This document shows positions 1 through 64,000 of a stretch of 64,000 nucleotides of DNA, piece by piece. The stretch comes from Aequitasia blattaphilus (GTDB taxonomy: Bacteria; Bacillota; Clostridia; Lachnospirales; Lachnospiraceae), in NCBI RefSeq assembly GCF_024721305.1, contig NZ_JAMXOD010000005.1, positions 119,071-183,070 of the forward strand. The letters run 5' to 3'. How positions within the stretch are numbered: the first letter of the stretch is position 1; each line of letters opens with the position of its first letter. The notes beneath the pieces are model-generated. The model ran no database searches. It saw only the letters and a list, made by a program, of their open reading frames with translations, and was not told the origin of the DNA. The translations under genes were made by a program, and so were the position numbers.

Positions 1-6
1 TTAATC

Positions 7-447
7 TCATTCTATGTCTTCCTCTCTTTTCATTCTTAAGTACTTCTCTCGAAGATACCACGCCTGCTTCCCACTAATCAAATCATTTACCTCTGCATTA
101 TTTATATCTGTTTGTAAATTACAAAAATCTCCATCCCAATGCAGATAATCCTCCCCATTATCAATCTTGTTCCATGCTACGTTCATTGCATCTATAGACT
201 CTCGTAAGAAATCTGGAAGACCGCACTCCAAATACTCACAATGATTTGTATTTTCTTCTAGTTGCATTAATTCTTCCATAGAACACTCCAGTGCCTTTGC
301 CAATTGATATACTGTTTTCGCACTACATCTTTCAATGCTACTTCTACCTGCGAAAATATCCGTCACCGTTGTTTTAGGAATACCACTAATTTTTGATAAT
401 TGATATTTTGACATCTGCTTTTTGTTGAGTAAAGTATCTAATTTCAT
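7..447 (-). CDS. XRE-family HTH transcriptional regulator
   Basis: A 146-residue protein with a Cro/CI-type helix-turn-helix in residues 1-60 (KYQLSKISGIPKTTVTDI is the recognition region), so it should bind DNA as a dimer. The C-terminal 80 residues are acidic and aromatic-rich and match no domain I recognise. The start is supported by GGGAG nine bases upstream of ATG. The gene lies just behind a TTGACA-17-TATAAT promoter whose spacer holds an inverted repeat, which suggests autorepression. Genes further downstream lie outside the window, so a partner (for example a toxin) cannot be judged. Regulator identity is firm; its target is unknown. Confidence 0.85.
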   Translation of the reverse strand: MKLDTLLNKKQMSKYQLSKISGIPKTTVTDIFAGRSSIERCSAKTVYQLAKALECSMEELMQLEENTNHCEYLECGLPDFLRESIDAMNVAWNKIDNGEDYLHWDGDFCNLQTDINNAEVNDLISGKQAWYLREKYLRMKREEDIE

Positions 448-475
448 TCTATTATTCTCCCGTCACTTTTCTTTT

Positions 476-504
476 ATTATATCGGTATGCCGAACTATTG
501 TCAA
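476..504 (-). promoter_or_regulatory. Consensus promoter with internal operator for the XRE gene
   Basis: Reading the minus strand, TTGACA (499-504) and TATAAT (476-481) are separated by exactly 17 bases. The spacer contains the inverted repeat TCGG-tatg-CCGA (482-493), a likely binding site for the adjacent HTH protein. The site is seen directly; the binder is inferred. Confidence 0.75.
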
Positions 505-509
505 ACTCC

Positions 510-565
510 GCAAAAAAAGAACTAAACTAGAAACCTTAAAGGCTTGCAGTTTAGTTCTTCTTTTT
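510..565 (-). terminator. Rho-independent terminator of pckA
   Basis: Inverted repeat AGAACTAAACT (518-528) / AGTTTAGTTCT (548-558). On the minus strand the hairpin is followed by a run of seven T, placing it just after the pckA stop codon. The other strand also has a T-rich tail, so it may act both ways. Confidence 0.8.
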
Positions 566-585
566 ATAATCTCTAAATTAAAATC

Positions 586-2190
586 TTATAATTGAGGACC
601 TGCAGAAACTAATGCTTTTCCTGCTTCATTTCCTTCATATTTAGCAAAGTTCTTCACGAAACGTTGTGCAAGATCTGTTGCTTTTTCTTCCCACTCAGAT
701 GCATTTGCATATGTATCGCGAGGATCTAAAATGTTTGTATCAACACCTGGAAGCTCTGTAGGAATCTCTACATTAAACATTGGCAATTGCTTTGTAGGTG
801 CATCTGCAATTGAACCGTCAAGAATCGCATCAATGATACCACGAGTATCTTTAATAGAGATACGTTTTCCTGATCCATTCCATCCTGTGTTTACAAGATA
901 AGCCTTTGCTCCACTCTTTTCCATCTTCTTAACAAGCTCTTCTGCATATTTTGTAGGATGCAGCTCTAAGAAAGCCTGTCCAAAGCAAGCAGAAAAAGTT
1001 GGTGTAGGCTCTGTAATTCCACGCTCTGTACCAGCAAGCTTTGCTGTAAATCCTGATAGGAAGTAGTATTGTGTCTGCTCTGGTGTCAAAATAGATACCG
1101 GAGGAAGCACGCCAAATGCATCTGCTGATAAGAAGATAACATCTTTCGCTGCTGGACCTGCTGAAACAGGACGTACAATCTTTTCGATATGATCGATAGG
1201 GTAAGATACACGAGTATTCTCTGTAACGCTTCCATCTTTGAAATCAATTTTTCCGTTTGCATCAAGTGTAACATTTTCTAAAAGAGCGTCGCGCTTGATT
1301 GCATTGTAAATGTCTGGCTCAGAATCTTTATCAAGATCAATAACTTTTGCGTAGCATCCGCCTTCAAAGTTAAATACTCCTTCATCATCCCATCCATGCT
1401 CATCATCTCCAATAAGAAGACGCTTAGGATCTGTAGATAATGTTGTTTTTCCTGTTCCTGAAAGACCAAAGAAGATTGCTGTATTTTCACCATTCATATC
1501 TGTATTTGCTGAGCAGTGCATAGAAGCAATTCCTTTCAGTGGAAGGTAGTAGTTCATCATTGAGAACATACCTTTTTTCATTTCTCCACCATACCAGCTA
1601 TTTACAATAACTTGCTCACGGCTTGTGAGGTTAAACATAACTGCTGTCTCAGAATTTAAGCCTAATTCTTTGAAGTTTTCTACCTTTGTTTTAGAAGCAT
1701 TGTATACAACGAAGTCTGGCTCGAAGTTTTCAAGTTCTTCTGCTGATGGCTTAATAAACATGTTGGTAACAAAATGTGCCTGCCATGCAACTTCCATTAC
1801 AAAACGAATGGACATACGTGTGTCTTTGTTTGCTCCACAGAATAAGTCAACAACGAAAAGTCTTTTGCCTGAAAGTTGTTCTTGTGCAAGCTTCTTAACG
1901 GTGTCCCATGCTTCCTGAGATGCTGGCTTATTATCGTTTTTATATTCATCAGAAGTCCACCAGATTGTGTCTTTTGAAGTCTCATCCATAACGATATACT
2001 TATCCTTAGGTGAACGTCCGGTATAAATCCCGGTCATAACATTAACTGCACCAAGCTCACTTACCTGACCTTTTTCAAACCCCTCTAAACTTGGTTTTGT
2101 TTCTTCTTCAAATAACATATCAAAAGAAGGATTGTGAACGATTTCAGTAACTCCACTTATGCCATATTGGCTTAAATCGATTTTTGCCAT
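586..2190 (-). CDS. pckA: Phosphoenolpyruvate carboxykinase (ATP)
   Basis: Cytoplasmic enzyme that interconverts oxaloacetate + ATP and PEP + CO2 + ADP. In fermenting anaerobes it often runs toward oxaloacetate to feed succinate or anaplerosis. The 534-residue length is typical of the ATP-dependent family. The P-loop [12 protein letters not shown], the metal/nucleotide motif [21 protein letters not shown] region and the upstream RSPKDK substrate loop are all visible. GAGGT lies ahead of the ATG. It is a single-gene unit with its own promoter and terminator. No defect seen. Confidence 0.97.
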
Positions 2191-2228
2191 TTCTTGTACC
2201 TCACTTTCATTTTATCGAAATTTGTTCC

Positions 2229-2257
2229 ATTATCTCACTTTGTGAATATAAAGTCAA
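2229..2257 (-). promoter_or_regulatory. Promoter of pckA
   Basis: Minus-strand TTGACT (2252-2257), 17 bases, then GATAAT (2229-2234), about 40 bases before the ATG. A short dyad TCAC-ttt-GTGA (2234-2244) lies at the -10 side and could be an operator. The rest of the 263-base gap to the next gene is AT-rich with nothing further I can support. Confidence 0.6.
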
Positions 2258-2453
2258 TATATTATCATAGAAGAAACTCGATTTTCTTGAAACAATATTT
2301 TATGTTCATTTTGAATAATTTCTTTGTTGAACTTGCATAATTCATATCAAACCCATGGATTTTCTACGTTTTTCACGTCCATAATGAAAGAGCTGCGGAT
2401 TGATAATTCGATTTTACTATCAAATAAAACCGTTCTTTTTTGATAATAATTTC

Positions 2454-5400
2454 CTATTGTCTCTTCTTCCGGACACGTAATATTGTGAGGAAGGAAAGGA
2501 AGAAAATCAGCGTCCATAACCATGTATGATTCCCATCACCCGTCGGTGCTGTGGACTGAGTAGAAGCCTCTTTATTTTCTGCTGAATTTCCTGTTGAATT
2601 TACCACCTTATCTGGTTCATCTATTGTTTCCTCTGTTGGTTCAGTGGGACTCTCCAAGTCCCCTGGCTCTGGTTCTGGTTCTGGTTTTGGATCTGGTTTT
2701 GGAGCTGGATCAGGCTCATCATTCTTCACTTTTTCGTATTGTGCCGTAACAGTAATAGATTCCGTAATGTTTCGATATTCTCTATCCCATCCGCTAAAGA
2801 TGTAGCCACTTCGAGTTGGATCCTCAGGAGCGGTTGCATTCCACCCTTTAGGTACATACTCTGTTTTCAGGATATCTCCATTCCAATTTACAAATTGAAC
2901 CGTTAGAATTTCCGGATTCTTTGTCCACATCCCTGTGAATACAACATCCCCATCTCCCATTACAAAAGCTCCATCTTCCACCTTTACATTTGTCGTACGC
3001 CAACCACTAAAGGTATATCCTGAATACAGCAAATCCTTTTCCACTGGAACTGATTCTCCAAAGGAGATTTTTACTGTACTTGGCACTTGTGGTGCCCCAT
3101 TTGGTGAATCTCCTATGATTTCATAACGAACCTCATGCTGATTCCCAGCATAATATAGCTTTAAAATAAGACCATCATTTGCTTCAATTCTTCCTGATAC
3201 CTTATTGTCTGCTGCCGTTTCATCATAAGTATATCCAACATACCCTGTCTTTGGCACTGCCGTTGCAACGGTTCCACTCAATCCTTTAAGTTTCTCTATT
3301 TCATAAGGTTCCTTCGAATCTCCCAGATAATGTTCTATCGAATAATGATTCACACCCATCTGCTGTTCCAATATCCAACTTCCTGTAAAGGTAACATCCC
3401 TATTTGGCATAGCAAAGCTGCCATCTTCATTTATTTTACAATCCGTCGTATGCCATCCACTGAAAATGAATCCAGCGACTGATGGCACATCTTCCACTTG
3501 TTCCAAAGAACCAATGCTAATTCCATTCTTCTCCCCCGGCAGGATGGCTCCTGGTACCAAAGAAGTGAATTCATACTGGATTTTATGCTTTTCCTCGGTA
3601 TAAAAGAGCTTTAAAACAAGGTTTTCGCCTGAAGATAAGGTTCCTGACTCCACTGTATTAGCATCACTTGGATTATAGCAATAACCCTTATAACAGCTCT
3701 TTGGTTTTCCTTCTACGAACTCTCCCTCTGCTCCGTTTAAAATTTCTGTTTCATAGGCTTCACTACTGCCCTCCAGATAATGCTCGACGGTGTAGCTGAT
3801 TCCATCTGCCTCTCCATCATTACATTGAACCCAAGCTCCCAAAAAAGTAACATTCGTATCGGGCATTTCAAAGGCTTGACCTTCTATTCTACAATCGGAG
3901 CTTCTCCATACCTTAAAGATATATCCTTGGCAACGCAAACCATCGGCAAGGAACTGTGTTGATCCATAAGGGGCAAGCTTTTCAGAGGGTAATTCAGTTA
4001 CTCCTGCTGGTGTATCTCCAACAATCGTATATTGAATTTGATGCATATTGATTCCGTAATATAGCTTTAAGGTTACCAGCTCACCGCTGTTTAATGTACC
4101 GCTTTTCACCTCGTTGTCTGCCTCAGGCTGATAGGTATATCCTACATATCCTTCCTTTGGCTCTGCAGTGACCCTGCTTCCAAAATCACCCTTTAAGTTT
4201 TCTGTCTCCGTAAGGCTTGCCTGGCCTCCTTCATTCACAAGGTAATGTTCCACCTTGTAATCAACTACACTGGAATGTGAGTCCGGCATCCAGCTTCCTG
4301 TAAATGTCACATCTTTGTTTGGCATAGCAAAGGTTCCATCTGCATTCACCTTGCAATCCGTCGTATGCCATCCACTGAAGGTGTATCCTGGAAAAGTTGG
4401 CTCCTCTGCCATTCCTTCCATTGTGCCATAAGGAATATTCGTTTTTTCTGGTAAGGAACCAATTGCCCCATTTGGTATGGTTCCTTCTACAATATAGTGA
4501 ATCCTATACTTGTCCACACCATAGTATAGCTTAAGGGTTAAAGGCTCGCTCGGGGAAACAATTCCGGTCTTCTTCTCACCTTGTGCCCCTTCTTGATAGT
4601 GATATCCTTGATAACAGGTCTTTGGCAGAGCTGTTACAGTCTCACCTATGACACCTTTTAAAATCTCGGTCTCGTATGGTTTTTCTTGCCCTTCCAAATA
4701 GTGTTCTACTTTATAACCTGACTCAACTGCTACATCCTCTGCAAACATCGCAACATAAGTCTTACTCACATATACACCAGCTTCTTTTTGAGGGACAAAG
4801 CTCTCCTCTTTACTAATGGCCGAATTGCTCTCATACCAACCAATAAAGTGATATCCATTTGATGCTTTTGCTTTTGATCCCAATGGTTTTCCTGTAGCTG
4901 GTGCCACTTCATCTAAGCTACGGCTTATTGTTCCGCCAGGTGCTGCTATGTAGTGTATCATCACATGGCTATTTTCTACAAATCTTGCCACATAGTTTCC
5001 TGATGCGTTGAGACCATGTTCATTTCTTTCTGGAATAAAATGTGCTTCCATGCTCAAAGCTGTTGCAAACTCCTTATCCCCTTCCAAATACCATCCGGCA
5101 AACTGATATCCGGCCTCAACTGTTGCAATTGACCCTTTCCAGCTGCCTGTATTGGGATATACGCTTTCTGTTTTACGAGAAACCTTCCCGCCACTTGTTG
5201 CCTGATAGGTTGCCACTACTTTTTCATTTTCAGCAAAGACTGCCACATACGTTTGTGTCTGATAGACACCCTCTTCCTTTGTTGGCGTAAACCCACACTC
5301 TGTTGAAATTGGTGTTTCCTTTCCGTAGTCTGCATTAATCTTAAACCAGCCAACTAAATGATAGCCTGGATTTGCAGTCGCAATGGAACCGCTTGCTTCT

Positions 5401-8400
5401 CCCGATGCCGGTGCTAAGCTTTGTCCAGTTTCACTTACAACCCCTCCGGGATTTTCATCCTTGCTGTTCAAATTATGGGTTGTATAACTGATTTCTATAT
5501 TCGAACTCTCCTTAAACAAGGCAACGTAGCTTCCTCCTACATTTAATCCATCCGAATCCTTCCCTGGTGAAAATGTTCTTTCTTCACTCAGAAGATCTTC
5601 AAAGGCAGTGTCATCTGCGCTGTACCAGCCAACAAACTCATACCCTGGATTTTTCTGTGCCACAACACTTGGCTCTCCTGAGGCTGGCCCTACGCTTTCC
5701 ACTGTCTTACTTACCGTTCCGCCTCTATCCCCTGGTGATTGCTTTGTGGTACCATCAGAAGCAACGCTATTTGCTCCATAGTTGATTGTTACATTCTCCT
5801 TTTCCACATACTGAGCTTGCAGGGTAATATTGGTTTCATCAATACCTTCATAAAGTGCTAAAGTGCTATATTTCGTATCTGCTGTTATAATAGCACCATC
5901 CTCTATGATCTCTTCATCGATCTTCCAAAGCTTCCAATTTGAAAATGTATAGCCAGGCTTTTGCAGCTCTCCCGAAGTCATGTCCGGCAACAATTCACTC
6001 TCTGTCCACTTTACAATTTTTTCCGAAATCTCATTTGGCTCTCCGCCATTTACATCATAGAAAACCTTATACGTCTTCTCAATCCATTGTGCTTGTAGTG
6101 TAATGTAGGCTGCTCCGCTGCGTGCCAGCACCCGATAGGTATCATCGTTTGAGACAAGTCCTGTTTGATTTCCATTTTCTGAAACAACCCAACCAGCCAA
6201 TTCATATCCAACCCGCTTAATACTTGGTGGAATCAGCTTTTTATCATCAAATCCTACTTTACGTGATTCATAGTTATGGTTATCCGCCGGGGGTGAAATT
6301 CCATTCAAATCATAATTCACAATGAAAGAAGCATCTTCCCACTGGGCGTACAGCATCACTGTTCTCTCTGCATCTTGATTCCCTGAAAGTGTTTTGTATT
6401 GTGAGGATGCTAAAACGTAATTTCCTTTCCCCTCCTTGTCTGTGGTCCAGCCTAATAAATTCTTTCCTGGCTGGGTGGCTATATGAGGAACAAATCCGGA
6501 ATCGGTCCATGCCACATTACTGATAACATCTATTTGAGGTGAATCCTCATAATTCCAGTTATAAGCCAGCTGAAAATTCTTAATTTCCTTATACATTGCT
6601 TTTAAAACAATGTAATTCCGATACGGAACCTCATCTGTTCCTAAACCATACACCAGCTCCGAAAAGGTTTCTTCACCCGTTACTGTTACGTTCGTATTGG
6701 TGCCATATCCATTGTCGGCTACTACCCACCGGTCAAACTCATAGCCTGTTGGTGAAGTAGGTCGTTCATCTGCTGGAACCATCCCATCTATATCATTCAA
6801 TGTTACATTTGCTATTGTCCCTGTTCCACCATTTAATTCATAGCGTACCGTATAAACGTTATTTTCTGACCATTGAGCATACAAGGTGATAGAATCCTTA
6901 TCTTCTCCGCCTGTGAGAACACCGTAAATATCTGCCTGTGTAGCCGCAATACCGGAACCATTCTTCTTTGTGTTCCATCCAAGGAAAGTGTGCCCTTTCC
7001 AAATAGGGTCTGCATTTGGCAGTAAATTCTTTTGCGTCCATACAATTTCTCCTTCTACTGCCGAACCACTCTCTGGTTTTTGAGTGGGATATCCATTTTG
7101 AGTAGTTCCATTTAAATCATAGATTACCTTGTAGTTCTTCTTCGGTGCATACTGGGCTTGCAAAACAATGTAACCGATATTAGTATCTTCCACTAAAGCC
7201 TTAAACTTATCTTCCTCTGTCACCCCTGTCTTCGTTCCATTATAAATAACGCTCCAACCTGCAAATTCAAATCCTGTCGGTGCATCTGGCTGCTTTGTGG
7301 GCAGCAAATTATCTGTATCTAAATAGACCTCTTCCTTATCTTGTATGCTGGCCGGCATTCCACCATTTGTGTCATAACGAACGAAATATTCCCTTTCTTT
7401 TTGCCACTGTGCAAAAAGAGTGATTTCTGTAACCGTATCATCTCCTCCTGCTAATTGGGAGAAATAGGTTCCTACATTTGCCGTCTGTCCTTTTCCATCC
7501 TTTTTTGTATTCCACCCCATAAACTTGTATCCAGTTCTTTCTGGATTCGTTGTACCACTGGGCGGTACAAATCCGTTCTGCTCCCAGATGGAACCTTCTA
7601 CTGGAGCTCCGTAAGGTGAGGACTCCTCCAAATCATTTTTATCATAGGATAATCGATACGTATTGGAACTCCATTGAGCCTCTACTACAATGTATTTTGC
7701 CCCCTGGGCTGCAATGTCTTCATACTTAATAGAGTCTGTCTCGTCGTACACACCTCCTGACACACCCGCTCCATTGTCTGCAACCAGCCATCCTTGAAAA
7801 GTATATCCTGCCCTTGCTGCTTTCGGCAAAGATACAACTGGATTGCCAATTTCGTACTGCTCATCTGGGAGACTCTTAGGATTGTCTGCTCCATTAAGAT
7901 GATACATCACCCAAATATAATTGACATCTCTCCATTGTGCCTGAAGAGTAATTCCCTCTTCGGTTCCGCTAGCAGCCAGCTCCCCATAAGCATCCTCGGG
8001 TAATACCCCTTGCTTTGTGCCATTTTCCACTACATTCCATCCTGTGAAAACGTATCCTTCCCTTACCGGATCTATTTCCGGGAGTAAACCTGCTTGTGTC
8101 CATGATACAGAGGTTTTATCCGGAAAATCATTACCCGTACCGGTGCCAAGGTTTAAATCATAGTGTATGTTATAATCACTATTCTCAACCCAACCTGCAT
8201 ATACGGTCTGATTTCCCAACGCAGTGACAAGCTCCGACTCTTTCACCGGATTTTCTCCTTGTACTGCATCGCTCTTACTTTTATACCATCCGGTATGTGT
8301 ATATCCCGGTCTTGTTACAGAGGCCAGGCTTCCATATGGCGAATCATATTTTATAGTCTTTGAACCTGGTGATACATTTGCAGCACTTGCCCCTTCAAAG

Positions 8401-9926
8401 TTCCCGTCAAAGGTAAGCTGATATTCGTTTGGTTTATAGAGGAAAATGATTCTTTGTGTATTTGTGCTGTGAAAACCCGACACATCCCCTACTTTATTTG
8501 TCGTCAACACAGCTTCATCTTCCTGTGTTCCTATAAATTTGTAACCGTATGAAGTATATCCCAAAATATTCTCTACATCAGCGGATGTGTTTCGCACTGC
8601 AGTAAAAGGTAAATGTGTCTCATAGGTAATCAGCCGGTCCTGGCTTTTCCCGATGCTTGTAATGGAACCGTAAGTCTTATCCTCCGCTGTAACCACAGAA
8701 CGATACTGTACCAAAACTGGCATAACCAACTCTACCTCGCTGGAGGTTGTCACCTCTGATCCTCCAAGCTCGGTTGCCTTGGGATTTCCTTCATAACCGC
8801 CGTATTCAATATAGTATCCTTTAATGTTTCCACCAAGGTTTGCATGATTAAAGTCATTCCATCTCGCCCCTCTCCAGGCAAACTGCAGGGCATACTCTCC
8901 GCCAGAGCCACCATCCCGGTTGGTGCCATCTGAATTATTGGGCTCACCACCTGTCCAAAAAGAATAATATATCCAATCCTTAAAGTTTTCTGGAACATTG
9001 TCCTTTGTTTCCGTCTGAGGATTTGGAGTTCCAGTTCCTGAATGGGATGCACATGCCTTCCCATAAAAAATCGACCCTGCCTCCGGTCCATCCGCCCAAT
9101 ACCAATATGTGGTCGATGTTTTATCTGACCCTGTTCCTGAACTGGTAATAAAATTATTATTAAGCTGGTTAGCTGCTGCAGGAACGCTCTCCTCATCACA
9201 AATAGGTTTCCCATTGGACTTGTAAAGCATACGTGTTCCGCCTAACCACCCACATTGGGTTGCAATGTCATAATAAACCTTGTCTTGCTCTGCCTGACTG
9301 GTGATTGTAGCAAGGTATCCCTGTAATCTTTTACTTGGATCTTCTGGATAACGGGGATCCTGCATATAGGATTTTTTTGCAGCATTGTATGCATTTAGCC
9401 AATTCGTTTCGGTACTGGGTACAAAGGTATAATAATGCATATACCCGTCACCATCCTGATAGGCTGTTACTTTTGTCGAAGATGCTTGAATCGCAACCTT
9501 TGACCCTTCTGGAGGAAAGCCATCTGGTGGATTTACAAGTGTAAAATACATTTTTTCAAAATCACTCTTTACATCTGCAGCACTGCGGGAACCTGTTTTG
9601 ATAATAAAGGTTGTCGTTTTTGTGTTTTTTGCTGCGCTTTCAGAAATCGCCCAGGTATTTGTATAGGAAGAAGGATAATTAATCTTTAATTCCTGGGGAT
9701 ACGTAATATTGAAGGACTGGTATGTCTGATTGTATATCCCATCTACATAAATGTGATATTGTACCAGTCCCGTCTCCTTCTCGACACTGCCCCGAACTGT
9801 AAATATAACCGCATTATCAATGGTGGGTTCTGCGGCATAAACCACTTGATTGGATGTGTTCATACCCCCTAGAACACATACTAATGCCACCAAAAAAAGT
9901 ATGCCCTTTCTTACTGTTTTGCCCAT
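2454..9926 (-). CDS. Giant cell-surface protein: C-type lectin-like domain, InlB and MucBP-type repeats, sorting tail
   Basis: A 2490-residue secreted protein, probably an adhesin. A signal peptide occupies residues 1-32 (hydrophobic run, cleavage near VYA-AEP). A domain of unknown type follows, then a C-type lectin-like domain at about 160-385 with hallmark GGEPNNSDG and RWNDF motifs. A long series of InlB B-type (Flg_new) repeats ending in 'GW...AQW' comes next, then four InlB-like units ending 'YVAxF', then four ~150-residue units of MucBP-like (YKVEHYL...LKLYY) plus InlB-like (GYTFSGWHTTDC...FTGSW) modules. A Pro/Glu/Lys linker precedes APTGDG, a membrane segment and the basic tail VRKKRQ. 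The tail resembles an LPXTG-type signal but lacks the LP, so sortase anchoring is inferred. Confidence 0.85.
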   Translation of the reverse strand: MGKTVRKGILFLVALVCVLGGMNTSNQVVYAAEPTIDNAVIFTVRGSVEKETGLVQYHIYVDGIYNQTYQSFNITYPQELKINYPSSYTNTWAISESAAKNTKTTTFIIKTGSRSAADVKSDFEKMYFTLVNPPDGFPPEGSKVAIQASSTKVTAYQDGDGYMHYYTFVPSTETNWLNAYNAAKKSYMQDPRYPEDPSKRLQGYLATITSQAEQDKVYYDIATQCGWLGGTRMLYKSNGKPICDEESVPAAANQLNNNFITSSGTGSDKTSTTYWYWADGPEAGSIFYGKACASHSGTGTPNPQTETKDNVPENFKDWIYYSFWTGGEPNNSDGTNRDGGSGGEYALQFAWRGARWNDFNHANLGGNIKGYYIEYGGYEGNPKATELGGSEVTTSSEVELVMPVLVQYRSVVTAEDKTYGSITSIGKSQDRLITYETHLPFTAVRNTSADVENILGYTSYGYKFIGTQEDEAVLTTNKVGDVSGFHSTNTQRIIFLYKPNEYQLTFDGNFEGASAANVSPGSKTIKYDSPYGSLASVTRPGYTHTGWYKSKSDAVQGENPVKESELVTALGNQTVYAGWVENSDYNIHYDLNLGTGTGNDFPDKTSVSWTQAGLLPEIDPVREGYVFTGWNVVENGTKQGVLPEDAYGELAASGTEEGITLQAQWRDVNYIWVMYHLNGADNPKSLPDEQYEIGNPVVSLPKAARAGYTFQGWLVADNGAGVSGGVYDETDSIKYEDIAAQGAKYIVVEAQWSSNTYRLSYDKNDLEESSPYGAPVEGSIWEQNGFVPPSGTTNPERTGYKFMGWNTKKDGKGQTANVGTYFSQLAGGDDTVTEITLFAQWQKEREYFVRYDTNGGMPASIQDKEEVYLDTDNLLPTKQPDAPTGFEFAGWSVIYNGTKTGVTEEDKFKALVEDTNIGYIVLQAQYAPKKNYKVIYDLNGTTQNGYPTQKPESGSAVEGEIVWTQKNLLPNADPIWKGHTFLGWNTKKNGSGIAATQADIYGVLTGGEDKDSITLYAQWSENNVYTVRYELNGGTGTIANVTLNDIDGMVPADERPTSPTGYEFDRWVVADNGYGTNTNVTVTGEETFSELVYGLGTDEVPYRNYIVLKAMYKEIKNFQLAYNWNYEDSPQIDVISNVAWTDSGFVPHIATQPGKNLLGWTTDKEGKGNYVLASSQYKTLSGNQDAERTVMLYAQWEDASFIVNYDLNGISPPADNHNYESRKVGFDDKKLIPPSIKRVGYELAGWVVSENGNQTGLVSNDDTYRVLARSGAAYITLQAQWIEKTYKVFYDVNGGEPNEISEKIVKWTESELLPDMTSGELQKPGYTFSNWKLWKIDEEIIEDGAIITADTKYSTLALYEGIDETNITLQAQYVEKENVTINYGANSVASDGTTKQSPGDRGGTVSKTVESVGPASGEPSVVAQKNPGYEFVGWYSADDTAFEDLLSEERTFSPGKDSDGLNVGGSYVALFKESSNIEISYTTHNLNSKDENPGGVVSETGQSLAPASGEASGSIATANPGYHLVGWFKINADYGKETPISTECGFTPTKEEGVYQTQTYVAVFAENEKVVATYQATSGGKVSRKTESVYPNTGSWKGSIATVEAGYQFAGWYLEGDKEFATALSMEAHFIPERNEHGLNASGNYVARFVENSHVMIHYIAAPGGTISRSLDEVAPATGKPLGSKAKASNGYHFIGWYESNSAISKEESFVPQKEAGVYVSKTYVAMFAEDVAVESGYKVEHYLEGQEKPYETEILKGVIGETVTALPKTCYQGYHYQEGAQGEKKTGIVSPSEPLTLKLYYGVDKYRIHYIVEGTIPNGAIGSLPEKTNIPYGTMEGMAEEPTFPGYTFSGWHTTDCKVNADGTFAMPNKDVTFTGSWMPDSHSSVVDYKVEHYLVNEGGQASLTETENLKGDFGSRVTAEPKEGYVGYTYQPEADNEVKSGTLNSGELVTLKLYYGINMHQIQYTIVGDTPAGVTELPSEKLAPYGSTQFLADGLRCQGYIFKVWRSSDCRIEGQAFEMPDTNVTFLGAWVQCNDGEADGISYTVEHYLEGSSEAYETEILNGAEGEFVEGKPKSCYKGYCYNPSDANTVESGTLSSGENLVLKLFYTEEKHKIQYEFTSLVPGAILPGEKNGISIGSLEQVEDVPSVAGFIFSGWHTTDCKINEDGSFAMPNRDVTFTGSWILEQQMGVNHYSIEHYLGDSKEPYEIEKLKGLSGTVATAVPKTGYVGYTYDETAADNKVSGRIEANDGLILKLYYAGNQHEVRYEIIGDSPNGAPQVPSTVKISFGESVPVEKDLLYSGYTFSGWRTTNVKVEDGAFVMGDGDVVFTGMWTKNPEILTVQFVNWNGDILKTEYVPKGWNATAPEDPTRSGYIFSGWDREYRNITESITVTAQYEKVKNDEPDPAPKPDPKPEPEPEPGDLESPTEPTEETIDEPDKVVNSTGNSAENKEASTQSTAPTGDGNHTWLWTLIFFLSFLTILRVRKKRQ
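2900..4725 (-). repeat. Four ~450-bp coding repeats (MucBP-like + InlB-like modules)
   Basis: Within the giant surface protein, four consecutive units each begin with Y-x-V/I-E-H-Y-L and end with a variant of DVTFTG-W. The starts fall near 4725, 4260, 3795 and 3345. The units share a layout and many residues but have diverged at DNA level, so they are old duplications rather than recent copies. Confidence 0.7.
5800..8440 (-). repeat. Array of InlB B-type (Flg_new) coding repeats
   Basis: A long series of 70-90-residue units carries the pattern YD-N-G ... GY-F-GW ... ITLQAQW. Spacing and sequence vary from unit to unit. Such units form small beta-grasp-like modules in stalks of Gram-positive surface proteins. 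This is a protein-level repeat, not a nucleotide satellite. Confidence 0.75.
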
Positions 9927-10090
9927 TTTTATATTCCTTTCTATTAGAAACTCTAAAAAATCTATTTATGCCCTTTATGTGTTTTGTGTTTCATATAATG
10001 AAATTCTATCATTCAACCTTAAATTCTTCAAGATGTTTCTCTTATTATAAGATGCAAATTAAAATATTTATGAATAATTTTATTTTTGAG

Positions 10091-10141
10091 CAAAAAAAGA
10101 GCAGGATGTGTATTTCTACATACTCTGCTCTTCATGATATA
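10091..10141 (-). terminator. Terminator of the sugar operon
   Basis: AGAGCAG (10098-10104) pairs with CTGCTCT (10135-10141). An imperfect inner stem caps on a GAAA/TTTC loop, and a seven-T run follows on the minus strand. It sits directly after the glycosidase gene. The remaining bases up to 9927 are AT-rich leader of the surface-protein gene. Confidence 0.75.
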
Positions 10142-11620
10142 TTATTTTCGTATGTCTATATCATAGTACTCCACAATTCCATCTTGCACCTGCAGTCCCA
10201 CTTCATATTCCACATCTTCATAAACACGATAGGTAAATGCCACTTTATCTCCAACAAATATCTCCACCATATCATGATCAATCACTACTTTAAGATTAAT
10301 CGTATCTCCGGCTTTTACAGAAAATGGCTTTTCACATACTCTTATTCCATCCGGACCCGGATTTTTAGGTAACCCTACATTTGTTGTAGATTCCCGCCAA
10401 AATGGATCTACATCCATTGGTAAATTTACAAGGGAAACTCTCTGCATATTAGGTTCTACTCTCAGCTCAAGACATCTTGCAGCATTTCGATTGGATTTCA
10501 ATAGAAGGCCAAAATGATCTCTGCAATCTCCCACTTTCATCTTGCAGCTAAACAACACACTCTTTTCTTCAAAACTAAAGAACCCATAGTTCATCGTCGA
10601 TGTGGCATCCAGAACAATTGAGTTTTGTCCATACCGGCATTCTTTTCCCCATATTTGTTCATACTTCCACTCTACTCTTTCATTGATGGAGTCCACTATT
10701 TCCTTTGGCATCTTTACATCCAATTCGCCTCTTTCATTTACTTGAACCTCATGAGGAACGCAGAATTCTCCTCCCCAGTACCAATCACCATCATCACTTC
10801 CATTGGCTCTATCATGAGCCCATGCAAAATAGAATCTTCTACCTTCTTCGTTTACCATTGATTTAGCAGCGTAGAATCTTCTTCCACCTATTCCATCCAT
10901 TTTCGGTGTTCTCCATGGACCATATGGGGATTTTGACACACGATAAATTGTATCAACAAACTCCGAAAACCGCGAATAGGATAAATACCAATTATCACCG
11001 ACTTTATACATTTCACAACACTCCGGACAATTTGTGTGATATGGTGTATAAATCGGTCCATAATGTTCCCATGCTTCTAAATTTTCTGATTTATATAAAA
11101 CAATACTTCCCGTTTTTGTGGGTGGACCTTCTTTTAGTCTGGCAGAAATTAACATCCAATAGCATTTTTCTTCTTCATTATAAAAGACGTATGGATCTCT
11201 CCAATCTAACGGTTCATATTTCTCAAGAATAGGTGTTATAATTGGATTGTTGGGATTCTTCTTCCATTCTAATCCATCTGCACTTGTCGCATGACAAATA
11301 GTCTGTTTGTTTTTATCTAGATGATAGTTGTATCCCGTATAAAAAATATGATACTTCCCTTCTCCATAAATAGCTGCTCCAGTCCATATTCCATCTGCAT
11401 CAGGTTCATCACCCTCTCCTGGATATAACGCCGTCTGTACTTCTTCCCAGTTCACCAAATCTCTTGATATTGTATGACTCCAAGTTGTTCTAAGACGATC
11501 TGGATAAACCGTCGTTCCTTTGGGTGGTGTCAATGAAAAAATATGATATATACCATCATGGTATAATGGAATGGCATCTCCTGTCGAATCCGCAAAGGAT
11601 GGTTTTCTAAAAATATTCAT
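10142..11620 (-). CDS. Intracellular GH32-like glycosidase (beta-fructosidase type)
   Basis: A 492-residue protein without signal peptide, so it acts on imported sugar. The first ~310 residues read as a five-bladed propeller of the GH32/GH43 superfamily. The GDAIPLYHDGIYHIF segment supplies the likely nucleophile Asp, DWRDPYVF the transition-state Asp, and CPECCEMYK the acid/base Glu. The C-terminal ~170 residues look like the GH32 beta-sandwich. The usual WMNDPNG start motif is replaced by STGDAIP, so the substrate may not be plain sucrose or fructan. AAGGAG precedes the ATG. It is the last gene of the LacI/ABC operon, 12 bases after the permease. Confidence 0.8.
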   Translation of the reverse strand: MNIFRKPSFADSTGDAIPLYHDGIYHIFSLTPPKGTTVYPDRLRTTWSHTISRDLVNWEEVQTALYPGEGDEPDADGIWTGAAIYGEGKYHIFYTGYNYHLDKNKQTICHATSADGLEWKKNPNNPIITPILEKYEPLDWRDPYVFYNEEEKCYWMLISARLKEGPPTKTGSIVLYKSENLEAWEHYGPIYTPYHTNCPECCEMYKVGDNWYLSYSRFSEFVDTIYRVSKSPYGPWRTPKMDGIGGRRFYAAKSMVNEEGRRFYFAWAHDRANGSDDGDWYWGGEFCVPHEVQVNERGELDVKMPKEIVDSINERVEWKYEQIWGKECRYGQNSIVLDATSTMNYGFFSFEEKSVLFSCKMKVGDCRDHFGLLLKSNRNAARCLELRVEPNMQRVSLVNLPMDVDPFWRESTTNVGLPKNPGPDGIRVCEKPFSVKAGDTINLKVVIDHDMVEIFVGDKVAFTYRVYEDVEYEVGLQVQDGIVEYYDIDIRK

Positions 11621-11632
11621 TCTATATTCTCC

Positions 11633-12634
11633 TTAATTTTTTCTTTTACTTTTTTGAATCTTTTGTGAAATAAATTCTTTTTGAGAATCAATAATTACCG
11701 CTATAAGTATAATAAAACCTTTAACTAAAAGCTGCCAAAATGAGCTCACTCCTATTAAATTAAGTCCATTACTAATAATTCCAATAACAATTGCACCAAT
11801 AACCGTTCCGCTTAAATGACCTGTTCCACCAGACATTGAAATTCCACCTAGAACACACGCTGCTATCGCATCCATTTCATAACCATCTCCTGCTTTTGGT
11901 TGGCCTGAATACATTCTGGAGCTTAAAATAATACCTGCAAAAGCAGCCAAAAATCCACTTATGGTAAATACCATGATTTCCACCTTTTTTATTGGCACTC
12001 CCGAAAGTCTTGCCGACTCACGATTTCCTCCAACTGCATAAACGTAGGTTCCGAATTTAGTCTTATTTAAAATAATAGCAAACAGGATAATAAGAATAAA
12101 CATATATACAACTGGTAACGGAATAATTCCAAACAAATAGCCTGTTCCAATCATGGAATATGCTTCTGAAGTAATACGTGTTGAACGTCCGCCACTATAT
12201 ATGTAAGCAATACCTTTTGCTATATTCATTGTTGATAAAGTCACAATAAATGCCGGAACCTTAAAGATTGCAATTACAACACCATTAAATAGTCCTACAA
12301 AAGCACCTAGTAAAAGACCTATCAATATAGATGGCCACATTGGCAACCCGTTTGTCACAATAAATCCTACTGTCAAGGTTCCACTCATTGCCACTATGGA
12401 TCCTACAGATAAATCAATTCCTCCAAGAATGATAACCAACGTCATACCAATAGCCAAAAATATATTGTTTGATATTTGTCTCAAAACGGAAATAATATTG
12501 CTAACTGTCAAGAAATTTGGAGTCATAAACGTTAATATAACTCCTATTAACAGCATTACACAAAGTATTCCAACGTTTGTCCTAACCACATTAAAATACT
12601 GGTTTCTACTTTTTAATCGATTATCGTTACTCAT
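11633..12634 (-). CDS. Ribose-type sugar ABC transporter permease
   Basis: RbsC-like (BPD_transp_2) integral membrane protein of 333 residues with eight or more hydrophobic segments. It carries the family signature around GGIDLSVGSIVAMSG and AACVLGGISMSGG. I place the start at the ATG that overlaps the ATPase stop by four bases (ATGA, 12631-12634), because GGGAGG stands in front of it; a longer reading to 12730 would run far into the ATPase gene. It forms the membrane channel for the binding protein and ATPase encoded upstream. The sugar is unknown. Confidence 0.92.
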   Translation of the reverse strand: MSNDNRLKSRNQYFNVVRTNVGILCVMLLIGVILTFMTPNFLTVSNIISVLRQISNNIFLAIGMTLVIILGGIDLSVGSIVAMSGTLTVGFIVTNGLPMWPSILIGLLLGAFVGLFNGVVIAIFKVPAFIVTLSTMNIAKGIAYIYSGGRSTRITSEAYSMIGTGYLFGIIPLPVVYMFILIILFAIILNKTKFGTYVYAVGGNRESARLSGVPIKKVEIMVFTISGFLAAFAGIILSSRMYSGQPKAGDGYEMDAIAACVLGGISMSGGTGHLSGTVIGAIVIGIISNGLNLIGVSSFWQLLVKGFIILIAVIIDSQKEFISQKIQKSKRKN

Positions 12635-14130
12635 TCTTTTTGTCCTCCCGTTGCATAACTCATAATTACTTCCTGATTCATATCTTCTTTTTTTAAGTAC
12701 CCTGTAATTTTCCCTTCTTTGACAATGCAAACATTATCACACATATTAATAATCTCTGGTAACTCTGATGACACCATAATTATCGCCATTCCCTGTTGTG
12801 CAAGTTGATTGATAATCCCGTATATTTCCGCCTTGGCACCTACATCAACACCTCTGGTCGGTTCATCCAATATCAGAATCTTAGGATTTGTAGACAACCA
12901 TTTACCAAGTACAACTTTCTGCTGATTTCCTCCCGACAAACTAGACACCAAACTATCAATAGAAGATGTTTTTATATTTAAATCTTCTATATACTTTCGT
13001 ATGACTTCCAGTCGTTTTCCTTCGCTTAATAGCATTCCTGTTTTGTATAAGTCAAGGCTCGCCAGTGTCAAATTGTACCCTACACTATTAATCAGCGTCA
13101 GTCCCTGTTTCTTTCTATCCTCTGGCACCATTGCCACTCCATTTTTAATTGCTTCTTGACTGCTTTTAAAGTGAACCTCTTTTCCATGTAAAAATATTTT
13201 TCCCGAGTCATATTTTTCATTTCCAAAAATTGCTTGCATTATCTCGCTTCTTCCCGCACCTACAAGCCCTGAAAAACCAAGAATTTCACCTTCATGTACC
13301 TTGAAATTCACATTTTCAAAAATTCCGTCTTGTGTTAAATTTTCTACGCGAAGAACTTCTTTTTCTTTCATGTTGTAATCTCTTGTATAATAATTGACAA
13401 GATTTCGTCCAACCATCATTTTAACAAGCTCATCTGTATTTGTTTCTTTTGTTTCAACTGTTCCCACATAAGTTCCATCCCTCATTACAGTAACACGATC
13501 TGTAACCGCAAAGAGTTCCTCCATTCTATGAGAAATATAGATAATACTAACGTTATCTCTTTTTAATCTATCCATCATCAAAAAGAGTCTTTTGACTTCT
13601 TCATCAGATAAGGAAGATGTCGGCTCATCCATTACCAATAATTTAATATTGAAAGATATCGCTTTAACAATTTCTACCAATTGTTGTTGCGCAATACTTA
13701 AATTTCTCACTTTTGTCGTTACATCAATATTTAGACCAAGATTTCTGGTCATTTCTTCTGCAAGACGATTCATTTCTTTTTTATCCTTCATATGCAAAGG
13801 GGAAAGAATTTCTCTTCCCAAAAAGATATTTTCAGTTACGGTTAAATATGGAACCAAAACAATTTCTTGGTGTATTATGCCAATCCCCGCCTCCTGAGCA
13901 TCTTGAATCGATTGCATTTTTCTTTCTTGTCCATCAATAAATATAACTCCCTCTTCCGGCTGATGAACACCTCCCAACACCTTAATAAGCGTTGATTTAC
14001 CTGCACCATTCTCACCTAACAATGCGTGCACTTCACCTCTTCGCAATTCAAAGTCAAGATTATCCAATGCCTTTGTCGCACCGAAACTTTTACTTATTCC
14101 TTTCATTTTTAGAATAATATCTTCTTTCAT
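12631..14130 (-). CDS. Ribose-type sugar ABC transporter ATPase (two nucleotide-binding domains)
   Basis: A 499-residue RbsA/MglA-type duplicated ATPase. Domain 1 has Walker A GENGAGKST (about 39-47), signature LSIAQQQ and Walker B LLVMDEPTSSLS. Domain 2 has the degenerate Walker A GLVGAGRSE, signature LSGGNQQK and Walker B ILDEPTRGVD. The weakened second P-loop is normal for this family. It energises import through the permease with which it overlaps. GGAGA precedes the ATG. A hairpin lies between it and the upstream binding-protein gene. Confidence 0.95.
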   Translation of the reverse strand: MKEDIILKMKGISKSFGATKALDNLDFELRRGEVHALLGENGAGKSTLIKVLGGVHQPEEGVIFIDGQERKMQSIQDAQEAGIGIIHQEIVLVPYLTVTENIFLGREILSPLHMKDKKEMNRLAEEMTRNLGLNIDVTTKVRNLSIAQQQLVEIVKAISFNIKLLVMDEPTSSLSDEEVKRLFLMMDRLKRDNVSIIYISHRMEELFAVTDRVTVMRDGTYVGTVETKETNTDELVKMMVGRNLVNYYTRDYNMKEKEVLRVENLTQDGIFENVNFKVHEGEILGFSGLVGAGRSEIMQAIFGNEKYDSGKIFLHGKEVHFKSSQEAIKNGVAMVPEDRKKQGLTLINSVGYNLTLASLDLYKTGMLLSEGKRLEVIRKYIEDLNIKTSSIDSLVSSLSGGNQQKVVLGKWLSTNPKILILDEPTRGVDVGAKAEIYGIINQLAQQGMAIIMVSSELPEIINMCDNVCIVKEGKITGYLKKEDMNQEVIMSYATGGQKE

Positions 14131-14159
14131 TTCTTAGGCATCTCCTTTATTCTTTAGAA

Positions 14160-14190
14160 AAGGCTGCTCGAATAATTTTCAAGCAGCCTT
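14160..14190 (-). terminator. Intercistronic hairpin after the binding-protein gene
   Basis: AAGGCTGCT (14160-14168) / AGCAGCCTT (14182-14190), followed on the minus strand by TTTTCT. A partial terminator or mRNA stabiliser here would let the binding protein be made in excess over the ATPase and permease, a common arrangement in binding-protein-dependent operons. Confidence 0.65.
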
Positions 14191-14202
14191 CTTATTAATA
14201 TT

Positions 14203-15198
14203 TTATTGCCACTGACCTGCTGTCTCTTCTGCTTCTTCCACAGTAACTAAATGTGAATCCAACCAAATTTCCTTGTCTATTTCTTTGCCGTCCAATAAAT
14301 CAATTGCTTTTTCAAATGCAGTTTCTGCAATCTCTATAGGAACCTGTGCTGCTACACATGTAAATGTTCCTTCCACCAATGCTTCTTTTCCATCTGGTGA
14401 TGCATCTATAGAGTAAACCCCGATACCATCCGTTTTTCCAGCTGCTTTAATTGCCGCTGCTGCTCCTAAAGCAGATGGATCATTTATGCAAAAGAAAGCA
14501 TCTAGCTCTGCATTTGCTTGTATAATATCCTCTGCAATCGGCATTGATTCATCAAGTGCGGCCTTTCCATCTTGTTGAGCAACAATTTCAAATTTATCTT
14601 TGCTGTCTCCAAGACCTTCTAAAAATCCATTCACGCGATCTACACAACTTTCGTTAGATGGAAAATCTAAAATTGCAATTTTGGCTCCGTCTGGATAATC
14701 CTTAACCATTTGTTCTCCAACTAACTGCCCTGCCTGATATGCATTTGTTCCAATAATCGTTTCAACTAAATCACGATCATCTTCAATAACTGCCGTATCA
14801 ACATTTAAAATTGGAATTCCTGCATCGCTAATTTCTTGCAATCCTTGTCTTATTCCTGCTGAATCAACTGGGATAACAAATACTGCATCATATTTTTGAT
14901 TTGCCACATCTGAAAGCTGGCTTAACTGTGTATTTAAATCATAGTCTGGATCCAAACATGTATATTCATATCCAGCTTCCTTTGCCAACTCTTCAAACTT
15001 ATCATTCATCGAAGATTGAAAAGTATTATTTTGCGTATTTGGCAGAAATGCAAATTTGTAAGGTCCTTCTGACTTTGTATCCTCCGTGGATTCTGATGCC
15101 TCATTTCCGTCAGACAATTTTGATTCTTTGGAACAACCAACCACCATCGTTGCCGCCAATGAAACACATAATAATGCTGCAATTATTTTCTTTTTCAT
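14203..15198 (-). CDS. Sugar ABC transporter substrate-binding lipoprotein
   Basis: A 331-residue Peripla_BP_4 (RbsB-like) protein. The start at 15198 gives MKKKIIAALLC..., a signal peptide with lipobox MVVGC, and has AGGAGG in front; the longer reading from 15261 overlaps the promoter and is rejected. After an acidic Ser/Glu linker the mature protein begins YKFAFLPNTQNNTFQ, the usual first strand. Other family segments are DAVFVIPVDS and FFCINDPSALGA. It captures the sugar outside the membrane for the adjacent RbsA/RbsC-type proteins. Ligand unknown. Confidence 0.93.
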   Translation of the reverse strand: MKKKIIAALLCVSLAATMVVGCSKESKLSDGNEASESTEDTKSEGPYKFAFLPNTQNNTFQSSMNDKFEELAKEAGYEYTCLDPDYDLNTQLSQLSDVANQKYDAVFVIPVDSAGIRQGLQEISDAGIPILNVDTAVIEDDRDLVETIIGTNAYQAGQLVGEQMVKDYPDGAKIAILDFPSNESCVDRVNGFLEGLGDSKDKFEIVAQQDGKAALDESMPIAEDIIQANAELDAFFCINDPSALGAAAAIKAAGKTDGIGVYSIDASPDGKEALVEGTFTCVAAQVPIEIAETAFEKAIDLLDGKEIDKEIWLDSHLVTVEEAEETAGQWQ

Positions 15199-15224
15199 AT
15201 TCTTCCTCCTTCGTTTTCTATTCG

Positions 15225-15261
15225 TTACGTAAATGCTACCATGGAGAATTTTTACAGTCAA
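15225..15261 (-). promoter_or_regulatory. Promoter and candidate LacI operator ahead of the sugar ABC genes
   Basis: Minus-strand TTGACT (15256-15261), 17 bases, TAGCAT (15233-15238). The palindrome TTACGTAA (15225-15232) abuts the -10 on its downstream side, where a LacI-type repressor would block initiation. A central CG is typical of LacI-family sites. The same octamer recurs at the 3' end of the regulator gene (15308-15315). Confidence 0.6.
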
Positions 15262-15307
15262 TATGTCCCCTTCGTTTTTGGTTATTTTTAAATCGGAACT
15301 TTGTTTT

Positions 15308-17317
15308 TTACGTAATTTTCTTTAAATATTTATTCCAATCTGCAGCTATGGGTTCATGCATGATATCTTTCCATGCCTTAATAATATTCTCTCTTTGCAC
15401 TAAATATGGTGGCACACCAATATATTTAAAATGCGTTTCTCCCAATAATGCTTTTGCCGTTGCCAATCCTGCTGCCATCCCTTGCTCATAGGGTCTTTGC
15501 GTGCTGATTCCTTTTACATATTTATCCCGCACAAGATAATCTGCAATTTCTTGATCCAAGTCCGTCGTAAAAATTGCTATATCTTCTCTTCCTAACTCTT
15601 CAAGGGCTCTAATCACCTCCAGTGCCGGCCGATCCCACGAAACATAGAGCCCTTTTATATCTGGATGTTTCTCGATTATCTTTTTACATGCCTCATAGGC
15701 CTCTGTAATATGATGAAACTCCTTTATATCCGCCACATATATATTATTGTAGTTCTCCAAAATCACCTGCACGGCCATATTATCTCTTAAACGCGTACCA
15801 TAAAATGAGGCACCATGGTTTATAAATCCGACCTTGACCTGCTCCTCATTGGCAAAGTAATCTCCCATTAAGGCACTTATTCTTCGTCCATTTTCACGCT
15901 CATTAACAGAGACACAAGAAACATAACCATCTGTTTGAAATCCTGATGGAACATTGCTCCAAAAGATTAGCTTTGTCTCCTTTGCAAGCTTTTTAAAGAT
16001 ATCTGCTGTGTTTGTGTCATCTGTAGGAATTGCAATAATCGCATCCAACTTTTGCATTGCTAATCCTTCTAACTGCGTTACTTGAAGCTCTGGATCAAAG
16101 TTTGCATCTGTTACAGCGGCCACACTTATTCCAAGATTTTCCAAAGTTTGTCTTATCCCGGATTCGTGTAACCTCTTCCATGCTGTTCCAGAATAATGAA
16201 ATGATATACCCACCTTATAATTTGCTTTTCGCAGTATTGCTTTTTCATCCTCAGTCAAAATAATATCATCTGGCGCATAGGCACGCTCTCCAAAGGGTCC
16301 TCTTCCAATCATCTGGGTAGATTTTCGCATCACAATGTTAAGAGGAATTTGCACTTCTTGATTTTCGCGTTTTCCTGTATTAATCATCTGTAGCAGTGCC
16401 TTTACTGCCTCTTGGCTCATTTGCTCAACATTTTGCCTAAGACTTGTCAAAGGGGGTTTTATCAGTTCGCTCCACTCTTCATCACCAAATCCAATAATCG
16501 AAATGTCCTCCGGCCATTCCATCCCCATCTTTCCCATGGTCTTTAATAACATATATGTAATTTGATTGCCACCACAAATGATTGCTGTTGTCTTCCGTTT
16601 CAAGATAAATTCTTTTATGCTTCTTACATACTCAGATTCATTCAGATTATTTGAAAGCATTAGTATATTTTCGTCTATAAAATTCACCCCCCTACTTAAC
16701 AATGCTGATTTATACCCTTTTACTTGTTCTTGAGATGAGCTACTTTCAATATCACTAATAATCAGTCCTATTTTTTCATGTCCGTTTTTCACTAAATGAT
16801 GGGTGCTCTTATAAAAAGTCTCCTCATTCGCTATCGTTACACAATCCACCTTTTTACCTTTAACATTTCTTGAAAGTAAAATAACTGGCTTATTGGATTC
16901 ATAGAGCTTTCTGTAGTTCTTATAATCCACACAACTAGGGCTTAAAATAATACCCACAACTCTTTTATCCACTACTAATCTATTTAAAATATTCTTTTCC
17001 AACTCGATACTATCATTTGTAAAATAGGTGGCTGGCACGTATCCATTTTTCACTACCGATTCCGATACCATATGAATTAGTTTCGAATAAACTACTCCTA
17101 TTGTAGACGGGACAATAATTGCAATTTCATATTTCTTACCAACCTTCATGTTTTTAATCTTTTTTTCTACCTTCTCTATATATCCGGTTGACTTAATTGC
17201 TTCGTTTACCTTTTTTTCTAATTGCGGGCTCACATATCTGGTTTTATTCACAACATGGGATACTGTTGCAACTGATACTCCAGCCGTTTTTGCCACTTCC
17301 TTAATCGTAACAGACAT
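15308..17317 (-). CDS. LacI-family regulator with a second sugar-binding domain fused at the C-terminus
   Basis: A 669-residue protein, about twice the usual 330-350 of LacI regulators. Residues 1-55 are a LacI HTH (TIKEVAKTAGVSVATVSHVVN). Residues ~60-335 are the normal LacI sensor domain. From about 360 a second, complete periplasmic-binding-protein fold of the Peripla_BP_4 type begins (YKVGISFHYSGTAWKRL) and runs to the end. The start at 17317 has GAGGTG before it; ten more N-terminal residues are possible from 17347. It lies upstream of the ABC/glycosidase genes and presumably controls them. What each sensor binds is unknown. Confidence 0.88.
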   Translation of the reverse strand: MSVTIKEVAKTAGVSVATVSHVVNKTRYVSPQLEKKVNEAIKSTGYIEKVEKKIKNMKVGKKYEIAIIVPSTIGVVYSKLIHMVSESVVKNGYVPATYFTNDSIELEKNILNRLVVDKRVVGIILSPSCVDYKNYRKLYESNKPVILLSRNVKGKKVDCVTIANEETFYKSTHHLVKNGHEKIGLIISDIESSSSQEQVKGYKSALLSRGVNFIDENILMLSNNLNESEYVRSIKEFILKRKTTAIICGGNQITYMLLKTMGKMGMEWPEDISIIGFGDEEWSELIKPPLTSLRQNVEQMSQEAVKALLQMINTGKRENQEVQIPLNIVMRKSTQMIGRGPFGERAYAPDDIILTEDEKAILRKANYKVGISFHYSGTAWKRLHESGIRQTLENLGISVAAVTDANFDPELQVTQLEGLAMQKLDAIIAIPTDDTNTADIFKKLAKETKLIFWSNVPSGFQTDGYVSCVSVNERENGRRISALMGDYFANEEQVKVGFINHGASFYGTRLRDNMAVQVILENYNNIYVADIKEFHHITEAYEACKKIIEKHPDIKGLYVSWDRPALEVIRALEELGREDIAIFTTDLDQEIADYLVRDKYVKGISTQRPYEQGMAAGLATAKALLGETHFKYIGVPPYLVQRENIIKAWKDIMHEPIAADWNKYLKKIT

Positions 17318-17353
17318 ACCATTCACCTCATTTGCGTAATTTTTCATATGACG

Positions 17354-17382
17354 AATATATCATTGTGCAGACAATGTGTAAA
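17354..17382 (-). promoter_or_regulatory. Promoter of the LacI-type gene with internal dyad
   Basis: Minus-strand TTTACA (17377-17382), 17 bases, TATATT (17354-17359). The spacer is almost filled by the inverted repeat CATTGT-gcag-ACAATG (17361-17376), a probable operator. It does not resemble the TTACGTAA site downstream, so a different regulator or a different binding mode may be involved. Confidence 0.6.
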
Positions 17383-17418
17383 CTCATTTTTATGTAATCC
17401 AATGAAAAAGAGTCAAAA

Positions 17419-17446
17419 ATGGTATCAGAAAAAATCTGATACCATT
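17419..17446 (-). terminator. Terminator of the MATE gene
   Basis: AATGGTATCAGA / TCTGATACCATT hairpin with an A/T loop, followed on the minus strand by TTTTTGACTC. It lies 11 bases after the MATE stop codon. Confidence 0.75.
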
Positions 17447-17456
17447 AAAATCGTTT

Positions 17457-18887
17457 TTAACTCATCTTTATCTGATAATCCTTTAAACTCTCTTCTCTCT
17501 CATTAACAGCCTCTTCTTCTGGTTTCTTCATCTTCTTTAGTTCCTTAACAAATAAAACAAAGCCTACTACAAAAGCTGTTGTATCTGCAATCGGTCCTGA
17601 CCAAAGAACACCCTCTACTCCGATAATCCCTGACATTATTACTGCCCCAGGAATCAGCACAATAATCTGTCTGACAAGGGATAATATCGCTGATTGAACT
17701 GGTTTTCCAATTGCTTGTAAAAAAATGGAAACCACTGTTTGAAATCCGTTAAATATACAAGCAAGTAAAAAGATTTTAAAGCATTTTACCGCAAACTCAT
17801 TGTAAAGCCCTTCTTCACTTCCAAAAATATTGATAATGCTTTGAGGCGCAAATTGAAATGCAATAAAGCAAATAGTTGTCACACAAGTTGCTGCTGTAAT
17901 TGACCATTTCAATGTACTCTTTACCCGCTTCATTTTTCCAGCACCATAGTTATAGCCAATAATCGGCTGAGCACCTGCTGCAATTCCAACTACAACCGAA
18001 ACCATAATCTGATTTACTTTCATAGTGATGCCTAGCGCAGTCAGTGGAATCTCCGATCCATATACGGACTGTGCTCCATATTTAACCAAAAGATTATTAT
18101 TCACTGCCATTACAATTACAATAGCTATTTGAATAATAAAACTTGAAATTCCAAGAGATGCAATTGATGCGCAGTATTTTCCTCTGGGTCTCAAATGTAT
18201 CCTCTTTACTTTTACATAATTAAATTTCCGCAAATACATTAATGATATAATACAGGAAACAATTTGTCCTGCGATTGTTGCGATTGCTGCTCCAAATACT
18301 CCCATATTTAATCCAAATATAAATATAGGATCTAAAACCGTATTAATTACTGCACCAATAACCATTGAAAGCATGGCATATTTGGGACTGCCATCTGCGC
18401 GAATAACTGAGTTTAAAGCCGTACTAATTACCACAAATGGAATACCAATCAAAATAACTCGTCCATATTCGTATGCATAGGGAAATAATATTTCCGTACA
18501 TCCAAAGAGGTATAAAAGTTTCTCAAAAAACACACCGCAAAGTATCAGTAACAATACGCCCGAAGCAATTGCCATAGTGATGGTATTTCCAACGCCATGA
18601 TTTGCGTCCTCTTTCTCTCCTTTTCCAAGCTTCAAGCTCAAAAATGCCGCTCCTCCATCACCAATAAGCAACGCAATGGCCAGAGTAATAACCGTTATAG
18701 GGAATACAATATTTGTTGCTCCATTCCCTAAATACCCTACACCACGACCGATAAAAATCTGATCCACAATATTGTAAAGTGAATTCACAATCATTGATAC
18801 CACACAAGGGATTGCAAATTTCCCGATTAGTTTTCCAATTGGTTCATATCCTAAGGGATTCATCGTTTCTTTTTTTTCTACACTCAT
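17457..18887 (-). CDS. MATE-family efflux transporter
   Basis: A 476-residue polytopic membrane protein of the MatE/NorM family with about twelve transmembrane segments in two MatE halves. It exports cationic drugs or metabolites by Na+ or H+ antiport. Family segments visible are IVDQIFIGRGVGYLGNGA near the N-terminus and GAQPIIGYNYGAGK at the start of the second half. Start at 18887, where GGAAGG precedes ATG; the longer frame to 18920 has no better site. It is monocistronic, divergent from the TudS-like operon. Substrate unknown. Confidence 0.92.
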   Translation of the reverse strand: MSVEKKETMNPLGYEPIGKLIGKFAIPCVVSMIVNSLYNIVDQIFIGRGVGYLGNGATNIVFPITVITLAIALLIGDGGAAFLSLKLGKGEKEDANHGVGNTITMAIASGVLLLILCGVFFEKLLYLFGCTEILFPYAYEYGRVILIGIPFVVISTALNSVIRADGSPKYAMLSMVIGAVINTVLDPIFIFGLNMGVFGAAIATIAGQIVSCIISLMYLRKFNYVKVKRIHLRPRGKYCASIASLGISSFIIQIAIVIVMAVNNNLLVKYGAQSVYGSEIPLTALGITMKVNQIMVSVVVGIAAGAQPIIGYNYGAGKMKRVKSTLKWSITAATCVTTICFIAFQFAPQSIINIFGSEEGLYNEFAVKCFKIFLLACIFNGFQTVVSIFLQAIGKPVQSAILSLVRQIIVLIPGAVIMSGIIGVEGVLWSGPIADTTAFVVGFVLFVKELKKMKKPEEEAVNEREESLKDYQIKMS

Positions 18888-18983
18888 TTCTTTTCCTTCC
18901 TTTCTCTTTTCTGTAAACAAAAAGAGACCCTATGCATTGACAACCTAGATTTACGTTGGTCACTACATATTGTCCCAAAAGCG

Positions 18984-19012
18984 AGTATAACACCTTTTTT
19001 ATTTTCGTGTAA
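18984..19012 (-). promoter_or_regulatory. Promoter of the MATE gene
   Basis: Minus-strand TTACAC (19007-19012), 17 bases, TATACT (18984-18989). This leaves a leader of about 90 bases in which I see no riboswitch-like structure. Confidence 0.55.
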
Positions 19013-19038
19013 GGAAAACTTTATTTTTTTCAGAGCGA

Positions 19039-19067
19039 TTGATAGATAGTATCTATACACTTATATC
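19039..19067 (+). promoter_or_regulatory. Promoter with palindromic operator for the TudS-like operon
   Basis: TTGATA (19039-19044), 17 bases, TATATC (19062-19067). A perfect 15-base palindrome, ATAGATA-G-TATCTAT (19042-19056), overlaps the -35 and spacer, where a bound repressor would exclude RNA polymerase. The regulator is not identifiable here. Confidence 0.55.
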
Positions 19068-19126
19068 GTATAACAATTAGACCTCCTAATTTGATTCGCC
19101 TATAATCTTATAAAAAGGAGGTTTTT

Positions 19127-19687
19127 ATGAAAAGAAGTAACAAGATCGTCTTAGTATCCCATTGCATCTTAAACCCAAATGCAAAAGTACATGGATTAGT
19201 TGATTTCACAATGCAGCATTCTATTGTAAAAGATCTGCTAGATATGAATATTGGAATAATCCAGCTCCCCTGTGTAGAGCAGGATATGTGTGGCATCAGA
19301 CGTTGGGGACAAGTGGTTGAGCAATTAGATTTTCCAAATTTCAAGAACCGATGCCGTGAATTATTAACACCAATTCTCAATCAAGTAGTTGATTTCTATG
19401 AGCATAATTACCACCTTCTTGGTGTAATAGGAATGGATGGAAGTCCCACCTGTGGTGTACACTACACCTGCAGTGGTGACTGGTATGGTGAAATTGGTGA
19501 AAACTTCAACCTAACAAATAAAATCAAATCATTACACTACCAAAACCGTCCAGGTGTTATGATCCAGGTCTTACAAAAGATGTTGTCTGACGCCCGGCTC
19601 ACCATTCCATTTTATGCTCTGGATGAGGAAAATCTTGGCAGGAGCCAAGAAAAAATTATAAAACAAATAAAGGGAGAACTAGAATGA
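19127..19687 (+). CDS. TudS-related (DUF523-like) putative desulfidase
   Basis: A 186-residue cytoplasmic protein of the family that includes thiouracil desulfidase TudS, which removes sulfur from thio-compounds with a [4Fe-4S] cluster. The family's three-cysteine pattern is visible: SHC (C13), LPC (C49) and the signature DGSPTCG (C109), with extra cysteines at 55 and 76. It best resembles the CD3072-type branch, whose substrate is not established. A strong AAAAAGGAGG site precedes the ATG. The stop overlaps the start of the next gene (ATGA), so it is cotranscribed with an amino-acid-type ABC binding protein and permease, hinting that the thio-substrate is imported. Confidence 0.8.
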   Translation: MKRSNKIVLVSHCILNPNAKVHGLVDFTMQHSIVKDLLDMNIGIIQLPCVEQDMCGIRRWGQVVEQLDFPNFKNRCRELLTPILNQVVDFYEHNYHLLGVIGMDGSPTCGVHYTCSGDWYGEIGENFNLTNKIKSLHYQNRPGVMIQVLQKMLSDARLTIPFYALDEENLGRSQEKIIKQIKGELE

Positions 19688-20484
19688 AAAAAAATTTATT
19701 AACAGCAATTACAGTAACTTTGGTATTGGGAATTCTATTTACAGGATGTAGCAAGAAAGATTCTACACAAAAAAATTCCGACACTTCCAATAAGAATCTA
19801 ATAAAAACGGGCGAACTTCTTATCGGTATGTGTCCTGAATATCCTCCCTTTGAAAGTGTAAATGAGGAGGGAAACATTGAAGGATTCGATGTGGATTTAG
19901 CCACTGCAATAGGTGATGAATTAGGCCTGGAAACCTCATGCGTGAATACTCCTTGGGAGGGCTTAATTGCTGGTCTTCAAAATAAGGACTTTGACATTAT
20001 TATGTCAGGTATGTCTCCTGAAGAAGCAAAGGAGGCCGGTGATATTGTAAATGTAACCGATTCCTACTACTCTCTTAAAGAAATCATTGTAACAACAGAC
20101 AAGAGTATCTCAAATAAAGAAGATTTAGCGGATAAGAAAGTGGGCTGTCACACAGGAAGTGCCTCTGAATTTGCTCTTCAGCATTTAATAGAATCGGGAG
20201 TTTCTGCTGAGGCCATACCTTATAATAGACATTCCGAAGCCTACGCCGACTTACTCAATGGAAATTTAGATGCAATGGTTGTAGAATTACCTTGGGCAGA
20301 ACAAAAGATTGAGGAAAACAGTGATGCAATTATCGTTGATGATCCTGTTCAAGTGTTTGAGATTGCAGGAGTATTAGCTAAAGGTTCTGATTCCTTAACA
20401 GATGATTATAACAAAGCTCTAAAAACACTGAAGGACAATGGTAAATACGATGAAATTGTCAACAAATGGTTCGTAGAAGAATAA
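19684..20484 (+). CDS. Amino-acid-type ABC transporter substrate-binding lipoprotein
   Basis: A 266-residue SBP_bac_3 family protein. The signal peptide ends in lipobox LFTGC (Cys near residue 22). The mature part starts GELLIGMCPEYPPFE and contains GFDVDLATAIGDELG, both characteristic of polar amino-acid binders such as cystine, glutamine or arginine proteins. It overlaps the desulfidase gene by four bases and is followed nine bases later by its permease. The ligand may be a sulfur-containing compound; that is inference from context only. Confidence 0.93.
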   Translation: MKKNLLTAITVTLVLGILFTGCSKKDSTQKNSDTSNKNLIKTGELLIGMCPEYPPFESVNEEGNIEGFDVDLATAIGDELGLETSCVNTPWEGLIAGLQNKDFDIIMSGMSPEEAKEAGDIVNVTDSYYSLKEIIVTTDKSISNKEDLADKKVGCHTGSASEFALQHLIESGVSAEAIPYNRHSEAYADLLNGNLDAMVVELPWAEQKIEENSDAIIVDDPVQVFEIAGVLAKGSDSLTDDYNKALKTLKDNGKYDEIVNKWFVEE

Positions 20485-20493
20485 GAGCAGCTT

Positions 20494-21159
20494 ATGAATA
20501 ATCTTGATTTTAGCACCTTAATACCTTTTTTACCTCTTTTGCCCGACGCATTATTAATCACACTTAAAATTGGGGTTTTAGGCTTTTTTCTGGCCCTTCT
20601 GATTGCAATTGTAATTGGATGCTTGCGAAGTACACATATGCCAAAGCTGCCTTCCTTTTTATTAGGCGCATATGTAGAACTTTTTAGAGGAACCCCTCTA
20701 CTGGTTCAACTGTTTATTGTGTACTATGGATTACCCTCTCTTGGCATTAAGCTCGGTCCATTTCAGGCAGCTGTTCTTACAATGGGACTCAATAGCGGCG
20801 CTTATTTATCCGAAAATGTAAGAGCTGGTATTTTGGCTGTCGAAAAGGGGCAATATGAAGCCGCCTCCGTGCTTGGATATAATTATATACAAACTATGTT
20901 TTATATTGTATTACCACAGGCTCTTAGAATAGCAGTTCCATCCTTTATGAACGGATTCTCATCAATTATTAAAGAGACTTCTATTGTATCCGTTCTACCA
21001 CTAATTGAACTAACAAAACTTGGAAATCAAATATATGCCAGAACGTATCACCCCTTCGAAATCTACATTTCTTTGGGTATTATCTACTTTCTGCTTACTT
21101 ACTTCTTTACGCTTCTTGCAAAGCTAATTGAGAAGCGAATGGCTGAATGGCTGACCTGA
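20494..21159 (+). CDS. Amino-acid-type ABC transporter permease
   Basis: A 221-residue HisM/GlnP-type inner-membrane permease with about five hydrophobic segments. It has the ELFRGTPLLVQLF motif and the EAA-like cytoplasmic loop (GQYEAASVLGYNYIQTMFYIVLPQALR). It follows its binding protein directly. No ATPase gene follows: a terminator comes next, so the complex must borrow an ATPase encoded elsewhere. Confidence 0.93.
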   Translation: MNNLDFSTLIPFLPLLPDALLITLKIGVLGFFLALLIAIVIGCLRSTHMPKLPSFLLGAYVELFRGTPLLVQLFIVYYGLPSLGIKLGPFQAAVLTMGLNSGAYLSENVRAGILAVEKGQYEAASVLGYNYIQTMFYIVLPQALRIAVPSFMNGFSSIIKETSIVSVLPLIELTKLGNQIYARTYHPFEIYISLGIIYFLLTYFFTLLAKLIEKRMAEWLT

Positions 21160-21205
21160 TTCATGCCAAGTGATTTTCCAAAAACTATCATAGCCTTTCT
21201 ATCAA

Positions 21206-21243
21206 AAAAGCAGGTGATTACTCAATTGCAATCACCTGCTTTT
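21206..21243. terminator. Bidirectional terminator between the convergent permease and fabV genes
   Basis: Perfect arms AAAAGCAGGTGATT (21206-21219) / AATCACCTGCTTTT (21230-21243), with A and T runs built into the stem, so it works on both strands. Confidence 0.85.
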
Positions 21244-21254
21244 CAACTTCTTTC

Positions 21255-22421
21255 TTATTGAATATCTACATCTGCCTCATAATCCACACCTGGAATATCA
21301 AAGCCAAATATGTTAAGAAAATCTTCACGATATCCCTGCATATCTCCTATTTCATTTATATTTTCACTGGTTACCTGCTCCCATAATTCTTTAATCTGAT
21401 TCTGAACCTCATCCTTCATTTCAAAATCATCTAATCGAATGCGTCCCTGTTCATCAACTAAAACCGGCTCACTATAAAGACGGGCAAAAAGGCGTTGGGT
21501 TTGCTGGATACATCCTTCATGTACACCTTTTTCCTTCATCACTCGATACATTAACGCAATGTATAAGGGTACAACAGGTATTGCGGAAGAAGCTTGGGTT
21601 ACTAACGCTTTATTAACAGACACGTATGCTCTGCCTTTAATACTTTCCATTATCTCTCCCAATTCTTTCGCTGTCTTGTCCAAATCTGCTTTGGCACGTC
21701 CAATTGTTCCATTGGTATATATACTATGGGTTTGACTGGGGCCTATATAAGAATACGCCACAGTATGAGCATCTTCTGCAAGCATTCTGTTCTCCAGTAA
21801 CAGCTCAATCCAATCCTTCCAGTCACTTCCTCCCATTACTGCAACTGTATCCTCTATTTCCTCAGCACTGGCAGGTTCCACCTTCACCATTGATACTACA
21901 CCTGTGTTCACATCTATCGTTCTTTCTTCAAAAGACTGATCAATTGGCTTTATCACAGAGCGGTATACCTTTCCTGTGTCTGAATCTGTCTTTCTTGGTG
22001 CTGCAAGAGAGTATATCACACAATCAACCTGCTGCCCCGGCAACGTCTTAATTGCCTCGATTACTTGTCTTTTTACATCTGGGGAAAAGGCATCCCCGTT
22101 TATGGAACAGGAAATTCTACCTTCCTTTTTAGCCAATGCATCAAATGCCTTGGTGGTGTAATATCCTGCTGAGCCCGTCCTTTTCTCAGAAGGCTCTTTG
22201 TCAAAATGTACACCAATTGTATCTGCTCCTCCTGCAAAGCAAGCAGTAATTCTGCTGGCAAGACCATAACCTCCGGATGCGCCAATCACAAGAACTCGTT
22301 TTGGCATATCCTTAATTGGATTTCCTTTTGCATATTCTGCCTGCAATTGAACACTCTTCTCACATCCTACCGGATGAGCCGTTGTACATATAAACCCTTT
22401 TATTCTTGGCTTCACTATCAT
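21255..22421 (-). CDS. fabV: Enoyl-ACP/trans-2-enoyl-CoA reductase, FabV type
   Basis: NADH-dependent enoyl reductase of fatty-acid synthesis or of butyryl-type chain reduction, 388 residues from this start. The N-terminus IKGFICTTAHPVGC is diagnostic, followed by the dinucleotide-binding VLVIGASGGYGLASRI. The catalytic Tyr-X8-Lys (YTNGTIGRAK) has the wide spacing special to FabV/Ter. FabV is naturally triclosan-resistant. I chose ATG 22421 because homologues begin M-I-V/I-K-P-R; ATG 22439, six residues longer, also has an acceptable ribosome site. Single gene with its own promoter. Confidence 0.95.
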   Translation of the reverse strand: MIVKPRIKGFICTTAHPVGCEKSVQLQAEYAKGNPIKDMPKRVLVIGASGGYGLASRITACFAGGADTIGVHFDKEPSEKRTGSAGYYTTKAFDALAKKEGRISCSINGDAFSPDVKRQVIEAIKTLPGQQVDCVIYSLAAPRKTDSDTGKVYRSVIKPIDQSFEERTIDVNTGVVSMVKVEPASAEEIEDTVAVMGGSDWKDWIELLLENRMLAEDAHTVAYSYIGPSQTHSIYTNGTIGRAKADLDKTAKELGEIMESIKGRAYVSVNKALVTQASSAIPVVPLYIALMYRVMKEKGVHEGCIQQTQRLFARLYSEPVLVDEQGRIRLDDFEMKDEVQNQIKELWEQVTSENINEIGDMQGYREDFLNIFGFDIPGVDYEADVDIQ

Positions 22422-22466
22422 ATTATTTTCGCCTCTCATTTAAATCCTTTTTAAATAGCAAATTTT

Positions 22467-22495
22467 ATTATAAAGGAAATATAAGGTTGTGTAAA
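22467..22495 (-). promoter_or_regulatory. Promoter of fabV
   Basis: Minus-strand TTTACA (22490-22495), 17 bases, TATAAT (22467-22472), about 45 bases before the gene. Confidence 0.6.
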
Positions 22496-22543
22496 TATAA
22501 TATATTGATTGCCTCGCACAAATACAGTACCGCTTTTTCGAAT

Positions 22544-22560
22544 TCAGTCAAACTCAGTCA
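22544..22560 (+). promoter_or_regulatory. Upstream FruR/DeoR-type operator pair of the fru operon
   Basis: Two copies of TCAGTCA in direct repeat, one helical turn apart (22544-22550 and 22554-22560). The core CAGTCAAACT (22545-22554) recurs inverted as AGTTTGACTG (22626-22635) inside the promoter, 81 bases away. This suggests a DeoR-family repressor binding two sites, perhaps with looping. Confidence 0.55.
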
Positions 22561-22612
22561 TATTAATGCATATTCAACAAAACTTTTCTTGGATGTTTGT
22601 GAATAAATATGA

Positions 22613-22641
22613 TTGATTTTGATTTAGTTTGACTGTATACT
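22613..22641 (+). promoter_or_regulatory. Promoter of the fructose operon with overlapping operator
   Basis: TTGATT (22613-22618), 17 bases, TATACT (22636-22641). The inverted operator copy AGTTTGACTG (22626-22635) fills the spacer right up to the -10. AGGAGG for fruK lies about 20 bases further on. Confidence 0.6.
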
Positions 22642-22671
22642 AAACTTAATTCATTAGAACAGGAGGATTAT

Positions 22672-23616
22672 ATGATTTATACAGTTACGTTTAACCCGTC
22701 TTTGGACTACATTGTTTCAGTACCCGACTTCACATTGGGACTGACCAATCGTACCAGCCATGAAATGATTCTTCCCGGCGGTAAAGGAATAAACGTTTCC
22801 ATGGTTTTAAAAAATCTTGGGGTGGATAATACGGCTCTTGGCTTTATCGCCGGATTTACCGGTGAAAAAGTCCGACAAGAACTTGAGAAGCTCGGTATTA
22901 AAAATGCGTTTATTCAACTGGATGATGGCTTTACTAGAATCAATGTAAAACTTGCCTCAACAGAAGGTACTGAAATCAATGGGATTGGTCCAACCATCAG
23001 CAAGTCTCATCAGGAAAAACTACTGCAACAGTTGGACACATTAAAAAAGGGTGACGCCCTTATTCTTGCTGGAAGCATACCTCAATCTTTGGATGATGAT
23101 ATTTACAGTAACATATTAGAACGATTAAAAGAAAAAGATATAACCATCGTTGTAGATGCCACAAAAGAGCTGTTAGTTAAGGTTCTGAAATATCATCCAT
23201 TTTTAGTAAAACCAAATGTGTTCGAGTTAGGTGAAATCTTTGATACTGAAATCAAAACCAAAGCAGAGATTGCTCATTATGCAAAAGAACTTCAAAAATT
23301 AGGAGCAAGAAACGTTCTGGTCTCAATGGCTGGAGATGGTGCTTTACTATTAGAAGAAACTGGTGCCATTTTAACAGCAAAAGCTCCTGAAGGAACTTTG
23401 GTAAACTCCGTAGGCTCTGGTGATTCTATGGTAGCTGGATTCTTATCCGGTTGGTTTAAAAAGAAGGATTTACGCCACGCTTTTTCAATGGGCGTTGCGG
23501 CAGGAAGTGCCAGTGCATTTTCCCAATATTTGGCTACAGAAGAAGAAATATTAGCAATGAATGAGATTGTGAAAGGAAAGGTAGAGGAAGGTTATGAGAA
23601 TAGTAGACTTAATTAA
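22672..23616 (+). CDS. fruK: 1-phosphofructokinase
   Basis: PfkB-family sugar kinase of 314 residues. It converts fructose 1-phosphate, made by the adjacent PTS, to fructose 1,6-bisphosphate with ATP. Motifs: the first PfkB signature around GGKGINVSMVLKNLG and the anion-hole/catalytic NSVGSGDSMVAGF, whose Asp is the base. The start has AGGAGG in front. It is the first gene of fruK-fruA-ptsH-ptsI-deoR and overlaps fruA by 23 bases, implying translational coupling. Confidence 0.95.
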   Translation: MIYTVTFNPSLDYIVSVPDFTLGLTNRTSHEMILPGGKGINVSMVLKNLGVDNTALGFIAGFTGEKVRQELEKLGIKNAFIQLDDGFTRINVKLASTEGTEINGIGPTISKSHQEKLLQQLDTLKKGDALILAGSIPQSLDDDIYSNILERLKEKDITIVVDATKELLVKVLKYHPFLVKPNVFELGEIFDTEIKTKAEIAHYAKELQKLGARNVLVSMAGDGALLLEETGAILTAKAPEGTLVNSVGSGDSMVAGFLSGWFKKKDLRHAFSMGVAAGSASAFSQYLATEEEILAMNEIVKGKVEEGYENSRLN

Positions 23617-25486
23617 CAAAAACAGCATCTCTTTAGAAGGTGCTCCACAGACAAAAGCGGATGCACTCAATCAAATGGTTGACCTAATGGCAAAGGGAGG
23701 AAATCTCACTGATGCAGACCATTACCGCAAAGAAGTTTTTAATCGTGAAGAACAAGGTAGTACAGGTTTTGGCGAAGGTATCGCAATTCCCCACGGTAAG
23801 AGCCACGGTGTTAACGCACCTGGATTAGCAGCAATGGTGATTAAGGATGGTGTTGATTTTGATTCTCTGGACGGGGAAAAAGTGCATTTAATCTTTTTGA
23901 TTGCTGCTCCTGATTCAAAAGACAATGTACATCTGGACGTTTTAAGCAAACTTTCTGTCTTGCTAATGGACGAAGTATTTTCAACCAAATTGAAGAACGC
24001 TGCTTCGGTAGATGAATTTTTATCCATCATAGATGAGGCAGATGTTGAAAAGGAAGAGAAAAAGGATGTTGTAGTCAATAACGAGCAAGCTTTTATGATT
24101 TTAGGCGTTACTTCTTGTCCTACTGGTATTGCCCATACTTACATGGCTGCCGAAGGTTTAGAAAAAGCTGCCCAACAGAAAGGTTGTTTCATCAAAGTAG
24201 AGACACGTGGTTCTGGTGGTGCTAAAAATGTTCTGACCGATGATGAAATAGCCAAAGCTGATGCGATTATCATTGCTGCTGATGCAAAGGTTCCTATGGA
24301 TCGATTTGATGGAAAAAAAGTAATTGAAGCTCAGGTATCTGATGGCATCAATAAAGCTGATAAACTTATTGACGAGGCCATGGGTGGTAATGTTCCAATC
24401 TACCATGCTGCAAATAAAACAACTACAACTTCCGTTAAAAAAGGCAGCATTGGTCATCAAATATATACCCAGCTAATGAATGGGGTTTCTCATATGCTTC
24501 CCTTCGTTGTAGGTGGTGGTATCCTTATTGCTCTTGCTTTCTTATTTGATGGATTTAGCGTTGACTTAAACTCGCTTCCTTTTGAAGAACGTGGAAACTT
24601 TGGCTCCATAACACCTCTTGCAGCACTCTTTAAAAATATTGGTGGAATTGCTTTTGGCTTTATGCTCCCAATTCTATCAGGCTTTATTGGAATGGCCATT
24701 GCCGATCGTCCTGCATTAGCTGTTGGTTTTGTGGGTGGAATGATTGCTTCTCAAGGGAAATCCGGCTTTTTAGGTGCTCTTGTAGCTGGTTTTGCTGCAG
24801 GTTATCTCGTACTTTTACTAAAGAAAATATTTGACAAGTTACCACCTGCAATTGAAAAAATTGCTCCTGTTTTACTCTACCCTGTCTTTGGTATTCTTAT
24901 TATGGGGCTCTTGATGATTTATATCGTAGAACCTTTCATGGGTGGGGTAAATACTGCATTGAATAACGGATTAACTGGAATGGGTGAATCCAGCCGTGTT
25001 TTACTTGGATTATTACTTGGTGCAATGATGGCAACCGATATGGGTGGTCCTTTCAACAAAGCTGCTTATGTATTTGGAACAGCTGCCATCGCATCTGGAA
25101 ATTATGATATAATGGCATCAGTAATGATTGGTGGAATGACTCCTCCTTGTGCCATTGCATTAGCTACTCTTCTATTCAAAAATAAATTTACAAAAGAAGA
25201 GCGTGAAGCGGGACCAACCAACTTTATTATGGGTCTTGGCTTTATCACAGAAGGTGCCATCCCCTATGCCGCTGCAGATCCATTTAGAGTAATTCCTTCC
25301 TGTATGGTGGGATCTGGTGTAGCCGGAGCCTTGAGCATGATTTTCAACTGTACACTTATGGCACCTCATGGTGGAGTGTTCGTATTTCCAGTAGTAGGAA
25401 ATGCTATGATGTACATCCTTGCTCTTGTAATTGGTACGGTTGTATCTGCAATTATGTTAGGTCTATTAAAGAAAAAGGTTGATTAA
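23594..25486 (+). CDS. fruA: Fructose PTS transporter, fused EIIA-EIIB-EIIC
   Basis: A 630-residue fructose-class permease that imports fructose as fructose 1-phosphate. Order: EIIA at 1-150 with phospho-acceptor H67 in IAIPHGKS; EIIB at about 165-265 with C175 in VTSCPTGIAHT; EIIC from about 285 to the end with many membrane helices and the conserved GAMMATDMGGPFNKAA. The start has GAGGAAGG in front and lies inside the end of fruK. All three domains look complete, so the protein should take phosphate directly from the HPr encoded next. Confidence 0.95.
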   Translation: MRIVDLINKNSISLEGAPQTKADALNQMVDLMAKGGNLTDADHYRKEVFNREEQGSTGFGEGIAIPHGKSHGVNAPGLAAMVIKDGVDFDSLDGEKVHLIFLIAAPDSKDNVHLDVLSKLSVLLMDEVFSTKLKNAASVDEFLSIIDEADVEKEEKKDVVVNNEQAFMILGVTSCPTGIAHTYMAAEGLEKAAQQKGCFIKVETRGSGGAKNVLTDDEIAKADAIIIAADAKVPMDRFDGKKVIEAQVSDGINKADKLIDEAMGGNVPIYHAANKTTTTSVKKGSIGHQIYTQLMNGVSHMLPFVVGGGILIALAFLFDGFSVDLNSLPFEERGNFGSITPLAALFKNIGGIAFGFMLPILSGFIGMAIADRPALAVGFVGGMIASQGKSGFLGALVAGFAAGYLVLLLKKIFDKLPPAIEKIAPVLLYPVFGILIMGLLMIYIVEPFMGGVNTALNNGLTGMGESSRVLLGLLLGAMMATDMGGPFNKAAYVFGTAAIASGNYDIMASVMIGGMTPPCAIALATLLFKNKFTKEEREAGPTNFIMGLGFITEGAIPYAAADPFRVIPSCMVGSGVAGALSMIFNCTLMAPHGGVFVFPVVGNAMMYILALVIGTVVSAIMLGLLKKKVD

Positions 25487-25506
25487 GAAAGAGAGGATTA
25501 TCAATT

Positions 25507-25764
25507 ATGACAGAATTTAAATATCTTATTACTGACCCGGAAGGTATTCACGCCAGACCAGCTGGTGAATTAGTGAAACTCGCAAAAACCTTTGCTTCTG
25601 ATATTAAAATCAGTGGTAACGAAAAAGTCGGAGACACGAAAAAGATTTTTTCAATCATGGCACTCTGTATAAAACAAGGACAAGAAGTCACTCTTTCTTG
25701 TGATGGTACAGATGAAGTCGAAGCTGCTGCTGCACTTGAAGGGTTTTTTAAAGAAAATTTGTAA
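25507..25764 (+). CDS. ptsH: HPr-family phosphocarrier with Lys at the regulatory position 46
   Basis: An 85-residue HPr that shuttles phosphate from enzyme I to the sugar permease. The catalytic H15 is intact in GIHARPA. At the position where Gram-positive HPr has regulatory Ser46 (KSIMGVMSL) this protein reads KKIFSIMAL, giving Lys46 and Phe48. It therefore should not be a substrate of HPr kinase or a good CcpA partner, and probably serves transport only. It sits between fruA and ptsI in the fructose operon. Confidence 0.93.
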   Translation: MTEFKYLITDPEGIHARPAGELVKLAKTFASDIKISGNEKVGDTKKIFSIMALCIKQGQEVTLSCDGTDEVEAAAALEGFFKENL

Positions 25765-25785
25765 GATTCGAAAGGAGTCCCGGTC

Positions 25786-27438
25786 ATGGAACAATTTACT
25801 GGAAAAGGTGTCTTTCCCGGCATTGCAATTGGAAAAATCAAGCTTTACCGCAAAAACGAGCAAACAGTTAAACGTACAAAGATTGAAAATGTTGAAAAAG
25901 AAATTCAGCGGTATCTTGCCGCAGTAGATCATGCCGTTTCCCAACTTCAAGAGCTTTACCAAAAAGCTCTTGGGGAAGTTGGCGAAGCAAATGCCGCTAT
26001 CTTTGAGGTTCATCAAATGATGTTACAAGATGGAGACTACAGTGAATCTGTTGAAAACATCATAAAAACCCAGATGGTTAATGCCAGCTTTGCCGTTGCC
26101 ACTACTGGTGATAATTTCGCCAAAATGTTTTCCTCTATGGAAGATGCTTATATGAAAGAACGTGCTGCCGATGTCCAGGATATTACGGAGAGGCTTTTAA
26201 ATAATCTCTCCGGCCATGAACTCGAGAAGAACGAAAGCACCGAACCTGTGATTATTCTTGCGAATGACCTTTCTCCTTCCGAAACAGTTCAGCTCGATAA
26301 AGAAATGGTTCTTTCCTTCGTTACTTCTGCTGGCTCAAGTAATTCTCACACAGCAATATTAGCAAAAACCATGGCAATTCCATCTCTAGTAGGCACCAAA
26401 CTTCCTCTAAAGGATGAATTCGATGGAGCACTGGCTATTGTTGACGGAAATACGGGAACCATCTACATCGATCCCGATCAGGCAATTTTAGATGAATTCC
26501 AAAAAAAGAAAGAACAGGAACTCTTGGACAAGAACCTTCTCTTAAAGCTGAAAAATAAAGAAGCCATTACCCTTGACGGAAAAAAAGTTATGCTCTATGC
26601 TAATATCGGAAACGTTAAAGACTTAGGATTTGTCCTGGAATCTGGAGCCGCTGGAATTGGTTTATTCCGAAGTGAATTTATTTTTCTGGAACGAACCGAC
26701 TATCCAACTGAGGAAGAACAATTTGAAATCTACAAAACCGTAGCGGAAACAATGGCAGAAAAACCCGTTATTATCCGTACTATGGATATTGGAGCCGATA
26801 AGCAGTGCGACTATTTCAATTTGGAACCCGAAGAAAATCCTGCTTTAGGGTATCGGGCGATTCGTATCTGCCTCACCAGACCAGAGCTTTTTAAGACTCA
26901 GCTGCGTGCACTTTTTAGAGCCAGTGTCTATGGAAATATACAAGTAATGTATCCTATGATTGCGAATCTCTTTGAGGTACAAAAAATCAAGGAACTCGTG
27001 GCAGAAGTAGAGACAGAACTAACGGAAGCAGGAATACAGTACCGTCTACCAAAGCAAGGCTTAATGATTGAGACTCCTGCTGCTGCTTTGATTAGTGATA
27101 CACTGGCAAAGGAAGTAGACTTCTTTAGTATTGGTACAAATGATCTTTCCCAGTACACTTTAGCCATCGACCGTCAGAATCCCCACCTGGATACTTTTTA
27201 TGATTCCCACCATCCTGGGCTTTTAAGCTTAATTAAGCTTGTTGTCAAAAATGCTCATAGCGCAGGAATTTGGGTTGGAATTTGTGGAGAGCTTGGAGCT
27301 GACCCATCACTCACTCAGGAATTTTTGGCCATGGGAATAGACGAACTATCCGTTTCCCCAGGCAATGTTCTGCCTATAAAAAAAGTGATTTGTGAAAGTA
27401 ATATCACAGAATACGAAAGGGAAATTTATGCTAACTGA
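25786..27438 (+). CDS. ptsI: PTS enzyme I (PEP-protein phosphotransferase)
   Basis: A 550-residue enzyme I, slightly shorter than the usual 570-575. It transfers phosphate from PEP to HPr. The N-terminal HPr-binding/phospho-His domain carries H188 in GSSNSHTAILA. The C-terminal PEP-binding TIM barrel carries GIGLFRSEF, IIRTMDIGADK and the catalytic cysteine region VGICGELG. An AAAGGAG site precedes the ATG. It overlaps the following regulator gene by 11 bases. Confidence 0.96.
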   Translation: MEQFTGKGVFPGIAIGKIKLYRKNEQTVKRTKIENVEKEIQRYLAAVDHAVSQLQELYQKALGEVGEANAAIFEVHQMMLQDGDYSESVENIIKTQMVNASFAVATTGDNFAKMFSSMEDAYMKERAADVQDITERLLNNLSGHELEKNESTEPVIILANDLSPSETVQLDKEMVLSFVTSAGSSNSHTAILAKTMAIPSLVGTKLPLKDEFDGALAIVDGNTGTIYIDPDQAILDEFQKKKEQELLDKNLLLKLKNKEAITLDGKKVMLYANIGNVKDLGFVLESGAAGIGLFRSEFIFLERTDYPTEEEQFEIYKTVAETMAEKPVIIRTMDIGADKQCDYFNLEPEENPALGYRAIRICLTRPELFKTQLRALFRASVYGNIQVMYPMIANLFEVQKIKELVAEVETELTEAGIQYRLPKQGLMIETPAAALISDTLAKEVDFFSIGTNDLSQYTLAIDRQNPHLDTFYDSHHPGLLSLIKLVVKNAHSAGIWVGICGELGADPSLTQEFLAMGIDELSVSPGNVLPIKKVICESNITEYEREIYAN

Positions 27439-28177
27439 GAAACGCTGGAATTTAATCCTTCATCATCTAAATGAAAGAGGAAGCATTACAGTCACTGAAC
27501 TCACTGAATTGTTGGGTGCCTCCGAATCAACTATCCGCAGAGATTTAAATACGCTGGATAAGGATGGAAAACTAAATAAAGTATTTGGTGGTGCTGTCGT
27601 CAGAGAGACTTCCCATACTACTTATGAACCCAGTTTTTCACAAAAAATCGACGCAAACCAAAAAGAAAAAAAGCTTATCGCCAAATATGCAGCCGGCTTA
27701 ATTGCTCCAGAGGATTTTGTATACATTGATGCGGGAACTTCTACTGCTTATATGATTCCATATATCACTGAGAATCGTGCGACTTTTATTACAAATGGAA
27801 TCCAGCATGCTCAAACTTTAGCAAAATCCGGCTTAAAGGTTATCCTGATTGGCGGTGAATTAAAAGATACGACAGAAGCTGTTGTAGGTAGTCAGGCTCT
27901 TGCCAATGTACAAGAATATCACTTCACAAAAGCTTTTATGGGAACAAATGGCGTCACAAAAAAGGAAGGCTTTACGACTCCTGATTTCAATGAAGCCTCT
28001 GTAAAAAAAGTGGCGATGATTCAGGCGCGAGACAGCTACATTTTATGTGATCATACAAAGTTTGGGATAATTAGCTCTGTCACATTTTCTCCTTTTGGAG
28101 ATGCCTTTATAATAACCGATCAGGATCCAAGCGGACAGTATAAAGGGTGTAAAAATATTATTACAGTAAAAAACTGA
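27428..28177 (+). CDS. DeoR/GlpR-family repressor of the fructose operon
   Basis: A 249-residue regulator. The N-terminal DeoR HTH (ITVTELTELLGASESTIRRDLNTLD) is followed by the DeoRC sugar-phosphate sensor domain (YIDAGTSTAYMIPY, FITNGIQHA, GGELKDTTEAVVG). I start at 27428, inside the end of ptsI, with AAAGGG upstream; the longer reading from 27392 lies wholly within ptsI. As the last gene of the fru operon it most likely binds the CAGTCAAACT sites and releases them on fructose phosphate. That target assignment is inference. Confidence 0.9.
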   Translation: MLTEKRWNLILHHLNERGSITVTELTELLGASESTIRRDLNTLDKDGKLNKVFGGAVVRETSHTTYEPSFSQKIDANQKEKKLIAKYAAGLIAPEDFVYIDAGTSTAYMIPYITENRATFITNGIQHAQTLAKSGLKVILIGGELKDTTEAVVGSQALANVQEYHFTKAFMGTNGVTKKEGFTTPDFNEASVKKVAMIQARDSYILCDHTKFGIISSVTFSPFGDAFIITDQDPSGQYKGCKNIITVKN

Positions 28178-28197
28178 CCTATAGGGTCAGTTTTTTT
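28171..28197. terminator. Shared terminator of two convergent operons
   Basis: AAACTGACC / GGTCAGTTT (28171-28179 / 28185-28193) with a run of T on each side. Both neighbouring stop codons fall inside or next to the hairpin, so the two operons end within two bases of each other. Confidence 0.85.
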
Positions 28198-29036
28198 ATA
28201 GGAATCTGTATCTCTGTCAGCCAATCCTCAACACAATCTTTATTCCATACTCCGTCAATAAAAGATTCTCGTGGCGGCCCTATCATCTCGTAACCATTTT
28301 CTTCAACAAATTTAATGGCCGCAGCATAAGCCTTCGGCAATTCGTCATAGGGTCCCTGATGCAGTACACATGCCGCACTTTCAACGTGTGGAATCAGCTT
28401 AAACTTGATCTGATCTGTATCCTCTTTCTTTTCTGTTACACTTTCGCATATCTCCACATCCACATTTTCAGCCTTGTACCCACCATCGTGATACAAATTG
28501 AAGCAATAGGATGGCTCCAAACATTCACAACCTAATTTCTCCATCTCTACTCCCATCTGAGGTGCCACTTCAAACAAATCATTATAGGAATCTATCACTT
28601 GACGCATTGATGCAACAATCACTTCTGGCAGACTTTTTATTACAACCGTATATCTTAAAACATCTCTTTCTCCATTTAATAAGGTGTCAATTCTGGAAAG
28701 TATTTCTGTTTTTCTGGCAATCTCCTTCAATATCTCAGCACGCTTCCTTTTCAGAATACTTTCAATGGAAATCTCACCTTGCTCTTTTAGAATTTTTTTT
28801 ATTTCCTCCAAAGCAAGCCCCATATCTCTAAGAGCAAGAATCTGATGCAAAATCGGAAGTTGGGCCGAGGTATAATAACGGTATCCACTCTCCGTCTCCA
28901 CATAAGCTGGCTCTAACAACCCTATTTCGTCGTAATAGCGCAATGTCTTAATTGTAACGTGGTTCATTCCAGCAAACGTACCAATTCGATAACGAACTTC
29001 CTCTTCCCTTTTACAAACAATATCTTCTCCAATCAT
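28179..29036 (-). CDS. MerR-family regulator with GyrI-like effector domain
   Basis: A 285-residue protein. Residues ~15-85 form a MerR winged helix (YRIGTFAGMNHVTIKTLRYYDEIGLL), followed by a coiled-coil dimerisation helix. From about 125 to the end is a GyrI-like/BmrR-type ligand pocket. GGGAG lies before the ATG, four bases after the ABC permease stop. As the last gene of the ABC-2 operon it probably senses a small toxic ligand and activates the MerR-type promoter in front of the ATPase gene. Confidence 0.92.
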   Translation of the reverse strand: MIGEDIVCKREEEVRYRIGTFAGMNHVTIKTLRYYDEIGLLEPAYVETESGYRYYTSAQLPILHQILALRDMGLALEEIKKILKEQGEISIESILKRKRAEILKEIARKTEILSRIDTLLNGERDVLRYTVVIKSLPEVIVASMRQVIDSYNDLFEVAPQMGVEMEKLGCECLEPSYCFNLYHDGGYKAENVDVEICESVTEKKEDTDQIKFKLIPHVESAACVLHQGPYDELPKAYAAAIKFVEENGYEMIGPPRESFIDGVWNKDCVEDWLTEIQIPIKKLTL

Positions 29037-29040
29037 ATCT

Positions 29041-29784
29041 TTACTCCCATCTAAATGTTTTCACACTAATTACAACACAAACAATGCTTAAAATCAACAA
29101 ATATACAATTGGAAGTATGAGTTCGTTTATGGTTCCACTCGTGGATAATACTTTAAGAATCTTGATTCCTTGGGTAAGAGGGAAAATGTTTGCTACCATC
29201 TGCATTCCTTTCGGAAACAACTCATAAGGTATCGTAGCTCCTGACAACAGCAACATCGGAAAATAAACAATACTGCATACAATATTAGCACTTTTGATGG
29301 TTCTGCAAAGACTTGCAATCAACATTCCCAACGAATACATGCTGACCATAACAATAAAATATCCTAAAATGAACAGAAAAATATTTCCATTCATACGATA
29401 TCCAAAAAATACAACCGCCACAATACTTATTCCCAATGCCGAAACAATTGCCGTAAGTGCTCCGATAATAATATTCCCATACACGAGCAACAATGGGCTG
29501 CTGGGAGTTACATAAAAATGTTTCAATATCTTTTTATCTCTGTAATCTGCAAGATTAATTGGGATGCCCATGAATGCACTGGCACAAATTCCAACTGTAG
29601 TAAGTGCTGCAAATGCACTATCCAGGAAAGTCATGGGCACTGGCCCCTGTATCACTTTATCTCCTGCAATTATACCAATCAAAAGTAAAATTCCGATTGG
29701 CATACAGATTCCAAAAATAACACCATCTGGGCAACGTAGGGCTAATTTCCCTTCTATACTGATAATTGTCTTCATTTTCCTCAT
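29041..29784 (-). CDS. ABC-2 type exporter permease
   Basis: A 247-residue membrane protein with six hydrophobic segments, ABC2_membrane type. It pairs with the ATPase encoded just upstream to export drugs, peptides or lipids. I place the start at 29784, where the ATG overlaps the ATPase stop (TAATG) and GGAGG stands in front; the reading from 29805 lies inside the ATPase gene. Conserved features include LADYRDKKILKHFYVTPSS in the loop after the second helix and LSGATIPYELFP near the end. Confidence 0.9.
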   Translation of the reverse strand: MRKMKTIISIEGKLALRCPDGVIFGICMPIGILLLIGIIAGDKVIQGPVPMTFLDSAFAALTTVGICASAFMGIPINLADYRDKKILKHFYVTPSSPLLLVYGNIIIGALTAIVSALGISIVAVVFFGYRMNGNIFLFILGYFIVMVSMYSLGMLIASLCRTIKSANIVCSIVYFPMLLLSGATIPYELFPKGMQMVANIFPLTQGIKILKVLSTSGTINELILPIVYLLILSIVCVVISVKTFRWE

Positions 29785-30497
29785 TATTTTTCCTCCATAT
29801 ACCAAAGATACGCATCTTCCAGATTTTCATAAGGACTATATCCGATTACCTCTTCCACCGTACCTGTTGTAAGCATTTGACCTTTTTTTATTATCATCAA
29901 TCGATCGCAGAGAGCACTTGCCTCCTCCATATAGTGAGTTGTCAAAAAGATGGTCAATCCCTTTTTCTTTAAATGAATTAGAAGCTCCCATACTTCTCGC
30001 CTTGCTTTTGCATCCAAGCCTGTCGTCAGCTCATCAAAAAATACAACTTCAGGATTTGGAATCAGTGCCAATATAATAGATAACTTTTGTCTTTCTCCAC
30101 CCGATAGCCCATCGACAGGCTGCTTCCGGCAATGAGACAAGTTGAATTTTTCCAATAATTCAAGATAATCTGCTGGTTCTTGGTAAAGTACAGACAGTTC
30201 TTCACATACCTCATCAACATGGATATTATTCTGAAAGCTTGTAACTTGCAGCTGTACACCTACTTTTTCAAACAAACTTTTCCGGTGCTTTCTCGCCTCC
30301 TTTCCAAAAATCTGCGCACTCCCTTTATCTGGTTTCTTGATTCCCAAAATCATTTCTATCGTTGTGGTTTTACCTGCACCGTTGTGTCCTAATAAACCAA
30401 ATACTTCTCCCTTTCCTATGCTTAATGATAAATCTGATACGACCTCTTTTGTGCCGTATCGTTTTGATAAATTTGATACTTCAATAATTTTTTTCAC
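29784..30497 (-). CDS. ABC exporter ATPase
   Basis: A 237-residue ATPase of the multidrug/CcmA-like class: Walker A GHNGAGKTT, signature LSGGERQK, Walker B VVFFDELTTGLD, switch His in FLTTHYMEEA. I choose the GTG start at 30497, which has AAGGAGG eight bases away, over the ATG at 30551. The ATG lies upstream of the expected transcription start (next to a -10 at 30521-30526), so it could not be translated from that promoter. First gene of ATPase-permease-MerR. Walker B has Leu-Thr where Pro-Thr is commoner. Confidence 0.9.
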   Translation of the reverse strand: MKKIIEVSNLSKRYGTKEVVSDLSLSIGKGEVFGLLGHNGAGKTTTIEMILGIKKPDKGSAQIFGKEARKHRKSLFEKVGVQLQVTSFQNNIHVDEVCEELSVLYQEPADYLELLEKFNLSHCRKQPVDGLSGGERQKLSIILALIPNPEVVFFDELTTGLDAKARREVWELLIHLKKKGLTIFLTTHYMEEASALCDRLMIIKKGQMLTTGTVEEVIGYSPYENLEDAYLWYMEEK

Positions 30498-30520
30498 TCT
30501 CTCTACCTCCTTATGAATCA

Positions 30521-30551
30521 AGAATAATGTCTCCTGTAAGGGTAGAGTCAA
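30521..30551 (-). promoter_or_regulatory. MerR-type promoter (19-bp spacer) of the ABC exporter operon
   Basis: Minus-strand TTGACT (30546-30551), then a 19-base spacer CTACCCTTACAGGAGACAT, then TATTCT (30521-30526). The over-long spacer with a CTACCCT...AGGAGA dyad is the hallmark of promoters untwisted by MerR/BmrR activators. A MerR gene ends the operon. Confidence 0.8.
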
Positions 30552-30561
30552 GAGATTTTTA

Positions 30562-30600
30562 AAAACAAAAAAAAGACACCTGCCGTATCTGACAGATGCC
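30562..30600 (-). terminator. Terminator of the MraZ-like gene
   Basis: Minus-strand GGCATCTGTC-agatac-GGCAGGTGTC forms a ten-pair stem (with G-U pairs) followed by eight T. It lies 30 bases after the stop codon. Confidence 0.75.
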
Positions 30601-30627
30601 TATCTAAGCTTATCTCATTTTCAATTT

Positions 30628-31044
30628 TCAGAACTCACCCAGCGAATCCAGTAATCCTGCTATTTCTGCTTCTAATTCATTAAATTCTTCATCCCATTTT
30701 CTGCATTCCCATATTTCAAAGTTATCTCCTGCACCTACAATATATAAATCCATATCCGTTGTGAACCTGGCTTCTTTTAACAAATCTTGAGATAAAATCA
30801 CCTTCCCATTCACACATTGTCCCTTCTTTACCGAGACATCCATGAATTTTTCCTCTTCATGCATACTTTCTATAATTTCATCTACCAGCTCACAGGAACA
30901 GACACTAATAAAACCACATCCTACAATATATTTAACTTCTGTAACCTCTGCCAGCTTTTTTTGAAATCCCTCTGTTAATTGAATACTAAGGTCATCTCTG
31001 ATTTTCGTATTATAAATACCTGTAAAAAATTGTCGGTCTTCCAT
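30628..31044 (-). CDS. MraZ-like (SpoVT/AbrB-fold) protein outside the division cluster
   Basis: A 138-residue protein that reads as a diverged MraZ. The N-terminus FFTGIYNTKI matches the first AbrB repeat (F-x-G-x-Y-x-x-x-I). The second half VNGKVILSQDLLKEA ... LYIVGAGDNFEIWECRKWDEEF matches the second repeat, including 'EIW..W'. Classical MraZ is encoded at the head of the dcw cell-division cluster and binds its own promoter; here the gene stands alone with its own promoter and terminator. It is acidic and has lost several basic residues of the first repeat, so DNA binding is uncertain. Confidence 0.65.
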   Translation of the reverse strand: MEDRQFFTGIYNTKIRDDLSIQLTEGFQKKLAEVTEVKYIVGCGFISVCSCELVDEIIESMHEEEKFMDVSVKKGQCVNGKVILSQDLLKEARFTTDMDLYIVGAGDNFEIWECRKWDEEFNELEAEIAGLLDSLGEF

Positions 31045-31099
31045 ACTTACTCCTTTTCAAAACCTAATCGTGTGTAACATCATTCATCCTATATAAGTG

Positions 31100-31128
31100 A
31101 TTATACCAAACAATTTTTAAATTTCAAA
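31100..31128 (-). promoter_or_regulatory. Promoter of the MraZ-like gene
   Basis: Minus-strand TTTGAA (31123-31128), 17 bases, TATAAT (31100-31105). I see no convincing terminator between this site and the end of the nicotinate operon at 31202. Confidence 0.5.
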
Positions 31129-31201
31129 ATTTTTGAGAACACAATGACTTCTTTTCTGATATATAGTGATTTTTTCATCAAAATTCGAAATCGGTATGTT
31201 T

Positions 31202-32608
31202 TCACTCAACCAGTATTATACCGAGTCGGTTTGCAGCTTTTGTGGCATCTTCAATAGAGGGCTGTGCCTTGCGCAGTACCAGTCGTCCACCACCTCTGTT
31301 GAGGGTGTCCACTGAGCAGATGCCTTTGTCCGTAAAGATTGTGATTCTCTGTACGGATTGCTCAGATGCCTCTAAAATCTCCACTTCGATCCCAGCATCT
31401 TTCACCATCTGAACAGATTTGTCATACATTTCATAATCCTCTGTTGATGCACCATACACGGCTCCCATAAGAATGCCCGGGATGTTGATGGATCGTCGCG
31501 CGAACAACTCCGGATATAACTCCACACGCACTTTTTTTATCTTCCCCTCAACCAACTCATGGCAAATCCTTGCCGCATTCGTAGGGCTCCCAACTGCCTG
31601 ACTGCTGCCCCCCACTACTGCATCTCCCAGTGTGCTCAAAATATTTCCAGCACCTTTGGCAAGGCTCTTTGCTTTCTCCGCCGCTTTTTTATTGGTCATC
31701 TGAGTCCTGGCTGCTTCCTTCTCTTTTACTTCCTGGGAAACCAATTCTTCAACTCCTGGCTTACGTTTAAAGAACGGCTCCATATATTTCACAACAGTAG
31801 GGACAATCTCCCTCCCCGATTCCATATGCACCTCTGCTGCCATGGCAAGCATAACATCAAAGGGAACGTTTACATCCATGTCTGCCTTCATACAAAGCTT
31901 TCCAGCATACATCCCAATCAGAATTGCTCCTGCTAAATGACTGGTACATAAAGCAGGCACCAATACTCTTGGTGTACAGGGTACTCCAATTGTGGGAGAC
32001 AACGCTAATACCATCGCTTTTTCCATCTGTTCCGGCGTACCGCCCCCAATCGAAACCGTTGCAGCCGCAATACACGCTGCACCGGCGCCAAAGCCCTCCA
32101 TGTTGCAGCCCGTTGTTACCTTCCCCACCCGGAACAAGCCGCCTATTTTTAAAATCAGCCCTGCTGTTTCGGCAACTACTTCTTCTTCATATCCATGCAT
32201 AATCATTGCTTTTGTGAACCCTGCATAAGGACAAGAATCCCCTGTTCCTGCACAAGGACGAAGGCCAATGCAATGATTTCCCACCTGGGCTGCCAAGGTA
32301 TAAAGTAATGCATCATCCAGAAAGGAATCTGTAAAACACTTTGAGCCCTCTTGCGCGGCTAACTGAGAGGCTACTGTCCCCAAGAGAATACTTTCCCCGT
32401 CCTTCATACCAATTTCCAACGCTCGCAGGTTATGTCTATATTCTTCCATTACCCTCGATAAAATTTCCTCTCTGAAAAGACCGGTTTGTATTGCAGCCTC
32501 AATCAGTACAACATCTGTAACTTTCACATCATATTCTTTGGCTATCTCAATCATTTCACTAACTGTCATTGGAAGCTTGCTTTCTACACTGGCTCGTAAA
32601 TCAGACAT
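31202..32608 (-). CDS. hmd: 2-(Hydroxymethyl)glutarate dehydratase, [4Fe-4S], L-serine-dehydratase-like
   Basis: A 468-residue cytoplasmic enzyme that should remove water from (S)-2-(hydroxymethyl)glutarate to give 2-methyleneglutarate. It aligns with the alpha part of iron-sulfur L-serine dehydratases: C126, the block TGCNMEGFGAGAACIAAA (C168; compare GCQAEVG...MAAA), GGTPEQ, and IGVPCTPRVLVPALC (C211, C221; compare LVCDPV..LVEVPC). These cysteines are the cluster ligands in that family. The C-terminal ~100 residues form a second domain. It is the last gene of the nicotinate operon and overlaps dml by eight bases; that context, not the family alone, gives the substrate. Confidence 0.85.
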   Translation of the reverse strand: MSDLRASVESKLPMTVSEMIEIAKEYDVKVTDVVLIEAAIQTGLFREEILSRVMEEYRHNLRALEIGMKDGESILLGTVASQLAAQEGSKCFTDSFLDDALLYTLAAQVGNHCIGLRPCAGTGDSCPYAGFTKAMIMHGYEEEVVAETAGLILKIGGLFRVGKVTTGCNMEGFGAGAACIAAATVSIGGGTPEQMEKAMVLALSPTIGVPCTPRVLVPALCTSHLAGAILIGMYAGKLCMKADMDVNVPFDVMLAMAAEVHMESGREIVPTVVKYMEPFFKRKPGVEELVSQEVKEKEAARTQMTNKKAAEKAKSLAKGAGNILSTLGDAVVGGSSQAVGSPTNAARICHELVEGKIKKVRVELYPELFARRSINIPGILMGAVYGASTEDYEMYDKSVQMVKDAGIEVEILEASEQSVQRITIFTDKGICSVDTLNRGGGRLVLRKAQPSIEDATKAANRLGIILVE

Positions 32609-33488
32609 TTAAAATGCTCCTTCCTGTGGCATACTTCTCTTCAATTTCTCTGATTTTTGTTAATCCAACAATTTCATTGAAGTCACTAAAAGGAACCATA
32701 CTATCCAGCAACGAAGCTGTTGTATCCTCCTCGCGTGCCGCCTTCCAGAAATCTAACATCGCCTTAGTTTGAACATAGACAGAAGCTGTAGGGTAAATAA
32801 TCAAGTTAAATCCCAAATCCGACAATTCCTTATTTGTTAACTGAGGTGTTCGTCCGCCTTCTACCATATTTGCAAGAGTTAAACATCCGGGAAGCTCCTC
32901 ATTTATACGCTGCATTTCTTTCTTTGACTCAGGAGACTCCACAAAAATAATGTCCGCTCCCGCTTCCTTGTACTTATGAGCACGTTCCAGTGCTGCCCCA
33001 ATCCCCTGGGTGGTAACTGCATCCGTGCGAGCCATAATCATAAAATCAGGGTTTACCCGTGTATCCACTGCCGCCTTTATTTTCCCTATCATTTCTTCCG
33101 TCGGAATCACTTCCCGCCCTGTCATATGTCCACATTTTTTGGGCATCACCTGATCTTCCAGCTGAATCACTGCAACACCAGCTTTTTCATATTCCCGAAC
33201 GGTACGCATTACATTTACAGCATTCCCAAAGCCGGTATCTGCATCAGCAATAACCGGTATTTCCGTACATTCCACCAGGTTTGCAGCCCGGGCAACCATT
33301 TCACTCATCGTCATAAGACCTACATCCGGTTTTCCCAGATGACTGGCAGATTGTCCATATCCTGTCATATATACTGCGTCAAATCCCAGTGTACTAATAA
33401 TTCTTCCGGTGAGCATATCATGGGCTCCCGGTGCTACAATTGTATTCTTTGTAGCAAATAGTTCCCTCATTCGTTTTGGACCATTCAT
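32601..33488 (-). CDS. dml: 2,3-Dimethylmalate lyase
   Basis: A 295-residue member of the isocitrate lyase/PEP mutase superfamily. It should split (2R,3S)-2,3-dimethylmalate into propionate and pyruvate, the last step of the pathway. The active-site loop MPKKCGHMTG holds the catalytic Cys, and Mg-binding acidic residues lie in IADADTGFGN and QLEDQ. By sequence alone it could be called methylisocitrate lyase; the neighbouring dimethylmaleate hydratase genes decide the substrate. It overlaps the upstream glmL-like gene by four bases (ATGA). Confidence 0.88.
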   Translation of the reverse strand: MNGPKRMRELFATKNTIVAPGAHDMLTGRIISTLGFDAVYMTGYGQSASHLGKPDVGLMTMSEMVARAANLVECTEIPVIADADTGFGNAVNVMRTVREYEKAGVAVIQLEDQVMPKKCGHMTGREVIPTEEMIGKIKAAVDTRVNPDFMIMARTDAVTTQGIGAALERAHKYKEAGADIIFVESPESKKEMQRINEELPGCLTLANMVEGGRTPQLTNKELSDLGFNLIIYPTASVYVQTKAMLDFWKAAREEDTTASLLDSMVPFSDFNEIVGLTKIREIEEKYATGRSILNV

Positions 33489-34924
33489 ATCTGTTCGACT
33501 CCTTCTTCTACATATTCTTTTAAAAATCTCAGGACTGCATCTGGATAATGTCTGCTCAGTACACCCATTGCATACAGGAGATAGTCTCTGTCCAGAACAA
33601 TCTGAGGCTTTTCTACTGGAAAAAGAGAAATGCCGGGATTCTCAAAGCAATGCTCCAGTACCTCTTTTCCCTCTTCCGGGTCGGAATGCACAAACATTCC
33701 ACCCACACAGAGTACCTTTCCAACGTTTCTCAAATCACGGCCTACTGCCGTTCCTGCCATTATTCCCATCACCGGGTCAGAAACCTTAGCATAGTGTCCG
33801 GCATGACGTCGAAGAGATACGTTAATGGCACATGTAGCAAGTGCCCTCTCCAATACTCTTTCTTCCTCTGTCTGAGGTACGTAATCCGGATACGTCTCAA
33901 GGTGACAGGCAAATCTCAGGACCTCTTCACCAGTCGCCTTACAATTTTGTCCACCTGCATGAATAATTGCCTCTGTTCCAACAGTCTCTGGTATCCCTGT
34001 TGCACTTACACGCATTCCCAGATTGCCTTCTACTGTACGGTAAGAAAATTGTTTTTCATTATTGATAACCAAACCACGCTCTTCTATTGCCAACTCCTCA
34101 AGCTCCGGTAAAACCGAATGAATATCTGTTGTTGCACCACCTATATCCACCAAAATGAGCGCTCCAATCCCCTCCTCTTCATAGGTGCCTTTTGCCAATA
34201 GTTCACTGGCAAGAAGTACTGCTCCAGGAGTAGGTACTACCCTCTGATCAGCTAACCCCTCACGAAATTCAACCAGCCCTTTCCCTTGGGTAATCTGTCG
34301 GATGAACTGTTCATGGATTGACTCCCGGGCTGACTTTACCCGAAGTTCATGGATGGTTGGCAATATATTAGGAACACAAACACAACGGATTCCAGCTTTC
34401 ATAAGCTTTTGGGAAACCTTTCTTTGAGCGCTCTTGTTACAGGCCACAATAACAGTAGCCTGACTGGGAAGCTTGCAAATCATTTCAGCATTTTCCAATA
34501 CACATTTCTCATCTCCTCCGTCTGTTCCACCTGAAAGTAAAATGATATCTGGATTAATTTCTAGTAAAACCTCTCTTCGGTAGTTTAATGGTTCGTCTGC
34601 TGAAATCACCTGCATCACTCTGGCACCTGCAGTCATAGCCACCTCCTTAGCTGCTTTGACAGTCACACGAGGCATATACCCAAGGGCCACCATACGGAGA
34701 CCACCTGCTGCACTGCAGGAACTATAGCGCTTCACATCTTTCTCAAGTTCTATTCCCTGCTTTCTTACACTTTCTTCTGCTCTTTTTGCGCCTTTTCCAA
34801 TATTCTCAATGGTGGTAAGAGACTGTCCTCTCCCGAGAAAGCTAAGCTTTCCCTCTTCAAGGCGAAAAGCGGCTGCCTTTGTATAGGTGCTTCCTACATC
34901 GTAGACTACAATATTTCCCTGCAT
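33485..34924 (-). CDS. glmL: GlmL/MutL-family companion of a B12-dependent mutase
   Basis: A 479-residue protein of the glutamate-mutase-L family, with an actin-like ATPase fold: the first phosphate loop VVYDVGSTYTKAAAF at the N-terminus and VDIGGATTDIHS in the middle. Members sit next to adenosylcobalamin-dependent carbon-skeleton mutases and are thought to reactivate or repair them. Here it follows mii and the methyleneglutarate mutase, so it most likely serves that enzyme. It overlaps dml by four bases. Confidence 0.85.
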   Translation of the reverse strand: MQGNIVVYDVGSTYTKAAAFRLEEGKLSFLGRGQSLTTIENIGKGAKRAEESVRKQGIELEKDVKRYSSCSAAGGLRMVALGYMPRVTVKAAKEVAMTAGARVMQVISADEPLNYRREVLLEINPDIILLSGGTDGGDEKCVLENAEMICKLPSQATVIVACNKSAQRKVSQKLMKAGIRCVCVPNILPTIHELRVKSARESIHEQFIRQITQGKGLVEFREGLADQRVVPTPGAVLLASELLAKGTYEEEGIGALILVDIGGATTDIHSVLPELEELAIEERGLVINNEKQFSYRTVEGNLGMRVSATGIPETVGTEAIIHAGGQNCKATGEEVLRFACHLETYPDYVPQTEEERVLERALATCAINVSLRRHAGHYAKVSDPVMGIMAGTAVGRDLRNVGKVLCVGGMFVHSDPEEGKEVLEHCFENPGISLFPVEKPQIVLDRDYLLYAMGVLSRHYPDAVLRFLKEYVEEGVEQI

Positions 34925-34948
34925 CCCTTCTCCCTCCCTTTTACCATA

Positions 34949-36061
34949 CTATTCTTCATTTGGAATCAATACATAGCCTTCCATCAGCCGTCGGGCAGTA
35001 CGTACAAGAGCGGCTTTCTTAACCTGAATTCCATCTACCTCAGCCACAACAGGAATCACACCCGCTGGATGTCCAATGCGTATCTTTTCCAGTTTCTCTG
35101 CATCGTCTATCATCTGATTTACAATCGTCCCATTGATTTTAGCAGCAGCACCAGTACAAGCTGTTGCTGTTCCTGCGTAGGTCTTGTGTACCACCTGCAT
35201 AAACATCAGCCTGGAAACAATATCCACTTCCTTTTTGGGAATAACCTTGCCCGATGTAAAATCGATAGAATCCTCTGCCTTTGTTACAAAGGCAAGCATT
35301 GGAAATGCTGGTGAAGATGTCATGCCAATCATGTCACAGCACTTGGTTCGTATTTCCTCCAGGTAATCCAACAAAGTACTGTTTCCATCTATCACCGCCG
35401 GCTCCTCTGTACCCTTCATATTCACATCGGCTGCGCGAATAAACACACAAGGATTCGCTACATCTACAATCGAAACTTCTATTGATCCCTGACTGGTTTC
35501 CAAGACGTCTATAGGATTACCTGTTGGCAGAACTTTTCCCGTAGCTGCACCGGCAGTCGCTGCAAAATCCATCCATATCGGCGCTCCCATTCCAGGAACA
35601 CCTGCGATTATACAATCTCCTTTGACACGGGCTTTTCCATCCCTTACCTGCACCTCACCATACAACATTTTTCCTGTGTTAGTATTATAGATTCGCACCC
35701 TTGTCACAGGCTCCTTTGCTTCAATTAACGATTCGTCAATTGCAAATGGTCCCACTCCTGAGGAAATATTCCCACAATTACCACTGTAGTCTACAACCCT
35801 CTCATGGATTGACACTTGAGCAAAGGTATAGTCTACATCTGCATCCTCTCGATTTGATGAACCAACAATGGCAAGCTTACTTGTCAGGGGATCCGCTCCT
35901 CCCAGACCATCTATCTGACGTACACCCGGACTGCCGAAAATACGTAGAATCTCTTCATCTCTCCGCTTTGGATCAGTGGGAAGATCATTGGCCTTTATAT
36001 AAATCCCTTTACTGGTTCCTCCTCGAATGATAACGACTGGAATCCTTTTCTGCTCCCTCAT
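34949..36061 (-). CDS. mii: 3-Methylitaconate delta-isomerase
   Basis: A 370-residue PrpF-type protein with the diaminopimelate-epimerase-like double fold. It should move the double bond of (R)-3-methylitaconate to give 2,3-dimethylmaleate, without cofactor. The conserved RGGTSKG (Ser17) and GADPLTSK (Lys62) line the predicted active site, and SGNCGNISS and TACTGAAAK are other family motifs. It overlaps the mutase gene upstream by four bases. PrpF relatives isomerise 2-methylaconitate; the operon context favours methylitaconate. Confidence 0.9.
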
Positions 36062-38433
36062 AAAACATCATCTCCTTTTTTTATCTTTTCCTCAATCAGT
36101 CTTGTAATCGTCTCAAGACACTGCTCCGGCGTAGAGTTCGGTCCAAAAAAAGCATCCACTCCCAGAAAACCTACACCTTCTTCTTTTATTTTCTCTTCAT
36201 AGAAATTGTGTTCTTCCTCTTTCTCTGCAATCCTGCCACCTGCCCAGACAACCATTTGATCTCTTAGCCCCAGTTCCTTTAATCGCTGGGATACTCGGGG
36301 GAAAAGAGTTCCTCCTAAACCAAGAAGGTTACTCACACCAATTGCATCTGCATTCACTTCAGCTGCTACCTCTGCCACCGTCTCCGGCAGATTCATTCCT
36401 CGCAGAAAGACCACATCAAATCCTGCATGCTGAAAGGTCTCCCGAATCAAATTGACACCATTGACATGGGCATCTGCTCCAATTGTAGCAACCACAATTT
36501 TCTGTGAACGTGTGGGCTCCCGTTCCGGCTCCACATGGACATCCTGAGCCGTAATTGCAACCCTGGAAGAATCAACCATTTGAGGAGTGTACCCTGGTAT
36601 ATAACGTTTGATTCCATCTGGATCACGGTTTACCTTCACAAACCGCTTCAAATCCCATCCACCTGCTCTGGGACAATCCAGCTTTCCGGATTTACCTCCC
36701 TCAACAATCAAGTCAATAAGCTCTGTATCTTTCCACTGCATCCAAAATTGAGGTGTAATAGCCTTTGGCTTCAAACTACGTTCCGGAAGGTTTAGTACCG
36801 CCTCTAACACAGCCATTGCCTCCTCCAGAATCTCTTTCTTTCGTTCCGTGATACGGCTGTCTTCAATATCCACTCCATAAGTATTTGTGAATACATTGTT
36901 GGTTCCCCAAATCGCCCGTCCCATGGATGATCCCGTTGGGATTCCTACGGATTCAGCTGCCTTTGGCCGGTAAAAATCGGCACCTCCCAGTTTTGCATTA
37001 ACCGCCATGCGGGCAAAGTGTGCAGCTTCTGCAATTAAATCCTCCGGCGGACTTTGAAATGTTTCCGGAACAACAATTAATCCATCACTCCACAAGGTTT
37101 CCCGGAAAGCACGCATAAGGGCTAAATCAGCAAAAATGTTAATTCCACCCACATTCATCTGTATGGCTGAAAGCTCTCTGGGAAGTCCGCTATGAATCGC
37201 CAGTCCTTCTGCAAGAAGACACATAGCAAGAGCCATGCCGTCTGTTCCTCCTATATTGTTCAAATGCTTGTGAGACTCCAGCTGAACATAAATATTGTTT
37301 TCTCCGCAAATCTGCAGTGCTTTATAACCATTTTCCACCTTCGTTCTGTAGTCATGAATCCCCCTTCCACCAAAGTGAACATGGAGAACCGGTCCAATAT
37401 CGGTGCCGTCAAATCCAGCAATAAAAGCATTTAATATTGAAAGATGAGGTGTATCACCGGTGGCATTAATGCGCAGGGGATGCTTTACCCCTCCACCCAT
37501 CTGGATAAACTCCCTTTCTCCTTTTGGTGTGATACCGCCCTTTCCTCTGGATTGGTCTATAAGCTCACGTCCTTTAAGAGGATCTATATGACGGGTCGCC
37601 TCACTGTGGACAAAATGAAATAAAGTCTCATCTAATTTCTCTGCAAAAGCATACATTTCTTCTGATTCCTTAATGGTCTCCTCTGCTGAATTTCGTCCAA
37701 GAATCGGATTCTGCACAGGCCATCCCCGTTCTCTTGCCTTTCTTGCCAATTCATAAATACGGTAACCACTGCGCACAGTGCCGGCCACCTCACGGGGATA
37801 CGGTGCCGGAAGTCCTGTCACCTCTCCATTTTCATCAATATCCGGCATCACAACACCGAAGCACTCTCCGTAAGCTCGTAAAGCTTCTATATCCTCTTTA
37901 ATAATTTGTTTCGTTTTTTTCTGCATTGTCAGGTTTCTCCTTGATATTAGTCCTAATTCCATACGAACACGGGGAATCAATCCTCCCCATTGCAATGTCT
38001 TACTTGTAATTTCTGATATCGCCTTAAGATTTTGAATCACTCCTTCTGAAATAAACTGTCCTTTATCCAAATCCGCTTCACAGATATCTCCTGTTTTCAC
38101 AAAATCTACTACATCAGCCTCCCATACAGGTAATCCAATGTTAATGGCATTACGGCGGAAAATCCGGGCAAAGCTTTTGGCAATTATTAAAGAGACTCCA
38201 AACTGTTTCAACGCAAGAGGAGCTTGCTCTCTGGAAGAACCACATCCAAAATTACGTCCGGCAACTAGGATTGCTCCTGGAGTGCAAATCGATTGGAAGT
38301 CAAACTCCGCCAGCCCGGTCATAGCGTATTCTCCCAGCTTGTCGTAAGGCTCTGACATGGCGTAGCCGGGAAGAATCTGATCCGTATCCACATCATCACC
38401 TAAAACAACTATCTTTCCTTTGATTCTCTCCAT
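36058..38433 (-). CDS. dmdB-mgm: Fusion: 2,3-dimethylmaleate hydratase small subunit + 2-methyleneglutarate mutase
   Basis: A single 791-residue frame joining two enzymes. Residues 1-165 are an aconitase-type swivel domain ([28 protein letters not shown]), the DmdB partner of DmdA. From Met170 to the end is an adenosylcobalamin-dependent mutase converting 2-methyleneglutarate to (R)-3-methylitaconate. Its C-terminal B12-binding domain has GADAHVNG (the DxHxxG motif, near 654), GVSNLLG and WAGGR. The two are separate proteins in E. barkeri. Met170 (ATG at 37924-37926) is preceded by AAGGAG at 37937-37942, so a mutase-only product of 622 residues may also be made. Start: ATG 38433, with AAGGAG upstream, rather than GTG 38442. 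Confidence 0.88.
37924..37942 (-). promoter_or_regulatory. Retained internal ribosome site and start for mgm inside the fused frame
   Basis: Minus-strand AAGGAG (37937-37942) lies ten bases before an in-frame ATG (37924-37926) at the exact border between the hydratase and mutase domains. It is probably the original start site of a formerly separate mgm gene, possibly still used. Confidence 0.6.
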
Positions 38434-38434
38434 A

Positions 38435-39625
38435 TTACACACTCCTTGCTGGCACAGTGATTTTCCCTGCCACCGCAGTCTCTGCCGCAGTAGCGGGAGA
38501 AGCCAAATAAATCTCCGTCTTTAAATTTCCCATGCGTCCAGGAAAATTGCGGTTTGTAGTTGATACAACTATATCCCGCTCATTGGTTAAGCCTTCATGT
38601 GCACCAAAACATGGTCCACATCCAGGATTCAACACCGTGGCTCCTGCATCCCGGATCACCTTGCACCATCCCAGCTCTTCCATCTCTTTCAGCACTTCCT
38701 TTGAAGAAGGTATAATCAATGTGTTTACATCTGGATGTACCGACTTTCCCTCAAAAACCTTTACCACCTGTGCCATATCATACAGACGTCCATTCGTACA
38801 GGAACCTATTACCACCTGAGTAACAGGCTTCCCTTCTACTTCCTTCACTGTTACCACATTAGCCGGTGAAAAGGGACAGGCAATCTGCGGTTCCAGTATA
38901 TTTAAATCAATTTCCCGCAGCTCCGTGGTATCAGAGTCATATTCTATGCCTCCAAAAAGAGTAATCATTGCACCAAGCTCGATTCCCATATTGCATACGG
39001 TCATTCTCTCGGAAATTGAAAACTTTTCAATCCCCGGACCAGTAAAAAGAAGCCCTCGATCCACAAAATAGTCTGTGCCAAATAGTTTCCCCAAATAAAG
39101 AATCAAATCTTTTCCAAATACGTTAGAAGGACATTTTCCATGAAGGTAAATTTGAACCACCTCAGGAACCTCCAGATCCAATCTGCCAGTCGCCATTACC
39201 GCTGCCAGCTCTGTTGAACCAACTCCAATTCCAATGGCTCCATATCCTCCACAGGTTCCCGTATGGGAATCTGCAATTACTACCAGTTCACCTGGCTGTA
39301 CACAGTGCTTTTCATAGATTAACTGGTGTATTACCCCTTCTCCCCGCTGGTAGAGACGAATTCCAAACTCCTTGGCGAAATCACTCATAACCCATACATT
39401 GTTCCTGGCTTTCTCTGTTGAAGCGGGATAAATATGATCTGCAACAAAGACTACTTTTTCCGGGTCAAACACCTTATCTACTCCAATCTTGCGGAACATA
39501 TCGATTGCAATTGGAGCCGTAACATCATGAGCCCCAGCCAAACTCACCTTACAGGAAATCTCCTGCCCTGGATCAACTTTTTCCATATCGGCTGCTTTCG
39601 CCAAATATTTTTCAATTATATTCAT
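38435..39625 (-). CDS. dmdA: 2,3-Dimethylmaleate hydratase large subunit
   Basis: A 396-residue aconitase-family protein of the short homoaconitase/isopropylmalate isomerase type. It carries the [4Fe-4S] cluster: VIGSCTNGR and NPGCGPCFG supply the three cysteines, and [12 protein letters not shown] a substrate/cluster loop. With the swivel subunit encoded next (as part of the fusion) it should hydrate 2,3-dimethylmaleate to (2R,3S)-2,3-dimethylmalate. Its last codons contain the ribosome site of that gene. Family alone would also allow isopropylmalate isomerase; no leucine genes are near. Confidence 0.9.
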
Positions 39626-39641
39626 TTTTTCATCTTCTTTC

Positions 39642-41906
39642 TTAAGGACATTTCTTGTAATACTCCCTCATGATATCAATCGGTTGTATGGGAAGTTTTC
39701 CAAAATGGATATCCAATGCATTCTCTACCCCATCTGCTGTGGCAGGTATTGCAGGTATCAGAGCAGGCTCTCCCACTCCCTTTGCACCAAATGGTCCTGC
39801 TTCTCCAGCACTCTCCACCACAATTGGATATATATTGGGCACGTCCATCATGGTTGCCAGCAAATACTTTGAGAACAGAGGATTTGTGATTTTTCCATCC
39901 TTTACTTCCGTTTTTTCCAGTAAAGCGAATCCCGTACCCATCACCACACCTCCCTCAATTTGTCCTTCTACCGCATGTACATTCACTGCCGTTCCCACAT
40001 CATGGGCAGAAATGACATTGAGGACATCTACCAGTCCGGTTTCAATATCTACTTCCAAATCCACAAGGGCAGCGGCGTAGGAATAAACTTCAAAAGGTGA
40101 ACCTGTCATATCCTTTGGATCAAGACCTGTTGTCACGGGATTGTAGGAACCACAACCTAATGCCAGCTTACCCAGCCGTTTCATCTCTCCCATAAGTTCA
40201 CCGTAATCCATACGTACCTCTGAATGAGCCTTTACCCTGATTTCTCTGTCCTGAAAAACCAGCTGATCAGCAGAAGTTTTCAAATAATCTGCTGCCACTG
40301 AGGCTAATGTTTCTTTCGCCATACGAGCTGCTAAAAGAGTGGCGTTACCCGATATGAAGGTCTGGCGGCTTGCTGAACTGGCTCCACCTTCCGGCGTCAC
40401 CTGAGTATTGGCAAATGTGACATGAACATCTTCGTATGTCAGTCCTAATTCTTCTGCTGCAATCTGAGCCATTACAGAAGTCGAGCCTTGTCCAATATCA
40501 GCACAGCCTACCATAAGATTCACGCTGGCATCCGGTAATACCTCAAGAAATGCTCCCGCAGGATTGGGGAGCCCGGTATTCCCGATTCCATAATACATAC
40601 AGCCATAGCCGCGGCCACGCCGCTTGCTCGGTCCAGAAGGAATACAAGAGGGCAAAACCTCCTTTGCCTTTTCCCTGACGGCTTCCAAACATGGTATGAA
40701 ACCAACATTATTGTCCAGCTTTTGTCCAGTAGGAGTTGTGGTACCAGGACGATGGGCATTCAATAATCTCAGCTCAATAGCATCCATGCCTAATTTCTTC
40801 GCAATTGCATTCATCTGTCCTTCATGGGCAACTGCAACCTGGGGCACTCCAAATCCCCGGAAGGCACCTGCCATTGGATTATTCGTGTAATAAAAGGAAG
40901 CGTCCACCCGTACATTTGGAACCTCATACGGACCAGCTGCATGAACTGCCGCCCGTGTTATCACTGCCGGTCCATAAGATGCGTAGGCACCAGAATCACT
41001 GGTTATATTGACCTGAACTGCCTTTATTTTTCCATCCTTTGTTGCACCCGTTTTATAATGCAGCTTCATCGGATGACGTTTAGAGGACAACAGGGTTGAC
41101 TCTTCCCGGGAACGTACAATTTTTACTGGCCGCCCTGTATAATATGCCAGCAATGCCCCATGACACTGTACTGAGATATCTAGTTTTCCTCCAAACCCTC
41201 CACCCGTTGTCATCTGCACAGAAACAACCCGGTTATTTGGAAGGTTCAACATTGCTGCAATTTCTCCCCGGTCATAATGGGGGTTCTGGGTAGAACTATG
41301 CACCGTCATAATTCCATTCTCATAATGAGCCAAGCCAGCTTCCGGTTCGATAAACATATGAGACAGCATAGGGGTTTCATAATCATTCTCTACAATGACA
41401 TCGCAGTTTTTAAAAGCCTCATCTACATTTCCATGCTCCAAGTGTTTTATCTGATATTGATTTCTGTCCCCATGTATTTTCGGTGCATCCTTCTTGGCTG
41501 CCTGTTCAATGGTAAGCACCGGTTCGTGTTCCTCATATTCCACACGAATGGCTTCCAAAGCCTCTTGTAGCAACTCTCTGCTTTCCGCTGCCACCAATGC
41601 AATTGCATCTCCGTAGCGCCGTATTTTATCCTCTACCAGAATTGGTTCATCTTTCAAAATAATCCCAATGCGATTCTTTCCTGGAATATCTTGATGGGTC
41701 AAAACACATTCCACACCAGGAATTGCCAATGCCCCTGATGGATCAAAAGACTTCACAACGCCTGCAACGATTGAGCTCCGGAAAACACCGCCCCACAGCA
41801 TCCCCGGCACCTTCATATCCGCCGCAAACCGAGCAGTTCCCATAACCTTGTCCAGTGCATCCTTCCTGGTTACACTCTTCCCCATAACAGAATAATTATG
41901 ATTCAT
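39642..41906 (-). CDS. ndhL: Nicotinate dehydrogenase molybdopterin subunit (undivided)
   Basis: A 754-residue large subunit of the xanthine dehydrogenase family, binding molybdopterin-cytosine dinucleotide. It hydroxylates nicotinate at C6. Motifs: [19 protein letters not shown] and the catalytic Glu in [11 protein letters not shown] near the C-terminus. In E. barkeri this chain is split into two proteins, NdhL and NdhM, whose combined size is about this length; here it is one frame with no internal stop. The start overlaps the end of the iron-sulfur subunit gene by 11 bases. Nicotinate as substrate rests on the operon. Confidence 0.88.
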
Positions 41907-42384
41907 GTTTCAATGCCCCCTTTGCGTCCCTTGCTGTTTTCACAGCTTGAAAAATCTTTGCGTAACCGGTACAACGGCACAGATTACCAGACATAGCCTG
42001 CTTTATTTCTTCATCTCCAGCTTTTGGGTTCTTATCCAAAAGAGCTTTTGCCGCCAGAATCATCCCTGGTGTACAGTATCCACATTGTACCGCTCCCACA
42101 TCCATAAATGCCTTCTGGATGTAGTTTGGTTTCCCATTTTCAGACACGCCTTCCAAGGTAACAATTTGGCTCCCCTCCGCCTGCCCCACAAGCATAAGGC
42201 ATGAGGTTACAGCTTCCCCATTAAAAATAATTGTACATGCACCGCACTCTCCCTCACCACAGCCTTCCTTAACACTGGTTAGATCCATATCCTCTCTGAG
42301 AAAATCCACCAGACGCTTATTGGGCTCTGTTAAGACAACGACATCCTTGCCATTCAGATTAAAATTAATTGTAATCTTCTCCAT
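41896..42384 (-). CDS. ndhS: Nicotinate dehydrogenase [2Fe-2S] subunit
   Basis: A 162-residue protein with the two [2Fe-2S] clusters typical of small subunits of molybdenum hydroxylases. The N-terminal plant-ferredoxin-type site uses C42, C47, C50 and C62 ([11 protein letters not shown]). The C-terminal helical site uses C101, C104, C136 and C138 ([14 protein letters not shown]). It passes electrons from the molybdenum site to the FAD subunit encoded directly upstream. Length and motifs are complete. Confidence 0.93.
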
Positions 42385-42401
42385 ACTAATCTCTCCTCGT
42401 T

Positions 42402-43268
42402 TTATGCCAATTCAAAATCGGATAAAATCTGCTCAAAGCAACCCATTGCTGCGCCACGAACGCCTTCCCTCTTGTAAACCACAGAAGGGCGGGTCGCAAT
42501 GGTCTTCTGAACCACTGCGGTAAAAAGGGGTAGGCTTTCACGAAAAACATTCCTGGCAACTGGCTTATCCCGTAAAGCAGCTTCCACCTCTGGTACCCGC
42601 ATTGGATGTTTCCCCACTGCACCCAGCACTACACGGCAATCCTCGATTCTATTGTCCAGACTCCTTTTTATATAAATACTTACGGCCAAAACCACAATTG
42701 CCAATGACTTTCTTTTCCCGATTTTGAAGTACCCTACCCCTTCATTTCTATTGAGCATCGGTATACGAACCTCCGTAAGAAGCTCATCTGGTCGAATCTG
42801 ACACCTTCCAGGTCCTTCGTTAAATTCATCAATCGTCATGACACGTTCCCCTTTTGTACTCCTGAGCACAAGCTCTCCACCATAAGCAAGGAGCGTAGTT
42901 GGCGAATCTCCTGCCACCGAGGCATTTACAACATTTCCCCCAATGGTACCCAGATTTCGAATCTGAGGAGATCCCACATGTACAACTGTTTCATGCAAGG
43001 CTGGAAGCATTGCCCTAATCCACTGATCCTTCTCCAATGCTGCAAAAGTATTCAAGGCTCCTATTCTTATGTGGGTATCCTGACGAATGTAACGCAATTC
43101 ATCAATTCTGCTGATATCAATTACATGAGCAGGAGTCTTTTTTCTCTCATTTAATTCAATAACCACATCGGTACCACCAGCCACTAGAGCAGAATCTTCT
43201 TTATAAACAGCAAGAAGTTCTAAGGCTTCCCCTATCCCAGCTGGCGTGTGATAAGTAAATTTTTTCAC
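42402..43268 (-). CDS. ndhF: Nicotinate dehydrogenase FAD subunit
   Basis: A 288-residue FAD-binding subunit of the CO dehydrogenase/xanthine dehydrogenase type. It carries the FAD pyrophosphate loops LVAGGTDVVIELN and GTIGGNVVNASVAGD, and C-terminal CO_deh_flav_C features. I use the GTG at 43268 (AAAGGAG eight bases upstream), three bases after the stop of hgd; the ATG at 43316 lies inside hgd and gives a basic extension foreign to the family. It should deliver electrons to NADP+ as in the known nicotinate dehydrogenase. Confidence 0.9.
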   Translation of the reverse strand: MKKFTYHTPAGIGEALELLAVYKEDSALVAGGTDVVIELNERKKTPAHVIDISRIDELRYIRQDTHIRIGALNTFAALEKDQWIRAMLPALHETVVHVGSPQIRNLGTIGGNVVNASVAGDSPTTLLAYGGELVLRSTKGERVMTIDEFNEGPGRCQIRPDELLTEVRIPMLNRNEGVGYFKIGKRKSLAIVVLAVSIYIKRSLDNRIEDCRVVLGAVGKHPMRVPEVEAALRDKPVARNVFRESLPLFTAVVQKTIATRPSVVYKREGVRGAAMGCFEQILSDFELA

Positions 43269-43270
43269 AC

Positions 43271-44167
43271 TCAATGCTCCTTTCCGCTGATTTCTATTTC
43301 TATTAAGTCTTCCCAAATCTTTACAATGGAAGACATATCCCTCCGATTCAATCCCTTTGCCCTTGCCGTCTCATAAACTTGTGCCGCCGTCGCAGTAACT
43401 GGAAGGGGAACCGCTTCTTCCTTTGACGCTTCCAATGCAATACCAAGGTCTTTATGCTGAAGATCAACGGCAAAGCCTCCGGAATAGCTGTTTGCCATAA
43501 TGAACTTTTCCAGCTTTGCTTCCAATGCATAGCTTCTTCCAGAGCTCTTTGAAATAACCTCTCTCATGATTTCCACAGACAATCCGCATTTTACGCCTAA
43601 GGCAAGAGCCTCTGCCAAGGCAGCCATATTGCAGCCCAGCAAAAGATTATTAATCATTTTTATAGCATCTCCACAACCAACTTCACCTACGTGATAAATG
43701 TTTTTTCCAAGAACCTCAAAGAGAGGCTTCACTTTAAAAAACGTATCGTCCTTCCCGCCAACCATAATGGTCAAGGTTCCCGCAGATGCGCCAGAAACAC
43801 CGCCACTTACCGGCGCATCTATGTAGTCGATTCCATATTCTTCTGCTTTTTTTGCAATCCTTTTTGAACTGCCTGGTGAAACAGAGCTCATATCAATAAT
43901 AATCGTCCCTTGCCTGCTGTTTTTAAAGACCCCATCTTCTCCAGTCATTACAGCTTCTACAATTTTTGCATTTGGCAATGAGGAAATAATGGTATCCGAT
44001 TTCGAGGCAAGCTCTGCTACTGTCTTGCATCCTCCCGTTACCTTCTCCTCCAATTCCTTCACCACTTCGTCTCTTACGTCATACACATAAACCTCATATC
44101 CTGCTCCCATAAGATTCAAAGCCATCGGCTTCCCCATTGCACCTAATCCTATCAATCCAATTTTCAT
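43271..44167 (-). CDS. hgd: 2-(Hydroxymethyl)glutarate dehydrogenase
   Basis: A 298-residue beta-hydroxyacid dehydrogenase (3-hydroxyisobutyrate dehydrogenase family). It should reduce (S)-2-formylglutarate, the product of enamidase, to (S)-2-(hydroxymethyl)glutarate with NADH. The N-terminal Rossmann motif GLIGLGAMGKPMA, the substrate loop DAPVSGGVSGA and the catalytic Lys in AIKMINNLLLG are present. Similar proteins reduce tartronate semialdehyde or succinate semialdehyde; the operon decides the substrate. Confidence 0.9.
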   Translation of the reverse strand: MKIGLIGLGAMGKPMALNLMGAGYEVYVYDVRDEVVKELEEKVTGGCKTVAELASKSDTIISSLPNAKIVEAVMTGEDGVFKNSRQGTIIIDMSSVSPGSSKRIAKKAEEYGIDYIDAPVSGGVSGASAGTLTIMVGGKDDTFFKVKPLFEVLGKNIYHVGEVGCGDAIKMINNLLLGCNMAALAEALALGVKCGLSVEIMREVISKSSGRSYALEAKLEKFIMANSYSGGFAVDLQHKDLGIALEASKEEAVPLPVTATAAQVYETARAKGLNRRDMSSIVKIWEDLIEIEISGKEH

Positions 44168-44193
44168 ACTTTATCTCCGATTTCTACTTTTAT

Positions 44194-44772
44194 TTAGCGT
44201 AATCCATCTTCCCCTTTAATCTCAGAAACTTGAAGCCCTCCGATACGTGGATGAGGACGTCCACCTGTGGTAAAAGCCAAAGCCACCACAATTTCATTCC
44301 ATTTTGGTGCATCCGGAATGCGCACTTCCATGGCATCATAGTGGGTGCGAACGAAAGCCGCATCCTTGTAATGAAGTGGAACATCTAAGGTCGTTCCGGC
44401 TGGTCCTGTTTTTTTAGCGGAAGGGATAATTGATTTCCCTCCTCCAATTGCTTCCCGCATTGGCTTTCCAAGTTTCGGATGCAGTATGGCCGCCCCATGC
44501 TCAAGCTCTCCATCCAGACCAATAATGGCACCTTTTCCGTAGCTCTGTACTGGCAGTCTCAGTGCCTCTGCTGCTTTCTTGCTTAAATAATCACCTAAAT
44601 ACTCTCCTATCTCTGAAAGCTCACTTAAATCCTCTGTGTAGCCTCCTGCAAAAGGATTTTCAATAACGGCTGCTACTGTGCAGCGTTTAATCGGAATCTC
44701 CATAGGAGTAAATCCCTCTCTGTGAATCACTTCAATATTTGTCACAACTTTTCGAATTACCGGTACTTTCAT
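44194..44772 (-). CDS. AA_synth-family protein (PF06684-like), role in pathway unknown
   Basis: A 192-residue protein of the poorly understood 'amino acid synthesis' family (DUF1185). Hallmarks are AAVIENPFAGGYTEDL, SYGKGAIIGLDGELEHGAAILHPKLG, the basic stretch SAKKTGPAGTTLDVPLHYKDAAFVR and a C-terminal ALAFTTGGRPHPRIGGL. No enzyme of the classical nicotinate route belongs to this family. Family members often accompany amidohydrolases and catabolic genes, so a lactam or imine hydrolysis or proofreading step near enamidase is conceivable, but that is speculation. Confidence 0.75.
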   Translation of the reverse strand: MKVPVIRKVVTNIEVIHREGFTPMEIPIKRCTVAAVIENPFAGGYTEDLSELSEIGEYLGDYLSKKAAEALRLPVQSYGKGAIIGLDGELEHGAAILHPKLGKPMREAIGGGKSIIPSAKKTGPAGTTLDVPLHYKDAAFVRTHYDAMEVRIPDAPKWNEIVVALAFTTGGRPHPRIGGLQVSEIKGEDGLR

Positions 44773-44790
44773 CTCTATAAAACCTCTCTT

Positions 44791-45657
44791 TCATTTTTCC
44801 ATTTTTAATAATCCTCCCGGATCATAGTGCACCGTATTTCCTTGAACAGTGGCAATACATGCCAATAGTTTTCCCTTGTGATACTGTTTCTCCCCCTCTT
44901 CTAAAACCTGGGCAAGAGCTCGTTTTATTTCCTCTTCACCAAGTACATCTAAATGAGTTACCACTCGTTGGTCTGCAATGTCGCTTCCCGGCTCTACATT
45001 CCCTGCCAATTCTGTATGAACTCTGGGAGAAGAGATGTAAGAGCAATCTGCCAAAAATGTAGCAAGTGCATCTGCATCTCTGCAATACTTCGAGAATGCG
45101 GTTACTCCACTTGCAATCCCAGTTGTTAAGCTTCGTCCTCCCAGTCCACTGGTTGCAATTCCACCAATCCCTTCTTCTGCCTCAAGATTCAACACTTGAT
45201 TAACACCAGCACAGCTGACATCATAAACCACTCCCAACGAAAGGCGTTCTCCTTTACTTAACCTTACCGCTATATCTCCTCCATTATTCACCACTACCTT
45301 CTCTGCTCCATTTTTCTGTAGAAAATCAGCTACCCTGTCCGACATTGCTCCCGCAACAGCCGCCATTGGTGTAAGGTTTTGACTTCTCGTATTTACAACT
45401 GCCTGAGCCATTTCCAATGGGATTCCGGACAGATTTTCAAGGTCAAGCTCTGAGGGATAACAACGAAGAAGTTCATGATAACGATGAATTTCTTCTAAAC
45501 CTCCCTTAATAACCGAAAAGGCTGAGCTACACAATTTCGTATCAAGCTTTCCTCCCCGATAAGCAGAAACAACCATGGACACCGGTCCATAATCAAAAAA
45601 CACCTGTCCGGAAGGCAAAATCCAGAACCCTTCTTTTTCTCCTTTATCTTTCCTCAC
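44791..45657 (-). CDS. UPF0280 family (ApbE-like) protein
   Basis: A 288-residue protein of the UPF0280 family, distantly related to the ApbE flavin transferase fold. Visible are MAAVAGAMSDRVADFL, VVNNGGDIAVRL and IATSGLGGRSLTTGIASGVTAFS, which resemble the FAD- and metal-binding loops of ApbE. It overlaps the start region of hnr's 3' end by 14 bases, so the two are tightly coupled. A role in attaching or inserting a flavin into 6-hydroxynicotinate reductase is plausible by position only. Confidence 0.8.
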   Translation of the reverse strand: MRKDKGEKEGFWILPSGQVFFDYGPVSMVVSAYRGGKLDTKLCSSAFSVIKGGLEEIHRYHELLRCYPSELDLENLSGIPLEMAQAVVNTRSQNLTPMAAVAGAMSDRVADFLQKNGAEKVVVNNGGDIAVRLSKGERLSLGVVYDVSCAGVNQVLNLEAEEGIGGIATSGLGGRSLTTGIASGVTAFSKYCRDADALATFLADCSYISSPRVHTELAGNVEPGSDIADQRVVTHLDVLGEEEIKRALAQVLEEGEKQYHKGKLLACIATVQGNTVHYDPGGLLKMEK

Positions 45658-47173
45658 CTGCCCACTCCTTTTCTACTTCTTCCCGGAGCTGCTTTGCAGG
45701 ACGTATTACATTCATGTGTCCACCTATTTTCTCATAATCCTCTCTTGTCATCGTATACTCAATCGGGGCTACTGTAGCCGGTGTAGGAACCCATGTAAAA
45801 CCATGGTCAACTACTTTTCCAGCATCCACCATAAAATTAATTCCTCCTCCCGGAAGCACATAAGCTGGCGCCCCACCTACTGTAACCACTGCTTTTCCTG
45901 CATGTACTGCTCTGGTGATTCCAAGGGGCTTTGTACAGACTCCACCTCTTGCACTTCCTCCAGTTCCACCTACATACAGAACGGAAGTCTGAGATACTTC
46001 ACAGTTGTTCATTATCTCGTCTGCCAGAGCCATCGCCTTCTTTGTCATTGAAATCTCTCTCACCTCTCCATGGGCTTGTACTTCAAATAAAGCTCGTATT
46101 TCACCTGTTGTATTAATCACCAATATCTGCATTCCAACCCGGGCAACAGACATATCAATTCCACCGATAGCATCTCTGGGTGTTTGAATATCAGTTCCTC
46201 CTATTCCGTCTCCATGCTCTCCAAAATAGCGGCCTTTTGAAGATTTTGCAGCATTGGGGATTACACCGCTCCATTCCATTCCCACCTCTGCTCCTGCCAG
46301 ATGTTCTGTGAAAAGGCCTACAACGTGATGATCTATGACAATCACCTCATCTACCGCTTCCTTCATCTTCTGTGCAAACAGTCCAACCGTTGCACTGCCG
46401 CAGCCAATACGCATCCTGGATTCTTCTTTTCCATCAATGACAGGAGGCCTTCCCTGCTGTACTTTTATTTTGGTTTTTCGATTTATAGTAAGCTCCACAG
46501 CTTCGCCATTTGCAAGATTTACAATCGTCCTGGCTACTACGAATCCATCTGCACCTGTCAGCTTATTCGCTCCTCCTATTGCAATCATTTTCGAGCCGTA
46601 TTCTTCTGTGTTAATCATCCCCACCTGCTTGCCTTCACAGTAAACCGGATCACCCTCTTCTCCAATATACGTATTGGTATCCAGCTTTACCGTAACACCT
46701 GAATAGCTCAGAGGCGCTTCTGTCACTACCGTCACAACCTCCACACCATCACGTACTTCTGCAACGATATGAGGTGCTGGCCGAATACATGGATAATTCG
46801 TGCCTGCACCAACTCCTGTAACAACCGGTCCATTCAGTCGATAGTCCGGATATTCCCCTACCCCACTTTTTAGCACCAGTTTACGATTGCGCACCAGTCT
46901 GCCCCCTTGATTGGTATATCTTTTACAGGCTCCTGTGTATCCCTCCGGCACACGACACTGTACCGGACAAGAGGAACAAATCACACTTGTATCTGAAATG
47001 TCCTGGGTTCGGATAATCCCATTAAATTTACAGACCCGGACACAAATCCCACACTCTGCACACTGTTCTTTCTTCCACACAACCTTGCGGTCAATGATCC
47101 GAATTGCATCCAGAGGGCAGTTTTTCTCACAAGCTTTACATCCCTTACATGCATCTTGATTAATGATTATCAT
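45644..47173 (-). CDS. hnr: 6-Hydroxynicotinate reductase
   Basis: A 509-residue iron-sulfur flavoprotein that should reduce 6-hydroxynicotinate to 1,4,5,6-tetrahydro-6-oxonicotinate with reduced ferredoxin. The N-terminus is a 2[4Fe-4S] ferredoxin domain with cysteines 9, 12, 15, 19 and 38, 41, 44, 48. More cysteines follow in ICSSCPVQC and GAC. The remaining ~430 residues are Gly-rich and specific to this reductase. The length and ferredoxin head agree with the E. barkeri enzyme. It follows the enamidase gene by 25 bases. Confidence 0.9.
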   Translation of the reverse strand: MIIINQDACKGCKACEKNCPLDAIRIIDRKVVWKKEQCAECGICVRVCKFNGIIRTQDISDTSVICSSCPVQCRVPEGYTGACKRYTNQGGRLVRNRKLVLKSGVGEYPDYRLNGPVVTGVGAGTNYPCIRPAPHIVAEVRDGVEVVTVVTEAPLSYSGVTVKLDTNTYIGEEGDPVYCEGKQVGMINTEEYGSKMIAIGGANKLTGADGFVVARTIVNLANGEAVELTINRKTKIKVQQGRPPVIDGKEESRMRIGCGSATVGLFAQKMKEAVDEVIVIDHHVVGLFTEHLAGAEVGMEWSGVIPNAAKSSKGRYFGEHGDGIGGTDIQTPRDAIGGIDMSVARVGMQILVINTTGEIRALFEVQAHGEVREISMTKKAMALADEIMNNCEVSQTSVLYVGGTGGSARGGVCTKPLGITRAVHAGKAVVTVGGAPAYVLPGGGINFMVDAGKVVDHGFTWVPTPATVAPIEYTMTREDYEKIGGHMNVIRPAKQLREEVEKEWAGEER

Positions 47174-47198
47174 AATTTACTTGCCTCCTTTTGCACTT

Positions 47199-48362
47199 CT
47201 AATCTATGAGCTTCGCCGAACGCTTACAGGGAGGTGTGTTACGGCTCTTTGTGACTTGAACTTCACCGTCTATCATAATCAGACTGATTCCCGGTATATC
47301 TCCACATTCAAAAGCCTCTGCTGCCGTGTCTGCCACTGACCCCATAGGAGCATCCATGCATACGAAATCAGCTTCTCGTCCCACTGCAATAATTCCCGTG
47401 TTTAAACCGTATACCCTTGCTGTATTTCCAGTTGCCATACAAAGGGCAATTGAACCCGGAATTCCTGAGACAGCAGATATCTGACAGATATTTCGGAGAA
47501 TTCCCAGAGAAACCACTCCAGAACCAGAGGGTGCATCATTGCCAAAAATAATACGTCCCAGTTCTCCCTTCATACTGGCGCGGCGCGCCACATAATCCGC
47601 CACTCTTGCGTTGCCGCATTGTACAATTTCCATGGCAAATTCTGTTTCATCCATAAGTTTGTCAATCTCCTTTAAGGAAACGGCTGTCGGTCCTCCATTT
47701 ATGTGAGAAATAATATCTGGCTTTGTAGCCATAACCTGTTCTGCCGTTACTGTAGAGCTGCCTGGAATCGAAGTCCCTCCTGTATGCATCTGAACCTTAA
47801 ACCCATACTTATGTGCCCACTCTACCATTGGTCCTGCGTCCGTTGGATTCTTCACACTGCCCAGTCCAACCTCCCCGACAATCCAAACCCCTTGTTCTCT
47901 CAATTCCTTGAAATCATTTTCCACCAACCCTTTTTCAAGAATCAGTGCACCTCCATGTACTTTCATACCTCCAGGGCGAAGGTTTTCAAAGGATTTATGT
48001 GCCAGCACTGCCAAAGCCTTCGTCCCCACTGCGTCTCTGGGTCTGCCTGGTGTATGGCACTCTCCTGCCGAAATAACCGTAGTGACCCCTCCATGAAGCT
48101 CTCCTGTTAGAAAATTATCTGCAAACTGTCTTGGAGTATGTTCCCCAATTACGGTATGAACATGAGAATCAAATAATCCTGGCGTTACGGTAGCTCCAGC
48201 GGCATCTATTATTTTGTCTGCCTGAAACTGCCCCATATCACCCTTATCTCCAATGGCTGCGATTTTTCCCTCTGATACCACAATTTGATTGCCTTCCAGT
48301 ACGGGATTCTTAATATCCCCACTTAAAATCATCCCTATATTTTGAATCACTGTAATACTCAT
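47199..48362 (-). CDS. ena: Enamidase
   Basis: A 387-residue amidohydrolase that should open the ring of 1,4,5,6-tetrahydro-6-oxonicotinate, releasing ammonia and (S)-2-formylglutarate. The metal site is clear: H67 and H69 in FDSHVHT, a bridging-ligand region in VGEVGLGS, His in QMHTGG and SHINGG, and the catalytic Asp in FGNDAPSG. The fold resembles dihydroorotase/imidazolonepropionase; the specific call rests on the adjacent reductase and dehydrogenase. Confidence 0.92.
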   Translation of the reverse strand: MSITVIQNIGMILSGDIKNPVLEGNQIVVSEGKIAAIGDKGDMGQFQADKIIDAAGATVTPGLFDSHVHTVIGEHTPRQFADNFLTGELHGGVTTVISAGECHTPGRPRDAVGTKALAVLAHKSFENLRPGGMKVHGGALILEKGLVENDFKELREQGVWIVGEVGLGSVKNPTDAGPMVEWAHKYGFKVQMHTGGTSIPGSSTVTAEQVMATKPDIISHINGGPTAVSLKEIDKLMDETEFAMEIVQCGNARVADYVARRASMKGELGRIIFGNDAPSGSGVVSLGILRNICQISAVSGIPGSIALCMATGNTARVYGLNTGIIAVGREADFVCMDAPMGSVADTAAEAFECGDIPGISLIMIDGEVQVTKSRNTPPCKRSAKLID

Positions 48363-48393
48363 ATATAAAAGCTCCTTCCTTTTTCATGTACAT

Positions 48394-49503
48394 TTATACC
48401 AGTTTGTAATCTCCCATAGAAATCCATCCTTTTTTTCTCATAAGCTCTGAAACCACCAGAGAAATCACCCCTGGTAAAATAACACAGATGAGAGCTAAAC
48501 CAATCCAGTCCAATGCTCCTGGATGAACCCCACTCATTCCTGCTGCAAGAGCAATATCACTTGGGGAAAGCCATCCCGTAATCACCCCAATTGGCCCAAC
48601 CAGTCCACACGTACCCATTCCTGAAGAAATTGGTGTTCCATTCATCTGAAGCTGAAAAATACAGGTAGCTATTGGGCCCGTTATAAAAGATGCAATCACA
48701 GCCGGAAGCCAGAGAACAGGCTTTTTCAACAAGTTGGGAACCAACAGCATGGATGTTCCTATTCCAATAGAGACCAGCCCATTCATCTTATTTTCCCGAT
48801 AGGAACATACTGCAAACCCTACCATTTGCGCGCAGCACCCTGCCACTGCAGCACCTCCTGCCAGACCAACCAGTCCCAGTGCCGCACAAACAGCAGCGGA
48901 GCTGATAGGAAGCGTAAGTATGATACCAACAATTACCGAAACTAAGATTCCCATGACAAAGGGCTGTTGATCCGTTGCCCACATAATAATTCCTCCCAGA
49001 GAGCTGGCAGCTCTGCCGATTGGTGGTGCAAGAAATTTTGCAACTAACACACCAATCAGGATGGTGACAGAAGGTGTGACAATAAGGTCAACAGGGGTAC
49101 GTTTGGAGACTAGTTTCCCAAAAAAGACTGCAATCAAAGCTATAAAATAAACTGCCAGGGGTCCTCCTGCACCACCCAGTGAATTGGCCGCAAACCCCAC
49201 TGTTGCCAAAGAGTAAAGCACGAAAGGTGATGCCCCCACAGAATACCCTATCGCAATGGCCATTGCCGCTCCCTGAATCTCTCTTGTATACCCGGCCACC
49301 TCTGCCAAAAATTCTCCTGCTGTACCTGGAATAAACATTCCGATTGTACTGATGATGGTTCCGATGAGCAGCGAAGCAAACAGGCCATGGGCCATTCCTC
49401 CTAATGCCTGTATTCCGATGCGATTCCAAGAAAACTCAATATTCTGTTCTTGCATATACTTTTTAAATCCCGTTAATTCCTGACTATTCTTTTGATTTGA
49501 CAT
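48394..49503 (-). CDS. PTS_EIIC_2-like membrane protein, candidate nicotinate transporter
   Basis: A 369-residue polytopic membrane protein of about ten Gly/Ala-rich segments, resembling the PF13303 'PTS EIIC-like' family (segments GLFASLLIGTIISTIG, RTPVDLIVTPSVTI, NGTPISSGMGTCGLVGP). No EIIA or EIIB is fused or encoded nearby, so sugar phosphotransfer is unlikely. As the first gene of the nicotinate operon, and the only transporter in it, it most plausibly imports nicotinate. GGAGG precedes the ATG. Substrate is inference. Confidence 0.75.
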   Translation of the reverse strand: MSNQKNSQELTGFKKYMQEQNIEFSWNRIGIQALGGMAHGLFASLLIGTIISTIGMFIPGTAGEFLAEVAGYTREIQGAAMAIAIGYSVGASPFVLYSLATVGFAANSLGGAGGPLAVYFIALIAVFFGKLVSKRTPVDLIVTPSVTILIGVLVAKFLAPPIGRAASSLGGIIMWATDQQPFVMGILVSVIVGIILTLPISSAAVCAALGLVGLAGGAAVAGCCAQMVGFAVCSYRENKMNGLVSIGIGTSMLLVPNLLKKPVLWLPAVIASFITGPIATCIFQLQMNGTPISSGMGTCGLVGPIGVITGWLSPSDIALAAGMSGVHPGALDWIGLALICVILPGVISLVVSELMRKKGWISMGDYKLV

Positions 49504-49623
49504 TGTTTTTCCTCCACTTATTTCCTTTTGTTTTGAACTCGCTATTGTTTTTCGATTTAAAACATGGTATAGTAGCCTCTAAATAACTCCTTCTTTTCTC
49601 TTTGTTTCTTTTAATGCGCATCT

Positions 49624-49652
49624 TGTATAATCGGAATCGCTTTTATGGTTAA
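49624..49652 (-). promoter_or_regulatory. Candidate promoter of the nicotinate operon
   Basis: Minus-strand TTAACC (49647-49652), 17 bases, TATACA (49624-49629), leaving a leader of about 110 bases. The weak -35 fits a promoter that needs an activator such as the divergent LysR protein. No B12 riboswitch box was recognised in the leader. Confidence 0.45.
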
Positions 49653-49713
49653 TAATATATCATTCGTACTATTTATTTACAAATATATTTATCATTATGC
49701 GAACAGTGTTTTG

Positions 49714-49730
49714 TATATGTTTTACATATA
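49714..49730. promoter_or_regulatory. Candidate LysR binding palindrome
   Basis: Perfect 17-base inverted repeat TATATGT-TTT-ACATATA containing T-N11-A spacings typical of LysR boxes. It ends 11 bases before the lysR start codon, in the divergent control region, so it could serve autoregulation. Confidence 0.5.
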
Positions 49731-49741
49731 AGGTGGTGACT

Positions 49742-52004
<2,263 letters not shown>

Positions 52005-52009
52005 AAAAA

Positions 52010-52050
52010 AACTATCATACCAACACTTCTTACAAGTTGGTATGATAGTT
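52010..52050 (-). terminator. Terminator whose stem overlaps the M20 coding end
   Basis: Perfect 15-base arms AACTATCATACCAAC (52010-52024) / GTTGGTATGATAGTT (52036-52050). On the minus strand the first arm encodes the last residues (NYHTN) of the M20 protein and the second arm runs into seven T. On the plus strand no T run follows, though it may still slow gdhA transcription. Confidence 0.8.
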
Positions 52051-53472
52051 CTGTATAATAGACTGAAAGAAATCCACCCCTTTTGTCAGGGTTCTGGCGT
52101 GGATATTTTCATCAATTCCATGTATGCTTCCATACTGTTGAGCATTTATATATAATGGTGCAAATCGAATACAGTTATCACAGATTTCTTGATAAAACTT
52201 TGCATCTGTCCCTCCCGTCATGGGATATGGTACAACTCCAACACCTGGAAACAAATCATTAATTGTTCGTTCAACTGTCTTAAATTCATCACTACGATAA
52301 TCGACGATCGGATCTGGATTATCTTTGTAAATCACCTTTGTCTCAATATCATATTTCTTTGCGAGTTCTGTTATAATGGCAATGCTTTCTTCCGTTGGTT
52401 GATGATGACTAAAGCGCAGATTCGCCCACACCTTTGCCTCCTGAGGTAATACATTCGCTCCATCAGAACCCTTTGCCATAGTAAAAGCAATCGTTGTCTG
52501 AAGCATTGCTGCTCCTGCCGGACTAATGGATGGCATGACTTTTTTTAGAATAGGTGCAAAACACCATAAGTTTGCAAAAACCAATTTCATAGGAAACACC
52601 ATATTCGGTGTCAAACGTCGAAACATTTCCGTTACACTATCATAAAACTCGACTTTGAAAGGACTCTTCTCTTCAACTTCTGCCATAAATTTAGCGATTC
52701 TTACAAGAGGAGTGTTTTTTCCTGGGGCACTGGCATGGCCACCGGTTCCTCTGGCCGTAAATTCCAGATCTCCATATCCTTTCTCCAGGACACCAACCAT
52801 CGCATAGGTACCATTTACGCCACCAATAGGGTTCTCTAGAATCATTCCCCCTTCGTCTAACAATAATTTCGGTCGTACTCCCTGAGCCTTTAAATACGCC
52901 ACCGTCTTCGGTGCGCCCTCTCCCCGGATTTCTTCTGTATTACTGCTGGCAACATAAATATCCTGCTCTGGGATATACCCTTGTTCAATTAATTCTTCCA
53001 CTGATTGCAGAATACAAAACAGATTTCCTTTCGTATCAACTGTCCCTCTTCCCCAAACAACTCCATCCTCTACATCTCCTGAAAAAGGAGGATGCGTCCA
53101 CTCTCCCGGAGCCTCTACTACATCCTGATGACTCATTAATAGAATCGGAGCTTCTGATGCTTTTCCCTGCCATCTCAATAACAGGCTCCCCTCAATATCT
53201 GTTTTGATACAAGTTGTAAAAACTCGTGGAAATAATTGCTCCAATACCTCTTGAAACTTATAAAACTTATCCACTTTCATATTGTCACGACTGGACACGG
53301 TTTCACACTGAATCATCTGTGAAAGCTTTTGCCCATACCCTTCGCTGCGCTCAGATTCCTGGTACTCAATTACGACTGTTTTTGCTGCTGTAGGCTTTTG
53401 CATTGCCGTCCGCAATAAAACAGTTGCAATCAATACCCCTATCACTAATAATACAACCAATAAAACTGTCAT
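52030..53472 (-). CDS. M20-family metallopeptidase, membrane-anchored
   Basis: A 480-residue M20/M25/M40 hydrolase. An N-terminal hydrophobic segment (residues 1-23) likely anchors it or acts as an uncleaved signal. The metal site is visible in LLMSHQDVVEAP (His, Asp base), WGRGTVDTKG (bridging Asp), SNTEEIRGEG (catalytic Glu) and SIHGIDENI (C-terminal His). It resembles the PM20D1/carboxypeptidase-S group that cleaves N-acyl amino acids or dipeptides. It is third in an operon with two small membrane proteins (11-base gap). Confidence 0.92.
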   Translation of the reverse strand: MTVLLVVLLVIGVLIATVLLRTAMQKPTAAKTVVIEYQESERSEGYGQKLSQMIQCETVSSRDNMKVDKFYKFQEVLEQLFPRVFTTCIKTDIEGSLLLRWQGKASEAPILLMSHQDVVEAPGEWTHPPFSGDVEDGVVWGRGTVDTKGNLFCILQSVEELIEQGYIPEQDIYVASSNTEEIRGEGAPKTVAYLKAQGVRPKLLLDEGGMILENPIGGVNGTYAMVGVLEKGYGDLEFTARGTGGHASAPGKNTPLVRIAKFMAEVEEKSPFKVEFYDSVTEMFRRLTPNMVFPMKLVFANLWCFAPILKKVMPSISPAGAAMLQTTIAFTMAKGSDGANVLPQEAKVWANLRFSHHQPTEESIAIITELAKKYDIETKVIYKDNPDPIVDYRSDEFKTVERTINDLFPGVGVVPYPMTGGTDAKFYQEICDNCIRFAPLYINAQQYGSIHGIDENIHARTLTKGVDFFQSIIQNYHTNL

Positions 53473-53483
53473 TTGCTTTCCTC

Positions 53484-54164
53484 CTAAATTTTATCTTTTC
53501 GCCAAAGTATATACCCAATTCCAATGGCCAAAGCTCCTGCCGGGATAATCAGCAAACTGGTCTGGGATATCATAGCCGGTACACAAACACATAGGAGAAT
53601 CATTGCTGCCAGTGGCACCACTGTTATTTTAATCTGCTTAGCAAAATACTTTAATCCCAGCGCACCAAACAACGCCGGTACAACGTTATCAAAAGCTGGC
53701 AATAGAACTGGATTTTCTAATACTGGCTGTAATGGTGTAATCAGCAAGACTCCAACTGCCACCACAAGTGTTGTTACAATTGCCGATGTGGCAACACTGA
53801 TTGTAGAAATAATTTCACTCTCCGGTGTTCCATCCACCACTCCAGTAATATCCTTTGCATTCATCACACAGGGAATCTTCATATTCGTCACATTTCCAGT
53901 AAGAAATGTCAAATAGCTTCCACCTACACCAAGCATTGGGGTATAAATCAAAAATTCAACAATTGCTACTGGATAGTATATAATTGCAACCTTTCCAAAG
54001 CCTGCTAAAAAACCACCTGTATCTGGCATAGAGTCATAGACGATTCCGACTAAAAAGGGGATACACACCAGTAAAATAATGGAAATTGTAAGTGTTGCCT
54101 TTCCTAAAATATGCATACTGCGATTAAATTTTTCGAAAATCAAAGATTTTTCTTTTTGTTCCAT
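53484..54164 (-). CDS. Conserved membrane protein paired with a DUF5058-like protein
   Basis: A 226-residue protein with about five or six hydrophobic segments and a conserved-looking central GVGGSYLTFLTGNVTNMKIP region. I do not recognise the family. ATG 54164 has GGAGG at the right distance, formed by the end of the preceding gene; the ATG at 54179 would overlap that gene. With the DUF5058-like partner it may form a two-subunit transporter, perhaps for substrates of the M20 peptidase; this is inferred from order only. Confidence 0.7.
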   Translation of the reverse strand: MEQKEKSLIFEKFNRSMHILGKATLTISIILLVCIPFLVGIVYDSMPDTGGFLAGFGKVAIIYYPVAIVEFLIYTPMLGVGGSYLTFLTGNVTNMKIPCVMNAKDITGVVDGTPESEIISTISVATSAIVTTLVVAVGVLLITPLQPVLENPVLLPAFDNVVPALFGALGLKYFAKQIKITVVPLAAMILLCVCVPAMISQTSLLIIPAGALAIGIGYILWRKDKI

Positions 54165-54168
54165 CTCT

Positions 54169-54939
54169 CTAGCCTCCAATCATTTTATGCAAGAATACAG
54201 CAGCAGTCATGGCAATCAGCATGCTGCCTGCAACACTAAAGTTATCCAGCATTTTAAGATTCTTTTTATTCGTAAAATACTCAAAAGCTGCCATAACAAC
54301 AGCTGCGACCGCTGCTGTTAATAAAGGTAAGTAGTTCTGATTTCTTACTACATCTCCAACGTAAGCACCTATATAAGCGGAACACAGACCAATGAACATA
54401 GCCGTGGTTGCATGAACCCCAAAACCTGGCTTCTTCCCTTCTTCCTTTTCCGTATTCTTCTTTGGTTTTTGAAATCTTTTTAGATAGCGTCCAAGGAAAA
54501 ATATACAGCAAATAAGACTTCCCAATATTCCAAAGGTCATGACTAACCCGATTGTTGTAAAAGCTTGTCCATTCATTTCTCCCACTCGCAATCCTGATAA
54601 TCCAATACTTTCTGCTGCAATGGAGGCAACATTCAGTTCATATTGCAGGGCTCCAATAACGGAAAGCCGTAACCATGAAAATGGAATTCCTAAGGTTCCA
54701 CTCAAAGCAATCACACCCAACAATATACTGATGCTTGGCAATACTGTAAAGGTTGCACTGGATAAAATGGCACGATTCAATATTTTTTTATCCATTCCTA
54801 TTTTCATTCCTGTCCGATAACTTCTGACCAAAAACACAAGACTCATAATCACAATAAAAAGTAAGGCCATTCCAACCACTAGATAAAGTAGTCCTGAATT
54901 CGCAATTTGTCGATAGGATTCAACAGATTTTTCTCCCAT
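54169..54939 (-). CDS. DUF5058-like membrane protein
   Basis: A 256-residue protein with six or so hydrophobic segments, with SYRQIANSGLLYLVVGMALLF at the N-terminus and a charged cytoplasmic loop (KRFQKPKKNTEKEEGKK) in the middle. It resembles the uncharacterised DUF5058 family. Start at 54939 with GGGAG ahead; the reading from 55014 overlaps the promoter. It is first in the operon with the second membrane protein and the M20 peptidase. Confidence 0.75.
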   Translation of the reverse strand: MGEKSVESYRQIANSGLLYLVVGMALLFIVIMSLVFLVRSYRTGMKIGMDKKILNRAILSSATFTVLPSISILLGVIALSGTLGIPFSWLRLSVIGALQYELNVASIAAESIGLSGLRVGEMNGQAFTTIGLVMTFGILGSLICCIFFLGRYLKRFQKPKKNTEKEEGKKPGFGVHATTAMFIGLCSAYIGAYVGDVVRNQNYLPLLTAAVAAVVMAAFEYFTNKKNLKMLDNFSVAGSMLIAMTAAVFLHKMIGG

Positions 54940-54972
54940 AATAATTCTCCCTTCATAAATAACTATAAGTAA

Positions 54973-55001
54973 ATTGTATCGATAGTTGCAAGAAACGTCA
55001 A
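54973..55001 (-). promoter_or_regulatory. Promoter of the DUF5058/M20 operon
   Basis: Minus-strand TTGACG (54996-55001), 17 bases, TACAAT (54973-54978), about 35 bases before the first gene. Confidence 0.6.
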
Positions 55002-55089
55002 CAACTACCATCACACTTTCAAACGCTTCATTCCTTGTTACAAAAAAATCTTATTGAGAAATCTTCCCATTTATATCTTAGGTCTTTTA

Positions 55090-55134
55090 TTGACCAATAA
55101 TTAATTTTTATGCTATCATGTTAACACTGTTAAC
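55090..55134 (+). promoter_or_regulatory. Promoter and operator of the TetR-MATE operon
   Basis: TTGACC (55090-55095), 18 bases, extended -10 TGC-TATCAT (55111-55119). Directly downstream, covering the expected start point, is the perfect inverted repeat GTTAACA-C-TGTTAAC (55120-55134), a typical TetR operator. The AAGGAGG of the tetR gene follows at once. Confidence 0.75.
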
Positions 55135-55154
55135 TCAAGGAGGTGCATAAGACA

Positions 55155-55772
55155 ATGGAAAATAATGGACATCAAACTTATCAGCGTATTATGGACGTAG
55201 CGCGAGAGGAATTTCTGACCAAGGGATATGAAAAGGCATCTTTGCGCACCATTGCTGGAAAAATAGGAATATCTGCCACTGCTATCTATCGTCATTTCAC
55301 GGATAAAGAAGCTTTGTTTTCTGCTCTGGTAGAGCCGGATTTAAACGAAATGTTCCGCACTCATGCAAAACATGATGATGAGTTATTTAACTATATCCGC
55401 CAGAAGCAAAATGTGAAAATCTGGCATCTTTCAGAACTGGAATTTATTGAATCACTTAATTACGTCTATGATCATTATTCATCATTTAAGTTGCTCCTAT
55501 GCTGTGCTGAGGGAACTAAGTTACATAATTTCCAACATGAATTGGTAGCAGATCAAGTTGAGGCACTGCTTGAGATGCATAAGATTGCAAAAGAAAGTGG
55601 TATTGCGGTAAAACCAATTACTTCATCAGAATTACATCTGATTATGAGTGGATTCTTCTCTTCCATTTTCGAAATGGTCATTCATGACTACAGCAGGGAG
55701 GATGCTCTAAAATGTGGACATACACTGATTCGATTCTTTAACACTGGTATCAGTGATGTACTGGGAATATAA
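55155..55772 (+). CDS. TetR/AcrR-family repressor
   Basis: A 205-residue regulator. The N-terminal TetR HTH is clear (YQRIMDVAREEFLTKGYEKASLRTIAGKIGISATAIYRHFTDKEALF); the C-terminal ~140 residues form the ligand domain with no close match I recall. ATG 55155 gives a standard N-terminus; a GTG four codons earlier is possible. It is cotranscribed with the MATE gene 22 bases downstream and most likely represses both through the GTTAACACTGTTAAC site. Confidence 0.92.
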   Translation: MENNGHQTYQRIMDVAREEFLTKGYEKASLRTIAGKIGISATAIYRHFTDKEALFSALVEPDLNEMFRTHAKHDDELFNYIRQKQNVKIWHLSELEFIESLNYVYDHYSSFKLLLCCAEGTKLHNFQHELVADQVEALLEMHKIAKESGIAVKPITSSELHLIMSGFFSSIFEMVIHDYSREDALKCGHTLIRFFNTGISDVLGI

Positions 55773-55794
55773 AAACGTAAACAAGGAGAAAGGA

Positions 55795-57030
55795 ATGAAG
55801 GAAAAGGAATTACAAAAACAATTTATTTTAAAAGGTAACCTCTGGAAGGTAATGTTTCAATTATCATGGCCAGCCGTTGTCGCCATGGTACTCTATGGTT
55901 TCAACACTGTATTGGATGGTATTTTCGTGGGGCGCTTTGTCGGCGAAACAGCTCTTGCAGGAGTATCCTTAGCCTATCCAATCACACAACTCAGTACGGC
56001 TTTCGGTTCTCTCATTGCCATGATGGGTGGTAGTGGAGAAAGCTTGACCCTGGGAGTTAACTATTTTCGAATTACTATTTTCGGTTCCATATTCTGGATT
56101 TATGGTTTGGCTGGGAATATGATTATCCGTGCAGAAGGCAGAATGAAAACTGCGGCTTGGATGATGGGTGCCGGACTCTTGGTAAATGCAGTCAGTAACT
56201 ATATTTTTATCGTGATTTTACACATGGGTGTGGAAGGCGCTGCTTGGGGTACTAACGTTGGGATGCTTGCATACTCCGTTCTTGGTTGGGTCTATTTCGC
56301 CCGTGGAAAATCATCCTTTGACTGCAAAGTTGCATCATTAAAATATACAAAAGAAACCGCAACAGATATTCTGCGGCTGGGCATGTCTTCTTTAATGATG
56401 TCTATTATGAGTCTGGTGCAGGCAGTTGTTGTCTTTAATGCCTTGGCAAAATATGGTACCACCAGTGACGTTGCATTTTACGGCATTGTTTACCGTATCT
56501 TCCAATTTATGCTGACACCTATCTTTGGCTTAATGCGTGCCCTGCAGCCCGCGATTGGAATTAATTACGGAGCAAAGAGGTATGACCGGGTTATCAGTGC
56601 CTATAAGATTTTTGGTGTTGCAGCGATGTTACTAACAATTCCTTTCTGGCTCTTCTCTCTTATTTCACCGGGAACAGTCTTAGGTCTTATGCTGCCAGGC
56701 CAGGCATTCACCATAACTCAGTTTGGATTTTTACGAATCCAAATGGCGATTTTACCGGTAATGTCCTTTATCTTTATGGCAATGACCTTATTTCCAGCCA
56801 TCGATAAGGGAATGCCGGCGATGGTTATCGGTATGGCCAGACAGTTCGTTTTCTATGTTCCGGTAATGCTGATTCTTCCACGTTTTGTTGGTGTTGCAGG
56901 CATCTATATTGGCTCCTTTGCAATCGACTCCGTAATTGTCCTTTGGACTCTCTGGATGGTGAAGCGAAAATTTAATTTACTTCGGGGACGCCGGATGGAA
57001 ATGAAAGTTTGCCCCACTGGCGAAGCATAA
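55795..57030 (+). CDS. MATE-family efflux transporter
   Basis: A 411-residue MatE-type exporter, somewhat shorter than the usual 440-460. The first half has LYGFNTVLDGIFVGRFVGETALAGVSLAYP and the second ALQPAIGINYGAKR. Part of the first MatE domain after LIAMMGGSGESLTLG appears shortened by about 40 residues (direct passage to NYFRITIFGSIF), which would remove one or two membrane segments. Start ATG 55795 follows AAGGAG. Controlled by the adjacent TetR. Confidence 0.88.
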   Translation: MKEKELQKQFILKGNLWKVMFQLSWPAVVAMVLYGFNTVLDGIFVGRFVGETALAGVSLAYPITQLSTAFGSLIAMMGGSGESLTLGVNYFRITIFGSIFWIYGLAGNMIIRAEGRMKTAAWMMGAGLLVNAVSNYIFIVILHMGVEGAAWGTNVGMLAYSVLGWVYFARGKSSFDCKVASLKYTKETATDILRLGMSSLMMSIMSLVQAVVVFNALAKYGTTSDVAFYGIVYRIFQFMLTPIFGLMRALQPAIGINYGAKRYDRVISAYKIFGVAAMLLTIPFWLFSLISPGTVLGLMLPGQAFTITQFGFLRIQMAILPVMSFIFMAMTLFPAIDKGMPAMVIGMARQFVFYVPVMLILPRFVGVAGIYIGSFAIDSVIVLWTLWMVKRKFNLLRGRRMEMKVCPTGEA

Positions 57031-57041
57031 GAAATAAAAAC

Positions 57042-57098
57042 AGTCCTCTATAAATGAACACGCTAACAAGCGAATGCTTCTTTATAGAGGACTTTTTC
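57042..57098 (+). terminator. Terminator of the TetR-MATE operon
   Basis: AGTCCTCTATAAA (57042-57054) / TTTATAGAGGACT (57081-57093) followed by five T. The minus-strand side has only a broken T run, so it mainly serves the plus strand. Confidence 0.8.
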
Positions 57099-57133
57099 TA
57101 TTCACGCTAATATAACCAGCACCAAAATCTTCT

Positions 57134-57508
57134 TTATTGTATTTCTCTCTTCTCCAATAAAATATTCCCTCTTGGATTTCCCCAGTTCCCAAGATCTTCA
57201 TCTTTCAGAACTTCTACCACTTCATCCAACAACAAATACAAATACCTACCAGAAAGCTCTGCCTCATGCAGATACTCTGTTTCCGTGGTAAATTCTGCAT
57301 CATCCAGGTGATATCGTATATCTACGAATTCATCCCCCTCCATGTCACTGCTAATTCCCATCTTATGTTCTTCTCCCATGTATCGGATTATGAGATTTAG
57401 CGTAGGAGCATCAATCCGTATGTACTCCCGCATTAGATCCAATATATCTGCAAATTTGCATTTTAATGGCGGGTAATCTTTTTTCTTGAATATATTAAAT
57501 AATCCCAT
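57134..57508 (-). CDS. Hypothetical acidic protein
   Basis: A 124-residue soluble, acidic protein that I do not recognise. It begins GLFNIFKKKDYPPL, has a helical N-terminal third and an acidic middle (DDAEFTTETEYLHEAELSGRYLYLLLDEVVEVL). It follows the SulP gene by 17 bases on the same strand and has a plausible start, so it is probably real and cotranscribed. No function is proposed. Confidence 0.6.
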   Translation of the reverse strand: MGLFNIFKKKDYPPLKCKFADILDLMREYIRIDAPTLNLIIRYMGEEHKMGISSDMEGDEFVDIRYHLDDAEFTTETEYLHEAELSGRYLYLLLDEVVEVLKDEDLGNWGNPRGNILLEKREIQ

Positions 57509-57525
57509 CTCTTTTCTCCCTTTCT

Positions 57526-59145
57526 TTAATGTATAGCCAATGACTGCAGTGCCTCTGATGCTTCCCAGAAATAATTGTCTTTTCCAACGGTTTTTGTGAT
57601 TTCTCCCCGGTCAAAAAAGAGACGTACTTTATCCTGCACACCACAGAAGAATACCTTTCCACCTGCCGCTTGTTTCTCTTCGCAAAAGCTCAAGATTTCC
57701 TGGACTCCGGAAGTATCAACATCTGACACCCCTCGCATGGACAGGATTAAGTTTTTACTGCTTGCAGCCTTCAGCTTACTGGTAAAGGCTTCAGCTGTTC
57801 CAAAGAATATTGGACCGGTCAGATAAACCACCTGTACATCCTCTGGAATTTCACCTCTGTCAAGCTCTGTACGTTCTGGATCAAACTCACTGACCGTCAC
57901 CTCCAGATTTGCAGTACGAACAATAAAAAGGAACATCGCTAAAAAGCATCCGACTGCAATTGCAATTGTCAAATCAAACAGAACAGTACACAGTAAGGTA
58001 ACACTGAATTTTACCATTGCTGCTTTAAATTTATGGCTGAAAATATAACGAATACTTTCCCACTCATTCATTCTCCAAGCCGTCATAATCAGTACGCCAG
58101 CAAGGGCAGCCATTGGAATCTGTGACATAAATGGACTCAATAAAAACATGGATAATAACAAGACCAGTCCTTGAATCCAGCCTGTCATCCGTGTTACAGC
58201 TCCCGACTTTAAAGCCACACTGGTTCGGGCAATTGCTGCCGTTGCCGGTACTCCGCCAAAGAAGGGTAAAATTAAATTTCCAACGCCTTGTGCAATCAAT
58301 TCCCGATCATTACGCAGCTTTTCACCGCTCATCTTTCCTGCCACTGCTCCACAAAGCAAACTCTCAATCATTCCTAACGCTGCAATCGATATCGCTGGCA
58401 TCAAGACTACATCCCAGGGAATATCCAGTAAATCTTTTGGTATCAAACGTTCCTTATGAACCAATGTCTGAGGAATTTCACCTACTGTATGAACAGGAAA
58501 CTGAAAGATTAGCTGGACAATAATTGTAACAATAATCGCTACTAAAGATGCCGGCACCTTCCTGCCCCACTTTTTTGGCCAAAAAGCCATCAGTAATAAA
58601 GTGAAAACTCCAATGGCAACTGCGTAAAAGTTTGGCATGATACCATCACGGAAGATATTGATTACTTTCATATAGGTTTCCTCCCCGTGGGAAGTTACTC
58701 CTAAAAAGTTTTCAACTTGCCCCAAAGCAATAATCACAGCAATTCCAGAGGTAAATCCTGTAATAATAGGTTTCGGCAAAAATGCAATGATCCTGCCGGC
58801 TCGAAACAACCCTGCAATTATTAAAATCACTCCTGAAAGTGCTCCTGCTACAAGAACTGTTTTAATTCCATACTTAGACGCCAATGGAATTAGTATAGCC
58901 GCCATTGCTCCTGTTGGACCTGAAATTTGATAAGAGGCTCCTGAAAGACTTCCAATAATAAATGCAGCGATAATTGCCGTAATCAAACCGGCCGCTGCAT
59001 CCATTCCACTGGCAACTCCAAAAGCCAGTGCTAAAGGAAGCGCTACTGCCGCCACTGTAATGCCAGCTAACACATCCTTTGTAAATTTACCACTATTGTA
59101 TCCCTTAAACTCTCCTTTTAAATCCTTTACATATTCTTTAAACAT
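57526..59145 (-). CDS. SulP-family inorganic anion transporter with STAS domain
   Basis: A 539-residue secondary transporter of the SLC26/SulP family. The membrane part (about 20-400) has the typical N-terminus VLAGITVAAVALPLALAFGVASG and SYQISGPTGAMAAIL. A cytoplasmic STAS domain follows (about 430-535; GVSDVDTSGVQEIL contains the phosphorylatable Ser). Members carry sulfate, bicarbonate or dicarboxylates; the sequence does not decide which. It begins a short unit with the hypothetical gene downstream. Confidence 0.92.
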   Translation of the reverse strand: MFKEYVKDLKGEFKGYNSGKFTKDVLAGITVAAVALPLALAFGVASGMDAAAGLITAIIAAFIIGSLSGASYQISGPTGAMAAILIPLASKYGIKTVLVAGALSGVILIIAGLFRAGRIIAFLPKPIITGFTSGIAVIIALGQVENFLGVTSHGEETYMKVINIFRDGIMPNFYAVAIGVFTLLLMAFWPKKWGRKVPASLVAIIVTIIVQLIFQFPVHTVGEIPQTLVHKERLIPKDLLDIPWDVVLMPAISIAALGMIESLLCGAVAGKMSGEKLRNDRELIAQGVGNLILPFFGGVPATAAIARTSVALKSGAVTRMTGWIQGLVLLLSMFLLSPFMSQIPMAALAGVLIMTAWRMNEWESIRYIFSHKFKAAMVKFSVTLLCTVLFDLTIAIAVGCFLAMFLFIVRTANLEVTVSEFDPERTELDRGEIPEDVQVVYLTGPIFFGTAEAFTSKLKAASSKNLILSMRGVSDVDTSGVQEILSFCEEKQAAGGKVFFCGVQDKVRLFFDRGEITKTVGKDNYFWEASEALQSLAIH

Positions 59146-59191
59146 CTACTCTTTCATTCCTTCCTATTCCTCTAAGCGTAATACAAGGCTA

Positions 59192-59707
59192 TTACTTATT
59201 TAATTCTTTAATTTGTTCTACAATTGCTCCCAGTTCCTTTGGATTTATTTTTTCCTTTTTATGAGACTTAATTTCTTTCTTAAGATTCAACGTATATACG
59301 ACTGGCTTTTCTGTACTAGCCCTTATCTCCGCTTTCGTCAAAAAGACTACAAGTGGTATGAAATAATTCGTTGGTAAGTTGAGGCTCTTTTTCAGTGCTT
59401 TCACATGATTATAGTTTTGAGTGATTGGTTTCCCCTTCCCACTTCCGGTCATCAGACCTTTATAATTCTTCATTTCAATTACGAAAATGCCATAAATTGA
59501 AACTACTATATAATCGATTTGTGTTGTCTCTTTACCCGATTTTAGTTCTACATTGCTTATTACCTTGTAATTATCACTTGGTAATTTCGTTAAGGTTTTC
59601 AAAATTATTCTTTCACAAATCCTTCCTTTTAGTACAGGTCTTAATAACTGTATTACAATACTTATTACCATTAATACAATCAAACAAACGATCCAAATTT
59701 TTAACAT
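59192..59707 (-). CDS. NERD-domain protein with N-terminal membrane anchor
   Basis: A 171-residue protein: one transmembrane helix (residues 3-25), then a NERD (nuclease-related) domain with ICERIILKTLTKLP, the core QIDYIVVSIYGIFVIEMKNYKG and QNYNHVKALKKSL. The core Asp and Glu-x-Lys of the nuclease-like site are kept. The stretch between KNYKG and QNYNH is about 20 residues shorter than in most members, where a Trp-containing strand lies, so it may have suffered an internal deletion. GGGAGG precedes the ATG. Function unknown. Confidence 0.8.
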   Translation of the reverse strand: MLKIWIVCLIVLMVISIVIQLLRPVLKGRICERIILKTLTKLPSDNYKVISNVELKSGKETTQIDYIVVSIYGIFVIEMKNYKGLMTGSGKGKPITQNYNHVKALKKSLNLPTNYFIPLVVFLTKAEIRASTEKPVVYTLNLKKEIKSHKKEKINPKELGAIVEQIKELNK

Positions 59708-59770
59708 ACGGCCTCCCTGAAATTAATTCATCATAAAATATCTTCATTATCATCCGACTCGTATACCGTT

Positions 59771-59799
59771 AAAGCGACTGGTTTTACACCAATCGCTTT
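59771..59799 (-). terminator. Probable terminator of the second surface-protein gene
   Basis: AAAGCGACTGG / CCAATCGCTTT hairpin 13 bases after the stop codon, on a short loop. The following T stretch on the minus strand is weak, so the call is tentative. Confidence 0.5.
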
Positions 59800-59811
59800 T
59801 GTACAATTCTA

Positions 59812-62800
59812 CTATCTGGTTTTTTTATGACTTAATCTGATACTTGCAGTGAACAGAAACATTGAACACAAAATCATCACAAGTGGAAAAAATGGTGATG
59901 CCGAATCTCCTGTGTTTGCAGAAGTATTATTTTTATCCCCTGGCTTTGTTTTCCTTTGCACGATTTCAAAGTCCAGAGTAACACTGCCACTAAAATTACT
60001 ATCCTTTGTAGCACTAATAATAATCGAAGCCTTTCCAACCTTAATATTGTTTTGATATTGTATCCGAATATCTTGGCTGCTCAGCAATGTTTCTTCAATA
60101 ATCACTTCTGGTTTGATTCCCTTACCGGAATATATTTGATTCTTGATTGGTAAAAACATATCAACCGTCAACGGCTTTTTCGTAATGGTGACCGTCTCAT
60201 GGCCTGAAACATCCTCATAATTATCTCGCTTGCATAAGTAATAGACTGTGTATACACCAGCATTACGAAACATTGGCGGTTTGACACTTGGTTGCGCCAC
60301 TGTAAGCAAATCATTTTTTTCTAAACTATATGAAATGATTGCTCCTTCTGCTTCGACTTTAATGGAATGATCTTTTCCATCGTAAACGCCTTCATAAGGT
60401 GTCACTTGAACCTTTTGCTTTACTGGTAATATCTGAAATTCTTTTTCCACACTTCCTGAATAATTTCCCGCCGGGGCAGCTTCAATTATTGTCTTCGCAG
60501 TGCCCACTGAAGTGTTGTCTTTATATCTAATTGTATAATCGGAAGTTGCAATAATTGACGGGTCTCCATCACCAAGCTCTGGTACCGGTTCTTGTGGGGA
60601 ACCGGTATATATGACATCTGCAATGTTTTGAACCATATCTCCCTTTAAAGGTTTGGGCTCAATATTAGCATAATCTATCACTCCATCCGGCGTCTGATAA
60701 TTGTCACTTGCCGTCCCGGATTTTTCAAAGGAAACCATAACATCCTTATTTTTACCAGCATCTTTATCCTCAAATGTAGCAGTAGCCTTTATCTCAATGT
60801 CATCCCCATCCTGATCCAGCACACCTTCTATTTTAAATTCATCACTTAACTGACCAAGGTTGTCCCCATTATACTCCTTGTTCTTAACCAATTGTCCCTC
60901 ATTTGAATACGTAAGTAACTTTGGTACAACATTAACTGTGATTTCCCAAGAAATACTCGTATAGTTATCGCTATCCTCCGGAATAAACCATCTGGTAACT
61001 TTCTGTTCCCCTACATCTCCCACGAGCTGACCTTCATCACCTTTGAATTTAAACGTGCCTTCAATGTCTGCACTTTCACCCTCGATTTCCAACTCCTCAA
61101 GCAGATCGCCATAAGTAGCTTGCACTGTATCGATTTTAGCTACATTCGGATTGATTTTAGCTTTCAACTGCAGATTATCTGAAGTGCAGCTACTATTGTT
61201 TTCGTTACCTGGATACGCAACATAAACTTGATAAATTACTCCATCTGAAGGGTATTCCCACTCTGAAAAAATCACTTTACCCTCACCATCGGTTGGCCGC
61301 GTTTCGGAATAGACGATTCTCCCTTCTTCATCACGAACATAAAACGTAAGCGGCTGGCCTTCTAAATCATCACTTTCTGTTAAAGTAGCACTCACCTGAT
61401 ACTTATTATTCCCTTTCTCTTCAATATTCGTCTCCAATTTTGGTTCTGTCTGTGCAGTACCTTCTAAATATGTCGGATAAAGCGTCACATTTTCCTTTAC
61501 CGTTATGGTGAGTGGATTATCACTGCTGTATTCCGTACCATCCTCGTTCAGCCACTTATCAAAATAGTAACCCTCCTCCGGCAAAGCAATCATCGTAACC
61601 TCTGCACCTGCGGAATATGTGTTCCCAAATACAGTCGCACCATGGACTAGTCCGTGGGCCATTTCCGGCTTATAAATTAACTTGACCATATAAAGGTTGG
61701 ATTCAATGTGCCCGGTTCCACCAATCACATTTCCTCGCGGCTCCCCGATTTGATCCGTTGTCACCAGTTGCGTTGGTGCTGGCTCTAATGTGCTCCACCC
61801 ATTATTGTAATAATTGTACCATTTATTATCATCTTTATTCTGATAGGCAAAAATTGGAGTTTCAGATTTAGGATCAAATGCCGTAGCCACTCCACCATTC
61901 AGAAAATCAGGAATAGGTGTACATAATGGAGCAATTGAAGTGAATTTACCGGAAGGCGTATATATCATTGGTTGATACACCATCCCTGTTTCGATCTCAC
62001 TACCATCAGCAGCCAGTACTTTTGTTAAGATTCCATTCGTGAAAATATTATTGTCAGAACCATCTGAGTTCCCTGCGTAAAGATAATTTTTATATCCCGT
62101 CAATGCCTCACCATGGGTCAAAGAACTGACCATCCGATAATTACTTAATGAATTGTATGTTGATATATCCCCTATACTTGAGTCATAGTCACTTAAAGAA
62201 AACTTATCGCCGTCCAAGCGATAGTTATAAGTAAACATGCAGTTGACAACAACAGATTTCGACCCTCTGAGAGCTCCTCCACCATACTCAGTACTATAGG
62301 ATATATTACCGGAAAACGTACTATTCATTATATAGGCCATTCCACCATAATCATTAATCGCCCCACCTAATTCCGTACTTTTATTATTCGCAAAGGTGCA
62401 GTTATTAATATAGAGCTGTCCTTGATTTTCACCGGCACCACCACCACCGTTATCACTTAAGCTTCGATTCTCACTGAAGCAAGAGTTTTCAATGACCATT
62501 GTCCCGCTATTCAAAAATCCGCCCCCATGTCTTGCAGCATTACGGCTCACCATAGAGTCCTTAATATAAATTGTCCCAGAATTCAAAATACCTCCACCAG
62601 GAGTCTCAGCATCACCACCTGAATTTGTTATCGTAACCCTATCTAATATCACGGTAACGTTAGCCCCGATGTAAATAGCGCCGCCTTCTTTTTTGCCTCC
62701 TGAAATAATTAATCTGTTCACCTGAATTTCCGTTGCTTCTGTTACCGCATTGAAAACCCGGTAATTGCTGACTGAACTGTTTAGGATTCCCGATTCATGC

Positions 62801-63075
62801 ATACCTGGCTGAGAAACACAAATCATATGACCATTTCCATTAATTGTCAGAGACTTGTCCAAATCAATTTGATTCTTTACCACAATATCTTCTTTGATAT
62901 TAATTACATCTCCATTTTCTCCATTTGAAATCGCATTTCTTAACTCATCCTCCGTTCCTACAACAATTTCTTTCGCGTATACATTTTCTTCTTCCACTGG
63001 CAAAAAAGCTACTCCTAAAATAGCAATTGCTAATGCACATAGAACTTGCCACCCTCGTTTTTTCCTTCTCTTCAT
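59812..63075 (-). CDS. Large surface protein: beta-helix, InlB-like and YDG-type domains, sorting tail
   Basis: A 1087-residue secreted protein. The signal peptide is at 1-35 (basic start, hydrophobic core, VYA-KEI). A right-handed parallel beta-helix follows at about 40-300, with recurrent GGGI/GGGA-NSGT-I turns (pectate-lyase/POMP-like). A spacer contains NDNI and Trp-rich segments. An InlB-like module (GYYFDKWLNEDGTEYSSDNPLTITV) lies at about 480-540, an Ig-like module at 545-645, then MBG/YDG-type repeats at about 650-1030. The tail SANTGDS, a membrane segment and SHKKTR resemble a sortase signal without LP. A role in adhesion or glycan binding is likely; no catalytic residues are identified. 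Confidence 0.83.
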   Translation of the reverse strand: MKRRKKRGWQVLCALAIAILGVAFLPVEEENVYAKEIVVGTEDELRNAISNGENGDVINIKEDIVVKNQIDLDKSLTINGNGHMICVSQPGMHESGILNSSVSNYRVFNAVTEATEIQVNRLIISGGKKEGGAIYIGANVTVILDRVTITNSGGDAETPGGGILNSGTIYIKDSMVSRNAARHGGGFLNSGTMVIENSCFSENRSLSDNGGGGAGENQGQLYINNCTFANNKSTELGGAINDYGGMAYIMNSTFSGNISYSTEYGGGALRGSKSVVVNCMFTYNYRLDGDKFSLSDYDSSIGDISTYNSLSNYRMVSSLTHGEALTGYKNYLYAGNSDGSDNNIFTNGILTKVLAADGSEIETGMVYQPMIYTPSGKFTSIAPLCTPIPDFLNGGVATAFDPKSETPIFAYQNKDDNKWYNYYNNGWSTLEPAPTQLVTTDQIGEPRGNVIGGTGHIESNLYMVKLIYKPEMAHGLVHGATVFGNTYSAGAEVTMIALPEEGYYFDKWLNEDGTEYSSDNPLTITVKENVTLYPTYLEGTAQTEPKLETNIEEKGNNKYQVSATLTESDDLEGQPLTFYVRDEEGRIVYSETRPTDGEGKVIFSEWEYPSDGVIYQVYVAYPGNENNSSCTSDNLQLKAKINPNVAKIDTVQATYGDLLEELEIEGESADIEGTFKFKGDEGQLVGDVGEQKVTRWFIPEDSDNYTSISWEITVNVVPKLLTYSNEGQLVKNKEYNGDNLGQLSDEFKIEGVLDQDGDDIEIKATATFEDKDAGKNKDVMVSFEKSGTASDNYQTPDGVIDYANIEPKPLKGDMVQNIADVIYTGSPQEPVPELGDGDPSIIATSDYTIRYKDNTSVGTAKTIIEAAPAGNYSGSVEKEFQILPVKQKVQVTPYEGVYDGKDHSIKVEAEGAIISYSLEKNDLLTVAQPSVKPPMFRNAGVYTVYYLCKRDNYEDVSGHETVTITKKPLTVDMFLPIKNQIYSGKGIKPEVIIEETLLSSQDIRIQYQNNIKVGKASIIISATKDSNFSGSVTLDFEIVQRKTKPGDKNNTSANTGDSASPFFPLVMILCSMFLFTASIRLSHKKTR

Positions 63076-63119
63076 CTATCGTTCCCTCTCCAAGTGCTGT
63101 TTACGTGTTTTGTGTAGCA

Positions 63120-63148
63120 ATTATACCATATGTGATTATTAATCACAA
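63120..63148 (-). promoter_or_regulatory. Promoter with overlapping palindrome for the surface-protein gene
   Basis: Minus-strand TTGTGA (63143-63148), 17 bases, TATAAT (63120-63125). The perfect inverted repeat TGTGATTA-T-TAATCACA (63131-63147) covers the -35 and most of the spacer. It resembles CRP/FNR or Rex sites but has seven central bases instead of six. Confidence 0.65.
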
Positions 63149-63218
63149 TTCGCCAAAGTCGTTTCGCGAACATCGAATCGGATGTTTGTGACATTCTTCC
63201 CTTAACTCTAAAATGATT

Positions 63219-63332
63219 CTAAACGAATTCATAAGTTGGATATTCTTTGTCAAAGTGATATCCCAATTTTTCTGCCACTGCAAGTGAACCTGTGTTGTGA
63301 GCATTCCGGTTTGGACACCCAATATACCAGCA
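63219..63332 (-). pseudogene. C-terminal fragment of an acetyltransferase-like (GNAT) gene
   Basis: Reading the minus strand, the frame WYIGCPNRNAHNTGSLAVAEKLGYHFDKEYPTYEFV then stop resembles the last 36 residues of a GNAT-type acetyltransferase (the 'N-GSLAVAEKLGY' helix). Its upstream part is missing: at about 63330 the sequence passes into the transposase remnant. GNAT identity is tentative. Confidence 0.5.
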
Positions 63333-63535
63333 TACAATTTGAAGACTTTCTAGTTGAACAGAAGATGCTACATTCTTTTAGTCGTAAAGGAAACCCATAT
63401 GATAATGCTTGTATTGAATCCTTTCATGCTGCCTAAAAAAAAGATGTCTACACAAAAATCTATTATGATTTTGAAGAGGCCAAATATACTCTCTTTGAAT
63501 ATCTAGAATCCTGGTATAACGGAAAAAGGATGCTT
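63328..63535 (+). pseudogene. IS3-family transposase remnant (3' end of orfB)
   Basis: Plus-strand frame QYTSIQFEDFLVEQKMLHSFSRKGNPYDNACIESFHAA, stop (63434-63436 region), then in the same frame KKDVYTKIYYDFEEAKYTLFEYLESWYNGKR. This is the C-terminal part of an IS3/IS150-type DDE integrase core, including the Glu-containing 'NACIESFHA' of the catalytic triad. It is truncated at both ends and interrupted by TAA, so it is dead. No terminal inverted repeats were found. Confidence 0.8.
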
Positions 63536-64000
63536 TACTGGTATAGCTCTCTTCTTGTTCGGTGAAGCCAATCCCATAGAGCTGACACAGATATTCCAGT
63601 TTATCCCGGAGCTTTCCAAAAGGAATGTTTACAAAGTTTTGATTGTTGATGGTTCCGATATTACAGTCCCTTTGAAACTCTTTGTGATAGCCCACTACAA
63701 GATGACCGATATCATGGTCTAAACAATAGTTGATAACCGTACGGGCAGTTTTTGCCATATAATCATTGACTTTGTTATTCCTGATGCGGGCAAGAGCCTT
63801 TTGCTGATTGGTGGTTTTCTTACCATACTTTTACTTATCCTTAATACACTGTAATCGGGCTGTGCATTTGTTGAACCACTGATTGAGAGATTTTAATTTT
63901 CGTCCATCAATGATGAAGCTCTTTCCTTTAGAAGTAACTGCTGTAACTAAGTTATTAATTCCAAAATCAATCGCCAGTGCATTGTTTTGATTTAAATTTC
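63530..64000 (-). pseudogene. tnpB: IS200/IS605-type TnpB remnant, truncated and with a nonsense codon
   Basis: Minus-strand reading from the window edge gives [15 protein letters not shown] (RuvC-I Asp), [16 protein letters not shown], then an in-frame TAA at 63831-63833. After it the same frame continues KYGKKTTNQQKALARIRNNKVNDYMAKTAR, NQNFVNIPFGKLRDKLEYLC and EQEESYTSKAS (RuvC-II Glu). The zinc-finger and RuvC-III parts are lost where the sequence joins the IS3 remnant at about 63530. The beginning lies beyond the window. Not functional as it stands. Confidence 0.85.

Follow-up and report, generated by a model that had tools for sequence, protein, structure and literature searches.

The window, a 64,000-nucleotide stretch of the Aequitasia blattaphilus genome, carries 15 consecutive open reading frames on the minus strand, of which the listing gives 48394-49503 as the first and 31202-32608 as the last. 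The preliminary description had remarked on 15 same-strand genes with overlaps or short gaps, and the same arrangement was seen again: at all 14 junctions of the block the adjoining genes overlap or lie no more than 31 bp apart, and the block is presumably transcribed as a single unit. Beyond it, genes for a LysR regulator and the glutamate dehydrogenase GdhA on the plus strand form part of the same conserved block, as judged by synteny with other loci. A promoter and terminator search of the region gave counts at about the level of shuffled sequence, at which no functional site can be claimed; the 19 terminator-like sites within the block compare with a shuffle mean of 14.7 (sd 4.0), and every minus-strand site among those listed is intragenic. 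Scans of the window for tRNAs and Rfam families returned no match to either. NdhF overlaps Hgd by 46 bp and matches 3hrd_C only from residue 18, so the overlap probably reflects a mis-called TTG start, the true start lying about 50 bp downstream.

Table 1. Features of the locus, in the order of the minus-strand run, with window coordinates and the basis of each assignment.
Feature	Coordinates	Strand	Basis
PTS_EIIC_2 membrane protein, candidate nicotinate importer	48394..49503	-	PF13303 E 1.6e-85
Ena, enamidase	47199..48362	-	PDB 2vun, residues 1-386, E 3.2e-174
Hnr, putative 6-hydroxynicotinate reductase	45644..47173	-	Fer4 domains, conserved Cys, linkage to Ena
UPF0280/COG2122 ApbE-like protein, suggested to mature Hnr	44791..45657	-	PF02424 ApbE, Hnr linkage
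PF06684 (DUF1185, 'AA_synth') protein, which may assist enamidase with its enamine product	44194..44772	-	PF06684 E 1.1e-68; PDB 2qtp/3byq
Hgd, 2-(hydroxymethyl)glutarate dehydrogenase	43271..44167	-	PDB 3cky E 5.1e-112
NdhF, nicotinate dehydrogenase FAD subunit	42402..43316	-	3hrd_C, query residues 18-301, E 8.5e-53
NdhS, [2Fe-2S] subunit	41896..42384	-	XdhC-type model NF043084 E 5.3e-55
NdhLM, fused large and medium molybdopterin subunits	39642..41906	-	3hrd_A on 2-418, 3hrd_B on 428-746
DmdA, putative dimethylmalate dehydratase large subunit	38435..39625	-	NF001614 438 bits > cut-off 385
DmdB-Mgm fused ORF, 794 aa	36058..38442	-	LEUD_arch on 9-159, B12-binding on 648-745
Mii, 3-methylitaconate isomerase	34949..36061	-	PDB 3g7k E 2e-165
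MgmL, GlmL/MutL-type protein	33485..34924	-	PF13941 E 9.9e-129; TIGR01319 305.8 bits > 204.05
Dml, putative 2,3-dimethylmalate lyase	32601..33488	-	Solved relatives 1zlp, 3fa3; under PrpB cut-off
Hmd, putative 2-(hydroxymethyl)glutarate dehydratase, remotely related to L-serine dehydratase alpha	31202..32608	-	TIGR00718 38.8 bits, family and synteny
LysR regulator, divergent	49697..50638	+	Same place in loci L002-L005
GdhA, NADP glutamate dehydrogenase	50667..52004	+	NF006929 726.7 bits, cut-off 536; adjoins LysR in L002-L004

To our knowledge, nicotinate fermentation is biochemically famous, rare and known from few organisms; the cluster responsible in Eubacterium barkeri has reportedly been described. 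Four enzymes of the block, Ndh, Ena, Hgd and Mii, are of the E. barkeri type, with best matches in the PDB (3hrd, 2vun, 3cky and 3g7k) that we take to be E. barkeri proteins, the search itself giving molecule names only. The second-best match of Ena reaches only 3e-07, and the runners-up for Hgd and Mii stand at 1.6e-61 and 2.3e-65. For nicotinate dehydrogenase, three of the four chains were compared and have 3hrd A, B and C as top PDB matches, A (E 2.2e-181) and B (E 6e-120) falling within one fused chain. The alignment with E. barkeri enzymes suggested in the preliminary description, carried out for these three chains and for Ena, Hgd and Mii, places the solved E. barkeri proteins on top in every case.

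The other enzymes, Hnr, Hmd, Mgm, DmdAB and Dml, are putatively assigned from protein family, gene order shared with comparable clusters and the completeness of the pathway. Hnr combines a 2[4Fe-4S] head, a further Cys motif and a core domain, with eight nearly invariant and four invariant cysteines. Hmd resembles serine dehydratases weakly, scoring far under the TIGR00718 cut-off of 243.2 and, at 25.3 bits, below the PF03313 cut-off of 26.4; homologues that are 62-70% identical, some of them partial, occur at six other nicotinate loci. MgmL, which falls under the GlmL equivalog cut-off, is probably the reactivase of Mgm. The model matched by DmdA represents the aconitase/IPMD large-subunit family, and the best solved relative of Dml is 1zlp, the 2,3-dimethylmalate lyase 3fa3 ranking fourth. 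The possibility raised earlier that these proteins belong with methylcitrate or leucine enzymes was checked against equivalog models, and the outcome does not refute the nicotinate assignment. Dml scores 284.6 of the 354.4 needed for PrpB and Mii 260.5 of the 440.55 needed for PrpF; DmdA and DmdB stay under the LeuC, LeuD and homoaconitase (HacA) equivalog cut-offs and above some broader subfamily cut-offs.

Candidate genes for all nine steps lie within one gene run, as had been claimed, and we consider it very probable that the block is a complete nicotinate fermentation operon of the E. barkeri type; that confidence concerns the pathway, and the roles of its two putative helpers are graded separately below. 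We infer flux, regulation and transport as follows. Nicotinate would enter through the EIIC-like protein, a putative transporter that has homologues at 12 of the 79 enamidase loci, and would be 6-hydroxylated by Ndh, after which Hnr would carry out a ferredoxin-driven ring reduction and Ena would open the ring to yield 2-formylglutarate and ammonia. Hgd, Hmd, Mgm (with MgmL as reactivase), Mii, DmdAB and Dml would then lead to propionate and pyruvate. LysR would control the block, and GdhA would probably act as an ammonia sink, fixing what the pathway releases. If a gut-type clostridium holds the whole cluster, vitamin B3 could be consumed in that setting as well as made; in the accessible part of one article, the E. 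barkeri fermentation of nicotinate serves to illustrate vitamin catabolism (PMC12934955).

The 794-residue frame joins two enzymes, DmdB (residues ~1-165) and Mgm (~173-794), to which the functions of dehydratase small subunit and B12-dependent 2-methyleneglutarate mutase are assigned. The fusion is either a recent event or an assembly error. A single open DmdB-Mgm frame is absent from the 15 other genomes with an Mgm match, and a ribosome-binding site and ATG for Mgm are kept directly past the position at which relatives have their stop; both favor an assembly or base-calling error, to which we assign slightly less than an even chance. In the nearest relative (G201), however, DmdB and Mgm lie in one frame with a single stop between them, so one substitution could suffice to produce a genuine fusion.

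The nicotinate pathway itself was already known; comparison of many genomes points to UPF0280 and PF06684 as usual companions of its key enzymes. A core around the ring-opening steps is conserved across phyla and holds these two families of unsettled function. UPF0280, presumably equivalent to COG2122, is found with Hnr at 54 of the 62 loci that carry the reductase, and seven of the eight exceptions end within 400 bp of Hnr or inside it; further Hnr loci have it in 10 of 10 cases. The remaining 23 of 78 UPF0280 rows adjoin the homocysteine enzyme HcyBio and form a separate clade, and the reverse linkage is loose, with UPF0280 in the ~1.5-kb flank of six of 23 loci chosen by HcyBio. The window protein passes the ApbE (PF02424) cut-off narrowly, at 26.0 versus 25.6 bits and over residues 93-177 only, and scores 179 bits with NF003322, below the cut-off of 290. 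Its family has an invariant GGD and D-A-x-A-T, which we take to be ApbE signatures. Hnr reportedly carries a covalent flavin, and among 49 Hnr sequences the candidate acceptor positions are Thr in 44 and Ser in five (262), Thr in all 49 (464) and Thr in 45 (467). From these comparisons we propose, as the most likely role, that UPF0280 matures Hnr by flavin attachment, which would make COG2122 function a matter for a two-protein experiment with a reportedly flavinylated target. Two points count against a flavin transferase: one locus (L031) has Hnr with no adjoining UPF0280, and the available text of Price et al. 2018 (PMC5764234) remarks that COG2122-ApbE homology apparently stops short of the flavin-binding region. 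Within the open-licence literature we found no paper on UPF0280 and none joining an ApbE flavin transferase with nicotinate, both weak absences.

Homology between Hnr and HcyBio, whose family PF01837 is presumably COG1900/DUF39, is suggestive but unproven. Both families contain the motif V[DE]VVTxxTxxP[LM]xxSG, which none of 2239 other proteins has; within this region HcyBio has PMCSSG, with a Cys, and Hnr has PLSYSG. Two collinear segments sum to 51.1, a value matched by none of 400 column shuffles, and with a curated alignment each family ranks first for the other by collinear sum. Together with the shared partner UPF0280, these results argue against chance resemblance, in which UPF0280 would serve two unrelated proteins. 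That explanation nevertheless remains a strong contender, at somewhat below even probability: the motif was picked after viewing the alignment, the first hhalign control ranked HcyBio second and Hnr third of 48 families, the best single HMMER E values were 0.028 and 0.16, and PF01837 is not among the matches listed (25 of 29 families) for 49 Hnr members at E values up to 10. Among the matches listed, solved structures gave only chance-level matches for the HcyBio family and none for the Hnr core, all 60 listed of 220 falling on the ferredoxin head. The HcyBio-NIL/ferredoxin-COG2122 system, as described in the part of the source available (PMC5764234), shares with Hnr a UPF0280/COG2122 family member, a ferredoxin and the motif, and differs in making homocysteine. 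A bolder reading, which we regard as speculative and rather unlikely, is that Hnr belongs, unrecognized, to the COG1900/HcyBio superfamily and has lost the sulfur-carrying Cys, with UPF0280/COG2122 as the dedicated maturation factor of the superfamily in both settings, attaching flavin, and PF06684 as an enamine deaminase-like partner of enamidase. If true, COG2122 would gain a biochemical function and its role in anaerobic homocysteine synthesis would be reinterpreted.

UPF0280 might instead deliver sulfur or aid Fe-S cluster assembly at Hnr, as others have suggested for its relative MA1715 in sulfide assimilation; we judge this role rather unlikely. Hnr has at least 12 conserved cysteines; against this, we know of no sulfur in the Hnr reaction, and the window protein and its family show the ApbE match and signatures described above. 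A sulfur role is a published proposal, in the accessible parts of two sources, for the HcyBio-linked form (PMC5764234, PMC12068725), the first of which reports a persulfide proposal by others for COG2122.

PF06684 is present at 41 of 42 well-flanked enamidase loci, and the window protein matches PDB 2qtp at E 1.1e-56. Judging from this pairing, it may assist enamidase, possibly by acting on the enamine that this enzyme forms, and the family would gain a concrete substrate hypothesis. The family members BB2672 and SPO0826 are described, in the available part of the report, as having a variant of the Bacillus chorismate mutase fold (PMC2954203); their link to amino-acid metabolism was drawn there from neighboring genes, whereas the neighbor here, across phyla, is enamidase. 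Around PF06684 in two loci (L079 and L067), one of seven proteins scanned had a Pfam match at E 1e-8, too few for these neighbors to be interpreted.

Gene order is conserved beyond this core. The arrangement GdhA-LysR / EIIC-Ena-Hnr-UPF0280-PF06684-Hgd-NdhF-S-LM-DmdA-DmdB-Mgm is the same in Pseudoflavonifractor gallinarum (L002) up to the end of that locus, and the order Mgm-Mii-MgmL-Dml-Hmd is kept in Treponema (L010) and Acetobacterium bakii (L014). The block is common to the host and Pseudoflavonifractor despite RpoB placing the host nearer Lachnospiraceae, and was therefore probably acquired as a block, by horizontal transfer, by a bacterium close to Lachnospiraceae. The E. barkeri cluster differs in the host and in the DmdB-Mgm fusion seen here, and also in Ndh, which has four separate subunits in E. 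barkeri according to the available part of a review (PMC10331938) and a fused NdhL-NdhM here; this fusion occurs in 47 of 55 loci having both subunits, and in only 7 of 14 among the Bacillota.

That the block degrades nicotinate, or an analogue such as another pyridine carboxylate, only partly, and that its lower genes belong to another route, of a 2-methyleneglutarate or methylcitrate-like type, is very improbable: the two halves are separable elsewhere (every one of the 35 genomes searched has Ena, 15 have Mgm, and 20, by record title six Bacillota and 14 others, have no Mgm match at E 1e-60), but here they form one tight run in which the solved E. barkeri counterparts of Hgd, Mii and Ena far outscore every other solved protein. 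An Mgm match in G170 had raised the idea that the family contains another nicotinate operon; this was abandoned, since within the surrounding 19.9 kb Mgm alone of the query set matched, and its neighbors are cell-division genes. Ndh of E. barkeri is a selenium enzyme, and the host's own genome encodes YqeB, a marker of selenium-dependent Mo hydroxylases, as expected if its Ndh is one too.

Fifteen consecutive ORFs on the minus strand of the window adjoin one another with overlaps of up to 46 bp and gaps of up to 31 bp, and the fifteen same-strand genes with overlaps or short gaps noted in the preliminary description are thus seen here. Promoter-like and terminator-like sites within the run occurred at counts near shuffle level, and we therefore infer co-transcription of its genes from their spacing. 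A divergent LysR and GdhA pair to the right of the operon completes the block, since the same arrangement is found in Pseudoflavonifractor loci. Eubacterium barkeri-type identity was checked on solved structures: 2vun, an enamidase, is the best solved relative of Ena (residues 1-386), 3cky of Hgd, 3g7k of Mii and 3hrd_C of NdhF, and the 754-aa Mo protein has 3hrd_A and 3hrd_B as its best solved relatives, end to end. We take these four entries to be E. barkeri proteins. DmdA, DmdB, Mgm, MgmL, Dml, NdhS and Hmd lie inside or near their expected families, Hmd as a distant relative of serine dehydratase, and none of DmdA, DmdB and Dml reaches the equivalog cut-offs for the methylcitrate, leucine and homoaconitate enzymes. 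Nicotinate fermentation had been read correctly, with Hnr (6-hydroxynicotinate reductase), Hmd, Mgm, DmdAB and Dml as putative assignments. YqeB, which marks the maturation of selenium-dependent Mo hydroxylases, was found in the window's own genome and in 11 of the 13 other genomes searched. The pathway is sound, and rare but already known; in addition, genome comparison gives a lead on UPF0280 (COG2122) and PF06684 (DUF1185), two families whose function is unsettled.

Locations of the operon and of individual features in the window and in other genomes
Location	Feature	Observation
Window, 49503 to 31202, minus strand	Nicotinate operon	15 ORFs
Window, 44194-44772	PF06684 gene	
Window, 2454-9926	2490-aa protein	Flg_new (Listeria-Bacteroides) repeats; probably surface-exposed
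Window, 23594-28177	PTS transporter, PTS enzyme I, DeoR regulator	Genes grouped close to the operon
L083:11460-13307 (genome G170, window's family)	Mgm homologue, 615 aa	70% identical; inside a cell-division cluster (PBP, MurD-like, FtsW, EPSP synthase family, PNP, amidohydrolase, FtsZ, SpoIIGA)
L074:4353-5831	Alphaproteobacterial Hnr	Four-Cys motif ends after only 36 residues
G984:C22:112668-113933	Second, divergent Hnr-like protein	407 bits; 597-aa frame; same genome has a normal Hnr

A genome scan with Ena gave 95 matches, of which the best 80, representing 79 loci, were kept; among these 80 are Bacillota, two Treponema, Rokubacteria and Alphaproteobacteria, and many are sulfate-reducing and related Deltaproteobacteria. 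Where Ena is flanked by 5 kb or more on both sides (42 loci), PF06684 accompanies it in 41 cases, Hnr in 38, NdhL in 37 and UPF0280 in 36. This first set spans phyla, but the loci share ancestry, so these and the following linkage counts are not independent events. UPF0280 accompanies Hnr in 54 of the 62 Hnr-holding loci among the 79, on the same strand in 54/54 and within 425 bp in 53, with one at 1702 bp. Of the eight Hnr loci without it, seven break off within Hnr or less than 400 bp from it; the eighth (L031) truly departs from the pattern, its PF06684 following the Hnr match at a distance of about 170 bp. A second sample, picked by Hnr alone, covered 11 loci from among 14 further Hnr-bearing genomes, and UPF0280 lay directly downstream of Hnr in 11/11; one Hnr (L172) is 99.8% identical to that of locus L007, and for the remaining ten, identity to the 52 full-length Hnr of the first set does not exceed 63.2%. 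In each of six alphaproteobacterial enamidase loci (L075-L080), PF06684 is present as two closely spaced copies. Fer4 models match 48/49 Hnr, and the L074 protein, provided that its start is called correctly, seems to be without the 2[4Fe-4S] head.

UPF0280 occurs in two genomic settings. Hnr was found in 3/391 class and 15/398 phylum genomes, the window's own genome being counted in both. PF06684 was found in 2/391 class genomes, both Hnr-positive, and UPF0280 in 52/391. Scored with a profile of Hnr-linked UPF0280, two Hnr-linked copies reach 333-345 bits, compared with 72-101 for the 50 others. The third Hnr-positive class genome (77% complete) showed no PF06684, and its UPF0280 is only of the other, not Hnr-linked kind (91.7 bits). 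In 9/9 extended loci this second kind adjoins a protein of some 390 aa that is homologous between loci, a smaller shared protein is also present in 8/9, and Pfam recognizes HcyBio (a homocysteine enzyme, PF01837/COG1900) and NIL-ferredoxin in the two loci scanned. In a tree of 78 UPF0280 proteins, from which duplicates and sequences under 200 aa had been removed, a single branch (SH-aLRT 100) splits 55 Hnr-linked from 23 HcyBio-linked proteins, with none linked to neither; 17 of these 23 came from loci picked by UPF0280 alone and six from HcyBio-picked loci. Among 23 HcyBio-picked loci (L142-L165), from genomes that are mostly sulfate reducers, 17 had no UPF0280 in a flank of roughly 1.5 kb; the pairing may not be strict, with UPF0280 elsewhere or missing in those 17.

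Because Hnr and HcyBio share UPF0280 as a partner, we searched for homology between them. Three results speak against it: the families listed for 49 Hnr at E up to 10 do not include PF01837, hhalign of the two gave P 0.024, and with automatic alignments of 48 families HcyBio ranked second and Hnr third. In its favour, with a curated alignment HcyBio ranks first, and Hnr is first by collinear sum (50.5 vs 45.4) though second by single score. The HcyBio profile likewise placed Hnr first, as all of its 21 best non-self hits (lowest E 0.028), the reverse search placed HcyBio first (E 0.16), and among 49 families, which gave 12 reciprocal pairs in all, the two form one of the 4 weak ones. The summed score of two collinear segments, 51.1, was reached by 0/400 column shuffles, and the best single segment was reached by 1/400, in a lenient control and with sequence members that are not independent. 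The motif V[DE]VVT, picked after the alignment had been seen, occurs in 49/65 Hnr and 24/45 HcyBio sequences (fragments and repeats included) and in 0/2239 others. These comparisons incline us, by a modest measure, to regard Hnr and HcyBio as homologous.

E. barkeri Hnr reportedly contains a covalent flavin together with one [2Fe-2S] and two [4Fe-4S] clusters, a content that the conserved cysteines, eight of the ferredoxin and C66/C69/C73/C83, would fit. The ApbE-like UPF0280 could attach the flavin, for which Hnr offers several candidate acceptor residues. Hnr chemistry needs no sulfur, and the role common to the Hnr and HcyBio systems is therefore more likely to be cofactor attachment. A persulfide role, which that chemistry makes less likely, is cited by Price et al. 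2018 (PMC5764234), who also say, as a point against flavin attachment, that the ApbE homology of COG2122 does not appear to extend to the flavin-binding region. For PF06684, we consider an action on the enamine released by enamidase. The RidA enamine deaminases have a chorismate-mutase-like fold. Such a fold is described for PF06684 by its structure paper (PMC2954203).

Horizontal acquisition is the simplest reading of the operon's origin, and the transfer may have run in either direction. The Ena tree groups the window beside Pseudoflavonifractor and RUG409 (support 100/100), and 13 operon query pieces found in the Pseudoflavonifractor gallinarum locus are 59-85% identical to the window's; that locus breaks off within Mgm, and the search for Mii, MgmL, Dml and Hmd gave no match there. 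RpoB of the window's genome, compared across 13 genomes (2/13 without a match), is 88% identical to that of a congener, 83% to that of a Lachnospiraceae genome (record L022), 77% to RUG409 and 66% to P. gallinarum (partial match). Enamidase was not found in the other two congeners at the threshold used. Mgm among 200 family genomes is confined to the window's own genome and G170, and the 19.9 kb around the G170 copy gave no match to the operon's remaining genes. G+C is 45.6% in the operon versus 38.8% and 39.6% in the flanks. The window's PF06684 gene is 79% identical to that of Treponema, 72% to Acetobacterium and 59% to P. gallinarum, a pattern unlike that of most neighbours and a hint of mosaic exchange, possibly with replacement of this gene inside the operon.

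Two gene fusions were seen. NdhL and NdhM form a single ORF in 47 of the 55 loci with both, but in only 7/14 of the Bacillota among them; three of the 55 are Rokubacteria matching at about 30%, which may represent another Mo enzyme. Mgm matched in 15/35 genomes searched, and DmdB and Mgm share one open frame in 0/15 of these other genomes and only in the window. In three genomes (G201, G218, G209) the two genes share a reading frame and only one stop codon parts them, and DmdB in most relatives shown ends shortly after a 12-residue stretch or a close variant. The window's DmdB frame continues through a retained AGGAGA and ATG into Mgm, which fits a recent stop loss or an error, and separate Mgm may still be made by internal initiation.
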